A stretch of 64,000 nt of DNA, taken from the NCBI GenBank assembly GCA_022414725.1, contig CM039463.1, forward strand, positions 28,039,571 to 28,103,570, written 5' to 3'. The notes below the pieces were generated by a model that saw only the letters and a list, made by a program, of their open reading frames with translations, made no database searches and was not told where the DNA came from. This document shows positions 1 to 64,000 of the stretch, one piece after another (positions within the stretch are counted from its first letter, which is position 1; the number at the start of each line of letters is the position of its first letter). Origin of the DNA: Microglena sp. YARC (taxonomy: Eukaryota > Chlorophyta > Chlorophyceae > Chlamydomonadales > Chlamydomonadaceae). The position numbers were made by a program, and so were the translations under genes.

Positions 1-1
1 C

Positions 2-172
2 TCTGGTGAAGGGAGAATATTGGAAGGCAGGCATGGGGTTGATCCATTGCGTCATGGAGTTGTACATGATAATTGGATTAATAGGGAATGGTACTACTTT
101 GCCTCATGGTATCACCGGATGAGGAAGATGCTCAGGCCCCCTATTTTGAAAAAGTTAAAATTGACAACCTAG
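2..172 (+). CDS. C-terminal coding fragment of a gene cut by the left edge
   Basis: An open frame runs from the window edge to a TAG at 170-172 and gives 56 residues with no start inside the window. Its composition looks protein-like, with a W/Y/H-rich segment containing VVHDNWINREWYYFASWYHR and a basic tail (MRKMLRPPILKKLKLTT). The VHDNWI string recalls the VHxNWI-type motif near the end of plant and algal nucleotide-diphospho-sugar transferases (GT77-like), but the match is short and from memory. It is probably the last exon of a plus-strand gene whose body lies to the left. Coding status is moderately sure; the family is weakly supported. Confidence 0.45.
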   Translation, partial: SGEGRILEGRHGVDPLRHGVVHDNWINREWYYFASWYHRMRKMLRPPILKKLKLTT

Positions 173-821
173 TGAATTTCCTTCATTTCATAGTTGCTTA
201 TTAATCGGTAATAGATACTTGTTCAAGTGCAGTTTATGTTTACTTTGCAAATTCTAAGAAAGTGCAGCTCAGTTTTGAATGTAGTCCGAATAGGTTAGCA
301 AATCGGAGGGCTTTTCGATACTATATGGACACGTTTTCTCATGGCATTATTAATTGCTGCAAGAAATCATTTTCTTGAACACAAGCAATCTCCATAGGTA
401 GATTCTGGTTCTCTATAGTTGTTTTGCATGTAAGGTAAATCAACTTGTATTTCGTTGAAGTCTTCACATATCTCCCTGTTCAGATCGACATGTATGTAGC
501 GTCTTGACGCGAAACAACTCTATCTATATCAGACACGGGGTGAAGTGGATGCCTGAATAACCAAGCGACAAAGCGTTCATCTTAGTTTTTTTTCTTTTAG
601 AATTATCATCGCCTTATGTTTTTTGGCCTGATTTACTTAAACCCATTAAATCAAAATAGTAGTGAATATTTTGCATGATTTTTTGGCGGATTAAATTTAC
701 AAAAATTTCCAGGGTGTTCCTATCATACCGGATAGGTCTGCATTTTTCATGTTCGAATGCACGTCTGATATTGCAATTGTTTTTGGACTCACTATACTAA
801 TTATGTGTGCCCGGACTGCAG
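173..821. other. AT-rich intergenic stretch
   Basis: This is the 3' flank of the left-edge gene. It is AT-rich with short T and A runs. I see no open frame, repeat or RNA gene in it. It ends in a good acceptor-like CTGCAG just before the coding remnant at 822. Confidence 0.5.
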
Positions 822-1030
822 AAATTCCGCCGTTTTCCGTACGTTCAGCTACAAGAATGACAACTTGTACGGCGCAGACTGATCAGCGATGGCGTGCACA
901 TGGGCATGGAGCGACTGGACCCTAACATTGCCAAGATCGGTTTGAGGTCCAACACCCCGTGGCTGAGGATACCCAGGCTGAGGCCCCTATCATCTACCAG
1001 CCAATTCAGATTCCAGAGGGGTCACATTGA
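822..1030 (+). pseudogene. Frame-broken coding remnant (possible terminal exon)
   Basis: Three adjoining open pieces in three frames read like one protein end. 823-879 gives a stretch ending FSYKNDNLYGAD. About 879-958 gives ISDGVHMGMERLDPNIAKIG and onward. 959-1030 gives EAPIIYQPIQIPEGSH followed by TGA. The boundaries abut, the codons are GC-rich as in the real exons of this window, and an acceptor-like CAG lies just upstream. Two single-base errors or mutations would explain the breaks. I do not recognise the family. It could be a real exon with assembly indels, a pseudogene, or chance. Confidence 0.35.
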
Positions 1031-3421
1031 TAGTAGCAGACTCTGCATCCCTGCTGCACGAATTGGGAATGATTTTTTTATCGTCACCTGGATAGGCAAC
1101 TATGTCTGTTCTAAGGGGGTAATGTACTTTTCAGGATCTTCAATCAGCAATCCCAGGCGATTCAATTAGCTGAGTAACAGGGGTGGGGGGGAGAGAGATT
1201 TTGGCCCTGAATTTAGTTTTTTTTGTGAGTGGATGATGTTGTTGCCACCTGGGTGCGTGTGTAAAGAGAGCAGCCCGCATCTTTGTCGTTGACCGCAGTG
1301 TCAAGCGTAGTGGAGAAGAACAAAACACATACACGCGGACTTGTGTAACATTACCCCTTGTTCCGAGTGTATCATTACTTGCGGTTCGAGGTGCCTTCAC
1401 GCAGCGTGGATGAGTTATACCTGCACTGGACGGTCAACAGATTGAAACATATTCGGTATTAGCCCAGAAAACAAAGAACGTTTCGTGGACATCGTGAGAG
1501 GAAGTGACTCTCGCGCGGGTTGTCAACTTTCAAAGCTCAAAAGACAGGTTCAAAGTTCACGTTAAGGTGTGCCGGTAGCCGAAGCGGTTTTTTTCATTTA
1601 GTATTCGTTGACTGTATTCACGCGATTCTTGCCTCTGGCTACATGGTTCCAAGAAAGGCCATCCTGCATCATCCAATGGGTGCTTGCCAAACATTGGGGC
1701 TTAGATAAGCCTGGATAATCTGCTTGAAGCAGGTAGGTGTGAAGGTCGTAGTTTGGGGGTGATGCGATGCGCATGGGGAACGTGTCGTCTCAAGCAGATT
1801 CTGCTTGACAACTATGTCGGAGTATGAAAGATGAATGCGCGGGACCCACGGAGTGGGGTCAGGGGAATTCAGTTTGAGGACTCGTGTGACTTTGAGGCGG
1901 GAAACACATTGGATTAACGCATTGAAGGGATAGGGATGCTGATAGAGAGTTGGGACGCTGCGTCATCATGCGGATTAGTCGACGACAAATGCGGTTTCGT
2001 GTGCGCCTCATAAAACGAGTGTAAGAAAACGCAAATCGTACAGATTACAGCCGTACAATGGCTACACTCAATACCTTAAGGGGGCCTTGGCACGCTAAGT
2101 ACAGTCAGCGAGCTCGAAGAACACTCTTGCAACCCCAAGAGTGCTTCTTCAGATCAGGCAAAACAGTGCTAGGTGTCGGAATCAAGTCCGGAATCAAGGC
2201 GACTATGATCGAATTCCGTGGTGAGCGCAAGCAAATGCCGCGTTACGAGGTTGGTTGAGGCCGGGAGCCAATAGCGCTTTGGGTGCAACATCTCTAGTAA
2301 TCGAGCCGAGACTTTGCTTCAAGTACGGTGGACCATGTTACGATTCGTGACGAGAATGTGGGAGTGCAACGCAGTATGGGTTGCATTGCCCTACATTTTA
2401 CAAACGGATCAATTTATACAGCGTCGTTGAGATGCTGAAGGGAGGCAGTCACATTTTTGTCCCACACACCCGTGCTGCAAGGTACACACTCTCGAGCGCA
2501 TGATGATGCGCACGGTTTGGGAGGAGCGCACCTAATCTCACAAGGGGGTTGGTCATTTCGTTTTTCTAGCGCCAGACCGGGAGCAGGTTAGGGGCAAGGT
2601 CCTTCTGGCCGTAGCAGGCCAAAGTAACTGTCCTCGGTGCCCCCCATCCCCGTCAGAAATTCACTAGGAAATTGTCAAAGCGACCGCCTGCTTATCACGG
2701 CTTTATTTTGAGTACAGGAACAAGGATGCGTTGCGTAAGACTCAATGCGGCTTTTTTCGGTAATGTGTTCGTGGCGTTTATAAAAAAGAGGTCTAAACAA
2801 CGAAAATCTTCATATCCATTGCGCGATGCGCAGAAAAAGAGTATTCATCGACGCGATGCCGCGATATATATATTCCGCCTTGTGCGAGCCCTTTCAAACA
2901 GTCTGCAAACTAGGAAAGGCGTTGGTGCGCTGGACATGGAATGTCTCGGCCAGACCAAGTTTTCTTAATCGGCCTCCACTGCCAGAATGTAGCCGTCTAC
3001 ATGCACTGCGGGGTTCATCGTATGTTTCTCGGTGATCCCACGCATCTTGAAGTATAACGCATTGCTTCACCTTATTAAACAAAGACACAACATCCCCACC
3101 GTCACGTTGTTCCTAGTCGCTGGGTGGGTACTCGGATGACGGTGCTGCATAGACGCCAACGGGGGGCGCCTGTAATTCTCACATGCTATCAACACCTTTT
3201 GCGGTTGTGGAGGAGGGCGAAAATCCTCAAAGACCCCGCCAGTATGGGCAATAAAGGTGTTGAAGCCTACAGAGCACTATGTGCGGACTAGACTTGTCTG
3301 GCTACGATCTCCAATAAACATGGACTGAAAAGACGGAACCAACTTGGATTATGTGAATATTTTCTCGTATGATCGGGTGACAGCTTGTGAATCGCGGTGG
3401 AGCGTCTTCTGTAACTATACA
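1031..3421. other. Non-repetitive stretch without a supportable gene
   Basis: There are only scattered open frames below 100 codons, with no family resemblance and no convincing splice-site and codon pattern. No tandem array is visible, which makes this the least repetitive stretch of the left half. Confidence 0.5.
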
Positions 3422-4421
3422 NNNNNNNNNNNNNNNNNNNNNNNNNNNNNNNNNNNNNNNNNNNNNNNNNNNNNNNNNNNNNNNNNNNNNNNNNNNNNNN
3501 NNNNNNNNNNNNNNNNNNNNNNNNNNNNNNNNNNNNNNNNNNNNNNNNNNNNNNNNNNNNNNNNNNNNNNNNNNNNNNNNNNNNNNNNNNNNNNNNNNNN
3601 NNNNNNNNNNNNNNNNNNNNNNNNNNNNNNNNNNNNNNNNNNNNNNNNNNNNNNNNNNNNNNNNNNNNNNNNNNNNNNNNNNNNNNNNNNNNNNNNNNNN
3701 NNNNNNNNNNNNNNNNNNNNNNNNNNNNNNNNNNNNNNNNNNNNNNNNNNNNNNNNNNNNNNNNNNNNNNNNNNNNNNNNNNNNNNNNNNNNNNNNNNNN
3801 NNNNNNNNNNNNNNNNNNNNNNNNNNNNNNNNNNNNNNNNNNNNNNNNNNNNNNNNNNNNNNNNNNNNNNNNNNNNNNNNNNNNNNNNNNNNNNNNNNNN
3901 NNNNNNNNNNNNNNNNNNNNNNNNNNNNNNNNNNNNNNNNNNNNNNNNNNNNNNNNNNNNNNNNNNNNNNNNNNNNNNNNNNNNNNNNNNNNNNNNNNNN
4001 NNNNNNNNNNNNNNNNNNNNNNNNNNNNNNNNNNNNNNNNNNNNNNNNNNNNNNNNNNNNNNNNNNNNNNNNNNNNNNNNNNNNNNNNNNNNNNNNNNNN
4101 NNNNNNNNNNNNNNNNNNNNNNNNNNNNNNNNNNNNNNNNNNNNNNNNNNNNNNNNNNNNNNNNNNNNNNNNNNNNNNNNNNNNNNNNNNNNNNNNNNNN
4201 NNNNNNNNNNNNNNNNNNNNNNNNNNNNNNNNNNNNNNNNNNNNNNNNNNNNNNNNNNNNNNNNNNNNNNNNNNNNNNNNNNNNNNNNNNNNNNNNNNNN
4301 NNNNNNNNNNNNNNNNNNNNNNNNNNNNNNNNNNNNNNNNNNNNNNNNNNNNNNNNNNNNNNNNNNNNNNNNNNNNNNNNNNNNNNNNNNNNNNNNNNNN
4401 NNNNNNNNNNNNNNNNNNNNN
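3422..4421. other. Scaffold gap of 1,000 N
   Basis: Exactly 1,000 N characters, so probably a placeholder of unknown true size. The open frames that cross it are artefacts. The right flank is a tandem array (4422-4815), which probably caused the break. Confidence 0.98.
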
Positions 4422-4815
4422 ACTGAACCTGTGCCTCGTTGACCTGACCTATGCCTCCCTGACCTGACCTACCTGACCTTTGTTGGCCTCGTTGACCTGA
4501 CCCTGTGCTCCCTACCTGACCTGGCCTCCCTGACCTGATCTGTGCCTCCCTGACCTGACTTGTGCCTCCCTAACCTGACCTGTGCTCGTTGACCTGACCT
4601 GTGCCCCCTGACCTGACTGACCTGACCTGTGGCCTCGTTTGACCTGACCTGTGCCTCCCTGACCTGACTGACCTGACCTGACCTGTGCCTCGTTGACCTG
4701 ACCTGTGCCTCCCTGACCTGAGCCTGAATGACCTGTGCCTCCCTGACCTGACCTGACCTGAACCTGTGCCTCGTTGACCTGACCTGACTGTGCTCGTTGA
4801 CCTGACCTGCATCGC
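4422..4815. repeat. CCTGACCTGACCTGTGCCTC minisatellite
   Basis: Degenerate tandem units of about 20 bp built from CCTGACCTGACCTGTGCCTC and CGTTGACCTGACC. The array starts at the gap edge, so its true length is unknown. Confidence 0.9.
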
Positions 4816-4979
4816 TGACATACTGTGAGGCACAAACCTCTCTCGCAGAGGGTTACCTGCTGCCCCCATGAGAGATTGGACTGAGTGGCTCGGATAACAA
4901 ACACCCTGGGGAATTTCCAAGCAAGCTGCTAGAATCGCCTCCTACTAGCAAGTGCCCAGATCCACCTTCTGCAGGTACA

Positions 4980-5345
4980 TATTGTTTTAGTTGTGAAAGG
5001 TTTTTCACCCCAGGAGGTGGGTCTCCCTAAACAAACTGCTGCAAAAGCAAGATGCGAGAAATTGCGCTCACTAGCAAGCGTTCAGATTCCACCTTCTGCC
5101 AGGGTACTTAACACCTTCCCTAATTTCATTTCCACTCCTATTACAACCCCATTCACATAATGGCAATCCCATTCACATGAAAGTTAAGGTTTCACCTTCT
5201 GCCGATGAGACACCATTCCTGTACTGTTTTTTTAGTTCTGATTTTTTCACCCCAGGAGGTGGGTTCTCCCACACAAACAGCGACACCGAGGATTCCAGTC
5301 TTGAATGGCGTTGCCAGTTCCTACAAAAGAGTAGGCGATGAGACA
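4980..5345 (+). repeat. Dispersed repeat family A, two copies
   Basis: Copies at about 4984-5040 and 5224-5345 share TTTTTCACCCCAGGAGGTGG, then a run of the type ACACAAAC(CA)GCGAC. In the longer copy this continues into GAATGGCGTTGCCA and CCTACAAAAGAGTAG. Related copies lie at 15322-15395, 20698-20870 and 54890-54962. The CACCCC/GGGTG core is a short palindrome. This is an interspersed element of unknown class. Confidence 0.75.
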
Positions 5346-5349
5346 CCTT

Positions 5350-6400
5350 TTATAATTCTCGATTCCCACTCCTATTGCAACACCCATTCACATTGCACCC
5401 CATTCCGCATGCACATGAACGGTATGAATTCACCTTCTGCTACGAGACACCCATACCTAATTCCCATTCCCACTCCCCGATTTACAAATCCCATTGCAAT
5501 CCCATTACCAATCCCATCACAACCCCATTCCCGCTCCATTACAATCCCATCCCTCATCCACACCCACATGCAATCCAGACCCATTTCCCCTTCCCATTTG
5601 GACATTCTCATTACAATCTCGAGTCCCAAGATTAGTTCCCGTTCCCATACAATTCTCAAGTTGGCCCATTGTTGTTACAAGTCTCATTCTGAGTTCCATT
5701 CCCATTTCCATAGCGATCCCATGCATCATAACACATACAATTGCACATTGCACATACAACATGCACACACACATACACCTGCAACACACCGTACACATTC
5801 CCATGCTCATGCAATACAACATGCCACACACATTACCACATTCCCATGCACATACACAATACAATTGCAAATACATACACATGCACACACACATACAATC
5901 TGCAATGCACATCCCATGCCACATACGCAACAAATACACCTGCACACACACATTACACCTGCACACCACACATAAACATTCCCATGTCATTGCACGTACA
6001 CATGCACACACATACACATTCGACATTCCCTATGCACATACAAATACAATGCACCATGCACATACACATGACACACCAACATACAATGCACATGCACATC
6101 CCCATGCACATACACATACAAATACAATTGCACGTACACATTCCCATGCACTACACATCCCATTCCCTGCAACATACAAATACAATTGCACATGCGGCAT
6201 ACACATACACATGCACATAGGCATTACACCTACATTGCACATGCACATTCCCATGGCACATACCAATTGCACATGCACATTCTATGCACATACCAACATA
6301 CAATGCACATACACATGCCACATACGCATGCACACCACATACACCATGCACATTAACATGCACATGCCACTGCACATACACATTCTGAATTCCACCTCCT
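5350..6400. repeat. CATTCCCAT / TGCACATACACA minisatellite
   Basis: Irregular short tandem repeats. The first part is rich in CCCATTCC and CCATTACAATCC; the second is CACATACACATGCACA-like. The histidine/threonine-rich open frames seen here in every frame are products of this repeat and are not genes. Confidence 0.9.
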
Positions 6401-6439
6401 GTCAGCGCTCTAAGGCAAAAGGCACAGGCACTTTTTTAT

Positions 6440-6560
6440 GCACGTCGCTGCCATGGCGACGTATGGGTCCGATAAATATCAGAAGATGTCCCCCAAACAC
6501 CCCGGGCTCCGCGCTTCTGCTCTGCCGGTTGTTCGGGAGGGCCAGCTCGCCACTGGGGTC
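6440..6560. repeat. Dispersed GC-rich repeat family F
   Basis: Contains CCATGGCGACGTATGGGTCC, then TCAGAAG(A)TGCCCCC and a GCTCCGCGCTTC segment. A close relative lies at 61935-62060 just before an exon acceptor; a more distant one is at 56845-56985. Confidence 0.6.
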
Positions 6561-6660
6561 GCCACCGAGCGCTCAATTTGCGGATGAGTCGTACGAAAAC
6601 AAAAAGAAGTGCCAGCTTGTCTCGTTGCCCAGTGCATAGCACGCATGGCTTTTGTTTTGA

Positions 6661-6748
6661 TTAATAATTGCCTGTTACACCTTATGACGAGGCGTGAGTT
6701 GGAAGGGCCAGCCCATTGGCTTGTGCTGGGGGCCAAACACCCCATACT
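6661..6748 (+). repeat. Dispersed repeat family B
   Basis: Shares a GTTACGCCTTAT-like start, GGCGTGAG and a GGCCAGCCCGTTTGCTTG-like core followed by GGGGGCCAA. Relatives lie at 56075-56130, 56365-56410, 56470-56530 and 56590-56655, and on the minus strand at 8945-9025. Confidence 0.6.
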
Positions 6749-7659
6749 TTTGGGTTTTTTAAAAATAAAATTATATGTTACGCTTGATGCATAGCCATTC
6801 TTGGTTGTATGGTAGACGGGAGATGACTGGCATAGACTGTTTACAGTAGAGATGACTTGGCAATAGAGCCTCGACGTGTAACAGTTGAGCTGTTGCCAAT
6901 AGAGGAGCTGACACAGGGCGTTGGTCTTCATACATGTGTACACCAATCCACCCGGTTATTAATCATATATATCACACCCAGGTATATTATACATATATAT
7001 TATACATATATTATTACACATAATATTTATACACATTTAAATTATACATATATATATATGTATTGCATTACACCAGTACAGTACAGGTTATACTTCCAAA
7101 AACATCCCATAGGTGCTTTGAATGTTTTTTGTTCCTTCTGAAGCTGCGGTCTCAAGGGTGCTGGTGCTGGTGTTGTGGTGTGGTTGGTGGTGGTCTTGGT
7201 GGCGGTGTGTTGTTTTGTTGGTGGTGCGTGATAATTGGGTTAGGGTGGAACGAGAATGTGGTGTTGTGGCGGTTCGTATTGAGGGAGTTCTGTGGAGCTG
7301 CTACCCTTCTCTAACCACCGTTCATTTTGAAGGCCACGCATGGCAGCTGTTTCATTACATCCCATGGCTGCTTTGAAGGACGATTTGGAAATTTGAATAA
7401 AAGTCTGATTGTTCCTGTCGAAGACGAAGACCGGAAAGCCGTGTTCTGGAAGCGCTATCTTTCTTCTAAGAAGAATTTCCCTTTTTTTTGCTATGCGTAG
7501 CAGCTTCTAGGCCACTCCTTTTTCCCACACCCCTTTGGGCCAAACCAACGCTTTAGCTAGTGCATCTGAACGCTTGACGGAGCGGCCATTCCAATTTCAG
7601 CTGAAAGCATTTTGGGCTGGAGCTTGGTGGATATTGAGCTGGCTGGAGGCTGTCATGCG
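6749..7659. other. Stretch without a supported gene
   Basis: An AT-rich TATACATATA tract (6960-7065) is followed by a GT-rich part (7150-7260). A short open stretch at about 7398-7500 (with VEDEDRKAVFWKRYLSS) has coding-like composition but no clear splice sites, so I do not call it. Confidence 0.5.
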
Positions 7660-7965
7660 TACCCCCGTTAATAAACTGTGCTTTTTTCTCTCTCTCCCCA
7701 CATCGGTCACAACCTGTACTGGCAGGTTGGATTCAAGAGCTGGCTGCTTTCTCACTTTTAGCACATTGGCCACACCTGTACTGCAGGTTTGGATGAACAG
7801 CTGACACACTACGACCCTTTCTCACCTTGGCACATTGATCACAGCCTGTACTGCAGGTTGGATTCAAAACCGGCCACACCACAACCCCTTTCTCACTTTG
7901 GCACATTGGTCACACCTGTTACTGCAGGTTGGATTCAAGCTGCCACACCACAACCCTTCTCCTAA
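7660..7965. repeat. About 70-bp tandem repeat, four copies
   Basis: Units carry TTCTCACTTTGGCACATTGG, CACACCTGTACTGCAGGTTG and GATTCAAG. Each unit has an acceptor-like TACTGCAG. This resembles the exon-edge arrays seen elsewhere, but no exon is identifiable next to it. Confidence 0.8.
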
Positions 7966-8059
7966 CATCGTCCGCATCTTCCACCGCCTACATCTTTGAC
8001 GACATGAGGTTTCCATATTCAATTCGACAGTTATCCACATTCTATTCGCATCGTATACT

Positions 8060-8770
8060 GGCCATCATCCATTATTGAGGGTAGGTCTGAACATTTTGCT
8101 TATCAACTAGTTTAAACAAATAAAAAAACTAATATATCTGATTCTTTCCGCCTTTATATCAGGCCACCTCCATTTATTGAGGTTGGTCTGAACATTTTGG
8201 CTTAATCCACTAGTTTTATAACTAATAAACTCATTTATACCTAAGTATGACCTGATTCTTCTGCCTTTATACTGCACCTCCATTTCATAGAGGGTTGGTC
8301 TTGAAACTTTGCTTATCACTCGTCATACTAATAATAACTTATATAAACTAAATATGACCTGATTATTCGGCCTTTATACTGGCCACCTCCATTTATAGAG
8401 GGTTGGTCTGAAACATTTTGGCTTTATCACTCGTTCCATAACTAATATAACTTATATAAACTAATATGACCTGATTATTCCGCCTTGTATACTGGCCACC
8501 TTCCATTATAGGGTAGGTCTGAAACATGTTGGCCTGATCACTAGTTTTATAAACTCATACAACTCATTCACCTAAATATTACCTGATTCTTCTGCCTTTA
8601 TACTGGCAGCCTCCATTTATAGAGGGTAGGTCTGAAACATTTTGGCTCATCACTAGGGCTTTTATAGTAAACTAATAAAACTAATACAAAAACTAATATG
8701 GGATTCTTCCGCCTTGATACGGCCACCTCCATTTATTGAGGGTAGGTCTGAAACAAGTTTGCTACCTCTG
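8060..8770. repeat. About 110-125 bp tandem repeat, six to seven copies
   Basis: Each unit holds GGCCACCTCCATTTATAGAG, GGTAGGTCTGAAACATTTTG and an AT-rich ACTAATATAACT segment. Units are diverged with many small indels. A last partial copy is at about 8880-8930. Confidence 0.85.
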
Positions 8771-9955
8771 TAGTTGCTTACTCTAATTTCTTCTTGTAGG
8801 CACTAGCATATGCATGTAACACTAGCATTCTTGTTTTTATAGCACTAGTTTGCTTGTGTAAGTAAGAAGACCTGCTAGACAATAATTGTGGGTAGGTCTG
8901 AAACCATTTGGGCTGATCACTAGCTTTCTAATGTTAAGTAAGAAGACCTGCGGGGTGTTGGCCCGCTGCAAGCAAACGGGCTGGCCCCCATCGACCTTCA
9001 CGCCTCTATATAAGGCGTTACTAATTAATTGATTGATTGATGATGATACGATACTGCTCTCAAAATTTAACGTTGCAAAATTGGACGGCTTTTTTTGTGG
9101 GGGTTTATTATAAATTGACGGTTTACATTGACGTTTCTTTTAATAGGAATATGGAAATTGGACGTTACACATTTGACGGTTCCATTTAATAGAGAATCCA
9201 TTTATGCAATCTTGAACGTTTGAACTTAATTCATGTTGACACTGGTTCATGTTCATTGGATACAATATTAGGGTACACTGTCTTATAGGACTGCATAGGA
9301 GTTGTAATATAATTTTGCAATGATCCCAACATCTTGTTCAGCATTAAACTACGGTACTCATTGAAATTAACTAGAATGAGAATTCAAATCGTTTCCATTA
9401 ACTCCTGAATTCATCTCTTGCCTCAGTGTTAATGTCATAATTCATAAGCATAATGTTTATGTTCATGTGTTGCCTCAGCGATCCTAGAAAGGGCCAAGGG
9501 GGACTCATCTCCTCATCACCCAGTGTGTCCTAAATTCAAACATTGGTGCATTGGAAGAGTGGTTAAAGATGGCCACAAAGGTCTGTGCTCCCAAAACTCG
9601 TATATTTTATTCAAATGAGGCATCTGAATATGCAGACAGATGCAGAGGTCCCAGGGATCTCGTATCACTAAAAATTGTAGTGTTTGCCCACTGAGCAGTT
9701 GAGATATGTGCATTCTAGTGATGCACCTAATACAGCAAAAAAGCGATTGGCGGTTTTTTCTTTTCGTAATATATACCGTATCGCCACGATTTGACCGTTT
9801 GCTCCCGTCAATTTAAACTGTTAAAATTTTGAGAACAACAGCACGGTAATTGATTGATTGAAGAAAGAACTGCTATGACAATGGCAATGCATATACGACT
9901 CTTTCCACAACAAGTTTAGTACATTCATTCATTTGTTCATGAATATACCAGACAT
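8771..9955. other. AT-rich stretch with one family B copy
   Basis: Holds a minus-strand copy of dispersed family B at about 8945-9025. Otherwise it is AT-rich sequence without open frames of note or tandem structure. Confidence 0.5.
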
Positions 9956-9959
9956 AGAG

Positions 9960-10995
9960 CTATCCATATTGCATTTCTGCCTTGCAGTATCAACCTTCCT
10001 GTTGTATTGCTTGCAATGTTTATATTGCCTGTGCAGTGTCAACCTTCCTTTTTGTATTGCTTTGCAATGTCTTCTATTGCCTTGCCAGTGTCAAACCTTG
10101 CCTATTGTTTATTCTTGAGCGTCTTGTATTGCCTTGGCAGTGGTCTTGTATTGCTCTGCAGATGTCAACCTTCCTATTGTATTGAGTGCCTTGAAAGGCA
10201 ACCTCTGCAGTCATATGTTGTAGTGCCTTTTGCAGGCGTCAACTTCTGGATGCCTGCAATGTTGTATTGCTCAAATTCTTGTAATACAGTTTACAGTGCA
10301 CCTTCTGTGTACATTGCCTTGCAATGTCTTGTATTGCCTTCGCAGTGTTCACTTTCCTGTTTGATTGCTTTTGCCAATGTCTTGTTATTGCCTTGCAATG
10401 TCTGTGTAGTTCGCTTGCAGTGTCAACCTTCCTGTATGTATTGCCTTGCAGTGTCTTGTATATGACTTGCAGTGTCAACCTCCTGTTGTATGCCTTTCAG
10501 TGTCTTGTATTGCCGGCAAGTGTCAACCTTCCTGTTTGTATTGCCTTGCAATGTCTTGTCGTGCCTTGCAGTGTCAACCTTCCTGTTGTATTGCCTTGCA
10601 ATGTCTTGTATTGCCTTGCAATGTCTTGTATTGCCTTGCAGTGTCAACCTTCCTGTTGTATTGCCTTGCAATGTCTTGTATTGCCTTGCAGTGTCAACCT
10701 TCCTGTTGTATTGCCTTGCGATGTCTTGTATTGCCTTGCAGTGTCAACCTTCCTGTTGTATTGCCTTGCAATGTCTGCATTGCCTTGCAAGTGTCAACCT
10801 TCCTGTTGGCATTGCCTTGCAATGTCTTGTAGTATGCCTGCAGTGTCAACCTTCCTGTTGTATTGCCTTGCAATGTCTTGTATTGCCTTGCAGTGTCAAC
10901 CTTCCTGTTGTATTGCCTTGCAATGTCTTGTATTGCCTTGCAGTGTCAACCTTCCTGTTGCATTGCCTTGCAATGTTTTGTATTGCCTTGCAGTG
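9960..10995. repeat. About 50-60 bp minisatellite (TTGCCTTGCAGTGTCAACCT)
   Basis: Around 19 units of TTGCCTTGCAGTGTCAACCT, TCCTGTTGTATTGCC and TTGCAATGTCTTGTA. The right half is nearly perfect and the left half is degenerate. Every unit carries an acceptor-like polypyrimidine-GCAG. The Cys/Leu-rich open frames here in all frames come from the repeat. Confidence 0.9.
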
Positions 10996-11084
10996 TAAAC
11001 CCTCTGTTGTATTTCACCATCTATGCGCTCATTGTTCATATAGCCCCTCCTAATAGTATAACATAACCTTTATTTTCCGAGCTT

Positions 11085-11480
11085 AGGCAAGTCCTTTTAG
11101 ACTAATTGTTATCTGAATCAGGGATTTCCCCCCCCCCCTAATTATAGCGATCGCTAGTTTTGAATGTCCCAGTTTAGAGAAATTACCGCTATAAAAAGGT
11201 ATACAGAAAGTGTTTATTTTGTACTCTTGTAGTTGTGACAGGAGTAGTCCAGGCCACATTTGTTTTTACTCATGCCGATCGATTTTTCTGAGGGCTATAA
11301 TGGCATGATTCATGGCTATGTTTTGAGCTACCTACAATGACCCCAAAAAGCTAGGAAAGGCTATACAGCTATAAAAAAAGCTCAACAATTACAAAAAACG
11401 CTGTCCCTGGAGGAGGCCTGAAACTGAAATGCTAGAAATAAACCACTTTCAGATTTGAAAACAAATTCCTGATCTGAATG
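11085..11480 (+). repeat. Dispersed repeat family J
   Basis: Shares with 38395-38610 the pieces CCGCTATA/ATAGCGATCGC, GCTATAAAAA, AACGCTGTCC(C/A)TGGAGGAGG, GCTAGAAA and TTTCAGATTTGAAAA. A shorter relative is at about 33150-33270. Two of the three copies lie in proven introns (before NOC1 exon 5 and immediately after the NOC1 exon 6 donor), and this one precedes the exon at 11629. Confidence 0.65.
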
Positions 11481-11628
11481 CACGATGGCGCTGGTCCGTG
11501 TAAGGGATCTCAGTACAAAAACAAAAATAAACATACACACACACAAGCACACACACACATAAGCACACACACACACACACCTAAACACACACATGAGCAC
11601 ACACACACACACCATCCTCGGCTCGCAG

Positions 11629-11748
11629 GGACCTCCACAAGACACCCTCCCCTGGTTTGCCCAAAACTTCAAGAATGTCACTTGCGACTTCTCGACCATC
11701 GACGACCTGCCGGAGATGCTTCTTACAAATATCCTCAACGTGATCGTG
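11629..11748 (+). CDS. Internal exon of an unrecognised gene
   Basis: A 120-nt block between CTCGCAG and GTAAGT, open in phase 0 for 40 residues, including WFAQNFKNVTCDFSTIDDLP and EMLLTNILNVIV. Codons are GC-ending as in the other exons here, in sharp contrast to the CA-repeat before it and the ATGT-repeat after it. The D-x-x-TIDD-LP pattern faintly recalls the transmembrane part of ABC transporters, but the preceding residues do not fit well, so I assign no family. It could belong with the exons at 14472, 14746 and 17301, which are all phase 0. Confidence 0.6.
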
Positions 11749-11759
11749 GTAAGTCGACA

Positions 11760-11835
11760 CCCATGTTGTCCTAACTCATGTATATCAGTATATGGATGTA
11801 CATATATGTATGCATGTATATATGTATGTACGTAC

Positions 11836-11869
<34 letters not shown>

Positions 11870-12045
11870 GTGTAGCGCCTTATACATGAGTTGGGACACC
11901 CATGTTAACCCAACTCATGTATATGTATGTACATGTATGCATGTGTGTATGTTTGTATCGCCTCATACATGAATTCGAACACCCATGTTGTCCCAACTCA
12001 TGAATATGTATATGTGCATGTGTGTATGTATGTTAGTATGTATAT
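11760..12045. repeat. ATGTATGT repeat with hairpin unit (family D)
   Basis: ATGTATGT tracts alternate with a unit that can fold: CATGAATT, then GGGACACCCATGTTGTCCC, then AACTCATG. The same unit recurs at 13915-14130. The two arms (GGGACA and TGTCCC, flanked by CATG...CATG) make a short stem, so the unit is palindromic. Confidence 0.75.
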
Positions 12046-12690
12046 CCTAGTACGGTAGCCCGTTTGGCCGTTGGCCACCCCTCCCTGCCCCCTGCCCCCC
12101 TCCCTCTCTCCTCCTCCTCCCCCCCCCCACCCTCCCCCTATTTCCTGTCTCATATCCTTCTATACTTGTCCTTCACCCTCCCTCCATCTCCCCCCCTTCT
12201 GTGTTTTCTTTCTCCTATCCTCCTGGACTTCCCCTTGACTCTTGACCTTACCTCCATCTATCCCTTTTCCCACTGTCCCCTGTCCTACCCCATACGCATA
12301 GGGCAGGGCTGGGAAATATTGAGCGCTAAGCCACGGACCAGCCGGATTCGAAAAATATTTAAGATTGCGGTACTTCAGTCAAGTTCCGAGTGAATCAGAA
12401 AGCGATCCAATCATCAATTGGAACGATTCTGGAGGCTCGCTAGCCCTCTCATTTTATTTGCGTTTCAGGCCCATGGATGGAAGTCAAATCGGCTCTTGGA
12501 GCTTTGTTCTCAATTAGGATGAAGGACCCCAGAAGCTGTTGATGTTTCGAACATGCATGACTTGGAAAGCAGATAGAGGTATTGAACTGCATACTGGGTG
12601 ACAAAGCACAGGAGCAACGCAGGAAGGTGACAAATGTTGAGTTTGTGAACTGAGGTCGTAGCCTGGAACTTTGCATGTTGCAGGTAGACG
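12046..12690. other. C/T-rich tract and unassigned sequence
   Basis: A CCTCCC-rich tract fills about 12070-12290. The rest has no gene I can support. A short open piece after an acceptor-like TTTCAG at 12468 ends quickly in each frame. Confidence 0.4.
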
Positions 12691-12699
12691 GAAGCATGA

Positions 12700-13800
12700 T
12701 GAAGGTCTGAAGAGGCGCTCAGGATAGAATGAGCACTCAGGATAAATAGGCGCTCAGGATGAAAGGGTGCCCATGATGAATGAGCGCTCGGAATAGAATT
12801 AACGCTAAGGATAGAACGGGCGCTTAGGATGAATGAATAAGCGAAAAGAAAAGAAATGCAGTACGCCAATTCGGCGTGATTAAGGAAGCTGTCCAAAGGG
12901 GGTCCTCGGACAACACCATCAAACCGGGGGGGTGGCTAGGGGGGGCGGTACCCCCCACGATAGCCGGTGGCGGAAGAAGGAGTGCGCTCAGAATGAATAA
13001 GTGCCCAGGATATGATGAGCGATCAGAGCAGATTGGGCGATGAGGACGAAGCCGCACTGGAAAAAATTGGATAGCACTCTATACAGCCGTAAGCCTGACG
13101 CGTATATCAGTACGTCGGCGTGGCGTACCACGTGGAACTGCCCAGATTTGGGCTCGGAATAGAATGAACGCTTAGGATATAATGGGCGCTCAGGATGAAT
13201 GAAGAAGCGCTCAGAATGAATAAGCGATCAGAGCAGGGGGGTTGGGCGATGAGAACGAAGCCGCGCTGGAGAAATTTGGATAGCACTCTATACAGCCGTA
13301 AGCCTGACGCGTATATCAGTACGTCGGCGTGGCGTACCACGTGGAACTGCCCAGATTTGGGCTCGGGATAGAATGAACGCTTAGGATATAATGGGCTCAG
13401 GATGAATGAAGAAGCGCTCAGAATGAATAAGCGCCCAGAATATGATGAGCGATCAGAGCAGGGGGGTTGGGCGATGAGAACGAAGCCGCGCTGGAGAAAT
13501 TTGGATAGCACTCTATACAGCCGTAAGCCTGACGCGTATATCAGTACGTCGGCGTGGCGTACCACGTGGAACTGCCCAGATTTGGGCTCGGGATAGAATG
13601 AACGCTTAGGATATAATGGGCGCTCAGGATGAATGAAGAAGCGCTCAGAATGAATAAGCGCCCGGAATATGATGAGCGATCAGAGCAGGGGGGTTGGGCG
13701 ATGAGAACGAAGCCGCGCTGGAGAAATTTGGATAGCACTCTATACAGCCGTAAGCCTGACGCGTATATCAGTACGTCGGCGTGGCGTACCACGTGGAACT
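12700..13800. repeat. Two-level tandem repeat, about 211-227 bp units
   Basis: The long units each hold TTTGGATAGCACTCTATACA, ACGTCGGCGTGGCGTACCAC and CCCAGATTTGGGCTCGG. They occur about four times with near-identical sequence. Inside each are short degenerate GCGCTCAGGATGAATGA-like sub-repeats, which also form the left flank. The repeated 60-150 aa open frames on both strands are by-products. Confidence 0.9.
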
Positions 13801-13914
13801 GTCAGAAAAATGGTACAGTACTGCAATTGTCCGGGGGGCCCGCCCTCCTACACACCAACAAACAAACGAAAAGATCACGAACTATTCACAGAAATCCATA
13901 TATTTTTACTTATA

Positions 13915-14130
13915 TATGTGTGTATGTTAGTAGCTCCTCATACATGAATTGGGATGCCCATGTTGTTCCAACGCATGAATATGTATGTATGTTTGTAGCT
14001 CCTCATACATGAATTGGGACGCCCATGTTGTCCCAACTCATGAATATGTATGTTTGTTTGTTTGTAGCTCCTCCTACATGAATTGGGACACCCATGTTGT
14101 CCCAACTCAAGTATATGTATGTATTTTGCA
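13915..14130. repeat. Family D hairpin repeat, second array
   Basis: Three further tandem units of GGGACACCCATGTTGTCCC flanked by CATGAAT and ATGTATGT, matching 11760-12045. The two arrays lie about 2 kb apart. Confidence 0.75.
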
Positions 14131-14239
14131 GACAACACAACCAGGCCTCATTGATAAGAGCACCTTGGGAGCATACCTGCTTTGTGCATTCTGTTGCACT
14201 GCCAATGCATGCTAAAGGGGCATGCCCAACCTTGAGCAC

Positions 14240-14400
14240 AGAAAAGGCAGTTTAATAATACAGCACTGGTGACCTGAACCCCAAAATTGTAAACGACGAC
14301 GGGGGGGGGGGGGGGATTTTGTGCTATGCAGATGATTTAGGGGGGGCCGGAGTGATTTAGGGGGGGGGGGGGGGGATTTCGTGCTATGCAGATAATTGAA
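14240..14400 (+). repeat. Dispersed repeat family I with G-runs
   Basis: Shares GCACTGGTGACCTGAACCCC, an ACGACGGGGG run and GATTTTGTGCTATGCAGAT with 22075-22140. Here the last piece is duplicated, with long G runs between the copies. Confidence 0.6.
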
Positions 14401-14471
14401 CTTAACGTTTCTAGTCACATGTTTGAGGCACTTGCCTGTGTTGGAAACAAGCATCATCACAGTCCTCACAG

Positions 14472-14516
14472 GATCACGTGAAGTCCACACTCATGGTGTC
14501 TCGAGCCATGGGAAAG
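14472..14516 (+). CDS. Possible short exon of the unrecognised gene
   Basis: Between CCTCACAG and a weak donor GTGTTT lie 45 nt open in phase 0, giving DHVKSTLMVSRAMGK. Support is the GC-rich codon pattern and the phase match with the better exon at 14746. No family is recognised, and the donor is poor. Confidence 0.3.
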
Positions 14517-14519
14517 GTG

Positions 14520-14745
14520 TTTTGGTGGAGCCCCCTCTGCACCCCCCACCCCCCAACCCAACCCAACCCAACCCTCAGCCCCCCTACCCCAATCCCCCTC
14601 ACAGAAGAGCAAAATTGGCAGCAAGATTTGGGTTAACCTTACTAACCAAACACCGATCCCCAAACCCCAACCCTCAGCCCCCAACCTCTAATCCCCATCC
14701 ACCAACCCTCAACTCTCAGCCCCCCTACCCCAATCCCCCTCACAG
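14520..14745. repeat. CCCAACCC-rich array with an echo of the next exon
   Basis: Degenerate CCCAACCCTCAGCCCCC repeat. At about 14601-14640 it carries CAGAAGAGCAAAATTGGCAG and CAAGATT, a decayed copy of the first 25 nt of the exon at 14746 together with its acceptor. Confidence 0.7.
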
Positions 14746-14838
14746 AATAGCAAAATTGGCAGCAAGATTATGGTTAACGAGGTCATCCTAACTAAAGAGT
14801 CGCCGTGGGAAAGAGTGGTAGAGGCAGGGTACATCAAG
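14746..14838 (+). CDS. Exon of an unrecognised gene
   Basis: Bounded by CCCCTCACAG and GTGAGA, with 93 nt open in phase 0 for 31 residues: NSKIGSKIMVNEVILTKESP, then WERVVEAGYIK. Its 5' edge is copied in the upstream intron (14601-14640). Its 3' edge with the donor (GGTACATCAAGGTGAGAGAG) is copied several times downstream (about 15000, 15160, 15290). A further decayed copy is at 16312-16370. Being the template of such echoes is typical of real exons in this window. The function is unknown. Confidence 0.6.
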
Positions 14839-15310
14839 GTGAGAGAGCAGGGTACAGCATCTGTGTGTGGTGTGTGTGTTTGATCTGTTACCCTGCCTCA
14901 AATATACCTCCTTCTGTACCCTGGAACATAGCCCCTTCTATACCCTGGAACATACCCTCTTCTGTATGTATGTTTGAGGCAGGCTGTGTTTGAGGTAGGG
15001 TACATCAAGGTGAGAGAGCAGGGAACAGCATCTGTGTGTGGTGTGTGTGTTTGTTCTGTTACCCTGCCTCAAATATACCCCCTTCTGTACCCGGGAACAT
15101 ACCCCCTTCTGTATCCTGGAACATACCCCCTTCTGTATGTATGTTTGAGGTAGGGTACATCAAGGTGAGAGAGCAGGGTACAGCATCTGTGTGTGGTGTG
15201 TGTGTGTTCTGTTACCCTGCCTCAAACATACCCCCTTCTGTATCCTGGAACATACCCCCTTTTGTATGTATGTTTGTGGCAGGGTGCATCAAGGTGAGAG
15301 AACAGATTTG
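14839..15310. repeat. About 140-180 bp array echoing an exon donor
   Basis: Three to four units of the type GGTACATCAAGGTGAGAGAG, then TGTGTGTGGTGTGTGTG and TACCCTGCCTCAAATATACC. Each starts with the last bases of the exon ending at 14838 plus its GTGAGA donor. Confidence 0.8.
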
Positions 15311-15321
15311 TATTTGTATTT

Positions 15322-15395
15322 TGTATTGAAAGGATATACACCCCAGGAGGTGGGTACCCTTACACAAACCAGCGCCACCAAGGATTCAGAAAAAA
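15322..15395 (+). repeat. Dispersed repeat family A
   Basis: Carries ATTGAAAGGATATACACCCC, AGGAGGTGGGTACCC and CACAAACCAGCGCCAC, matching the copies at 5224 and 20698. Confidence 0.7.
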
Positions 15396-15439
15396 AGGAG
15401 GAATGTGCTGTATGGACACAGAGGAGGAACCAGACATGA

Positions 15440-16105
15440 GTTTTCAGATGGATGGATATATGGATGGATGGATGATTTGATGGATGGATGGATATATCAT
15501 ACATGGATGGATGGATAGATGATTTGATGGATGGATGGAGTGGTAGAGGCAGGGTAACAGAGAGACCATGATGGTGATGATTACATGAGGATGAGGAGGA
15601 GGATTACATGATGATGAGGATGATGATGGTGATTACATGAGGGTGATGGTGATAACATAATGATGATGATGGTGATAACATAATGATGGTGTAATGACGA
15701 TGATGATGATGATCACATGATGATGATGATGATGATGATGATGATTACATGATGGTGATGGTGATAACATAATGATGGTGTAATGACGATGATGATCACA
15801 TGATGGTGATGATGATGATTACATGCTGATGCTGATGATGGTGATCACATAATGATGATGATGATGATGATGATGGTGATAACATGAGGATGATGATGAT
15901 GATGATGATGATGATTACATGCTGATGCTGATGATGGTGATCACATAATGATAATGATGATGATGATGGTGATAACATGAGGATGATGATGATGATGATG
16001 ATGGTGATTACATGATGATGATGATGATGATTGGATGAGGATGATGAGGATGATGATGATAACATGAGGATGATGATGATGATGATGATTGCATGAGGAT
16101 GATGT
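15440..16105. repeat. GGAT and GAT microsatellites
   Basis: GATGGATGGAT tracts (15445-15535) are followed by long GATGATGATGGTGATAACAT-type repeats up to about 16105. The poly-His open frame on the minus strand is an artefact of the repeat. Confidence 0.95.
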
Positions 16106-16311
16106 TGTTTACATCTTTCCTGGTGCCCTGCTAGACTCGAAATGTGGCCGCATCTTGTCGGGAGCCTTATGATCATTAGAACAAAGACACAACAAAACAA
16201 AAAAGATATCATGGTGAGAGAGCAGATGGGCTGTATGGACACAGACGAGGGACCAGCCCAGGTAGGAATTTACAGATGGATGGATGGATGGATATACGGA
16301 TGGGTGGGTAG

Positions 16312-16430
16312 GTCATCCTGACTGAAAATTCACTGTGGGAAAGAGTGGTGCGTCAAGGTGAAAGAGGATGTAATTTGTATGATATCATACTCGCCTTTGG
16401 TCAACATCATATGATATGCTGGTCCCTCGC
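16312..16430. repeat. Decayed exon copy followed by a MITE fragment
   Basis: 16312-16370 resembles the exon at 14746-14838 (CATCCTGACTGA, GTGGGAAAGAGTGG, TCAAGGTGA) with an internal deletion. It runs into about 16370-16426, one end of the TAGGGA-type MITE family (GTATGATATCATACTCGCC, then CATATGATATGCTGGTCCCT). Confidence 0.6.
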
Positions 16431-16682
16431 TTTGTACGTGTACGTAGGTATTTTTTACAGAAACTGCTCATATTTATCAGGCTCGTGTTGCACTGCTCGT
16501 GCCAAACGCTGTTTGTTGTGATGATGGCAGTACTGTGTAAGAAAAGGGGGCGGTGTAATTTCCCATCTTATAGATCTTATTCTGCTTATTATATATATTG
16601 TGTTGCTCATTCTAGATCTTATATCGCTTATTGTTACGTTATTATAGTCCCTCCTGGTAGTCTAGAGCTATCTTGATTATTC

Positions 16683-16824
16683 AAGGGTAGGCAAGTCTTT
16701 TTAGCCCAGTTGGCTACCCTCTGGACTGTAACAAACAAACAAACCCCAGGCAAAGACTAGAATCCAAAAGGAGCAATAACAAAAAATACCAATGCAGGAT
16801 GCTAGTTGGCTACCCCTGGACTGT

Positions 16825-16856
<32 letters not shown>

Positions 16857-16906
16857 CCGCAGCAGCAGCAGCCAACAACAACCACAACCACCACAACAAC
16901 AACAAT

Positions 16907-16952
<46 letters not shown>

Positions 16953-17089
16953 AACAATACCAACAATGCCAACAATGCCAACAATGCAAGATGCTAGTTG
17001 GCTACCCCTGGACTGTAACAACAACAACAACAACAACAACCGCAGCAGCAGCAGCAGCAGCCAACAACAACCACAACAACAACAACCAC

Positions 17090-17121
<32 letters not shown>

Positions 17122-17193
17122 ACAATGCCAACAATACCAAAAATGCCAACAATGCAAGATGCTAGTTGGCTACCCCTGGACTGTAACAACAGC

Positions 17194-17231
<38 letters not shown>

Positions 17232-17300
17232 AGGACACTAGTTGGCTGACCCTGGACTGTAACAACAGAAACAACAGCAACAACAACAACAACAATGCAG
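16683..17300. repeat. Family C repeat copies and AAC microsatellite
   Basis: Alternates GCTAGTTGGCTACCCCTGGA, CTGTAACAACAACAAC and CAACAATGCA(A/G)GA. The GGCTACCCCTGGACTGTAACA piece belongs to a dispersed family also seen at 21990-22045, 43312-43360, 45237-45520, 45822-45875 and 60790-60865. The AATGCAGGA(C/T)GCTA at each unit end copies the acceptor and first bases of the exon at 17301. Confidence 0.8.
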
Positions 17301-17459
17301 GACGCTACTTGTGAGGGAGACCACATAACTGGCGGCACTTTGAGGACTTGGTGCTTCGGCACGGTTGCCAAGATGACAGGCGCATTGGATGGGGAGAAAG
17401 TGAAACCCAACAAAGACGGGTTTGCCCCCAACTACGTACTGGACAGGTTTTTCAATTAG
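17301..17459 (+). CDS. Terminal exon of an unrecognised gene
   Basis: After the acceptor AACAATGCAG, 52 codons are open in phase 0 and end at TAG 17457-17459. Segments include GDHITGGTLRTWCFGTVAKM and TGALDGEKVKPNKDGFAPNY, then VLDRFFN. The composition is strongly protein-like and embedded in simple repeats, so I am fairly sure it is coding. The 3' edge is repeated downstream about six times, and in well-preserved copies the codon at the stop reads GTG, so the frame would continue NVRK and then stop at TAA. The stop here may therefore be three codons premature. The family is not recognised. Confidence 0.65.
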   Translation, partial: DATCEGDHITGGTLRTWCFGTVAKMTGALDGEKVKPNKDGFAPNYVLDRFFN

Positions 17460-17850
17460 AGGAAGTAAGCCCTATCTGGAGAGTGGTCCCATCTAAGTTC
17501 TGGACAGGCTTTCCAATGTGCGGAAGTAAGACCTATCTGGAAAGTGGTCCCAACTACGTACTGGACAGGCTTTTCAATGTGAGGAAGTAAGACCTATTTG
17601 GAGAGTGGTCCCAAATACGTACTGAACAGGCTTTTCAATGTGAGGAAGTAAGACCTACCTGGAGAATGTTGGTCCCAAGTACCAACTCGACAGGTGTTTC
17701 AATGTGAGGAAGTAAAAACTATCTGGTCCCAACTAAGTACTGGGCAGGCTTTTCAACATGAGAAAGTGAAGCACTACATGGTCGCTATTGGTCCCAAGTA
17801 CCGACTCGACAGGTTTTTCAATGTGAGGAAGTAAGACAGACCGTAGGGGA
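17420..17850. repeat. About 60-bp array echoing the terminal exon end
   Basis: About seven units of AACTACGTACTGGACAGGCT, TTTCAATGTGAGGAAGTAAG and a CTATCTGGAGAGTGGTCCC spacer. The first unit is the real 3' end of the exon at 17301-17459. Confidence 0.85.
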
Positions 17851-20135
17851 GCGTGTGTATTCAGAGGATAGGGTGGTTCCTGTAGCCATGAGAGAACACC
17901 AACTGCAGGACTGAAGACGATCAATGAAGTCTTGCTTAGATTGTTTTTGTCATAGTTTTGATTATTTTGAGTCATGTGCTTGCTCATAGAACAGATGTGA
18001 GGAAGTCAGGCATACCGTCAGGGAGTGCTGGCATTCAAAGTATAGGGTGATCCCTCTAGCTATGAGAGAACACCGACTGTAGGACTGAAGACGATCAATG
18101 TGGTCTTTCGTTGATTGTTTTTGTCATAGTTTTGATTATTTTCTGTCCTGTGCTTTCTCACATAGTATATGTGAGGAAGTCAGGCATACCGTCAGGGAGT
18201 GCTGGCATTCAAAGTATAGGGTGATCCCTCTAGCTGTGAGAGAACACCGACTGCAGGACTGAAGACGATCAATGTGGTCTTGCTTTGATTATTTTAGTCA
18301 TAGTTTTGATTATTTTCAGTCCTGTGCTTTCTCACACAGTAGATGTGAGGAAATCAGGCGTACCATCAGGGAGTGCTGGCATTCAAAGGATAGGGTGATC
18401 CCTCTAGCTATGAGAGAACACCGACTGCAGGACTGAAGGCGATCAATGTGGTCTTACTTTGATTGTTTTTGTCATAGTTTTGATTATTTTCAGTCCTGTG
18501 CTTTCTCACAGAACAGATGTGAGGAAGTCAGGCATCCCGTCAGGGTGCGTTTGCACTCAAAGGATAGGGTGGTCGCTCAAGCTTTGAGATACCACAGGAC
18601 TGGAGACAATCAATGTGGTCGTATTTAGGGTGTTCTCGGTTCTGAGCTAGCTCACAGGAGAGATGTGAGGAAGGAAGGTGTACCACCTTGAAGCGTGTGC
18701 ATTCCAGGGATAGGGTGGTCGCTGGAGCTGCGAGATACCACAGGACTGAAAGCAATCAATGCGGTCTTATTTGGTTTGTTCTTGGTTCTGAGCTAACTCA
18801 CAGGAAAGATGTGAGGAAGTAAGGCATACTGCCAGTGTGCGTTTGCATTAAAAGGATAGGGTGGTCGCTCAAGCTGCGAGATACCAACAACAACAGGACT
18901 GAATACAATCAATGTGGTATTATTTAATTTGTTCTCGGTTCTGGGCTAACTCACAGGACAGATGTGAGGCATTAAGGTGTGCCACCTGGGAGCGTTTGCA
19001 TTCCAGGGATAGGGTCCCTCTAGCTATGAGAGAACACCGACTGCAGGACTGAAGACGATCAATGAAGTCTTACTTTGCTTGTTTTTGTCATAGTTTCGAT
19101 TATTTTCAGTCCTGTGCTTGCTCATAGAACAGATTTGATTAAGTCAGGCATACCGTCAGGGAGTGCTGGCATTCAAAGATAGGGTGATCCCTGTAGCTAT
19201 GGGAGAACACCGACTACATGACTGAAGACAGGACAGATGTGAAGAAGTAAGGCATTCCGTCAGGGTGCGTTTTCACTCAAGGGATAGGATGGCCCCTCTA
19301 GCTGCGAGATACCACAGGACTGAAGGGAATCAATGTGGTCTTATTTAGGGTGTTCTCGGTTCTGAGCTAACTCACAGGAGAGATATGAGGAAGTATGGTG
19401 TACCGTCAGGGTGTGTTTGCATTCGAAGCATAGGGTGGTCGCTCGAGCTGCGGGACACCACAGGACTGAAGGCAATCAATGCGTTCTTATTTAGGGTGTT
19501 CTCGCTTCTGAGCTAGCTCACAGAAGAGATATGAGGAAGTAAGCTGTACCGTCAGGGAGTGTTGGCATTCAAGGGATAGGGTGGTCGCTCGAGCTGCGGG
19601 ATACCACAGGACTGAAGGCAATCAATGCGTCCTTATTTAGGGTGTTCTCGCTTCTGGGCTAGCTCACAGGAGAGATGTGAGGAAGTAAGGTGTACTGTCA
19701 GGGAGTGTTGACATTCAAGGGAAAGGGTGGCCCCTCTAGCTTTGTGATACCACCAACCACAGGAAGACAAGCAATTTGGTATTGTTTGGTTATGTTTAGT
19801 CCTGTCATTGTGTGAGGAAGTAAGGCATACTTTCAGGGTGTGTTGGCATTCAAAGGATAGGTTGGTCACTTAAGCTGCGCGATACCACAGGACTGGAGGC
19901 AATCAATTTGGTCGTTTTTAGGGTGTACTCGGTTCTGGGCTAACTTACAGGACATATGTGAGGAAGTAAGGTGTACCACCTGGGTGCGTTTGCATTCAAA
20001 GCATAGGGTGGTCGCTGGAGCTGCGAGATTCCACCAACCACGGGACTGAGGACAATGAATGATTTCTTATTTTTATTGTTGTTGTCATAGTTTTGATTGT
20101 TTGCAGTCATTTGGTTGCTCATAGAAGAGGGAGCT
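17850..20135. repeat. About 150-200 bp tandem repeat, 12 or more units
   Basis: Units contain TGTGAGGAAGTCAGGCATAC, CGTCAGGGAGTGCTGGCATT, ATAGGGTG, GACTGAAGACGATCAATGTG and GTCATAGTTTTGATTATTTT. Two sub-types alternate (AGAGAACACCGACTGCAGGA versus GCTGCGAGATACCACAGGA). GATGTGAGGAAGTAAGG links it to the preceding 60-bp array, so it probably grew from the same 3' exon edge. Confidence 0.9.
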
Positions 20136-20224
20136 ACCTGTAGGCTTCCTGGATAGCGTGAGACATGTAGGCTGGATGGTGTGAGACATAAAGGCTGTCT
20201 CACTGTCTTCTTCTTTTTCCTCTT

Positions 20225-20700
20225 CTTCTTTTTCTTCTACTGCTATTGTTTATTAGGAGTGGCTCCTACTAGGCATTAGGATTTAGGGTTGAGGGTTAGG
20301 GTTGAGGGTCCATTAGGAGCTACTGTCTGTTAGGAGCTATGAGACAGTTACATGGTTTAGTCAGTTATTGTTCAGTAGGAGTAGCTGCTACTAGACAGTA
20401 GGATTTAGGGTTAGGGTTGAGGGTCCATTAGGAGCTACATTCTGTTAGGAGCTATGAGACAGTTACAAGGTTAAGTAGGAGTAGCTGCTACTAGACAGTA
20501 GGATTTAGGGTTGAGGGTTAGGGTTGAGGGTCCATTAGGAGCTACTGTCTGTTATAAGACAGTTACAATGTTTATGAGCTATGAGACAGTTACAAGGTTT
20601 AGTCACTTATTGTTTAGTAGGAGTAGCTCCTACTAGACAGTAGGATTTAGGGTTGAGGGTTAGGGTTGAGGGTCCAGTAGGAACCTCTGTCTAGTAGGAG
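20225..20700. repeat. TAGGAGCTAC / TTTAGGGTTGAGGGTTAGGG tandem repeat
   Basis: Four units of about 110-130 bp holding GTAGGAGTAGCTCCTACTAG (a near-perfect palindrome), GGATTTAGGGTTGAGGGTTA and GAGCTATGAGACAGTTACA. The TTTAGGG and TTAGGG motifs resemble plant-type telomere repeats, but they are mixed with GTTGAGG and sit in a longer unit. Confidence 0.85.
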
Positions 20701-20870
20701 CTTTTTTTGTTTTTTTAGTTGTGAAAGGTCTCTCACCCCAGGGGGTGGGTCTCCCGACACAAACCAGCGACATTCAGTCGAGGATTCAGTTCGAATGGCG
20801 TTGGAGAATTCAGTTTGAGGATTCAGTTCGAATGGCATTGCCACTCCTACAAAAGAGTAGGTGCACTTAG
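20698..20870 (+). repeat. Dispersed repeat family A, longest copy
   Basis: Carries GTTGTGAAAGGTCTCTCACC, CCAGGGGGTGGGTCTCCC, ACACAAACCAGCGACA and CCTACAAAAGAGTAGG, with an internal 39-bp duplication around GAGGATTCAGTTCGAATGGC. Confidence 0.75.
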
Positions 20871-21443
20871 GTATGATACAGTTACAATATTTAGTCAGTT
20901 ACAAGGTTATATAAGCTGGCAATTTGTCGTTGTCAGCGTTAGCTGTTCTATGGTTCTAATTGTCTACGTAACTTCGACAGGCGTTCAAGCGTCTGCAGAA
21001 AACAATACTTCCCCCTGTGCGATAGCCATGGAAACCAGGGAGTGTGACTGGGTCTGAAATCTGACTGATTCTAGACATGTCCAGATCTCTACACAGAAAT
21101 GTTAACGACTTGTCAAGGTCAAGTTAGAACACGTCAGGTTATAAAAGTAGCAATGATGATTAGGGGACCGCGTGTGCGTAGATGTACATCTGCATCATGT
21201 ACGTATTTGTACATGGGCCCGCATGTATGTAGTTCTACATCGGCCTGCATGCTTTTAGATTTATATCGGAGCTCATGTACTTAGTTGTGCATCGGAGTGT
21301 TAGCACTTGCAAGAGTATGCAGGGGTTTCTGGATAGTGAAAAAGGTACTAGTAGCCCATCGCTCCAACATCAAAAGATCTTGACTACAGATATATTCTTA
21401 TCAGTTATGTTTGCTGGACTGGTGGCGTTTTTGCATACAGCAC
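20871..21443. other. Unique sequence with repeat family K
   Basis: About 21025-21145 (ATAGCCATGGAAACCAGGG, GACATGTCCAGATCTCTACA, CGACTTGTCAAGGTCA) has a relative at 45625-45735. A short hydrophobic open frame at 20953-21057 is discussed under rejected items. 21180-21290 holds an imperfect GCATGTATGTAGTTCTACATCGG-type repeat. Confidence 0.5.
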
Positions 21444-21699
21444 TGTGGCACTGATCAGCCCAGTAATGAAAACGCCCGGTGGGGCTTGGTATTAAGGGAG
21501 CCCCGTCTAACGGCGGTAGGGAAAGGGCTGCTACATTACTGGACAAAGCTACCATGGCGGTTGACAGCGACCGCGAACACTTAAGCGCACCCGTGGGGAT
21601 TCGAACCCTGCACCTACGTCGTTCAAGGAGCTCTGCCATTGAGCCATTCGTTGAACGGGGATAAAAATTCCAAACAGTATTGTGGCTCTGATCAGCCCA
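21444..21699 (-). mobile_element. tRNA-derived SINE (copy 1) with target-site duplication
   Basis: On the minus strand the element runs from about 21660 to 21461. It has a Pol III A box TGGCTCAATGG (21646-21636) and a perfect B box GGTTCGAATCC (21607-21597), followed by a non-tRNA body. The body shares GCTGTCAACCGC(C/A)ATGGTAG and CCCTTAATACCA(A/C)GCC with copy 2 at 41260-41464. It is flanked by 19-bp direct repeats with one mismatch, TGTGGCACTGATCAGCCCA at 21444-21462 and 21681-21699. A/B boxes, shared body and flanking repeats together indicate retroposition. Confidence 0.85.
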
Positions 21700-21754
21700 C
21701 ATAACAGGAAAATTTAAGATTTGTCTGATTTGTCTGGTTATAAATGAATAGATA

Positions 21755-22140
21755 GATGTTACGCCTTATGACAAGCTTGAGGTTCAGGGTACTACTAAGC
21801 TTCTTGAGCCCCTCTACGCGTTTTGCACAGTTTTTTCAACCCCCTATGGGCGCAGCGCACAGTTTTGCGCTTTTTGCACTAAAAAGCGCTGACCAATTTG
21901 ACGTTTGTGCGCTTTAAGCGCTGGCCAATTTGGCCAATTTGCCAAACTAGGCCGATTACTGGACAACAGTCAAATAGGGCATTCGGATACTATATTGTAT
22001 GTATGTTACAGTCCAGGGGGTAGGCCAAATAGGCTAAAGGAACTTGCCCAACCGTACAGGAAGGGCTTAAAAAGAAAAAGCACTGATGAACTGAACCCCA
22101 AACAACAGTTCAACCGACGGGGGCCCTGATTTTGTGCAAC
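21755..22140. repeat. Mosaic of dispersed repeat fragments (B, C, I)
   Basis: A family-B-like start (GTTACGCCTTATGACAAGC) is followed by GCGCTTTTTGCACT/AAGCGCTGGCCAATTTG repeats. Then come a family C copy (ACAGTCCAGGGGGTAGGCCA) and a family I copy (CTGAACCCCAAACAACAG, CGACGGGGGCCCTGATTTTG). Confidence 0.55.
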
Positions 22141-22974
22141 AGTGATTACTGGATAACAGTCCACCCTCAGGATGGCATCCGGAAACTACATTGCTATTGC
22201 CACCCAACTACGCTTTTTGTACTCACCCCAGTTTAGTCCTTCACAATGGTTATGCTTATATTTCCACTGGTAGTGCCCATATATTTTTGTGGGGAAGAAA
22301 CTTGAACTTGGTTACATAGCTCCAGCCAGCAATGTGGCTGCTCTCGCCGTCTTTAGCAGTTAAATTAATAACTAGGGGAAATGTAAACGTTATCAGAACA
22401 ATCAAAAATCTAAGCATTATTGTTAAAATATACGTGATCCAATCTCTTCGTGCATTCATGGATAAACAGAGGTAGCTTCGTACGATCTTCCGCTTATAGA
22501 TTGCTCACCAGATAATATAGAGTAATTATTTTGCTCTCAGATTGGGACATCACGTTCTGATATTTTCTTTTCGAATGCAGTGTTGACGATTGGCGTGCCT
22601 CGAGCCACATGTTGGCGTTAGCTATACTTTCTCCTCGAATGAAGCAAGGCTTCGTCAGTACAGTCAAACACACATGATGTACATCTTTGTCAAGCTATAC
22701 TGAGAATCTGAATCTGAATCTGAATCAGATGATGTAATTATGATCGAGTACTGAGGCACAGTATAGCTTGACAAGCTTGAACGGTCCCAGAATCACAAAG
22801 AGAACACACTCGATCATTCCAAGGGACGATGGGTCGCTTCAATCTAGGATTGGATTGGATTGTTACATGTTTTTCCAGCCAACTCTGGGCTGCTGACCGT
22901 CTTCCAATGCCTAGTCCCCCGTGAGATACCCACGGAAACCAGGTAGCCAACTTCACTGTCTGCACTTCAAGATA
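22141..22974. other. No gene or clear repeat seen
   Basis: Only short open frames. A small CTGAATCTGAATCTGAATC repeat is at about 22703. The stretch GTATAGCTTGACAAGCTT (22760) partly inverts GTCAAGCTATACTGAG (22690), a possible hairpin arm pair about 70 bp apart. Confidence 0.4.
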
Positions 22975-23130
22975 TTGCCTAGATAGTACTAAAGCAATAT
23001 CTTAGTCCGTTCATGCATCACATTACATTACATTACATTGTCCTCGACCGATTGTTGACCCAAGACAAGCTCGATCACCAAGATACGCGAGGGGTCTTCC
23101 AACCAATCCCCAGACAAGTTCGATGCAGCG
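22975..23130. repeat. Dispersed repeat family G
   Basis: CATTACATTACATTGTCCTC, then GATTGTTGACCCAAGACAAG and GGGGTCTTCCAACCAATCCC. It recurs inverted at 48285-48390 (GGGATTGGTTGGAAGACGCC, GCTTGTCTTGGGTCAACAAT, TGCAATGTAATGC). It is followed by a GC-rich segment (23136-23390) with a GGATGGAT tract. Confidence 0.65.
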
Positions 23131-23390
23131 TCGCCTGCGACGCTAAAAATTGGCGGAGAGTGATCGCGAGGGAGCGACAGGTGGCGACGGAAGCGAGTTA
23201 GTTACGAGGCCGTTGGCTGGCGTGTCGGGCTTCATCACGGTCAGATGGATGGATGGATGGATGGATGGTCGGACGGACGGACAAATGGGTAACACTGGGG
23301 GCTCCCGCCCCCCAGAAGGAGGGGCTCCGCCAAAAAAGAAAGGCAACATTGCAGCAAGCAAGCATTATTAGCAGCACTAATTCCATTGTA

Positions 23391-23999
23391 CAAAAAAATA
23401 TTGATTTGTTTGAGAAAGTTGTTTCACCAGGTTATGCATAGTGTACGCTTTTCAGTCAATGCAGGTACATACTACCTGGGTGAGACTTCAAACCATCTAG
23501 CTGACCCAAGGTTGGTGGTGTTCATTATTATAAGTTAACATAAGCTCTGTTGAATTACCACAAAGGTATCAGAAAATCACTGTCTGCAAGATTGCAATGG
23601 GGGCGATGGAGGGACAGGGGGGGGGCAGGACCACGGACTGGGACGGACCGGAACGGCCCAGTTACGTATCTCCAGGCTTTCTGTGAGCGGGGCTCAGACT
23701 AGAAATACCTGCCTGGCCAAGTGGGGAGCTGCCCTGCCCTTGAGCCCACCTGCCCTGGCCACCTTGAGCAAGTCCATCTACGGCCGACACCCAGCTATGG
23801 CCGGCGTTTGCTCTGATCAGCAGCCAGAAGTAGCCACCCTTATTCATCGCAATCACAATCTTTCAAGCCTGGTCCTGTCGCGTCGCATCTGTGCAACGGC
23901 CATCCCACACTTGGGGCTGCAAAGCCATCACCAACCCTTGCGGTCCTGTTGTAATTTATTTTCGCTTGATTGCAAAATTCGCGTATTTCAAGCGGCCTA
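23391..23999 (+). promoter_or_regulatory. Upstream region of the NOC1 homologue
   Basis: About 600 bp between the last dispersed repeat and the ATG at 24000. It is free of arrays and rises in GC from about 23590, with a G run at 23615-23635. No TATA box is obvious. It must hold the promoter and 5' UTR of the downstream gene, but I see no site I can name. Confidence 0.35.
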
Positions 24000-24327
24000 A
24001 TGGTCAAAAGTAAGCCCAAAGCTAATGGCGGGGCAGAGGGCAAAGAATTAGCCAAAGATGTAGCTGCCTTCGCATCTCAGCTGGGCCTCGCCTCAGGCGG
24101 AGGGGGTTCCGAGTTCGACGATTTCGCCCCTGAGATGGCGAACAAGTCGATTGCATCGGAGAAGAAAGCGAAACGCACTGCCAAGGCGGCGGCCAGTGGC
24201 AAAACTCTGCCGGATGGGGAGAAAACATCGCGAGCAGCCAAGCCAGACGAACGCCAGTCAGCTGGAGACAAGCCGGCAGCCAAGGCTCCTGGGAGGGAAT
24301 GGAACGTCGGAGTAGGCCCCCGTCCCG
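24000..24327 (+). CDS. NOC1: NOC1 exon 1 (start codon)
   Basis: ATG at 24000; 109 codons plus one base. The residues are Lys/Ala/Gly-rich (MVKSKPKANGGAEGKELAKD onward) with a predicted disordered, basic character, as in family N termini. The donor is GTGAGT at 24328. The spare G joins GA of exon 2 to form Gly. Confidence 0.8.
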
Positions 24328-26803
24328 GTGAGTTCCTCTCCCTTCCATGCCCATAGAGCCATGCCTCAACATGTCCAATTTCTTATCACCCATTCCTTAT
24401 CTCCTCCCATGCCATCCCCACTGCCATGGCCAGGGCAGGCACAATTAAGGTGGCCCTGAGATGTCGTCCCTAAGTCAGGTCTTTTCATCCCTATCCCACT
24501 CAATAATCCATGCCATGCCTGTGTGATCTGCGTGTGAACAACAAGTATGTAATGCATGTTGGGCAAGCAATATGACCTGTTCTACACTTCCCATTATGTT
24601 TTGAATGCCACCTCACCATGTACACCTATCTACTGGTCCTATTTGCACAAATGCATTGTAATTGTGCCATCATTGGCATCACACATGAGAGTATGTCTGT
24701 TGTTCTTTGGTACTTAGATGCCTTAGAAACTATCCTGTGTATCACATAAAATATCAGTTTTCCAAGTTATAATACAAACAGCATTTTCATGTGCATGCAT
24801 TCCCGAAACCAGCAGCTTGGACACATTCATGCTGTGTCAAATTCACGTTGCATTGCCTTATCCTGCTTGCAATCTGTCATCCAAATACATGCCAGTTTGA
24901 CCGAGTCCTGGAGAAGCCTGATAGGCTACATATATTTGGTGCTTACCTATGCCTACACCCGGACAAATTTGTTCCAAGGATGATCAAGTCCATGCAAGCT
25001 CTAATCCATACCCTTCATCCACACCCCTTATTCATACCTCTCATCTATACCTCATCAAGTCCATGTAAGCTGTCATCCATACCCCTCTCATCCAAACCAC
25101 TCATCTTCATCCCTAATCCAGTGGGGGCACTGAATTGTGTCCATGCCTTTATGCTTGGTGATTTCCTCACCATCTTAGGTCTGGCAAGCTCTCATCCATA
25201 CCCCTCATTCATTTCTCCCATGCCTCACAGGATCTGATATGAATTCTTAGAGCGTACAAACTTCAATACATACCCCTGCAAACTGCATCCCACATGCAGC
25301 TCAGAGTATTATACTGATCCCACATGCCCATATAATTGTACTGTTCCCTCATGCCCAGAGTATTGTACTAACCCCACATGCCCAGAGTATATTACTGATC
25401 CCACATGCCCTTACTATTGTACTGTTCCCACATGCCCAGAGTATTGTACTGATCCCACATACCAACAGTCTTGTACTGATCTCACACACCCAGAGTATTG
25501 TACTGATCCCACATGCAAACAGTCTTGTACTGATTCCACATGCCAACAGTATTGTACTGATCTCACACGCCCAGAGTATTGTACTGATGCCATATGCCCA
25601 GAGTATTGTACTGATCCCACATACCAACAGTATTGTACTGATCTCACACACCCAGATTATTGTACTTATCCCACATGCCAACAGTCTTTTACTGATTCCA
25701 CATGCCAAAGTATTGTACCGATCCCACATGCCCAGAGTATTGTACTGATCCCACATGCCCAGAGTATATGACTGATTCCGCAGGCCCTTACTATTGTACT
25801 GTTCCCACATGCCCAGAGTATAGTACTGATTCCACATGCCAACAGTATTGTACTGATCCCACATGCCCAGAGTAATGTACTGATCCCACATGCCCAGAGT
25901 ATTGTACTGATCCCACATGCCCACAGTATTGTACTGATCCCACATGCCCACAGTATTATACTGATCCCACATGCCCAGATTTTAGTTCTGATTGCTCAAC
26001 GCCTACATCCAACAGGAGGGGCTACCGGCAAATCCCTGCTTGGTAGGGACGATGCCAGCATTTGGTACGAGGCTGCATCGGCCCTACCGCCACTGGAGCT
26101 GGTGGATGATGATGGTGAAGAGGACCCCGACCTGGTTGAACGCATGCGGCAGCAGGGAGAGCTAATGCTTGAGGCAGAGACAGCTTCCTTTGAGAAGGAC
26201 ATGTCCAAGCGTAATGCTGCGGACGCCAAGTGGTTGGACCAAGTGAAGCGCTCAGGAACCACACAAGACAAAGTGGCTGCTATCACACTGACCATTCAGG
26301 TGAGCAGCATGCACAGTCTCTCCTGCGATGGGGTATAGGTGCAGCATGATTGATCTTACCTTGCACAGTGTCTCCTGTGATGGTATCATCACCACCACAC
26401 ACAGCACACACAGCATCCCCCCCCCCCCCCCCCCCCACCACCACCACCACCACCACCACACAGAGCGCACACAGCACAAATACCCCCACCCACCTTCCCA
26501 CCACCAACGCCACCAACGCCACACACACACACACCACACCCCCACAGCACAAAAGCATAAGCATGAGAACTGCACACACACTCCCATGTGGCTAGCCTTG
26601 CGATGAGCCACGTGTATTTAGATGTGCTCAGATCAACTCTAGGACTGACAGTGATTGGCTGCCTCCCAGCGGTCGACTCATAGCTCAGACTGAGAAACAT
26701 CTGCTATTAAATGACAATCATGATTCTGATTGCTCTCTGTCTTGCAACCATAACCTGTGCCAATGGGAAGCACCAGAACTGCACGCCACACCACGCTACG
26801 CCA

Positions 26804-26872
<69 letters not shown>

Positions 26873-29800
26873 CGCAACCCCACTGCCACCCACCTGCACA
26901 CACACACTCCCATGTGGCTAGCCTTGCGATGAGCCACGTGTATTTAGTTGTGCTCAGATCAACTCTAGGACTGACAATGATTGGCTGCCTCCCTGCGGTT
27001 GACTCATAGCTTAGACTTCGAAACATCTCCTGCTGTGAAGTAAAAAATCACGAATCTGATCGCTCTCTGTCTTGCAACCAGAACCTGTGCCAATGGGAAG
27101 CACAAGAACTGCGCGCCCCCCCAGCCCCCCACCCACCCCCTTCACCACCACCACAAACCCACACCCACACACCCCACCCATCCACCCCATCCACACACAC
27201 ACGCACACACACACACACCGCCACCCCACCGCCACCCACCTGCACACCCACTCCCATGTGGCTAGCATTGCAATGAGCCACGTGTATTTAGTTGTGCTCA
27301 TATCAACTCTAGGACTGACAATGATTGGCTGCCTCCCTGCATTCGACTCATAGCTCAGACTTGGAAACATCTCCTGCTCATAGTTGCCACACGGCCTACG
27401 TGAATTGTATTAGCTACTTGAACTGCAATGCATATTTGAACTGAATTTAGTCGAATTGGACAGAATTGCCTATTTGCATTTAATTACCTGCACGAATTGT
27501 TTTGAGCTGTCAGATGTGTGCGTGATGAATCACCCCACGCCATCCCACCCCACCCCACCCCACCCCACCCCACCCACCTGCACACACACTCCCATGTGGC
27601 TAGCATTGCGATGAGCCACATGTATTTAGATGTGCTCAGATCAACTCTAGGACTGACTATGATTAGCTGCCTCCCTGCGGCCGACTCATAGCTCAGACTT
27701 AAAATCATTACCTGCTCGTAGTCGCCACATAACCTCAGGAACTGTGCTGCCTATTTGAAATGTATTGAGCCTACTTTAACTGAATTGAGTCTGCTGTAAC
27801 TGTAATGCCTGCTTTTATTGTACTGCCTACTTGAACTGTATCGAGCCTAATTGGACTGTACTGCCTGCTTGGACTGTATTGCCTGCGTGAACTGTATCGA
27901 GCTGTCTGGTGTGTCAGTGAGGAATCACCCCAACCCACGCCACCCCACCTCATCCTGCACACACACTCCCATGTGGCTAGCCTTGCGATGAGCCACGTGT
28001 ATTTAGATGTGCTCAGATCAACCCTAGGACTGACAATGATTGGCTGCCTCCCAGCGGTCAACTCATAGCTCAGACTTAGGCACATCTGCTGCTCGTAGTC
28101 GCCACATGGCCTGCGTGAACTGTACTGCCCATGTGAACTGCAATACCCACTCCAACTGTATTCTCAACGCCAACTGTATGGCCTTCATGCACTGTATTGA
28201 GCTGTCTGGTGTGTGCGTGATGAATGACCCCACCCCACGCCACCCCACCTCATCCCAGCAGTCAACACATAGCCCAGACACTACGCCCCCCTTGTCCCCC
28301 CAGCCCAGCCCCCCCACTCACCCCTCCCACACACTTACACACACACAGCCCCACCCCACCCCACCTCACCCCACCACCCAGCACACACACTCCCATGTGG
28401 CTAGCCATGCGATGAGCCACGTGTATTTAGTTGTGCTCATATCAACTCCAGGACTGACAATGATTGGCTGCCTCCCTGCGGTCGACTCATAGCTCAGACT
28501 TCGAAACATGTCCTGCTTGTATTTGCCACATGGAAAGTATTGAACCTCCTTGAACTGTACTGCCTACTTGAACTGTATTGAGCATAATTGAATAGTATCG
28601 CCTACTTGTACTGTATGGCCTTCATGGACTGTATTGAGCTGAATGGTGTGTGCGTGATGAATGACCCCACCCCACGCCACCCCACCTCATCCTGCACACA
28701 CACTCCCATGTGGTTAGCCATGCGATGCGCCACATGTATTTAGTTGTGCTCATATCAACTCCAGGACTGACAATGATTGGCTGCCTCCCAGTGTTCGACT
28801 CATAGCTCAGACTTAGGCACATGTCCTGCTCGAAGTTGCCACATGACCTGCGTGAAGTCTACTTCCTACTTGAACTGTATTACCTACTTAAACTGTATTG
28901 CCTTCATTAACTGAATTGAGCTGTCTGATGTGTGCGTGATGAATCACGCCACCCCACACCATCCCACCCTGCCTCACCCAGCACACACACTCCCATGTGT
29001 CTAGCCTTGCGATTAGCCACATGCATTTAGTTGTGCTCAGATCAACTCCAGGACTGACAATGATTGGCTGCCTCCCTGTGGCCGACTCATAGCTCAGACT
29101 TCGAAACATCACTTGTACCCCCCCTTTGAATACCCCCCCTTTAAATAAAGCCACCCCTATTCACATCAACCGGCCTAAATCTTTAAAGACCCTCGAAGGC
29201 ACCCCTAATCCCTTAGAAAAGCAGTAAATACCCTTAACCGGTAAAGACCCTCTAAGACCCGCAATCCCTTTAAAAACCCTTACAGACGCGTAATCTTAAA
29301 AAACCCTTAGAAACATCACCTGCACTGGTCCTTCTGAATGGGCTTTATTTGGATGGTCGTTGAGTATTAGTCTGGCAGACTGATTGCATTCACTTGTAGA
29401 TAAACTGTCCTGCTTGATGTAGCAATGCATTATTCACCGCGGCTCTTCCATCTCCTGTGTCGACGGACTTCCCCGGACCTGAGGGCCATATTGTTGCGAA
29501 CATTGACCTTCATCCCACTTGCAGCCTGCTAGGGGATTGGATTGCTTCGGCAATCTTGTCCTCTTCCACGGTTGGTTTGTAGCCTATCTCAGCGTGTTGT
29601 GTGGCTCCAAGTTGGTTGAAACATCCACTCTTCCATTTATATAATTATATCCCATTTTATATCCCGAACCCAACATTACTCTACCCGGCCCAACCCAATC
29701 CCAACCCAACCCCAACCCAACATATCCGTCCCAACTGGACACATTCATTATAAAAAAACCATTGTTGGTTCTTGTGTTTTGAACCACCCACCGCGGCTCT

Positions 29801-30181
29801 TCCATCTCCTGTGTCGACGGTCTTCCTCGGACATGGGGGCCATATTGTTGCGGACATTGACCTTCATCCCACTTGCAGCCTGCTAGGGGATTGGATTGCT
29901 TTGGCAATCTTGTCCTCTTCCACAGTTGGTTTGTAGCCTATCTCAGCGTGTTGTGTGGCTCCAAGTTGTTTGAAACATCATAAACACGCCTTTCCCCCCC
30001 ACAGCTTAACATCATCATACACATGTCATTCACCCACCACACCTTCGCATCATCATAGATATGCCATTCACACCTGTGCCTGTTTCAACGTGTTGCACGG
30101 CTCCAAGTTGGTTGAAACATCCATATACATATTATGTTTCTTTACGTCATCGTAAACACGCCCTTCACCCCCTGCCCTTCA

Positions 30182-30212
<31 letters not shown>

Positions 30213-33200
30213 ACCCACCCACACAGACACACACACCCACCCACCACCCACCATCCCCCACCATTCCTCACCCCCACCATCCCCCATCCTCGGAACCCCC
30301 CGCCATCCTCCCCACCCCACCACCACCATCTCCCTACCTCGTACACCCCACCATCCCTCACTCCCACCTTCACCATCCCCATCCCCCAGGGATCTGCCCA
30401 CGCCAGCTTGAAGGGCCTTGATACTTTACTGCTGTGGGTCCAGCGCCGCAAGGGTGGCAAAGAAGTTGTTCGCCACCTACACCATCCCCCCCCCCCCCCC
30501 CCACCACCACCATTCCCCCCTCCTCCATCCTCACCCCACCCACGTCCCCCACCATCCCCCACCACCCCATACACCCCACCATCCCTCACCCCCACCTTCA
30601 CCATCCCCACCCCCCAGGAATCTGCCCTCGCCAGCTTGAAGGGCCTTGACACTTTACTGCAGTGGGTCCAGCGCCGCAAGGGTGGCAAAGAAGTCGTCCG
30701 CCAGGCGATTGAAGCCCTTCAGGAGCTGTTCCTTGCAGTGATGCTGCCCGACCGCAAGCTCAAGTACTTGGAACAACAGCCCCTCAAGGTGGGTTAAAGC
30801 TTTTTAATAGGGGCCTGTGGGTGGGGGTGAGGGACGGGGTGGATGCAGGTGGATGGTGGGTGGGGTGAGGGATGGGGGGGATGCAGTGATGCTGCCTGAC
30901 CGCAAGCTGAAGTACCTGGAACAACAGCCCCTGAAGGTGGGTTATTGTGGGTCATTGTTTTTTAATAGGGGCCTGTGGGTGGAGGGTGGGGCAGAGGGGT
31001 GGGGGGGGGGATTAAAAAGGTTTTAAAATGTGATCATACAGTCTCGTGTCTGCTGCTGTGTTCTTACAGTCTCGATACACTACCTGTCAAGCACTTGACG
31101 TGTTCTGCTGCTGTGTTATTACAGTCTCCAAACACTACCTGTCCAGCACTCAACGTGTCCTGCTGTTCATGCAGTCTCCACTCAGTACCCATGAAGGGAT
31201 TAACATGTTCTGTTTTTGTGTTCATGCAGTCTCATGTCCTGGTATTGTGTTCTTACAGTCTCCACACACGACCTGTCAAGCACTCAACGTGTCCTGCTGT
31301 TGTGTTCATGCAGTCTCCACACAGTACCCGTCAAGCGATGAACATGTCCTGTTGTTGTGTTCATGCAGTCTCATGTACAGTGCTCTTACTGTCTCATGTC
31401 CTGTTTTTGTGTTCATGCAGTCTCGCATCCTGCTTTTATGTTCTTAAAGTCTCCATACACTACCTGTCAAGCGATTAACATGTCCCGTTTTTGTGTTTGT
31501 GCAGTCTCGTGTACTGTGTTTGTGTTCTTACTGTCTCATGTCCTGTTTTTGTGTTCATGCAGTCTCACATCCTGGTTTTGTGTTCTTTTAGTCTCCATTC
31601 ACTACCTGTCTAGCGATTAACATGTCCTGTTTTGTTTTGTTGTTCATATTTTTGTTTTCGTGTTCTGGTTTTGTGTTCTCACAGTCTCATGCACTGTGTT
31701 TGTGTTCATGCAGTCTCTGCCTGAAGGGAAGGCTGGCCAGAGGCAGCTCTTATTCTGGGCATGTGAGGACGCCATTAAACGCCGCTACAACATGTTCGTC
31801 ACTGCCTTGGAGGAGTGCTCAAAAGATAACCTGGACTTTCTGAAAGAGAAAGCCACTAAGGTATGCTTGGAAAGCTCAGCCTTTGACGTGTTTTCCATGT
31901 CAGTTATTTATCTGGGGCCTGTTTTCTGGGACCTGTTTTTGAATCGTAATGCAGTGTAATGAGTTAAATTCGACCAAGGCGTCCCTTGGGAGATGAGTAA
32001 GTATGTCCCCTCACTCCACTCCCAAGGGACGCCTTGGTTGAGTCCTTCTCGTTGATGAAGGTTGACAGTTGTCAACATGTTGGATCATCCGTTGGATCCA
32101 AGGCATTCGTGAATGCCGTCCGGCCGAGGCACCCGTCAATGCCGACCAATTTGTTACAGAAAGAGAAATCCACTAAGGTATGCTTGGGAAGCTCAGCCTT
32201 TGAGGTGTTTCCCGTGTCGGTTATTTATCTGGGACCTGTTTTTGAATTGTAATGAGTTAAATTAAATGCCGACCAATTTGTTACAGATCACAAGATACTG
32301 ATCCGAGGCATTAGTCAATGCTGATCGACTGAGGGTCTTGTCTTGTTCCCGGCCGCTAGTTAGCGAACATTGATCGTTCATGTCCGGCTGTTTCGTAGCA
32401 TTCCGGCCGTTGCCGATTGAGTGCGTTCACTAATGCTATTATATTCGTTCCGTTTCTGAAGAAGTATCCAATTATCTTCATTCATGTTATTTTCATGGTT
32501 GATTGGGTTGTTTTGTGCTCATTAATGTCTTCCTCTGCTGCTACTTCAGTTTTGTTATGGCTGATTGCGTACATTGGTGTTCATGATAGGATTCCTCTGC
32601 TGTTGCGCAAGTTTTTCTGATGGAATGTGTACATTTATGTTCATGACAGTCTTCCTCTGCTGCTGCGCAAGTTTTTCTTATGGAATGTGTACATTTGTGT
32701 TCATGACAGTCTTCCTCTGCTGTTGCGCAAGTTTTTTTGATGGCTGATTGTGTTGATTTGTGTTCGCGATTGTCTTTCTCTGCTGTTACTTAAGTTTTTT
32801 TGATGGCTGATTGTATAAATTTGTATTCATGATTCTCTTCCTGCGCATACCATCTATGAGCTGATTATGTAAATTTGTGTTCATGATTGTCTTCCTCTGC
32901 TGTAGCGCCAGTTTTGGGGATTGCTGATTATGTAAATTTGTGTTCATGATTGTCTTCCTATGCTGTTGAGCATACCATCTAAGAGCTGATTATGTACATT
33001 TGTGTCCATGATTGTCTTCCTATGCTGTTACTCCAGTTTGGGAGATGGCTGATTATGTAAATTTGCGTACATGATTGTCTTCCTATGCTGTTGCGCATCC
33101 CATTTATGAGCTGATCATGTACCTTAGTGTTCATGATTGTCTCAATTGTTTTTCTTGCTCTATATTGCGATCGCTACTAAGGACCCCGTTACATTTTGTA

Positions 33201-36200
33201 TGCCCTAAATGGCCCTGAAAAGCCACATAAAGCACCAAAACGCTCACCCTGTAGGAGGCCCATTCTGTTCATGATTGTCTTCCTAAGTCGTTTCACCCTC
33301 CCTGCTTCGCAGACCATCTATGAGCTAATGTGCAAAAAGCCAGAGGCCGAGGCACGCCTGCTGTCAGCCCTCGTCAACAAGTTAGGTGACCCAAGCCGAA
33401 AGATCGCTTCCAAGGCTGGCTATTTGCTCAGCCAGCTTTTGTTACAACACCCAGCCATGAAGCCAGTGGTAGTCCGAGAGGTGAGCGCATCAATACATAA
33501 ATAAATAATACATCTTATTCATTCCATATGCAACCAACCAATCTATATGCCTGATGTGTCTGCCTGTTGTTCCTGTAGCACCAGCATCACAACCTCCATA
33601 ACGCCCCTATTCCTGTGAGGCACCATGGCAAGGAGATGCGCACATCACTTCACCCCTTTGCCTGAGGCTTGTCCCCTGTTGATGTCAATGTCCTCCACGA
33701 TACGAGGTGCACATTCCATGTGCAACCAACAATATCTATATGCCTGATGTGTCTGCCTGTTGTTCCTGTAGCACCAGCATCACAACCTCCATAACGCCCC
33801 TATTCCTGTGAGGCACCATGGCAAGGAGATGCGCACATCACTTCACCCCTTTGCCTGAGGCTTGTCCCCTGTTGATGTCAATGTCCTCCACGATACGAGG
33901 TGCACATTCCATGTGCAACCAACGCAATCTATATGCCTGATGTGTCTGCCTGCTGTTCCTGTAGCACCAGCATCACAACCTCCATAACGCCCCTATTCCT
34001 GTGAGGCACCATGGCAAGGAGATGCGCACATCACTTCACCCCTTTGCCTGAGGCTTGTCCCCTGTTGATGTCAATGTCCTCCACGATACGAGGTGCACAT
34101 TCCATGTGCAACCAACCAATCTATATGCCTGATGTGTCTGCCTGTTGTTCCTGTAGCACCAGCATCACAACCTCCATAACGCCCCTATTCCTGTGAGGCA
34201 CCATGGCAAGGAGATGCGCACATCACTTCACCCCTTTGCCTGAGGCTTGTCCCCTGTTGATGTCAATGTCCTCCACGATACGAGGTGCACATTCCATGTG
34301 CAACCAACCAATCTATATGCCTGATGTGTCTGCCTGTTGTTCCTGTAGCACCAGCATCACAACCTCCATAACGCCCCTATTCCTGTGAGGCACCATGGCA
34401 AGGAGATGCGCACATCACTTCACCCCTTTGCCTGAGGCTTGTCCCCTGTTGATGTCAATGTCCTCCACGATACGAGGTGCACATTCCATGTGCAACCAAC
34501 CAATCTATATGCCTGATGTGTCTGCCTGTTGTTCCTGTAGCACCAGCATCACAACCTCCATAACGCCCTATTCCTGTGAGGCACCATGGCAAGGAGATGC
34601 GCACATCACTTCACCCTTTGCCTGAGGCTTGTCCCCTGTTGATGTCAATGTCCTCCACGATACGAGGTGCACATTCCATGTGCAACCAACCAATCTATAT
34701 GCCTGATGTGTCTGCCTGTTGTTCCTGTAGCACCAGCATCACAACCTCCATAACGCCCCTATTCCTGTGAGGCACCATGGCAAGGAGATGCGCACATCAC
34801 TTCACCCCTTTGCCTGAGGCTTGTCCCCTGTTGATGTCAATGTCCTCCACGATACGAGGTGCACATTCCATGTGCAACCAACTCAATCTATATGCCTGAT
34901 GTGTCTGCCTGCTGTTCTGTAGCACCAGCATCACAACCTCCATAACGCCCCTATTCCTGTGAGGCACCATGGCAAGGAGATGCGCACATCACTTCACCCC
35001 TTTGCCTGAGGCTTGTCCCCTGTTGATGTCAATGTCCTCCACGATACGAGGTGCACATTCCATGTGCAACCAACCAATCTATATGCCTGATGTGTCTGCC
35101 TGTTGTTCCTGTAGCACCAGCATCACAACCTCCATAACGCCCCTATTCCTGTGAGGCACCATGGCAAGGAGATGCGCACATCACTTCACCCCTTTGCCTG
35201 AGGCTTGTCCCCTGTTGATGTCAATGTCCTCCACGATACGAGGTGCACATTCCATGTGCAACCAACCAATCTATATGCCTGATGTGTCTGCCTGTTGTTC
35301 CTGTAGCACCAGCATCACAACCTCCATAACGCCCCTATTCCTGTGAGGCACCATGGCAAGGAGATGCGCACATCACTTCACCCCTTTGCCTGAGGCTTGT
35401 CCCCTGTTGATGTCAATGTCCTCCACGATACGAGGTGCACATTCCATGTGCAACCAACCAATCTATATGCCTGATGTGTCTGCCTGTTGTTCCTGTAGCA
35501 CCAGCATCACAACCTCCATAACGCCCCTATTCCTGTGAGGCACCATGGCAAGGAGATGCGCACATCACTTCACCCTTGCCTGAGGCTTGTCCCCTGTTGA
35601 TGTCAATGTCCTCCACGATACGAGGTGCACATTCCATGTGCAACCAACCAATCTATATGCCTGATGTGTCTCCTGTTGTTTCCTGTAGCACCAGCATCAC
35701 AACCTCCATAACGCCCCTATTCCTGTGAGGCACCATGGCAAGGAGATGCGCACATCACTTCACCCCTTTGCCTGAGGCTTGTCCCCTGTTGATGTCAATG
35801 TCCTCCACGATACGAGGTGCACATTCCATGTGCAACCAACGCAATCTATATGCCTGATGTGTCTGCCTGTTTTCCTGTAGCACCAGCATCACAACCTCCA
35901 TAACGCCCCTATTCCTGTGAGGCACCATGGCAAGGAGATGCGCACATCACTTCACCCCTTTGCCTGAGGCTTGTCCCCTGTTGATGTCAATGTCCCCACG
36001 ATACGAGGTGCACATTCCATGTGCAACCAACCAATCTATATGCCTGATGTGTCTGCCTGTTGTTCCTGTAGCACCAGCATCACAACCTCCATAACGCCCC
36101 TATTCCTGTGAGGCACCATGGCAAGGAGATGCGCACATCACTTCACCCCTTTGCCTGAGGCTTGTCCCCTGTTGATGTCAATGTCCTCCACGATACGAGG

Positions 36201-39200
36201 TGCACATTCCATGTGCAACCAACGTATCTATATGCCTGATGTGTCTGCCTGCTGTTCCTGTAGCACCAGCATCACAACCTCCATAACGCCCCTATTCCTG
36301 TGAGGCACCATGGCAAGGAGATGCGCACATCACTTCACCCCTTTGCCTGAGGCTTGTCCCCTGTTGATGTCAATGTCCTCCACGATACGAGGTGCACATT
36401 CCATATGCAACCAACGCATCTATATGCCTGATGTGTCTGCCTGTTGTTTCTGTAGCACCAGCATCACAACCTCCATAACGCCCCTATTCCTGTGAGGCAC
36501 CATGGCAAGGAGATGCGCACATCACTTCACCCCTTTGCCTGAGGCTTGTCCCCTGTTGATGTCAATGTCCTCCACGATACGAGGTGCACATTCCATGTGC
36601 AACCAACGTATCTATATGCCTGATGTGTCTGCCTGTTGTTCCTGTAGCACCAGCATCACAACCTCCATAACGCCCCTATTCCTGTGAGGCACCATGGCAA
36701 GGAGATGCGCACATCACTTCACCCCTTTGCCTGAGGCTTGTCCCCTGTTGATGTCAATGTCCTCCACGATGCACATTCCATATGCAACCAATGTATCTAT
36801 ATGCCTGATGTGTCTGCCTGTTGTTTCTGTAGCACCAGCATCACAACCTCCATAACGCCCCTATTCCTGTGAGGCACCATGGCAAGGAGATGCGCACATC
36901 ACTTCACCCCTTTGCCTGAGGCTTGTCCCCTGTTGATGTCAATGTCCTCCACGATACGAGGTGCACATTCCATATGCAACCAACGCATCTATATGCCTGA
37001 TGTTTCTGCCTGTTGTTCCTGTAGCACCAGCATCACAACCTCCATAACGCCCCTATTCCTGTGAGGCACCATGGCAAGGAGATGCGCACATCACTTCACC
37101 CCTTTGCCTGAGGCTTGTCCCCTGTTGATGTCAATGTCCTCCACGATACGAGGTGCACATTCCACATGCAACCAACCAATCTATATGCCTGATGTGTCTG
37201 CCTGTTGTTTCTGTAGCACCAGCACCATGACAAAGAGCTTGCTTGTTATAGACTATTTCATATCCAAAGAGCTTGCTTGTTGCCAAAGAGCTTGCTTGTT
37301 ATAAACAATTTTATATCCAAAGAGCTTGCTTGCTTGTTTATAGACATACTATTTTATATCCAAAGAGCTTGCTTGTTGCCAAAGAGCTTGCTTGTTATAG
37401 ACTATTTTATATCCAAAGAGCTTGCTTGCTTGTTTATAGACATACTATTTTATATCCAAAGAGCTTGCTTGTTATAGACTATTTTATATCCAAAGAGCTT
37501 GCTTGCTTGTTTATAGACATACTATTTTATATCCAAAGAACATCAGTCAATTTCTTTACTTGCCAGTCTAGAACCCGGGCTGCCGGGAATATTTCAACTT
37601 ACACTGGTCGATAAACTGCACCACAATTATTGACCACCGTTCAACCACACCCTCACGAGTAGATAACTGCACCAAAACCAGCCACCAATTAATCAATCAC
37701 CCTCACCCTCACCCTCATGCATAGATCCACTGTACACCAATCTACCAACCAGGCAAACTACAACCAAGCTGACAACCAAATCCACAATAGTGCAATGATA
37801 GGGAGTTGATCAAGGACGCCCCTGCCTTTGATGAGGACCCAGTGATGGAGCTTGCAAGTACCCTCACCATCACGCATAGATAAACTGCACCACAACCACC
37901 CACCCAACCACCCAACCAACCAACCTACCAGCCGCATCCACCCTACTGCAGTGATGAGGAGTAGATCAGGTAAGCCCCTGACTCCGATGAGTACCCAGAG
38001 ATGGAGCTTGCATGTACCCTCACCAACACACATAAATAAACTGCACCACAACCAACCAACCATCCACATCCACCCCACCGCAGTGATGAGGAGGAGATCA
38101 AGGACGCCCTGAGTACGACAAGACCGGGATGAAGCCTGCAAGTACCCACACCATCGCGCATAGATAAACTGCACCACAACCAACCAACCAACCAACCAAC
38201 CAACCTACCGCAGTGATGAGGAGGAGATCAAGGACGCACCTGACTCCGACGAGGACCCCGAGTTGGAGCTTGCAAGCACAGCTGCACAACAGCAAGAGCG
38301 ACGCGAAGGCAGTGAAGTCGGGACCAGCAATGCTGCGGTCACTGCGAAGTGGCCCAAGGACGATTTCTACGACATGGGCAAGCGGTGAGAGTGAGGATTG
38401 TTTTTCCGCTATATATAGCGAACTAGTTTTTACCCGTTTAAGCAAAATTTATCGCTATAAATAGTTGTTGTGCCCCCCTCCCCCCCCCTACCCCACTAAA
38501 TGGCCTCTATAATAGCTACCAAACGCACTACAACGCTGTCCATGGAGGAGGCTTAGAACCATTAAGCTAGAAAAAAAACATTTTCAGATTTGAAAAATAA
38601 ATCACTGGTAATCACTGGAGTGGTAGTGTTGGAGACACTTAGTTTTTATACATACATACGCTAAACACACACATATTATCACCAAACCAAACCACCCTTA
38701 TTCCCCAAAGATCACTAACTCACTCCCACCTGCCATCCAACAACCTCCCACCAACCACCATCAACCACTGGCACCACCACCACCAATAACCCCTAACCCT
38801 CCAAAACCCACCAACCACCATCAATCACTGCCCACAACATCAGCAATATCACTAATCTCCCCCCTCGCCCCATCCTGCCATCTGTTTAGTCAGCCCTTAC
38901 TCTCGCACGCAGAGCGCACCTACTTCTGGGATCTCAGGGTCCTTGCGTAACGTCCATATGTGGCATAGTATCCAAACGAAACCACCCTGCTTCCTCACAT
39001 CACTAACTCACCTCCACCGTCCCATCCTGCCTTCTGTTTAGTGAGCCCTTATTCTCGCACGCCGAGCGCTCCTGCTTCTGGGAGCTCACAGCCCTTGCAC
39101 CACACGCGCATTAATATGTGGCATAGTATCCAAACAAAACCACCCTGCCCCCCGAGAGATCACTTACTCACTCCCACCACCCCATCCTGCCTTCAGTGAG

Positions 39201-40934
39201 CCCTTATTCTCGCTCGCCTCTTGCTTCCGGGAGCTCACAGCTCTTGCATCACATGCGCATCAATATGTGGCATAGTATCCAAACTAAACTACCCTGCCCC
39301 CCCAGTGATCACTCACTCACTAACTCACTCCCACCGTCCCATCCTGCCATCTGTTCAGAGAGCCCTTATTCTCGCACGCCGAGCGCTCCTGCTTCTGGGA
39401 GCTCACGGTTCTTGCATCACACGCGCATCCATCGGTGGCAGCGTTTTCACGCACACTCATGAGTGGGGCGCACATTGTGTACGATGGAGATCCTCTGAAG
39501 GATGCTGGTCTGTCAACGTTCTTGGACAAGTTCCTGTTGAAAAAGCCCAAGGTACGAACATGCCCTTTGCTAGTTGCTTCCACTGCCACAAAACACTCGC
39601 TGTCTCCGGCAGTCACATACATTACTAGGGATCAATTTGTCGTTGTCATACATGCTCTAGTGTTACAAGCTGCTTGGTAACCAGACCTTGGTTACACCAA
39701 TGAATTAGGGTTCCCGTCATCTCCGGCATTACCAATATTAACAGGAGCATGTATTTCCAAAAAGCCCAAGGTACGAACATGCTCTTTGCTGGTTGCTTCC
39801 ACTGCCTCAAAACACCTCCCAAACTAGAATAGTTCCAAAATGTAGAATCAATGGGACTGACAACGTTCTTGGACCAGTTCCTGTTGAAAAAGTCCAAGGA
39901 AGGAACATGCACTTTGCTGGTTGCTTCCACTGCCACAAAACACCCCCCAAACTAGAATAGTTCCAAAATGTAGAATCAATGGGATTGACAATGTTCTTGG
40001 ACCAGTTCCTGTTGAAAAAGTCCAAGGTACGAACATGCTCTTTGCTGGTTGCTTCCACTGCCACAAAACACCCCCTAAACTAGAATAGTTCCAAAATGTA
40101 GAATCAATGGGACTGACAACGTTCTTGGACAAGTTCCTGTTGAAAAAGCCCAAGGAAGGAACATACTCTTAGCTGGTTGGTTCCACTGCCACAAACAAAC
40201 CTAAATTGCCTGCCTCTCACTCTCTTAGTTGCATGCCAAATGATCTTCCCTCGAGCCACCTCTGGTCCTAGCCCACACTGAAACATTGCATTATACTGCA
40301 TCACATTACTTCAATATACTGCCTTATAGACCTATAACTATGCACTGTCATAGACACAGGCCTTCATTGGCCCAAGACAATGCCTGCCTCTCACTCAATC
40401 AGTTGCACGCAAAGGATCTTCCCTCATGCAACCTATGGTCCTAGCCCACACTGAAACATTGCATTATACTGCATCACATTACTTCAATAGACTACCATAG
40501 AGACCTTTAACTATGCACTGTCATAGACAGTGGCCTTTTGTGTCCCAAGACAATTTCCTACCTCTCACTCACTCACTCACTCACTCGCCTTAGTTAACCC
40601 AAGATAATTGCCTCACTCACTCACTCACTCACTCACTCACTCGCCTGAATTGACCCAAGATAATTGCCTCACTCACTCACTCACTTGCCTTGATTGACCC
40701 AAGATAATTGCCTCACCCACTCACTCACTCATTCACTCACACACTCAAAATCATTCACTCCCCAGGTGCACGCCAAAGGATCTTCTCTCATGCAACCTCT
40801 GGTCCCAGCCCGCAGAGGAGAGACTCAAGCTGATGTGAATAGTTCGGCATTCACTACCATGTCTGAGAATCAAGTGCCTGCAGTGAGTCCTCCCCCCTCT
40901 CCCCCCCCTTCCCCCCTTCCCCCTCCACCCCCCC

Positions 40935-40969
<35 letters not shown>

Positions 40970-43900
40970 CCCCCCCCCCCCTGTGTCCTCATACTCCCTT
41001 TGTCCCCCTCTTCCCTACCTACCCCTACCTCCCACACACACCCATCCCCCTTCCCCCAATGTCTATTACCCGCTGTTTCCTCCCCCCTCCCCCCTCCCCC
41101 CTCCCCCTGCATCCTCCTACTCCCTCCGGTCCCCTCTCCCCTTACGTCCCCCCTGCCCAATGATATTCTTTATCTTTGCCCCCTCTGTGCTGTCAAAATC
41201 AATGGACACCTGGTTTCTCTTGGCACAAAATTCCTCTTCACTTGGATCCTGCCAGCCCATTTTAGTGATAAGATTGGTCTAGTGGTACACCAAATCGCTT
41301 GAACGACGAAGGGTCAGGGGTTCGATTCCCCCTACGGTCACCCTTAGCGTTGCAGGTTGCTGTCAACCGCAATGGTAGCTTCCAGTCGAGGTGGTAGACC
41401 ATTCTCTGCCCGTGTACGACAGGTTCCCTTAATACCACGCCACACCAGGTGTTCTCATTACTAGATCCTGCCAGTCCACAAAACTAGACGAAGACTGCCT
41501 GGCTCCTGCAACTGCAGTGTGGGTTGCGTGTAAGGTGTGGTGAAGGGGTGCCCATCTAACCATCCCTCCAACCATCCCTCCAACCATCCGACCATCTCTC
41601 CAACCATCCAACGATCCCTCCAACCCTCCCTCCAACCATCCAACCATCCCTCTAACCATCCAACGACCCAACCAACCATCCCTCCAACCATCCATCAAAC
41701 CATCACAGGCCGACGTCTTCTTCCATAAGTTCTACAACCTCCAGAGTGTGCGCTCCAAGAAGCAGGCCAAGGCCTCACTAAAGAAGAAGAAGGGATCAGA
41801 CAGTGAGGACAGTGAAGCAGAAAGTGACGGAGAGCTTTCAGATGACGATGTTGACGCCTTCCTGGATCGAGGAGGCAACGTGAGTGTGCTTGTGTGTGTG
41901 TGATTTCCTGTTGAAGTTTTTTTCAGTGTGTGTGATTCCGGTTGAAGTTTTTGTTGTAGTAAAGGATTTTCTCCTCGAAAGGCTGGGTCTCTGAACGTTA
42001 ACCCATTCAACATTCCAGGGCTTCTATTTACTTGGCTAATTTATTTTACAAAGATCTTGTCGATGTGATTAGCGGAGTATCATAACTAGGGAACGGCAAT
42101 ATGATACCGGCAGTCTGACTAGGCTGAAGTTACCATTTATGTACTATGTCATATGATGCAATCTGTATGATATCATTCTCGCATTTCGTCAACATCATAT
42201 GTTATGCCGGTCCCTAAATATAACTCTGAGGCCCTCCCTTGTCATCTGCTCCCTCCCAGATTAGTTTACCTACGGAATGTAACAAGACACTGACCTAACA
42301 TATCACGAAGGCCCTCACTTGTCATCTGCTCCCTTCCAAATTAGTTTACATACAGTTTGTTACAAGACACTGACCTAACATGACCTAACATGGCCTAACA
42401 TAGCATAAGACACCGACCTAACATAACATAAGACACCGACCTAACATAACATACGACACTGACCTATCATAACATAACACTGAGGCCCTCCTTTGTCATC
42501 TGCTCCCTCTTAGATGATGGATGAAGGCCTTGAGGACCCTGACGGCGGCTACGACTACGACGAGCTGGAAAAGGTCATGGGCGGCGGTCCTGGTAGCAGC
42601 GATGATGGTGAAGACGCCGAGGCTGGCAGCGATGATGGCGAAGACGTCGAGGCTGGCAGTGAAGATGAAGAGGAGGTGGATGGTGACGTCGACATGGAAG
42701 GCGGGTCAGAGGACGAAACTGACTTTGCTAGGGCACTAGAGATTGAGGACTCCGGCTCCGATGGCGAGGATGATGCGGATTACGAGATGGCCGTCCTGCC
42801 CAAGAAGAAGGCAGGCAAGAGGAAAACGTCTGACGCCTCAGAATCTGGTAAGTCGTGTTTGTCTCAGTACAGGGGTAACTGAATAGGCAGAAGGGGGAGG
42901 TGCTGTGTGTAGGTAGGTATCAGAACAGGGGTCGCAGAATAGGCAGTTGGGGTATGTGGTGTTAGTATATAGGTCTCAGTACAGGCGGGCAAGAGGAAGA
43001 AAACTGACGCCTCGCAATCTGGTAGATGGTGTGTGAACGAAAGTATGTCTCAGTACAGGGGTCACCAAATATGCAGAAGGGATGTGGCGAGGATGATGGG
43101 TATTACGAGATGGTCTTCGTGCCCAAGAAAGAGGAAGGCAAGAGGAAGGAGACTGATGCCTCAGAATCTGGTAAATAGTCTTTGTTTGTGATTCACAGTC
43201 CAGTGGTGCTTGTTTCTGAAACTGTCTTGCCTGTTTTTCCCTTGCTCACATCACATCGCACGTAGGTTTCTAATAGCCTTCCCAGTAGTCCAGGCTTGAT
43301 CTTGCTTGCCCAAGGTTGGGCAAGTCCCTTCAGCCAAATTGGCTACCCCTGGACCTGCCAGGACTAAAAAAAACATAAATGTTGTGCTTGGTTATCTCCA
43401 GCGCAAGGGAATGGAGGAACGGACTGCCCCCTCAACCTCGCGCCTCGGAATCATAAAGCTGAGCATTTCTTTATTTATATCTTTCTCTCAGGTGAAGAGG
43501 AGGATGACTTCAACCTCGTGGAGCTCCCTGGGCCCTCCGACTCTGATGCAGATGGAGGTGACAGTGACGATGACGATGATGGCTTCCCTGGCGAGGGTTC
43601 GGACGATGATGACGATGGCTTCCCTTTGCCTGGTGAAGGTTCGGACGATGATGATGATGGCTTCCCTATGTCTGGTGATCCTTCAAACGAGGAGGAGGCG
43701 GAGGAGGAGGAAGAAGCTCCTAAGAAGAAGAAAGCCAAGATGGCGGTTGGTGGCAAGAAGAGCGCCATGTCTGCTTTTGCCTCTGCTGACGATTATGATG
43801 ACTTGATCACCAAGGCTACGGCCACCAACAAGGCTACGTCGATCAGCAAGGCTATAGGGGGTAAAGGGGGAGAGGATGAGGATGGGGAGGCAAAGCCAAG

Positions 43901-44081
43901 GAGGGGGGGCCCGGGGGCAGCAGGGGGGGCAGGGGACGAGGGGGAGATGGGTCCAGGGGACGGGGCGGAAGGGGGCGGGGTGGTGAGGGACGTGGGGGAG
44001 GGGCCGGGAAGGTGGGGGCAGGGGTCGCGGGGGAAGGGGCGGCAGAGGCCGAGGAGGCCGTGGCAGAAGCTAAGAGGCTAG
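24000..44081 (+). CDS. NOC1: CEBPZ/Noc1-Mak21 family nucleolar 60S biogenesis protein
   Basis: Eleven exons were found: 24000-24327, 26016-26299, 30618-30788, 31714-31860, 33313-33480, then 38214-38384, 39359-39551, 40766-40882, 41709-41879, 42514-42847 and 43492-44081. Family diagnostics are WLDQVKRSGTTQDKVAAITL (exon 2), LVNKLGDPSRKIASKAGYLL (exon 5), a REPLF...WEL block with IVYDGDPLKDAGLSTFLDKF (exon 7), ADVFFHKFYN (exon 9), and a long acidic then lysine-rich tail. Known members (yeast Mak21/Noc1, human CEBPZ, Arabidopsis SWA2) pair with Noc2 in nucleolar pre-60S assembly. All junctions are GT-AG. Phases agree at every join except exon 5 to exon 6, where the central CBF domain (roughly 300 residues in the family) is absent and phases clash. 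The C-terminal GC-rich part is probably frame-shifted. Intron sequence is over 90 percent of the gene. ATG 24000 is the first in-frame ATG after an upstream AT-rich region; identity is very likely. Confidence 0.9.
25315..25980. repeat. About 29-bp minisatellite in NOC1 intron 1
   Basis: About 22 units of GTATTGTACTGATCCCACAT plus GCCCA(G/C)A, ending 35 bp before the exon 2 acceptor. The repeated Tyr/Asn-rich minus-strand frames are artefacts. Intron sequence left of it (24328-25314) has only loose CATCCATACCCCTCATC repeats. Confidence 0.95.
26016..26299 (+). CDS. NOC1: NOC1 exon 2
   Basis: Acceptor ATCCAACAG, donor GTGAGC. Contains WYEAASALPP, an acidic patch and WLDQVKRSGTTQDKVAAITL, the conserved SGT-x-x-D(K/R)-x-A block that opens the folded CBF/Mak21 region. 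It ends in phase 0 after TIQ. Confidence 0.92.
26580..29110. repeat. About 285-425 bp tandem repeat in NOC1 intron 2
   Basis: Eight units, each with CACTCCCATGTGGCTAGCCT, GCGATGAGCCACGTGTATTT, AACTCTAGGACTGACAATGA, TTGGCTGCCTCCC and ACTCATAGCTCAGACTT. The conserved core is about 125 bp; between cores lie variable C-runs, CA repeats or TTGAACTGTATTGCCTAC stretches. GTGGCT...AGCCAC is a short palindrome. A C-run of about 40 bases at 26806-26844 is a likely assembly weak point. Confidence 0.93.
29436..29990. repeat. About 200-bp direct duplication in NOC1 intron 2
   Basis: 29436-29634 and 29790-29987 are nearly identical (CACCGCGGCTCTTCCATCTC, CCACTTGCAGCCTGCTAGGG, GTGTGGCTCCAAGTTG), about 354 bp apart. 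A partial third copy (GCACGGCTCCAAGTTGGTTG) is at 30095. No coding meaning is seen. Confidence 0.85.
30180..30617. repeat. C-rich array with a duplicated, decayed 5' part of NOC1 exon 3
   Basis: CCACCATCCCCCACC repeats surround a pseudo-exon at 30390-30476. That block has its own CCCCCAG acceptor and matches the first 85 or so bases of exon 3 (differences include GGATCTGCCCACGCC for GAATCTGCCCTCGCC). It then runs into C-repeat instead of continuing. The spacing to exon 3 is 228 bp, so this is one tandem duplication across the junction. Confidence 0.85.
30618..30788 (+). CDS. NOC1: NOC1 exon 3
   Basis: 57 codons, phase 0 at both ends, between CCCCCCAG and GTGGGT. It reads ESALASLKGLDTLLQWVQRR onward, with the family pattern L-x-x-LD-T and a conserved L(L/M)PDRKL segment (VMLPDRKLKYLEQQPLK). 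Confidence 0.92.
30889..30945 (+). pseudogene. Decayed copy of NOC1 exon 3 end plus donor
   Basis: GTGATGCTGCCTGACCGCAA through CCCCTGAAGGTGGGTTA repeats the last 51 bases of exon 3 and its donor with a few substitutions. It lies inside intron 3 with no acceptor before it, so it is not expected to be spliced in. Confidence 0.85.
31030..31713. repeat. GTGTTCATGCAGTCTC array echoing the NOC1 exon 4 acceptor
   Basis: More than ten degenerate units of TGTTCATGCAGTCTC with ACTACCTGTCAAGC(A/G) spacers. GTTCATGCAG plus TCTC is exactly the true acceptor and first bases of exon 4, so many decoy acceptors lie before the real one. Confidence 0.85.
31714..31860 (+). CDS. NOC1: NOC1 exon 4
   Basis: 49 codons in phase 0 between TCATGCAG and GTATGC. 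It gives SLPEGKAGQRQLLFWACEDA, then IKRRYNMFVTALEECSKDNL, matching the conserved F(Y/W)-E-x-x-(L/I)K-x-(R/K)Y and DNL pattern of the family. Its 3' edge and donor are copied at 32158-32235. Confidence 0.9.
32158..32255 (+). pseudogene. Decayed copy of NOC1 exon 4 end plus donor
   Basis: AAAGAGAAATCCACTAAGGT, then ATGCTTGGGAAGCTCAGCCT, repeats 31844-31920 with few changes. It includes the exon 4 3' end, the GTATGC donor and about 60 bp of intron. No frame continues through it. Confidence 0.8.
32480..33312. repeat. GTTCATGATTGTCTTCCT array echoing the NOC1 exon 5 acceptor
   Basis: About 60-bp units of GTTCATGATTGTCTTCCTCT, GCTGTTGCGCA and GATTATGTAAATTTGT. Three of them (about 32847, 32970, 33100) carry ACCATCTATGAGCTGAT-like sequence, the first bases of exon 5 after its acceptor. 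A family J fragment (33150-33270) interrupts the end. Confidence 0.85.
33313..33480 (+). CDS. NOC1: NOC1 exon 5
   Basis: 56 codons in phase 0 between GCTTCGCAG and GTGAGC. It contains TIYELMCKKPEAEARLLSAL, VNKLGDPSRKIASKAGYLL and LLLQHPAMKPVVVRE, the most diagnostic block of the family (NKLGDP-x-x-(K/R)IA-x-KA...LL...HP-x-MK). The protein should continue for about 300 residues of CBF domain that I cannot find before exon 6. Confidence 0.95.
33525..37225. repeat. 192-bp minisatellite, about 19 units, in NOC1 intron 5
   Basis: Nearly identical units carrying CAACCAACCAATCTATATGC, TGTTCCTGTAGCACCAGCAT, GAGGCACCATGGCAAGGAGA and CCTCCACGATACGAGGTGCA. Most units are exactly 192 bp; a few lack or gain 1-8 bases, so homogenisation or recent expansion is likely. 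The 61-codon open frame in each unit is a by-product of a length divisible by three. TTCCTGTAG is acceptor-like in each unit. It occupies the place where central CBF-domain exons are expected. Confidence 0.97.
37230..37540. repeat. AAAGAGCTTGCTTGTTATAG array
   Basis: About eight units of 30-45 bp: AAAGAGCTTGCTTGTTATAG plus ACTATTTTATATCC, with a longer GCTTGCTTGTTTATAGACAT variant. It abuts the 192-bp array. Confidence 0.92.
37640..38213. repeat. About 130-bp array echoing NOC1 exon 6
   Basis: Three decayed copies of the exon 6 start (about 37795-37860, 37948-38018, 38088-38145) carry GATGAGGAG(T/G)AGATCA and GATGGAGCTTGCAAG. They are separated by ATAAACTGCACCACAACC and CAACCAACC repeats. 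Copy 2 has an in-frame TAG, and all lack the rest of the exon. Confidence 0.85.
38214..38384 (+). CDS. NOC1: NOC1 exon 6
   Basis: Acceptor ACCGCAG, donor GTGAGA. One base precedes DEEEIKDAPDSDEDPELELA; it runs to KWPKDDFYDMGK plus two bases. It is the acidic linker plus the (W)-x-(P)...Y(D/N)-x-x-KR lead-in of the family's C-terminal half. The two spare bases CG join A of exon 7 to give Arg. Its start needs a previous exon ending in phase 2, which exon 5 does not provide. Confidence 0.9.
38385..38870. repeat. Family J copy at the start of NOC1 intron 6
   Basis: Ten bases after the donor begins a family J copy (38395-38610: CCGCTATATATAGCG, AACGCTGTCCATGGAGGAGG, TTTTCAGATTTGAAAAA). It is followed by CCACCAACCACCATCAACCA repeats. 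Confidence 0.6.
38880..39358. repeat. About 150-bp array with three decayed copies of the NOC1 exon 7 start
   Basis: Copies near 38896, 39047 and 39197 carry GAGCCCTTATTCTCGCACGC and CTTCTGGGAGCTCACAG, then diverge into ATATGTGGCATAGTATCCAA. Each is preceded by CCATCCTGCC(T/A)TCTGTTTAGT-like sequence, a copy of the acceptor region. Confidence 0.9.
39359..39551 (+). CDS. NOC1: NOC1 exon 7
   Basis: Acceptor CTGTTCAG, donor GTACGA; phase 2 entry and phase 0 exit. It reads EPLFSHAERSCFWELTVLAS, HAHPSVAAFSRTLMSG and AHIVYDGDPLKDAGLSTFLD. These are the family hallmarks REP-x-(F/Y)...WEL, HPSV-x-x-(F/M)A/S and (Y)-x-GDPL...(F)LD(K/R)F. Confidence 0.95.
39552..40200. repeat. About 130-bp array with copies of the NOC1 exon 7 end
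   Basis: Copies at about 39841, 39975 and 40105 carry GGGACTGACAACGTTCTTGG, ACAAGTTCCTGTTGAAAAAG and CCCAAGG followed by TACGAACATG or AAGGAACATG. A shorter one is at 39757. Spacers are TTGCTTCCACTGCCACAAAA and ACTAGAATAGTTCCAAAATG. The real donor is the first copy. Confidence 0.92.
40205..40765. repeat. Exon 8 echoes and CACT microsatellite in NOC1 intron 7
   Basis: Two decayed copies of the exon 8 start (about 40228-40275 and 40401-40450: TTGCA(C/T)GC(C)AAA(G/T)GATCTTC, CAACCT(A/C)TGGTCC) alternate with GCATTATACTGCATCACATT. Then CTCACTCACTCACTC tracts run to the true CCCCAG acceptor. Confidence 0.85.
40766..40882 (+). CDS. NOC1: NOC1 exon 8
   Basis: 39 codons in phase 0 between CACTCCCCAG and GTGAGT: VHAKGSSLMQPLVPARRGET, then AFTTMSENQVPA. 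It corresponds to the K-x-x-x-MQP segment and the linker before the DEVFFH motif in the family. Confidence 0.9.
40883..41708. repeat. NOC1 intron 8: C/T-rich tract, SINE and CCATC array
   Basis: 40885-41150 is CCCCTCCCCC/CTCCTCCTC. 41260-41464 is a SINE (separate entry). 41540-41708 is CCAACCATCCCTCCAACCAT minisatellite running into the exon 9 acceptor CATCACAG, so the polypyrimidine tract of the acceptor is itself part of an array. Confidence 0.85.
41245..41478 (+). mobile_element. tRNA-derived SINE (copy 2) with target-site duplication
   Basis: Has A box TGGTCTAGTGG (41275-41285), perfect B box GGTTCGATTCC (41319-41329), then the body GCTGTCAACCGCAATGGTAG and CCCTTAATACCACGCCACAC. Flanks are GATCCTGCCAGCCCA (41245-41259) and GATCCTGCCAGTCCA (41464-41478), 15 bp with one mismatch. 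It aligns with copy 1 at 21461-21660 along its whole length. It sits inside NOC1 intron 8 in sense orientation. The tRNA-like head cannot close a normal acceptor stem, so it is not a functional tRNA gene. Confidence 0.87.
41709..41879 (+). CDS. NOC1: NOC1 exon 9
   Basis: 57 codons in phase 0 between CATCACAG and GTGAGT. It gives ADVFFHKFYNLQSVRSKKQA, then a lysine run and an acidic stretch ending DVDAFLDRGGN. This corresponds to the conserved DE(V/L)FFH-(R/K)(Y/F)(Y/F) motif and the start of the acidic tail. Confidence 0.92.
42087..42216. mobile_element. MITE-like element with TAGGGA termini (copy in NOC1 intron 9)
   Basis: 130 bp with terminal inverted repeats TAGGGAACGGCA and TGCCGGTCCCTA (11 of 12 pair). 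The interior is rich in CATATGATGT/ATCATATG palindromes. It is the inverted relative of elements at 47922-48099 and about 47630-47784, with a fragment at 16370-16426. The small size, absence of coding and inverted ends suggest a non-autonomous DNA transposon. Confidence 0.75.
42217..42513. repeat. Echoes of the NOC1 exon 10 acceptor and CCTAACATAA array
   Basis: AGGCCCTC(C/A)CTTGTCATCT, then GCTCCCT, occurs at about 42229 and 42309, and again as the true acceptor region before 42514. Between them is the GACACTGACCTAACATAACA array. Confidence 0.85.
42514..42847 (+). CDS. NOC1: NOC1 exon 10
   Basis: 111 codons plus one base after acceptor CCTCTTAG; donor GTAAGT. Extremely acidic (GSDDGEDVEAGSEDEEEVDG, DFARALEIEDSGSDGEDDAD), ending KKKAGKRKTSDASES. 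Family members have the same acidic tail with interspersed lysine patches. Confidence 0.9.
42848..43491. repeat. NOC1 intron 10 with two copies of the exon 10 end
   Basis: Copies at about 42985-43030 and 43085-43180 carry GGCAAGAGGAAG(A/G)A, ACTGA(C/T)GCCTC and AATCTGGTA, that is, the exon 10 end with its donor. A family C repeat copy is at 43312-43360 (GGTTGGGCAAGTCCCTTCAG, TTGGCTACCCCTGGACCTG). Confidence 0.85.
43492..44081 (+). CDS. NOC1: NOC1 exon 11 (last exon; tail likely frame-shifted)
   Basis: Acceptor CTCTCAG; two bases complete Gly, then EEEDDFNLVELPGPSDSDAD, three tandem (D/S)DDDDGFP units, KKKKAKMAVGGKKSAMSAFA and SADDYDDLI. The ASADDYDDLI segment matches the end of the conserved FASAEE(F/Y)-x-x-L(L/I) motif. 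From about 43900 the annotated frame is an odd Gly/Pro-rich sequence to TAG at 44079. The other two frames read an RGG-type tail in two pieces: about 43904-44008 and 44005-44073, ending in TAA. Homopolymer indels in the G runs probably shift the frame twice. Confidence 0.85.
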
Positions 44082-44899
44082 ATACCGTACTGTTTACACA
44101 TCATGCAAGTACTTGATGTTGTACAAACAAGAAATACTTTTTGTGTATCACGTCTGGTAAGCTAGCCCTTGTCGGTTGGTTTGATTACCGTGCATGGTGT
44201 ACCAGCCTTCAGGCTGTCCACCAGCTGCGGACTGAGTAAACATTGGGTGGTACAAACACTGCTACACCACACTCCTGAGCACAAAATGCTACACGGGTGC
44301 AAACTTACCCTCAAGCCAGGCTGCAGTCTTTATTTTATTGTTTCGTGTATGTGGCAGCCCATTTATATTTTCTGCTTTTTTCCTTCTGGGCCTGGGTCTG
44401 GTTCCACAACAATCAGATACGCTATGAAAATAATTACTTCCATACGCCCTAGGCTGGTCAGCCTTAACACACTTCCCCTGTTTCCTTGACATTTATTAAC
44501 ATGCATGATCTCGTATGGCTGCTTGTAACAAATTGCAAGCAAACGATGGACGACCTTATATTAAGCGCCACTGAGGCAATATACTGGTACCTTAGCGTTT
44601 CATCAACGGAAAGTGAGAAGTCCAGGGATGTTCAAAACGTAAAGCCTCGCCGATTTTGGAGACACAGATTAGGGGTAATGAAACAGTAGGAGGTACACTA
44701 GTGCTATTCAGAGTTCAGAAATCGACTTTTTATGATTATACCCCAAATCCCAAATTAAATAGAAGTGAAGGTTGAAACAAATATTAATGCGCAACAATAT
44801 TCATGTTTCGGCGATGTGTATAAATATAACACGCAAGTCCATACAGAGAGGGGGCAGGTGGGGGAGGGAGAAAACAAATATCCTTGCATGACAGCAACA
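44082..44899. other. 3' flank of NOC1
   Basis: Low-repeat sequence that should hold the 3' UTR. A TGTAA, the usual green-algal poly(A) signal, occurs at 44525, but this short motif is expected by chance. No further gene is seen. Confidence 0.4.
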
Positions 44900-46023
44900 C
44901 CAGGGTTGTTTAGGACGCTGCGTCCTCCGTCATAGACACGACGTCGAAGAGTTTGTTGCGTTGCAGGTCGCACCGTGGGGAGGGTCCGTTGCGTTGCAGA
45001 TGCAGCTTGATTGGGTTGGTTACGTCGCAATATGCAGGCTATGGGTCGGTGATGGGTCGATTGCGTCTCAGGACGCAGGTTATGCAATTGGTTGCGTCTC
45101 AGGACGCAGAGCTGGGGATCCTTCTGGAAAAACCTGATCAACACCCTATGCATTGATCTGACATGAGCACCCTACGCATTGATCTCACTGTCAGGGAAGC
45201 TAGTTCAACAACTGCAACATCAGCCATGTATGTATGCATGTATCCTACAGTCCAGGGGTAGCCAGATAGGCTTAAGTTAAAAATGTGAAGCTCCCACACA
45301 TGTAGTGGGGAAGCTGGTCCAACAAATGCTATAGCAGGCGTGTGCATGCAGGGGTAGCCAGAGTCCAGGGGTAGCCAGATAGGCTTAGTTAAACATGTGG
45401 GGTCGCTGAATAATGTGAAGCTCCCCCCATATGTAGTGGGGAAGCTGGTCCAACAGACGCTGCAGCAGGTGTGTGCATGTACGTTACCATCCAGGGGGAG
45501 CCAGATAGGTTGACTGGAATCGCCATTGGGCTGCCTGGACTGACTGCACGAAGAATAATTGTTACAAGGTTCTATACGCTTCCAATTCGGCGTCTTACCG
45601 TCTGCACAATACAATACTTTCTCGCGTGCCATAAGTACGGAAACTAGGGTTATAACTCAGACCGATTATAGATATGTCCAAGTCTCTACACTGACAGTTT
45701 AGCGACTTATCAAGGTCATGGCTGCAATGACTGGCTGACTGGCCGACTGCATGACTGCCATGTGTCACCTCAGGAAACGCATGTTATAATCATGGTCCTT
45801 CAGGAGGCCTTCCTATCACGGTTGGGCGAGTCCTTAGCCTATTTGGCCTACCCCTGGACGGTAACATACATACATACATACAGGAGAACCCCCAGCTCTG
45901 CTGCCATAGACACAACTAATTGTATAGCCTGCGTCCTGCGACGCAACGGACTCTTTCTTCTGGTCAACAGACCCTTCGACGTTGCGTCTGTGACGGAGGA
46001 CGCAGCTTCCTAAATAACCCTAG
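44900..46023. mobile_element. 1.1-kb element bounded by about 50-bp inverted repeats
   Basis: The left end CCAGGGTTGTTTAGGACGCT, GCGTCCTCCGTCATAGACAC, GACGTCGAAG (44900-44949) is the reverse complement, with few mismatches, of the right end (45974-46023: CTTCGACGTTGCGTCTGTGA, CGGAGGACGCAGCTTCCTAA, ATAACCCTAG). Inner arms share TTGCGTCGCAGGACGC-like repeats. The middle holds family C copies with GAAGCTGGTCCAACA units (45200-45520) and a family K copy. No transposase is visible, so it is a foldback or non-autonomous element, or a composite. Confidence 0.7.
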
Positions 46024-46146
46024 TTAAGATATAAGGAGGGTGGGTCTAGGTGGCTAGCTATGTTGACTGTAATCCCTATGTAGCACGAGAATTTGCAGAA
46101 TCTTGCACTCAAGAATCAGAATCTTTCACTCAAGAACTTCCACTCT

Positions 46147-49100
46147 TTAGTTCTGGAGTTCTTGCTTTGGCTCCTTTGCCACCAAGGATTCCAACTGGGC
46201 GACCCTCTTCTCCAGCTTGGACCTGTACTCGTCAGCCTGCAGCACACAAATGGACGGTGTGGGTGTGGTGTGGGTGTGGGTGTGAACATATTTTCCAGCT
46301 TGAACCTGTACTCGTCAGCCTGCAGCACACAAATGGACGGTGTGGGTGTGGTGTGGGTGTGGGTGTGAACATCTTTTCCAGCTTAAACCTGTACTCGTCA
46401 GCCTGCAGCACACAAATGGACGGTGTGGGTGTGGTGTGGGTGTGGGTGTGAACATCTTTTCCAGCTTGGACCTGTACTCGTCAGCCTGCAGCACACAAAT
46501 TGACGGTGTGGGTGTGGTGTGGGTATAGGTGTGTGTGGGGGGTGTGGGTGTGTGTGGGGTGTGGGTGTGGGTGTGGGTTTGGGTGTGAGAACATTTCCAG
46601 CTTGGATCTGTACTCATCAGCCGGCAGCACAGAAGTGGACGGGTTGTGTGTGTGCGTGTGTGTGTGTGTGCGGGTTTGACCCTCTTTTCCAGCTTGGACC
46701 TGTATTCGTGAGCCTGCAACACACAAGGGGAGGGTGTGGGTGTGGGTTTGGGTGGGAGTGTGGGACTGGGTGTGGGTTTGGGTGTGTGTGCGGGTGTGAC
46801 CCTCATTTCCAGCTTGGACCTGAACTTGTCAGCCCGCAGCACACAAATTGACGGTGTGCGTGTGGATTTTGGTGTGAGTGTGGATTTGGGTGAAAGCGCA
46901 GGTTTAGGTTTGGGTGTGAGTGTGGGTGTGGGTTTGGGTTTGGGTGTGAGTGTGGGTTTTGGTGCGAGTGCGGGTTTGGTTTTGGGTGTAAGTGTGGGTT
47001 TAGGTTTAGGTTTGGGTTAGGGTTTGGGTGTGAGTGTGGGTTAGGGTGTGAGTGTGGGTTAGGGTGTGAGTGTGGGTTAGGGTGTGAGTGTGGGTTGGGG
47101 CGTGAGTGTGGGTTTGGGTGTGAGTGTGGGTTTTGGTGTTAGTGTGGGTTTAGGTGTGATTGTGGGTTTGGGTTTGGGTGTGAGTGTGGGTTTGGGTTAG
47201 GGTGTGAGAGCGGGTTTGGGTTTAGGTGTGAGTGTGTGTGTGGGTTTGGGTGTGAGTTTTTGGGGGTGTGACCCTCTTTTCCAGCTTGCATCTATACTCA
47301 TCAGCCCGCACAACACAAACAGTCACAAGGGAAATGAGGCAGAGCTTTTCTTTTCGGCTTTTCGGCGCAGCTTCTAGGCAGCTCCCTGAGCTAGCGACTG
47401 TTATACGACCAAGTATTTCAGCAGTTCTTTACAATTGATAGTGTCACCTTCAAGGTGCCCAAGGTTGCGTGAGGTTTGGCTAAATAGCCAGCCAGGGGAG
47501 CTGCCTGGAAGCTGCTGCTGGTAGTGGAAAGGAAATGCTCTGATATGAGGGGTTATATGGACCCATACAAGTTTTATTAACACATAAAAGTTTGATACTC
47601 AGGGGTTTTACATGATGGGTTGTATGATGGGACTGGAATATCATATGATGTTGACCAAAGGCAAGCACGGTATCATACGAATTGCATCATATGACATTGT
47701 ATATAAATGTTAACATTAGCCTAGCCAGACTGCCGGCATCATAAGATATCATTTGATGACATGATATCATATTGCCGTTCCCTAATTATTTGACAGTATA
47801 CTGCCATTCCATAATCATATGACGTCAAATTGCCGTTCCCTACTTATATGGACCCCACATCGCAGAGCCCTCATCCCAAACCCCTCATGCAAAATGATTA
47901 TTAAGGTGGGGTCTATATAACTAGGGACCGGCATATCATATGATGTTGACCACACGTGCGTATGACATCACATGATATCATACGAATTGCATCATATGAC
48001 ATTGTAAATAAATGGTAACTTTAGCCTAGTCAGGCTGCCAGCATCATATGATATCATATGATGACATGATATCACATGATATCATATTGCCGTTCCTTAC
48101 ATATCATACGCCCTCACCCTTACCCTCACCCTCACATGATATCATATTGCCGCTCCTTACATATAACCCCTCAAGCAAAAATTATGAGGAGGGCAAGCTC
48201 CTTAAAGATTTCTAGCTACCGCTAATTTGGCTATCAGATTGTAAATGATTATCATAATGATGGTCACATTGTCCTGTCTATCTTGTTTTGGGGATTGGTT
48301 GGAAGACGCCTCTCAGATGTTGTGGAGCGGGCTTGTCTTGGGTCAACAATGGCCTGTTGATGACAATGCAATGTAATGCATTCCACAAATTTTCATTATT
48401 ATGATGATTATAATGATATAAACGTTATCCTGGTGCCCTATTGGACTCCAAATGTGCCGGTAGCTTGACTGTGTCAAATGGACTTCAAAGCAATTCAGCG
48501 GATGGTTGGAATCGACAGTCGTACGCCACAATTCGACTTTTTCAAGCTAAATGTAAATTCATTCAGAATTCTCGAAACAGGTTGTAGGTTGTGCCTCAAA
48601 TTGGGCCTGAAATTTGATCAACCATGCGTATTCCAAATATGCTGAGAAGTCAAGGATATGGAAGCTGCTGCTTGTAGCTGAAAATAAAACCACTGTTGTG
48701 TGCCTCACAAGCTTTGATTGCTATAATGTGTGTGATACGTGTGATACCAGAATTTTTTCTTCCGTATTCTTGACGTCACGCCACGGCATGGTGTTCATGG
48801 TGCGACCTACTACAATCCGCTTTAGGTCTACCCTCACATACATAAGTACCCTCACATACACAAGTGCCTCACAAGCTTTACAAGTAGCCTATTGTTGGTT
48901 CTGTATAGCCATTCGGAGATCACTTGGGAATCGATTTTTCCGTACAGGTTGAAGGTCGTCCTTCGTGTCAATCACAAGCTACGAGTAGCCGATTGTTGTT
49001 TCTGTATAGCCATATTATTACTGCCTTATTATTGCTTAATACAACTCCAATCAACAGGGTCTCAAATCTATAATTTTGCTGCTTTAAACACGTCGCCGTC

Positions 49101-50142
49101 TTACCGTTTTTATGTTTATTTGTAGCTATTGGATTCATGGAACTGTCTTCTCGTCTCATTACAACTCCTATCAACAGGGTCTCAAATCTATAATGTTGCT
49201 GCTTTATACACGCCGCCGTCTTCCCGTTTTTACGTTTTTTTGTAACTATTGGATTCATGGAACTGCCTTCTCATCTCATTACAACTCCTGTCAACAGGGT
49301 CTCAAACCTATATTGTGGCTGCTTTACGGCCATTCGGAGATCACTTGGGAATCAATTTTTTGAAACAGGACGAAGGTTGTCCTTCGTGTCAATCAATTTT
49401 TGTCTGAAATCCAAAGAATTCAGAGATTTCAGGGACAATTGTCGTAAATTTTGCCTGAAAAGCTCTTGGCACTAAGTATGACCTTCGACCTCCATTTTCA
49501 AATGATCTGCTGAATGCCTTTAGAGGGTTGGTGAATGTTGGGGGACAGGCGACTTGGGGGACAGCATAAGGAGGCTGAAAGTTTTTTATATGAAAGATGT
49601 TAGCGTCAGTACTTGCGCTTGCTTCTGCCCGTGCTATCCTTTGGGAGGTTTATGCTCTGGGCGGAATTGGCAACGTGGCCTCTGCCTGTGCTCTCCTTTC
49701 ATTTGGGTGGTTTATGCTCTGGGCGGAATTGGCAAAGTGGCCGGGGTAAATGAAGATGGGATTCTGGGAGCAAGAGCGGGGATGGGGAGAGCAGTTATGT
49801 TCCAGAGTGGCCATGGGACAGCTAATGAGGCAGTTTCAGTGTTTCACTGGTTACAGCTGGGCAAGAATGGGGGACGGAGGATGGACGAGGGGAGGTGGGG
49901 ACATGAGTGCAGGGTGCGGGATAGCTTCTCATGCAGTTTCACTTTTGATGGCAGTTCAGGGCTTGTGATTGGCCCTGCATTGATATTTGCATCAGGCCAC
50001 TGATCCCTGGGAGGGTTCTTACCTGTCGAGACAAGACTTCATGACTTGTCAGAACGTCTTGTCGCAGCTGGTACATGCCCAGGCCACCGGCGACACCGAA
50101 GCCAACAAGGAAAGACGTTAATCGAACTCGAAGAAGTCCCAT
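46147..50142 (-). CDS. Small two-exon membrane/coiled-coil protein, 69 residues
   Basis: Exon 1 is 50142-50023 and exon 2 is 46236-46147, split by a 3,786-bp intron (GTAAGA...CTGCAG), all phase 0. The protein starts MGLLRVRLTSFLVGFGVAGG, with basic residues then one short membrane segment (about residues 8-23). It continues LGMYQLRQDVLTSHEVLSRQ and a charged heptad-like helix ADEYRSKLEKRVAQLESLVA ending KEPKQELQN. A basic start, one membrane helix and a short coiled coil are typical of small mitochondrial inner-membrane subunits or assembly factors; I cannot name the family. Support comes from codon composition, clean splice sites, and an intron array (46237-47330) built from copies of the exon 2 start. 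It is transcribed divergently from the large gene at 50409. Confidence 0.78.
46237..47330. repeat. GGTGTGGGTGTG array with copies of the small gene's exon 2 start
   Basis: Seven or more decayed copies (about 46290, 46372, 46456, 46597, 46688, 46808, 47276) of CCAGCTTGGACCTGTACTCG, then TCAGCCTGCAGCACAC. On the minus strand this is acceptor CTGCAG plus about 30 nt of exon 2. Between them lie GTGTGGGTTTGGGTGTGAGT minisatellites, longest at 46860-47270. All copies lie on the intron side. Confidence 0.9.
47630..47784. mobile_element. MITE-like TAGGGA family, degenerate copy
   Basis: Shares GCATCATATGACATTGTA, CCTAGCCAGACTGCCGGCAT and ATATCATATTGCCGTTCCCT with 47922-48099. The left terminus is mutated (GGGACTGGAATATCAT). 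A further terminal fragment is at about 47815-47850. Confidence 0.65.
47922..48099. mobile_element. MITE-like TAGGGA family, best full copy
   Basis: 178 bp from TAGGGACCGGCA (47922-47933) to TGCCGTTCCTTA (48088-48099), which are imperfect inverted repeats. The interior repeats CATATGAT and ATGATATCA palindromes, so the whole element can fold on itself. It lies in the long intron of the small minus-strand gene. Confidence 0.72.
48285..50022. repeat. Rest of the small gene's intron: family G copy and 117-bp array
   Basis: 48285-48390 is an inverted family G copy. 49035-49330 is three units of about 117 bp (ATTACAACTCCTATCAACAG, GGTCTCAAATCTATAAT, TATTGGATTCATGGAACTG). 49632-49742 is a two-fold repeat of TTTATGCTCTGGGCGGAATT. 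I see no exon in it. Confidence 0.7.
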
Positions 50143-50408
50143 CGCAAGACAATAAACAAACGGAGAAGCTCGTAAATATAGCTATTGGAGATCAGCCACT
50201 CGCAGCGTAACGTGGAAGTCCCAATGTATCGAGAGATGGGATGTGTCCAGAGGTATAGATAGCTAGGGCTTACATTTGCCAGTACATGTGTGTTACTCGT
50301 TCAGCCCCATGCGCTTGGTTAGTTTGGCCACAAACAAGGCGTTGAAGAACGGTTGCTACCGCATATGCAAGTGCATTCATCCTGCTCTCTGACTCTTGTC
50401 TGCTCCCT
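50143..50408. promoter_or_regulatory. Divergent 266-bp intergenic promoter region
   Basis: Separates the ATG of the small minus-strand gene (50142) from the ATG of the large plus-strand gene (50409). It is one of the few array-free stretches in the right half. It must contain both promoters and 5' UTRs; no TATA box is clear. The arrangement suggests shared regulation, which is an inference. Confidence 0.5.
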
Positions 50409-52127
50409 ATGGTTCCCTCGGGGGCGATACCCCGCCCCCACCTCTCGTCCCTGAAACCCTTATGCATACGTCCGGTAGCGTACTCAGCGTGCAGAACGAC
50501 TGTTTCCGTAGGCCTCAGGTCGAAACATGAGCATAAAAAGTGTCGGTCTCCCTTGGGTTCGACCAGCAGGGCTCAGTCCGAGGGTGTGCCAGCCTGCCAG
50601 GCTACTGAAGATGCTACCAAGCCACAAACAGTCTCTGAGGAGACTCTCTTAGCCTCAGATGATACTGCATGTCCCACCCAGGCAAGGGATACCTTAGTAG
50701 ACTTGGCGAAGGCTAGCTCCGCTCCTCCCCATGCTGTCCCTACCCCCTCCCATGAGCAGCTAGCAGAGATGAGGGCAACTGTAGAGAGGCTGTGCCACAT
50801 TTTGGCAGTCGAGGCCCCTAGCGTGGGGTGTGCCATGGAGCACGTGAACCGCTTATGGGCCCTTGCGCGCTGCTGCATTGCTCTTGGCCCTGAGGTGAGA
50901 AACACACCTCCAGCTTCTGGAATGAGAAACACACGACCAGCATCACAAGTGAGCCGCATGCTGGCTGCCTCAGTCCAAGCCCTGCTGCCTGCTACCCATG
51001 CACCTCCTGCCCACAGCCCAGCTCATCAAACAGCCCACAGCGCAAGCATGCGCAAGATGCAAGAGGCAGGCGCAGCGAAGGACACAGGGCGAGGAGTAGC
51101 TGAGACAGTAGCTGAGACAGGCTGCAGCCTCAGCCCCCCATCCAGCATATCTAGCCTCAGCTCTGGCTCACTAGCCAGCCTGGCATGGTCTCTGGCAAAG
51201 TTGGGCTGGACAGATAAGGCTGTGTGGTCTGAAATCTCTGCAGCATCAGCTAATATTCTGGCACAACCCACAGAGTGGATGCAAAGGCCAGCCTCTTCTG
51301 GGTCTCATGGAAGCACACCAATGAAAAGGCCAGTCTCTTCCAAGTCTCATAGGGACACGCCAGTACAAAGGCCAGCCTCCTCTGGGTCTCATAGCAATAC
51401 GCCAGTACAAAGGCCAGCCTCCTCTGGGACTCATAGCAGTGCGCCAGTACAAAGGCCAGCCTCTTCTGGATCTCAAGGCAACACGCCAGTACAAAGGTCA
51501 GCCTCGTCTAGGCCAGAAGGGAACACACCAACAGGACTAGGACAGATTACTAGCACCGCAGGAGGAATAGGTGACCAAGAGGGTCTCGGAGCTGAGGCAA
51601 ACAGGTTGGATGGGATTGAGATGTTTGGAGATGTAGAAGGATCTCTAGGTAGGGAATTAATGAGAGTTCATGAAACTGAGGCGAAGTTGTCTCGAGGGGG
51701 TGTGACAGGCAGAGCTCTGGAAGGTGATGCAGACACTGTGGTGGTTGCACCCACGTCTGATTCTCAACCACCTGGGTCTGAGCCTGTGGCTGCTGCTGCT
51801 GCTGCCGATGCTGCTGCCGATGCAGCTGTTGCTGCTGCTGCCGATGCTGATCCTGTTGATGATGCTGATCCCCTCAGCAATCCTGGCACTGGTGGTGAGG
51901 AGGTATCCCAGTCTGAAGTCCCTTTGCTTGAAGAGGGCGACTCTCCGTTTGACGAATACTGCCTGGTACAGCTGATGTGGTCATTTGCAACAGTCAATCA
52001 CGCAGACGAGGCCTTCCTCCATGCTACCGGCCACACCATCCAGGCCATGGCTGCTCATGGAAAGTTGAGCCCAGCATCAGCCTCCCCTCTTGCATGGGCA
52101 CTGTCTACTCTCATGCATGCACCATTT
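50409..52127 (+). CDS. FAST/RAP-like gene exon 1
   Basis: 573 codons, donor GTAAGT at 52128. The start is [20 protein letters not shown] with a basic transit-like stretch. Residues about 290-375 are seven to eight degenerate 15-residue repeats of the [14 protein letters not shown] type (51280-51530). A run of about 20 Ala/Asp residues lies at 51785-51860. It ends in a helical repeat ([15 protein letters not shown]). The ATG at 50409 is the first in the frame, and an adjacent divergent gene limits further extension. Confidence 0.85.
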
Positions 52128-52434
52128 GTAAGTATGAAAATATGTATGACAAATTTGTATTACTTGTATTAGCGCTGGCTACTCTCATGCATACACCATT
52201 TGTAAATAAAATTTGGAAGTAAAATTTGCAAGTAAAGAAATTTGAAAGACAATTGTAATTTGTAATTTGGGTGATGGCTACCCTCATGCATCAACCATTT
52301 GTAAGGAAAGAAAAAGGCTTTTATGGATAATTACATAAATACTTTCATGCATCAACCATGTGTAGGTAAAGAAAAAGACCTCTATATAACATTACATAAA
52401 TTCTTTTTATTTGATTTTTCGCATTAAAAAACTC

Positions 52435-52466
<32 letters not shown>

Positions 52467-53408
52467 CGAGGGGGGGGCAGGAATAAAGTTGGCTGACCGC
52501 ACGTTCGGAAGTTGTTATTTTGACCCGGGGACCCCCCCCCCCCCCCCCCCCTCCCCCCCTTTGAGACCTCATATCTAGACACACCAGACAGTATTACACA
52601 GTGAAAGGGGGGTCCATGAGCATCATCTCGTCAAGGCCTTTCCAACCATACAACCAAAATTTACAAATATCAAGTTTGGACGAAGTTATTTAGATTTTAG
52701 TATTTTGACAACTTTCTTGGGCGCTCAGCAGTTGTCCGCGCCCTAGGAGGAGATCACGAAGGTATACAAATGACTGAAGGCGTTATTTATCTGTCTTTTT
52801 ATCTTTATCATCATCATAATCATGGCTTGATCTACTCAACTTGTATTCTGGAGCCTGATGGTCGGCTCGGGTGGTGCGTGTGTGTTTTGGGGTGGGGAGG
52901 TGGGGGGGAGGGGGGGAAGGTGTGTGTGTGGGGTGTGGGGTGGGGTGGGGGGCTCGAGTGCTCGACCCCAGGCTCGACTGATTTAGGAACTTCGCAGAGG
53001 ACCGGAATTCAGAACGCGTCGCGGCGCGGCGCCTTTTTCCGCCAACTGCCGCTCGTGCCAAGCTGGACGCGAAGGTCTGGGTGACGTCCAGCCTGGCGTC
53101 CAGCCTGGATGTACCTTCCAGGAGATCCACCAATTACACCTTGGTGTCACTAACTAACGAACTTCAGATTTGTACTCCTCTCGTCGAGACCTTCTCATGG
53201 TGGTACGTCACGCTCAAAAATTCGCACTGGCAAGAAAGTTACACGAGGTAAAATAAAATTGGGAAAACGGTCGGACCCCCCCCCCCACCCCCCTCGTATC
53301 TCGGCCGCCCGTGGGTGTATCGACATGATTTTTTTTTGTATCGACTATTGCTCGCGGTTCTCTATCCATATGGAACGTGCAGTATGAAATCTTTTTTCCT
53401 TGCCCCTC

Positions 53409-53443
<35 letters not shown>

Positions 53444-56400
53444 TTATTTGTCAGGTAAAATAATTGTTTCAAAACGATTTATTTTACTTGGTTCATTTAC
53501 AGGATATCAACGTTTTCGGAGCATTGGCTCATGTGGCACTCTCGCCGTTGGGTAGAGTGCAGAGCTTGGGTGAAGTCATGAGTCCGGAGGCCATCCGCCA
53601 GCTGGCACTTGCATTTGCACGGGCAGACTGCTACCATTCTGTACTGCTTGATGAGCTGGCAGCAGCTGTGGAGTCAAAGGTACAGCACTACACTCCAAAT
53701 GCGCTCGCAGATGTCCTGTGGTCCTTGTCTAAACTCGGGCACTCAGCTAGGGCCATCGTCCAGCCTCAGCTAGGGCCCTCAGCAATGGCCATCGTCAAGC
53801 CTCGTCCGAACACAAAAGACCAGGATGAGGATAATAGCAGCAGTGCTGCCATGAGAAGCGACAGGATCTCATCTGGTAGCCAGGCATCAACCTCCCTTCC
53901 AAATCGTGGCAATGCCGGAAGCGGCCATGCTGGTGGTAGCCATGCTGGGGCTAGCCAGGCATCAACCTCCCTTCCAAATCGTGGCAATGCCGGAAGCGGC
54001 CATGCTGGTGGTAGCCATGCTGGGGCTAGCCAGGCATCAACCTCCCTTCCAAATCGTGGCAATGCCGGAAGCGGCCATGCTGAGGCTAGCCAGGCATCAA
54101 CCTCCCTGCCAAATCGTGGCAATGCCGGAAGCGGCCATGCTGGTGGGAGCCATGCTGGGGCTAGCCGTGCTAGTGGTCCCAGTGGTCCCAGTGTCAGCCA
54201 TGCTTCAGACATGCCTAGTGTCAGCCATGCTAGGGGTAACCGTGCCGGGGTCAGCAATGCTGGGAGTAGCCGTGTTTGTGATCCCAGTGGAGGACATGCC
54301 TCAGACATACCTAGTGTTTGGTTCAATCCCACCCCTTGGCAGCCAAGCCCCCAGCGTGCAGTCCCTGAAGCCACTAGATGGCCGGCCCTAGCCTGGTTGA
54401 ACGCAGATACATATTACAAGCAGCAGGAGCTTTACGTTGGACATCACAAGGGTGACAATTCCCTCAAACCTAAAATCAAGGGACCGCCTGTCAAGGCATG
54501 GCACATGAAGGTGTGGCGCATGCGAGACGAGGCCATGACAGGGCATGGCTACATACGCCTGGACACAGCCCTCCCTGGCGTCAGAATTGGCAAGAAGATC
54601 AATGTGCACCGTCTGCAGTGTGCTTTGCAATCGTGGCGGCTGTTTGACCTCGCAAATGGCTTGGCCCCGCGCATAAACGAGATGTCCAATGAGGTGAGTC
54701 TAGCCACTGTTTTTTTCTCGTGTGACATGTAAATTGAGGGACTCGGTGCGACCACAGTTCAACGCGCGCGGCGCAGGTTTCGGGGGGCATTTCTGGCTAG
54801 TTTAGCTAGACCCATGCATCACCATGCAGCAACGGAATGGCGACAGGTCACAAAAAACAAACAGCGAGTCTAGCGAGCCCTACTTTTTTGTTGTTTTATT
54901 TTATTGAAAGGATTTTCACCCCAGGAATTGGGACTCAGTACACAAAACAGCGCAACGGACGGAAAAAAACATTTTTACATGCTGGTATTATGTATACATA
55001 AGCAGGAGTTTCACGTTGGAAATGCGAGCCTTAGCCCTTTCATCCTCTCTGTGATTTTAGCGCTTGTCGCGGAACTCGATTACCCTTGGAGGACCTGGGT
55101 AATAAATAAAGATAACGCCTGGAGGGGCGTGGTGTTAAAAGGACCATCCCGTACGCTGCAGCTGGGGAAAGTAACCCACTCAGGACCTTGGCATATCACC
55201 ATGCCTCAATATTTTGGCGAAAGACTTTGTGGGTGGTTATGGGGCACATAGTGATATAGGCAAACAGACATGTCACCATGCCTCAATGTGTTGGCAAAAG
55301 GCTTTGTGGGTAGTTAGGGGGGCATATAGTGATATAGGCAAACAGACATGTCACCATGCCTCAATATTTTGGCGAAAGACTTTGTGGGTAGTTAGGGGGC
55401 ATATAGTGATCTAGGCAAACAGACATGTCACCATGCCTCAATATTTTGGCGAAAGACTTTGTGGGTAGTTAGGGGGCATATAGTGATCTAGGCAAACAGA
55501 CATGTCACCATGCCTCAATATGTTGGCAAAAGAATTTGTGGGTAGTTAGGGGGGCATATAGTGATCTAGGCAAACAGGCATGTTAACATGCCTCAATATG
55601 TTGGCAAAAGGCTTTGTGGGTAGTTTGGGGGCATATAGTGATATAGGCAAACAAGCTTTTCACCATTCCTCCATATTTTGACAAAAGGCTTTGTGGGTAG
55701 TTAGGGGGCATATAGTGATCTAGGCAAACATGTATGCCTGTGTCTACCTGATTTGCTTATATCCACGTAATACTATACATTGCCCTATATCTGCCCTTTA
55801 TGCATCTGACTAAGTAATATGCATTTATAGCTAAAGTGGTTTCAATAGGGTAATTCAATTTAAAATTTGCTGCAACCAAGCTGTGCTTGTATTTATCCTT
55901 ATGTCTGACCAACCAACAGGGGTTTGCTTGCCTTCTTATGCATGCGTAGAGGCAGATGACACCTTGGAAGGCCCTCAACTCTCTCAAGCCTCTTCTGAGC
56001 TGATCTCAAGCCTCTCTTCAAAACCCTTACCTATATGCCCCTGACTAAGTAACAACTAAAATAAATAAATAGTACGCCTTATTATTAGGTGTGAGGTTGA
56101 GAGGGGCAGCCCTTTTGCTTGCACGGGGGCCAACCACCAATCTGACTATGTAATATTCTTGTATCTGCGTATTCAACAGGGGATTGCTCGCCTTCTCGAG
56201 GCATTTGTAGAGGCAGAGCACATTGCCGAAGAATCTTTACTCACTCAAGCCTTTTCTGAGCTGGTCTCGAGACTGTCTTCAAAAAAGCTGCGAGATGCGG
56301 AGCTGATCTGCCGCTTCGCTTGGTGCTGTGCTAATCTCCAGCGCGGTGACACGTAAGTCATAAATAAATAAATAGTACGCCTTATTACAATGTGTGAGGT

Positions 56401-59400
56401 TGAGGGGGCCAGCCCGTTCGCTTGGTGCTGTGCTAATCTCCAGCGGGGCAGTACGTAAGTCAATGTAAATAAATAAATAAATAGTACGCCTTAATACACG
56501 GCTAGAGGTTGAGGGGGCCAGCCCGTTTGCTTGGTGCTGTGCTGATCTCCAGCGCGGCGATATGAAGTCAGTGTAATTAAATAAATGAATAGTACACCTT
56601 CTTAGAAGGCGTGAGGTCGAGATGGCCAGCCCGTTTGCTTGCAATGGGGTCAACCACCCAAGTCAACATCACTGGATGTGGAACTCCTTTTTGAGGTTGG
56701 GTTTGGGGGCTATAGTTAGTTGGTTTGGGCTTTGGGCTTGCGGTAGGGGTTAGGGGAGGGTGTTTTGGACAGTGTTTTTAATTTCAGATTTCTGTAGTCC
56801 AGGTTGAGTAGCTACTTGGGGTACTCAACCCTATTTTCAGGATATTTGCGTAGCCATCGCATGGCGAAGCGCGAAGCGCGGAGCCTTGGGGGGTCGGGGG
56901 GCAGCGCGTCCGATATCGGGGGGGTCCGGGGTTGTAGCATTCTAACGGAATGGCGACGGAATGGCGACGCGTCGTCAAAAAATGAAACACTGGTTTGGAA
57001 GTCTTTATGTGGTCGTGTAGGTGGTGATGTTGGTGGGGAAGTGGGTGATTTTGTGGGAGAAGACGTGGGCATACTTGAGTAATGTAGAGCACCAATAAAA
57101 TGTATCCTTCTTCATCTCTTCGTGTCCCCTGTGCAGCGCACTGGAGTACAGTAGGGCACCAGTATAACGTATCCATCGTCATCTCTTATTATTCCCTGTG
57201 CAGGAAACTTCAGCACAGTAGGGTACCAATTAAATGTTTCCATATTCGTCTATTCTTGTCCCCTGTGCAGCACACTTGAGTACAGTAGGGCATCGGTAAG
57301 ATGTGTCCATCGGCACTCTTATTGTCCCCTGTCCAGCGCACTTGAGTACAGTAGGGCATCAGTAAGGTGTGTCCATCGTCATCTCTTCTTGTCCCCTGTG
57401 AAGGAAACTTCAGTACATTAGGGCACCAATAAAATGTATCCGTCTGCATCTCGTATTGTCCCCTGTGTAAGAAACTTCAGTAGAGTAGGGCACCAATAAA
57501 ATGTATCCGTCTGCATCTCGTATTGTCCCCTGTGTAAGAAACTTCAGTAGAGTAGGGCACCAATAAAATGTATCCGTCTGCATCTCGTATTGTCCCCTGT
57601 GTAAGAAACTTCAGTAGAGTAGGGCACCAATAAAATGTATCCGTCTGCATCTCGTATTGTCCCCTGTGTAGGAAACTTCAGTACAGTAGGGCACCAATAA
57701 AATGTATCCGTCTGCATCTCGTATTGTCCCCTGTGTAAGAAACTTCAGTAGAGTAGGGCACCAATAAAATGTATCCATCTGTATCTCTTCTTGTTCCATG
57801 TGCGGCGCACTTGAGTACAGTAGGGCATCAGTAAGATGTGTCCATCTGCACTCTTCTTGTCCCCTGTGCAGCGCACTTGAGTACAGTAGGGCATCAGTAA
57901 GATGTATTCATCGTCATCTCTTATTGTCCCCTGTGTAGGAAACTTCAGTAGAGTAGGGCACCAATAAAATGTATCCATCTGTATCTCTTCTTGTTCCATG
58001 TGCGGCGCACTTGAGTACAGTAGGGCACCAGTAAAATGTCTCCATCATCATCTCTTCTTATCCCCTGTGCAGGAAACTGTTTACAGCGTTTCTGAGCCAG
58101 GTCTCCTTGAAAAGGACATTAGAACGCCTTTCATCACCAGAGAGTATCAGCCGGCTGATGTGGTCGATGGCTGTCACACGGTACTACGACAAGGTCTTCT
58201 ATGACCTGGCGGCCCGGAAGCTTAAGATAATGTTTTGGAAGGGAGAGAGCAGTGGAGTGCACCTGATTCGAGTCGCTGGAGCCTATGCTACCTTCAAACA
58301 TTACGATGGGTACGCGAGTTTGTGTGCATGCGTGTTTGTGTGTGTGTTTGTATGTGTTCGTGTGCATGTTTGTGTGTGTGTTTGTATGTGTTCGTGTGCA
58401 TGTGTGTTTGTGTGTGTGTTTGTATGTGTTCGTGTGCATGCATGTTTGTGTGTGTGTTTGTATGTGTTCGTGTGCATGTTTGTGTGTGTGTTTGTATGTG
58501 TTCGTGTGCATGTGTGTTTGTGTGTGTGTTTGTATGTGTTCGTGTGCATGTTTGTGTGTGTGTTTGTATGTGTTCGTGTGCATGTTTGTGTGTGTGTTTG
58601 TATGTGTTCGTGTGCATGTTTGTGTGTGTGTTTGTATGTGTTCGCGTGCATGTTTGTGTGTGTGTGTTTGTATGTGTCCGTGTGCATGTTTGTGTATGTG
58701 TATGTGTGTATGTGTGCGTTCATGCTCGTGGGTGGGTGGGTGGGTGGGTGTTGGCTGTCCCACAGTACAACGACCCGGTCTTCTACGACCTGACGGCCCG
58801 AAAGCTTAATTTGTTTTGTGGAGGGGGGGAGCAGTGGAGTTGACCTATGTTTATGTTTATGTGCTTGTGAGTGTGTATTTGTGTATGCATGTGTGTGTAT
58901 GTGTTAAGGAGTGTTTGTGTGTGTGCGCTCATGCTTGTTGGTGGGTCAGTGGGCCAGTGCTGGTGTCCTCCACTATCCAGAACAAATTTGAGCCCAAACA
59001 TCAGGAGGATCCAGATTTTTCAACTGTTTCAACTTCTTGTTGTCCACTCTTCAGTCTTTGCACACCTGCGCAATGCCCAAGAACTAGTATGTGCCCAAAC
59101 ATCACTCGTATTCAGATTTACAACTGTTACAACTGTTGCAACTGTTTGTTGTCCACTCTTTAGTTTTTGCACACCTGCGCAATGCTCAAGAACTAATATA
59201 CACCCAAACATCACTCTGATTCAAATTGTTCAACTGTTTCAACTTCTTGCAGTCCACTCTTCACCCAGCTATGCAACGCTGCGGTGATGCCCGGTCAAGA
59301 ACAACTGTGAGATATTGTATCTGTCTGATTCAAGGTTTACAACTGTTTCAACTTCTTGCAGTCCACTCTTTAGTCTTGGCTCACCTGCCCAATGCTGAAG

Positions 59401-62283
59401 AACTAATATGCGCACAAACAACACTCTGTTTCAGATTTTACAACTGTTTCAACTTGTAGTCCAACTAGTTCAGCGTGTAATCCACTCTCCACCCTGCTAT
59501 GCAACGCTGCAGTGATGCCCGCTCACGAACAAATAAGAGCTATTTATCTTTCTGATCCAGATTTAACAACTGGTTCAACTTCTTGCAGTCCACTCTTTAG
59601 TCTTGGCTCACCTGCCCAATGCTGAGGAACTAATATGCGCCCAAACATCACTCTGATTCTGATTTTTCATATTTTGATATACTATTTTCAATTACATCTA
59701 CCTGCAGGAACATATCAAATATTGTCCAGCAGATGGTTGTCCTGGAGGTGAATGGCCAGCAGGACATAGGAGCCTATAACTAATCATGTCGTCCAAGTTG
59801 TTTTTAGTAATTTTTATTGCAACTTCTTGCAGTCCACTCTTCAACCTGATGTGCCTGGCTGCGGTGCGCCAAGGCTTGATAGCACAGCTGAGTCTTGAGA
59901 AGCTGGTGCATCTGATGCGCTCCCTGTCTTGGGTGCTCATTCAACTAAAATTTCCTTTGTGAGCCCAAGTCTACTCAGATTCAAATTTTTCAACTGTTTC
60001 AACTTCTTGCAGTCCACTCTTCAACCAGATGTGCTTAGCTGCGGTGCGCCAATGCTTGATTGCACAGCTGAGTCTGGTGGAGCTGGTGCAGCTGCTGCGC
60101 TCTCTGTCCTGGGTGCAGCACATCGACGAGGGGCTCATGAAAGATATTCTCGCAGTGATTAGCAACGTATGGGACAATGACCCAGATCAATTCGCCCCAC
60201 GTGAGTTGTGTACTTGATTATTACAGTCAGAACTGATATGTTGCATTGATGGTCGCATGAGGTTTGTGCTTGGTTCTTACTGTTTGGAGTTATGTTTTAC
60301 ATTGATCACAATGTATGGGACAATGAACCAGGTCAATTCACTCCTCATGAGTTGTGGACTAGTTTATTACAGTCAGAACTGATATGTTGCATTGATGGTC
60401 GCATGAGGTTTGTGCTTGGTTCTTACTGTTCGGAGTTATGTTTTACATTGATCACAATGTATGGGACAATGAACCAGGTCAATTCGCTCCACGTGAGTTG
60501 TGTGCGAGTTTATAACAGTCTAAACTGACGTTGACGAGAGGCTCATGAAGGATATTCTGGCAGTGATTAGCAACGAACTGTGAGGGGGGGGGGGGGGGGG
60601 GGGGGGCAGGGGGATGGGAGAGGGGAGGAGAGAGGGGGGAGGGGGCGGAAAGCAGGGGTTAGACGGGAGGGGGGAGCGATAAGAGAGGGGCGTAGGGGGT
60701 GGGATAATGAGCCAGATCAATTCGCTCCAAGTGAGTATTGAACTTGTTGGGGTTCAGTTCACCAGTGCTTGTTTTTCATACAGCCCTTTCAATATTGAGG
60801 TTGGGCAATTCTATTTAGCCTACTTGGCTACGCCGTAAGCGGCTAAATTGGTTGTTACAGTCTGGATCGATGTTTTATATACATGATCACGTGAGTTATG
60901 TACTTGGTTGTTACAGTCTGGATCGATGTTTTATATTAATGAACACGTGTGTTATGTACTTATTTGTTACAGTCTGGATCGATGTTTTATATACATGATC
61001 ACGTGAGTTATGTACTTGGTTGTTACAGTCTGGATCGATGTTTTATATTAATGAACACGTGTGTTATGTACTTATTTGTTACAGTCTGGATCGATGTTTT
61101 ATATTAATGATCACGTGAGTTATGTACTTATTTGTTACAGTCTGGATCGATGATTTATATTAATGATCACGTGAGTTATGTACTTGGTTGTTACAGTCTG
61201 GATCGATGTTTTATATACATGATCACGTGAGTTATGTACTTGGTTGTTACAGTCTGGATCGATGTTTTATATTAATGAACACGTGAGTTATGTACTTATT
61301 TGTTACAGTCTGGATCGATGTTTTATATTAATGATCACGTGAGTTATGTACTTATTTGTTACAGTCTGGATCGATGTTTTATATTAATGATCACGTGAGT
61401 TATGTACTTATTTGTTACAGTCTGGATCGATGTTTTATATTAATGATCACGTGAGTTATGTACTTGGTTGTTACAGTCTGGATCGATGTTTTATATTAAT
61501 GAACACGTGAGTTATGTACTTGGTTGTTACAGTCTGAATTGATGTTTTATATTCATAATCATGTGAGTTATGTACTTGGTTGTTACAGTCTGAGTTGATG
61601 TTTTATATTCATAATCATGTGAGTTATGTACTTGGTTATTACAGTCTGAGTTGATGTTTTATATTCATAATCATGTGAATTATGTACTTGGTTGTTACAG
61701 TCTGAGTTGATGTTTTATATTCATAATCATGTGAGTTATGTACTTGGTTATTACAGTCTGAATTTGTGTGTTACATTGATGATCACAGTACGATGAACTG
61801 AGATTGACAACTATTGCAGTCTGAATTGGTTTGTTACAGTCTGCATTGGTGTGCACTTGTTTGGTACAGTCTAAACTGACATTGACGAGAAGATCATGAA
61901 GGATGCTTTGGCAGTCTTTTTTATTTTTCAATTACGCGTCACCATTCCGTCGCTGCATGGCGACTTATGGGTCTGGCTGATGTAGTCAGAAGTGCCCCCC
62001 CGGACCCTCAGAGCTCCGCGGTCCGCAGTGCGAAGCTCCTGGGGGGCAGCGCGTCGCACTGGGATTTGAACGAGTTTGTGACCTTACACTACCTGCATCA
62101 CATTCAGATATTTCAAAGACGCTGTTCGAGACTCGAGTCATCTTGGATGACATCTATGGCGGCTTTGGGATCACTCTACCCTTCACTCTCCCGCATCAGC
62201 TGGGCAGACGTGCTCGTTATGCATGGGCTCTGCAGACCACAAAGGACTTTGTCGTTTCAAAGTTTCAGAGCAGCATTTTTGAG
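50409..62283 (+). CDS. Large organelle-targeted FAST/RAP (OPR-like) helical-repeat protein, 3' end outside the window
   Basis: Six exons (50409-52127, 53503-54693, 56180-56352, 58073-58309, 60013-60200, 62108-62283) join in consistent phase to 1,228 codons, open at the right. The N terminus is basic and Ser/Arg-rich without early acids, like a plastid or mitochondrial transit peptide. Helical-repeat motifs recur: [54 protein letters not shown] and [20 protein letters not shown]. This L-x-x-(L/I)-(A/M)W(S/A)-(F/L)A(K/T)-(L/x) pattern is typical of FASTK-like, RAP-domain and octotricopeptide proteins, which bind organelle RNA. The expected C-terminal RAP domain would lie beyond 64000. Exons 1 and 2 carry in-frame minisatellites and Ala runs. 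Family-level assignment is good; the exact RNA target is unknown. Confidence 0.83.
52128..52375. repeat. Echoes of the exon 1 donor
   Basis: Three decayed copies of the exon 1 end plus donor at about 52170, 52272 and 52340 (GGCTACTCTCATGCATACAC, then CATTTGTAA). They lose similarity progressively away from the true junction. Confidence 0.8.
52430..53445. mobile_element. Element inserted in a TA microsatellite, inverted ends
   Basis: A TATATATA tract at 52435-52466 is followed by CGAGGGGGGGGCAGGAA. About 950 bp later CTTTTTTCCTTGCCCCTCG is followed by a second TATATATA tract (53412-53438). The ends are imperfect inverted repeats (CGAGGGG(GGG)CA(A)GGAA), with GCACGTTC also shared about 30-40 bp inside each end. 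The interior has long C/G runs (52531-52558, 52880-52960, 53278-53292) and no clear coding. It may be a non-autonomous transposon with TA target preference; it splits intron 1. Confidence 0.6.
53503..54693 (+). CDS. FAST/RAP-like gene exon 2
   Basis: 397 codons, phase 0, between TTCATTTACAG and GTGAGT. It begins [20 protein letters not shown], with helical repeats [20 protein letters not shown] and [17 protein letters not shown]. Then comes a Ser/Gly/His-rich insertion made of four copies of a 16-25 residue unit ([20 protein letters not shown]; 53878-54165), a looser SHA repeat, and a unique basic end ([20 protein letters not shown]). Confidence 0.85.
54694..56179. repeat. Intron 2: family A copy, 85-bp array and an exon 3 pseudo-copy
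   Basis: 54740-54850 has family-F-like sequence. 54890-54962 is a family A copy. 55190-55735 holds six to seven units of about 85 bp (GGGGGCATATAGTGATCTAG, GCAAACAGACATGTCACCAT, GCCTCAATATTTTGGC). 55905-56030 is a decayed copy of exon 3 with acceptor (CCAACAGGGGTTTGCTTGCC, GTAGAGGCAGATGACACC, TTCTGAGCTGATCTCAAGCC). A family B copy is at 56075-56130. Confidence 0.85.
56180..56352 (+). CDS. FAST/RAP-like gene exon 3
   Basis: 57 codons plus two bases between ATTCAACAG and GTAAGT. It reads [40 protein letters not shown] and [17 protein letters not shown], amphipathic helices of the repeat type. AC plus G of exon 4 gives Thr. Confidence 0.85.
56353..56700. repeat. Two echoes of the exon 3 end joined to family B copies
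   Basis: CGCTTGGTGCTGTGCTAATC plus TCCAGCG(G/C)GGC recurs at about 56419 and 56529, followed by degenerate donors (ACGTAAGTCA, ATGAAGTCAG). Each is preceded by AGTACGCCTTA...GGCCAGCCCGTT of family B, so exon echo and dispersed repeat have been amplified together. Confidence 0.85.
56701..57089. other. Intron 3, family-F-like segment
   Basis: GGTTTGGGGGCTATAGTTAG-type sequence, then a GC-rich family-F-like segment (56845-56985) with GCGCGGAGCCTTGGGGGGTC and CGGAATGGCGACGGAATGG. No exon is seen. Confidence 0.5.
57090..58072. repeat. About 64-bp array echoing the exon 4 acceptor
   Basis: About 15 units of TTGTCCCCTGTG(T/C)A(A/G)G, AAACTTCAGTACAGTAGGGC, ACCAATAAAATGTATCCATC and GTCATCTCT. CCCCTGTGCAGGAAACT is the true acceptor plus first seven bases of exon 4. 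Some units keep GTGCAG (strong decoys); the central near-identical ones read GTGTAAG, so their AG is displaced. Confidence 0.93.
58073..58309 (+). CDS. FAST/RAP-like gene exon 4
   Basis: One base, 78 codons and two bases between CCTGTGCAG and GTACGC. It reads [40 protein letters not shown] and [20 protein letters not shown], then [36 protein letters not shown] is a clear repeat of the FAST/OPR type. GG plus T of exon 5 gives Gly. Confidence 0.88.
58310..59000. repeat. GT-rich minisatellite and a decayed copy of exon 4
   Basis: 58310-58735 is TTTGTATGTGTTCGTGTGCA plus TGTTTGTGTGTGTG units. 58760-58845 is a pseudo-copy of exon 4 (CCACAGTACAACGACCCGGT, CTTCTACGACCTGACGGCCC, GAAAGCTTAA, GGGAGCAGTGGAGT) that begins at an acceptor-like CCACAG and ends early. 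GT-rich repeats resume after it. Confidence 0.88.
59001..60012. repeat. About 100-120 bp array echoing exon 5, with one long pseudo-copy
   Basis: Around eight units carry CAACTGTTTCAACTTCTTGC, AGTCCACTCTTCA and a variable stretch (TTTTGCACACCTGCGCAATG). CTTCTTGCAG plus TCCACTCTTC is the real acceptor and start of exon 5. The unit at 59832-59945 extends about 105 bases into exon-5-like sequence (CAACCTGATGTGCCTGGCTG, CTGATGCGCTCCCTGTCTTG) and then breaks off. Confidence 0.92.
60013..60200 (+). CDS. FAST/RAP-like gene exon 5
   Basis: One base, 62 codons and one base between CTTCTTGCAG and GTGAGT. It reads [40 protein letters not shown] and [20 protein letters not shown], then AP. The helical repeat continues. 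The spare C joins AT of exon 6 to give His. Confidence 0.85.
60201..60859. repeat. Donor echoes, internal exon 5 copies and a G run
   Basis: Two 175-bp units (60201-60375, 60376-60555) repeat the donor neighbourhood (CATGAGTTGTGGACTAG, CACGTGAGTTGTGTGCGAG) with GGACAATGAACCAGGTCAATTC from the exon end. 60530-60578 copies ATGAAGGATATTCTGGCAGT from inside exon 5. A G-rich tract with a run of about 22 G follows at 60583-60690, then another exon-end copy (60697-60735) and a family C copy (60790-60865). Confidence 0.88.
60860..61780. repeat. 56-bp array of micro-exon-like units
   Basis: About 17 units of GTGAGTTATGTACTTGGTTG, TTACAG and a 30-nt block starting TCTGGATCGATG and ending GATCAC or GAACAC. 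Thus each unit has a donor-like GTGAGT, a 20-26 nt pyrimidine-rich spacer and an acceptor-like TTACAG. The last four units have drifted (TCTGAGTTGATG, AATCATGTGAG). The GTGAGTTGTG and TTACAG pieces match the true exon 5 donor neighbourhood, so the array probably grew from it. Confidence 0.93.
61781..62107. repeat. End of intron 5 with a family F insertion
   Basis: 61860-61915 has a decayed copy of an exon 5 piece (ACATTGACGAGAAGATCATG, AAGGATGCTTTGGCAGTC). 61935-62060 is a family F copy (GTCGCTGCATGGCGACTTAT, GGGGGGCAGCGCGTCGCACT), ending about 45 bp before the exon 6 acceptor. Confidence 0.7.
62108..62283 (+). CDS. FAST/RAP-like gene exon 6
   Basis: Two bases plus 58 codons between ATCACATTCAG and GTAGGA. 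It reads [40 protein letters not shown] and [18 protein letters not shown]. The closing S-x-x-Q-x-x-(I/V)-x-E helix resembles the segment that precedes RAP domains in plastid proteins. The gene continues beyond the window. Confidence 0.82.
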
Positions 62284-62680
62284 GTAGGAGGTCATTTCGT
62301 TCTCCTCTGCTGTGTCCAATATAACTGCGCAGGAACCAAGGTGTAGGCAGAGAGGGAGTGGGTGGATGGCAGTGGGTGGGTGGCATTGGGTCGCTATGCA
62401 TGCGCGCTTCAGACCACAAAGGACTTCCTAGTTTCAAAGTTTCAGAGCAGCATTTTTGAGGTAGTTGTTCATTCTGTTCTCCTCTGCTGTGTCCAATAGA
62501 ATTGCGTAGGAACCAAGGTGTAGTAGGCAGGGAGGGGGTGGGTGGATGGCAGTGGGTGGGTGGCATTGGGGAGGAGGGAGGGAGTGGGTGGGTGGCATTG
62601 GGAGCACCCAAGGTGTAGGCAGGGAGGGAGGGGGTGGATGGCAGTGGGTGGGTGACAATGGGAGGAGGGAGGGAGGTAGG
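62284..62680. repeat. Echo of the exon 6 end and GTGGGTGG units
   Basis: 62391-62465 repeats the exon 6 end with donor (CGCTATGCATGCGCGCTTCA, CAAAGGACTTCCTAGTTTCA, AGCAGCATTTTTGAGGTAG). It is embedded in two units with GGTGGATGGCAGTGGGTGGG. Confidence 0.88.
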
Positions 62681-64000
62681 GGTGGGAGTGGGGAAGGGGA
62701 GTGGGAGTGGGGGAAGGGGAGTGGGGGAGGGGAGTGGGAGTGGGGGAGGTGGAGTGGAGTGGGGGAAGGGGAGTGGGAGTGGAGGAAGGGGAGTGGGAAT
62801 GGGGGAAGGGGAGTGGGGGAAGGGAGTGGGGGAAGGGGAGTGGGGGAAGGGGAGTGGGAGTGGGGGAAGGGGAGTGGGAGTGGGGGAAGGGGAAGTGGGG
62901 GAAGGGGAGTGGGAGTGGGGGAAGGGGAGTGGGGGGAAGGGGTGGAAGGGGGGAGGGGAGTGGGGGAAGGGGAGTGGGAGTGGGGGAAGGGGAGTGGGGG
63001 AAGGGGAGTGGGAGTGGGAAGGGGAGTGGGAGTGGGGGAAGGGGAGTGGGAGTGGGGGAAGGGGAGTGGGTGGGATGGGGATGGGGGAAGGGAGTGGGGG
63101 AAGGGAGTGGGGAAGGGGGAGTGGGGGAAGGGGAGTGGGGAAGGGGAGTGGGGAGGGGAGTGGGGGGAAGGGGAGTGGGAATGGGGGAAGGGGTGGGGGA
63201 AGGGGAGTGGGAGTGGGGGAAAGGGGAGAAATGGGGAAGGGGAGTGGGGGAAGGGGAGTGGGGAAGGGGAGTGGGGGAAGGGAGGGGGAAGGGGAGGGGA
63301 GTGGGGGAAGGGGAGGGGGAAGGGGAGTGGGGGAGGGGAGGGGAGGGGAATGGGGGGAAGGGGAGTGGGGAAGGGGAGTGGGAGTGGGGGAAGGGGAGTG
63401 GGAATGGGGAAGGGGAGTGGGAAGGGGAGTGGGGGAAGGGGAAGTGGGAGGGGAAGGGGGAGGGGAGTGGGGAAGGGGAGTGGGTTGGGGGAAGGGGAGT
63501 GGGAGTGGGGGAAGGGAGTGGGAATGGGGAAGGGGAGTGGGGGGAAGGGGAGTGGGAGTGGGAAGGGGAGTGGAAGGGAGGGAGTGGGGAAGGGGATGGG
63601 AAAGTGGGGGGAAGGTGGGGAAGGGGAGTGGGGGAAGGGGAGTGGGAGTGGGGGAAGGGGAGTGGGGGAAAGGGGAGTGGGGGAAGGGGAGTGGGGAAGG
63701 GGAGGGGAAGGGAAGGGGAAGGGGAGTGGGGGAAGGGGAGGGAAGGGAGTGGGGAAGGGGAGTGGAGTGGGGGAAGGGGAAGTGGGGGAAGGGGAGTGGG
63801 GGGGGGAAGTGGGAGTGGGAGAATGCGAAGGGGAAGGGGAGTGGGGGAAGGGAGTGGGGGAAGGGAGTGGGGGAAGGGGAGTGGGGGAAGGGAGTGGGGG
63901 AAGGGGAGTGGGAAGGGAGTGGGGGAAGGGGAGTGGGGAAGGGGGTTGGGAGTGGGGAAGGGGAGTGGGGGAAGGGGAGGGAGGGGAGTGGGGAAGGGGA
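62681..64000 (+). repeat. GGGAGTGGGGGAAGGGGA polypurine minisatellite
   Basis: About 1.3 kb, continuing past the window, of GGGAGTGGGGGAAGGGGA with variants. The plus (sense) strand is almost purely G and A with regular G3-5 runs, so G-quadruplex or triplex formation in DNA or in the intron RNA is plausible. No coding signal is seen. Confidence 0.95.

Follow-up and report, generated by a model that had tools for sequence, protein, structure and literature searches.

Why do the introns of neighbouring genes hold copies of the edges of their own exons? The question is raised by the window, that is, the whole stretch of 64,000 nucleotides analysed here, which covers positions 28039571-28103570 of contig C2 in a 568-Mb assembly of 2390 contigs. 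A preliminary description of this DNA had found copies of exon edges, with their splice sites, beside almost every junction of several genes, and had proposed that a replication- or repair-linked process amplifies splice junctions as such. Our analysis places these copies in a wider setting. They are most probably the exon-edge part of a general, genome-wide and untargeted short-range direct (tandem) duplication, whose products are sorted by selection.

Results

Genes and gene models of the window

The NOC1 (Mak21) gene spans 24.0-44.1 kb of the window. Its closest named relatives are proteins of Haematococcus lacustris, the NOC1 of strain UWO 241 being less similar, and the window proteins suggest that the host is a green alga of the Chlamydomonadales. 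Two public predicted proteins, P0001 and P0005, are near-identical to the window NOC1, and a third, P0121, matches a second large gene, FAST-like, which occupies 50.4-62.3 kb and extends beyond. P0001, P0005 and P0121 carry the gene numbers 18712, 18713 and 18715, in the order found in the window, and the three proteins were therefore taken to come from the same species.

NOC1 exons were modelled by homology to Haematococcus NOC1 (P0002) and to the same-species proteins P0001 and P0005, FAST-like exons by homology to P0121 together with an open joined frame (exons 1-5, 1190 codons, no stop), and a small minus-strand gene by an open frame and splice consensus only. The CBF domain (PF03914) was matched above cut-off by P0001 and P0005, and only positions 135-164 of the profile were found in the window itself. 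The single Pfam match of P0121 was to FAST_1 (PF06743), at 25.5 bits against a cut-off of 27.4, and the RAP domain gave no match on P0121, whose sequence stops at exon 6. No RNA family (Rfam, gathering scores) and no tRNA (tool run with the bacterial code) was detected in the window.

Copies of exon edges along NOC1

Positions are those of the window, and features lie on the forward strand unless stated otherwise. NOC1 exon 1, from the start codon to the donor (24000-24327), is matched by P0001 at 100% and has no donor copy, and exon 2 (26016-26299) has no copy on either side. Several long C tracts occur, among them 39 consecutive C within an intron at 26806-26844. Exon 3 (30618-30788), all of which is matched by Haematococcus P0002, is flanked by a decoy copy of its acceptor at 30350-30469, holding 80 exon nt at 94% identity and included in P0001, and by a decoy copy of its donor at 30882-30987 with 55 exon nt. 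Upstream of the acceptor of exon 4 (31714-31860, placed by homology), an array at 31029-31640 consists mostly of intron sequence, with 10 exon nt in one copy (31204-31241); the donor copy of this exon, at 32159-32217, holds 19 exon nt. A 63/125-bp array at 32486-33142 carries a fragment of the acceptor of exon 5 (17 exon nt, at 32841-32865), while exon 5 itself (33313-33480) has no donor copy. It is followed at 33520-37224 by a 192-bp array of 19.3 copies with 98% matches, which occupies the expected place of the NOC1 middle.

Three decoy copies of the acceptor of exon 6 lie at 37760-37861, 37913-38012 and 38046-38145, ahead of the exon (38214-38384), which P0005 matches at 100% and which has no donor copy. 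Exon 7 (39359-39551), where homology and profile place the end of the CBF domain, is preceded by three acceptor copies with 57-80 exon nt (38851-39270) and followed by four donor copies in a 128-bp array (39759-40194), one of which is included in P0005. Two acceptor copies with 49 exon nt each (40217-40450) precede exon 8 (40766-40882), which has no donor copy, and exon 9 (41709-41879) has none on either side. Exon 10 (42514-42847) contains an in-frame 30-bp repeat at 42596-42667 and is followed by two donor copies at 42983-43185, with 39 and 80 exon nt, the second of which is included in P0005. The last exon (43492-44082) contains in-frame repeats with periods of 36, 42, 18 and 30. In all, the NOC1 junctions without a copy in the threshold listing described below are the donor of exon 1, both sides of exon 2, the donors of exons 5, 6 and 8, both sides of exon 9, and the acceptors of exons 10 and 11.

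Copies along the minus-strand and FAST-like genes

The last exon of the small minus-strand gene (ADEYRSKLEKRVAQLESLVAKEPKQELQN*; 46147-46236, minus strand), placed from an open frame and an acceptor only, is the exon 2 of this gene, and seven decoy copies of its acceptor with 27-37 exon nt each lie on the same strand at 46291-47319.

FAST-like exon 1 (50409-52127) begins at the first residue of P0121, contains in-frame 42-bp repeats, and is followed by three decoy copies of its donor (52172-52375). Exon 2 (53503-54693) has no copy on either side and contains an in-frame array of 75-bp repeats with 100% matches, which points to recent duplication; repeats of 75 and 60 bp that keep the frame lie at 53877-54143. 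A copy of the acceptor of exon 3 (55914-55998; 80 exon nt, 78%) and two copies of its donor (56414-56607) flank that exon (56180-56352), which, like exons 4 (58073-58309) and 5 (60013-60200), is supported by P0121 and an open frame. A 67-bp array at 57073-58079 reaches into the acceptor of exon 4, with 14 exon nt in one copy. On the donor side of exon 4, a degraded copy at 58745-58867 derives from the exon interior. Six decoy copies of the acceptor of exon 5 (59008-59910) end with one at 59817-59910 that holds 78 exon nt and is included in P0121, and four decoy copies of the donor region of the same exon lie at 60300-60746. Exon 6 (62108-62283), modelled from P0121, is followed by one donor copy with 70 exon nt at 89% (62391-62498). 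The junctions of this gene without a copy in the threshold listing are both sides of exon 2 and the acceptor of exon 6. Beyond them, positions 62682-64000 belong to a simple G-rich array longer than 1.3 kb, and 166 of 249 windows in the 10 kb that follow are of low complexity.

Copies were confirmed at the junctions named in the preliminary description except the acceptor of NOC1 exon 10, whose copy gave no exon sequence; the donor-side copy of FAST-like exon 4 exists, but comes from the interior of the exon and not from its edge. As had also been described, the copies at the window junctions lie on the intron side and often form tandem arrays; they have the same direction as the original and usually reach the junction.

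Frequency of junction copies inside and outside the window

In an exon-only test, up to 60 bp from the edge of each exon were scored by alignment against the neighbouring intron, with 100 dinucleotide shuffles of that intron for comparison. Among the 30 junctions of the three genes, 14 scored above all 100 shuffles, and none did so in reverse complement; the acceptor of NOC1 exon 5 scored 29 against a shuffle maximum of 31. A threshold listing made without shuffles, in which the query joined 80 exon and 40 intron bases and a copy had to hold at least 8 exon bases, gave one copy or more at 19 of 32 junctions and none at 13. Both counts took the exon start of the minus-strand gene as 46237 instead of the correct 46236, a correction that leaves the counts of spanning copies over 80 junctions unchanged. 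The share of junctions with copies is thus about half, and not almost every junction as first described.

Seven genes outside the window were then available for comparison. NOC4 and NOC3 came from a CBF-family search and were named by the relatives found with their exons; a search with PF00118 (chaperonin family) gave 64 exon matches, from which five genes, presumably of the CCT type, were sampled. We observed copies above all shuffles at 28 of 49 junctions, against 1 of 49 on the reverse strand, and at 26 of 45 when the chaperonin-family genes were taken without NOC3 and NOC4. The copy began no more than 4 bases from the junction in 26 of the 28 cases. These genes are spread over four contigs (C1, C2, C3 and C5), and junction copies are therefore not local to the window. 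For the chaperonin genes, profile positions, the reading frame and the splice consensus guided a manual placement of junctions ahead of the copy test, although one repeat each in loci L029 and L031 was already apparent by then, and the copies of NOC3 and NOC4 had been seen by eye before they were tested. Junctions at profile gaps 103/138, 364/392, 89/120 and 467/436, at donor 227/248 and at the ambiguous donor 282/278 were left out. Apparent frame breaks occur in conserved chaperonin-family exons of L027 (about 5861-5904) and L028 (about 6161-6184); these are assembly indels or belong to a decaying gene copy.

The preliminary description had expected exon edges to match their adjacent introns more often than mismatched ones. 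Over 34 introns, with NOC3, NOC4 and the minus-strand gene left out, this held strongly: 29 of 68 exon edges matched their own intron, against 3 of 2244 edge-intron pairs elsewhere, and two paralogue-like chaperonin genes may explain these three. Within the same 34 introns, 63 of 72 copies sit in the half nearer their own junction, and all donor copies lie upstream of the acceptor copies in each of the six introns that hold both kinds. Junction-spanning copies numbered 105 and were found at 42 of 80 junctions, at least one at each.

Duplication at and away from the junction

At increasing distance from the junction, we determined what fraction of 30-bp windows has a local copy on the same strand. 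On the intron side, the genes of the window gave 0.56 in the first 30 bp, 0.80 beyond 450 bp and 0.52-0.70 in between; successive 30-bp steps into the exon gave 0.47, 0.30, 0.17, 0.27 (90-120 bp) and 0.46 (120-150 bp), with 0.35 in the interior. The rise deeper in these exons may come from the in-frame repeats that exons of the FAST-like gene and of NOC1 contain. The genes outside the window gave 0.54 at the junction, 0.40-0.64 further in and 0.49 deep in the intron, against 0.49, 0.35, 0.24 and 0.16 in the exon and 0.14 in its interior, and their donors and acceptors were alike. No peak of duplication at the junction was found in either gene set. In both, the profile stays level on the intron side, and it falls off from the junction into the exon. 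This speaks against a process that amplifies the junctions themselves, and the predicted enrichment of junction-spanning over mid-intron copies did not appear in the genes tested (0.56 vs 0.80 in the window, 0.54 vs 0.49 outside). A mild depletion of copies at junctions could be hidden in these profiles, because slow-changing exon sequence makes old copies easier to recognise at exon edges than between two copies of intron sequence.

We also scored complex 40-mers for a same-strand copy within 2.5 kb, after dropping, for low complexity, 304 of 2977 windows. Local copies were found for 73% of 1148 intron 40-mers and 48% of 1185 outside genes, for 49% of 71 that span a junction and for 31% of 269 in coding sequence, with 0-5% on the reverse strand. 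A genome sample of 19 stretches of 10 kb, 18 of them at 9-Mb steps on C1 and one on C2, gave local copies for 1700 of 3944 complex 40-mers (43%), against 182 on the reverse strand; this sample includes satellites and mobile elements, its low-complexity windows were dropped, and in two of its stretches N makes up at least half of the sequence. The share varies from 3% to 100% between single stretches. One of them (L015, 10 kb) looks like a 59-61 bp satellite throughout, with local copies for 248 of 248 complex 40-mers. The introns of the window (73%; 0.80 in their deep part) exceed the genome sample (43%), and the deep introns of the other genes do so less (0.49). There may be some preference of duplication for the window genes or for transcribed DNA.

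Shape of the copies and state of the decoy splice sites

The offsets of neighbouring copies vary widely; 279 of 487 fall between 30 and 200 bp, multiples of a unit being counted too. Units of nucleosome size were considered and rejected, since the offsets have no clear peak. Clean head-to-tail pairs are a minority, 842 of 980 matched segments being shorter than 0.6 of the copy offset; either erosion or nesting has altered the arrays, or simple tandem duplication does not account for the whole process. No microhomology signature was seen in 64 two-copy cases (median excess 1 bp), many of which came from one 59-61 bp satellite.

Among array rows with a period of at least 9, where overlapping rows can describe one array, the period is divisible by three in 15 of 16 rows that lie wholly within coding sequence, 38 of 113 in introns and 31 of 101 outside. 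Exons therefore seem to undergo the same kind of duplication, with the reading frame as a filter.

The 105 spanning copies have a mean flank identity of 0.91, and their GT or AG is intact in 86 (0.819), against 0.829 expected from flank identity. When the best copy of each junction is taken, the dinucleotide is intact in 38 of 42 (0.905) against 0.853 expected. We saw no selection against the decoys, whose decay is neutral-like.

Several decoy copies are carried as coding sequence by P0001, P0005 and P0121. Haematococcus NOC1 (P0002) is without the extra NOC1 peptides of these same-species models, and the proposal that the true splice site is the outermost copy fits such homologous proteins. 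Should transcripts underlie the models of P0001, P0005 and P0121, decoy sites would be in greater use than we have assumed.

Discussion

We propose that short direct duplications arise across the genome regardless of gene structure, and that what persists would depend on where they fall. Copies inside an intron would persist, and those inside an exon would do so only if the reading frame is kept. A copy that crosses a junction could also persist, as the outermost splice site, attached to the intact exon, would remain usable; the copy farther from the exon body would then turn into intron, so that the intron lengthens and partial exons with their splice sites are left inside it. Splicing would ignore these decoys, probably because a decoy acceptor alone would define no exon: no decoy donor comes after it ahead of the true acceptor, as donor copies lie at the opposite end of the intron. 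The parts of the preliminary description that concern tandem duplication across junctions, the lengthening of introns and the planting of decoy splice sites are thus upheld. The duplication process is probably continuing.

A process directed at the junctions themselves, linked for example to transcription, to RNA-DNA hybrids or to the repair of splice sites, would account for copies at about half of the tested junctions and for the start of 26 of 28 copies outside the window within 4 bases of a junction. We consider it unlikely. Simple geometry makes any contiguous duplication that includes the edge of an exon cross the junction, neither gene set has a peak there, donors do not differ from acceptors in the genes outside the window, and arrays are dense outside genes and in the genome sample too. 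Selection that keeps the copies as spare or alternative regulatory splice sites is also hard to reconcile with the data, and we regard it as very unlikely: many decoy dinucleotides are intact, the best copies stand slightly above expectation (38/42 vs 0.853) and some copies are present in predicted proteins, but the 105 copies taken together are intact at 0.819 where 0.829 is predicted, and they are scattered over unrelated housekeeping genes. Mobile introns or introner-like elements that carry exon-edge sequence are a further candidate, introners being a known source of new introns (PMC9860276). Such elements would scatter similar sequence over the introns of many genes, and matches to only 3 of 2244 other exon-intron pairs, with units private to each junction, make them barely conceivable here.

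That the copies are artefacts of long-read assembly appears highly improbable, even though the assembly probably has local faults. The middle of NOC1 (P0001 residues about 378-795, that is, about 400 residues and most of the CBF domain) is absent from 33481-38213, where the 192-bp array with its 98% matches stands instead, and a search of the whole assembly for it returned one weak match only (67%, residues 678-713), on another contig. This suggests that arrays damaged the assembly locally, and the region is unfit for arguments on junction copies. Local errors probably exist elsewhere too, given the frame break in two chaperonin-family genes. Artefacts would nevertheless hardly respect the reading frame in exons, and the copies diverge from their originals (mean flank identity 0.91). 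Furthermore, some decoys are shared with same-species proteins that hold the NOC1 middle missing here, and these proteins were therefore probably built from other assembly data. Untargeted short-range duplication sorted by selection remains our preferred explanation.

A bolder version of untargeted duplication is offered tentatively, as one that may well prove wrong. Repeated tandem duplication in place, and not the insertion of transposons, might be the main way in which introns grow in this lineage, and it might be so rapid that decoys now face about half of the junctions; splicing would be strict enough on exon definition to tolerate them, and the order of donor copies before acceptor copies would keep the load bearable.

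Ordinary minisatellites and intronic variable tandem repeats form arrays with units of tens to hundreds of bp. Unlike ordinary minisatellites, the units described here include exon edges, and arrays within exons keep the reading frame. A closer parallel is found in lancelet genes, where tandem duplications of exon-intron boundaries have been called mirages (available portions of PMC3087553 and PMC3902484) and where RT-PCR indicated regular splicing (same portion of PMC3087553). As far as these portions describe them, mirages are direct copies of donors or acceptors with partial exons, lie on the intron side, affect both exon ends, and have units of about 10-160 bp, in many of which the splice signals are intact. 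The copies in the alga resemble them in each respect that we counted: direct copies with exon sequence span the boundary at 42 of 80 junctions, 63 of 72 lie in the intron half nearer the authentic boundary, and 86 of 105 hold splice signals. The accessible accounts of mirages proceed gene by gene, in an animal and with RT-PCR, whereas the host here is a green alga known from DNA sequence, with copies at about half of the sampled junctions and a measured background of local duplication.

In potato, an RdRp gene gained an intron when a boundary was duplicated in tandem (available text of PMC4974935, which cites the AGGT model of intron gain of Rogers 1989). As reported there, the duplicated unit spans the 3' end of an intron and the 5' part of an exon and supplies splice signals, as in the alga; a new intron arose in potato, whereas existing introns were lengthened here. 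The accessible part of a study of the amphioxus Huntingtin gene mentions tandem repeats and no mirages (PMC2206037). Open-access titles and the openings of abstracts report no such junction copies for algae, which is weak evidence of absence. As far as the literature found shows, the new elements are the green-alga host, the density of the copies, the measurement of background duplication and the finding that decoys decay in a neutral-like way, the kind of structure itself being known.

If the proportion of 42 in 80 junctions holds genome-wide, this alga would offer a natural test of how the spliceosome chooses among near-identical sites. It also illustrates how introns can become longer through short tandem duplication, which might in addition pave the way for new introns. 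The copies also carry a warning for annotation, as gene predictions in such genomes take in decoy exons, as three predicted proteins did here. Duplicated peptides may have swollen the gene sets of this species.
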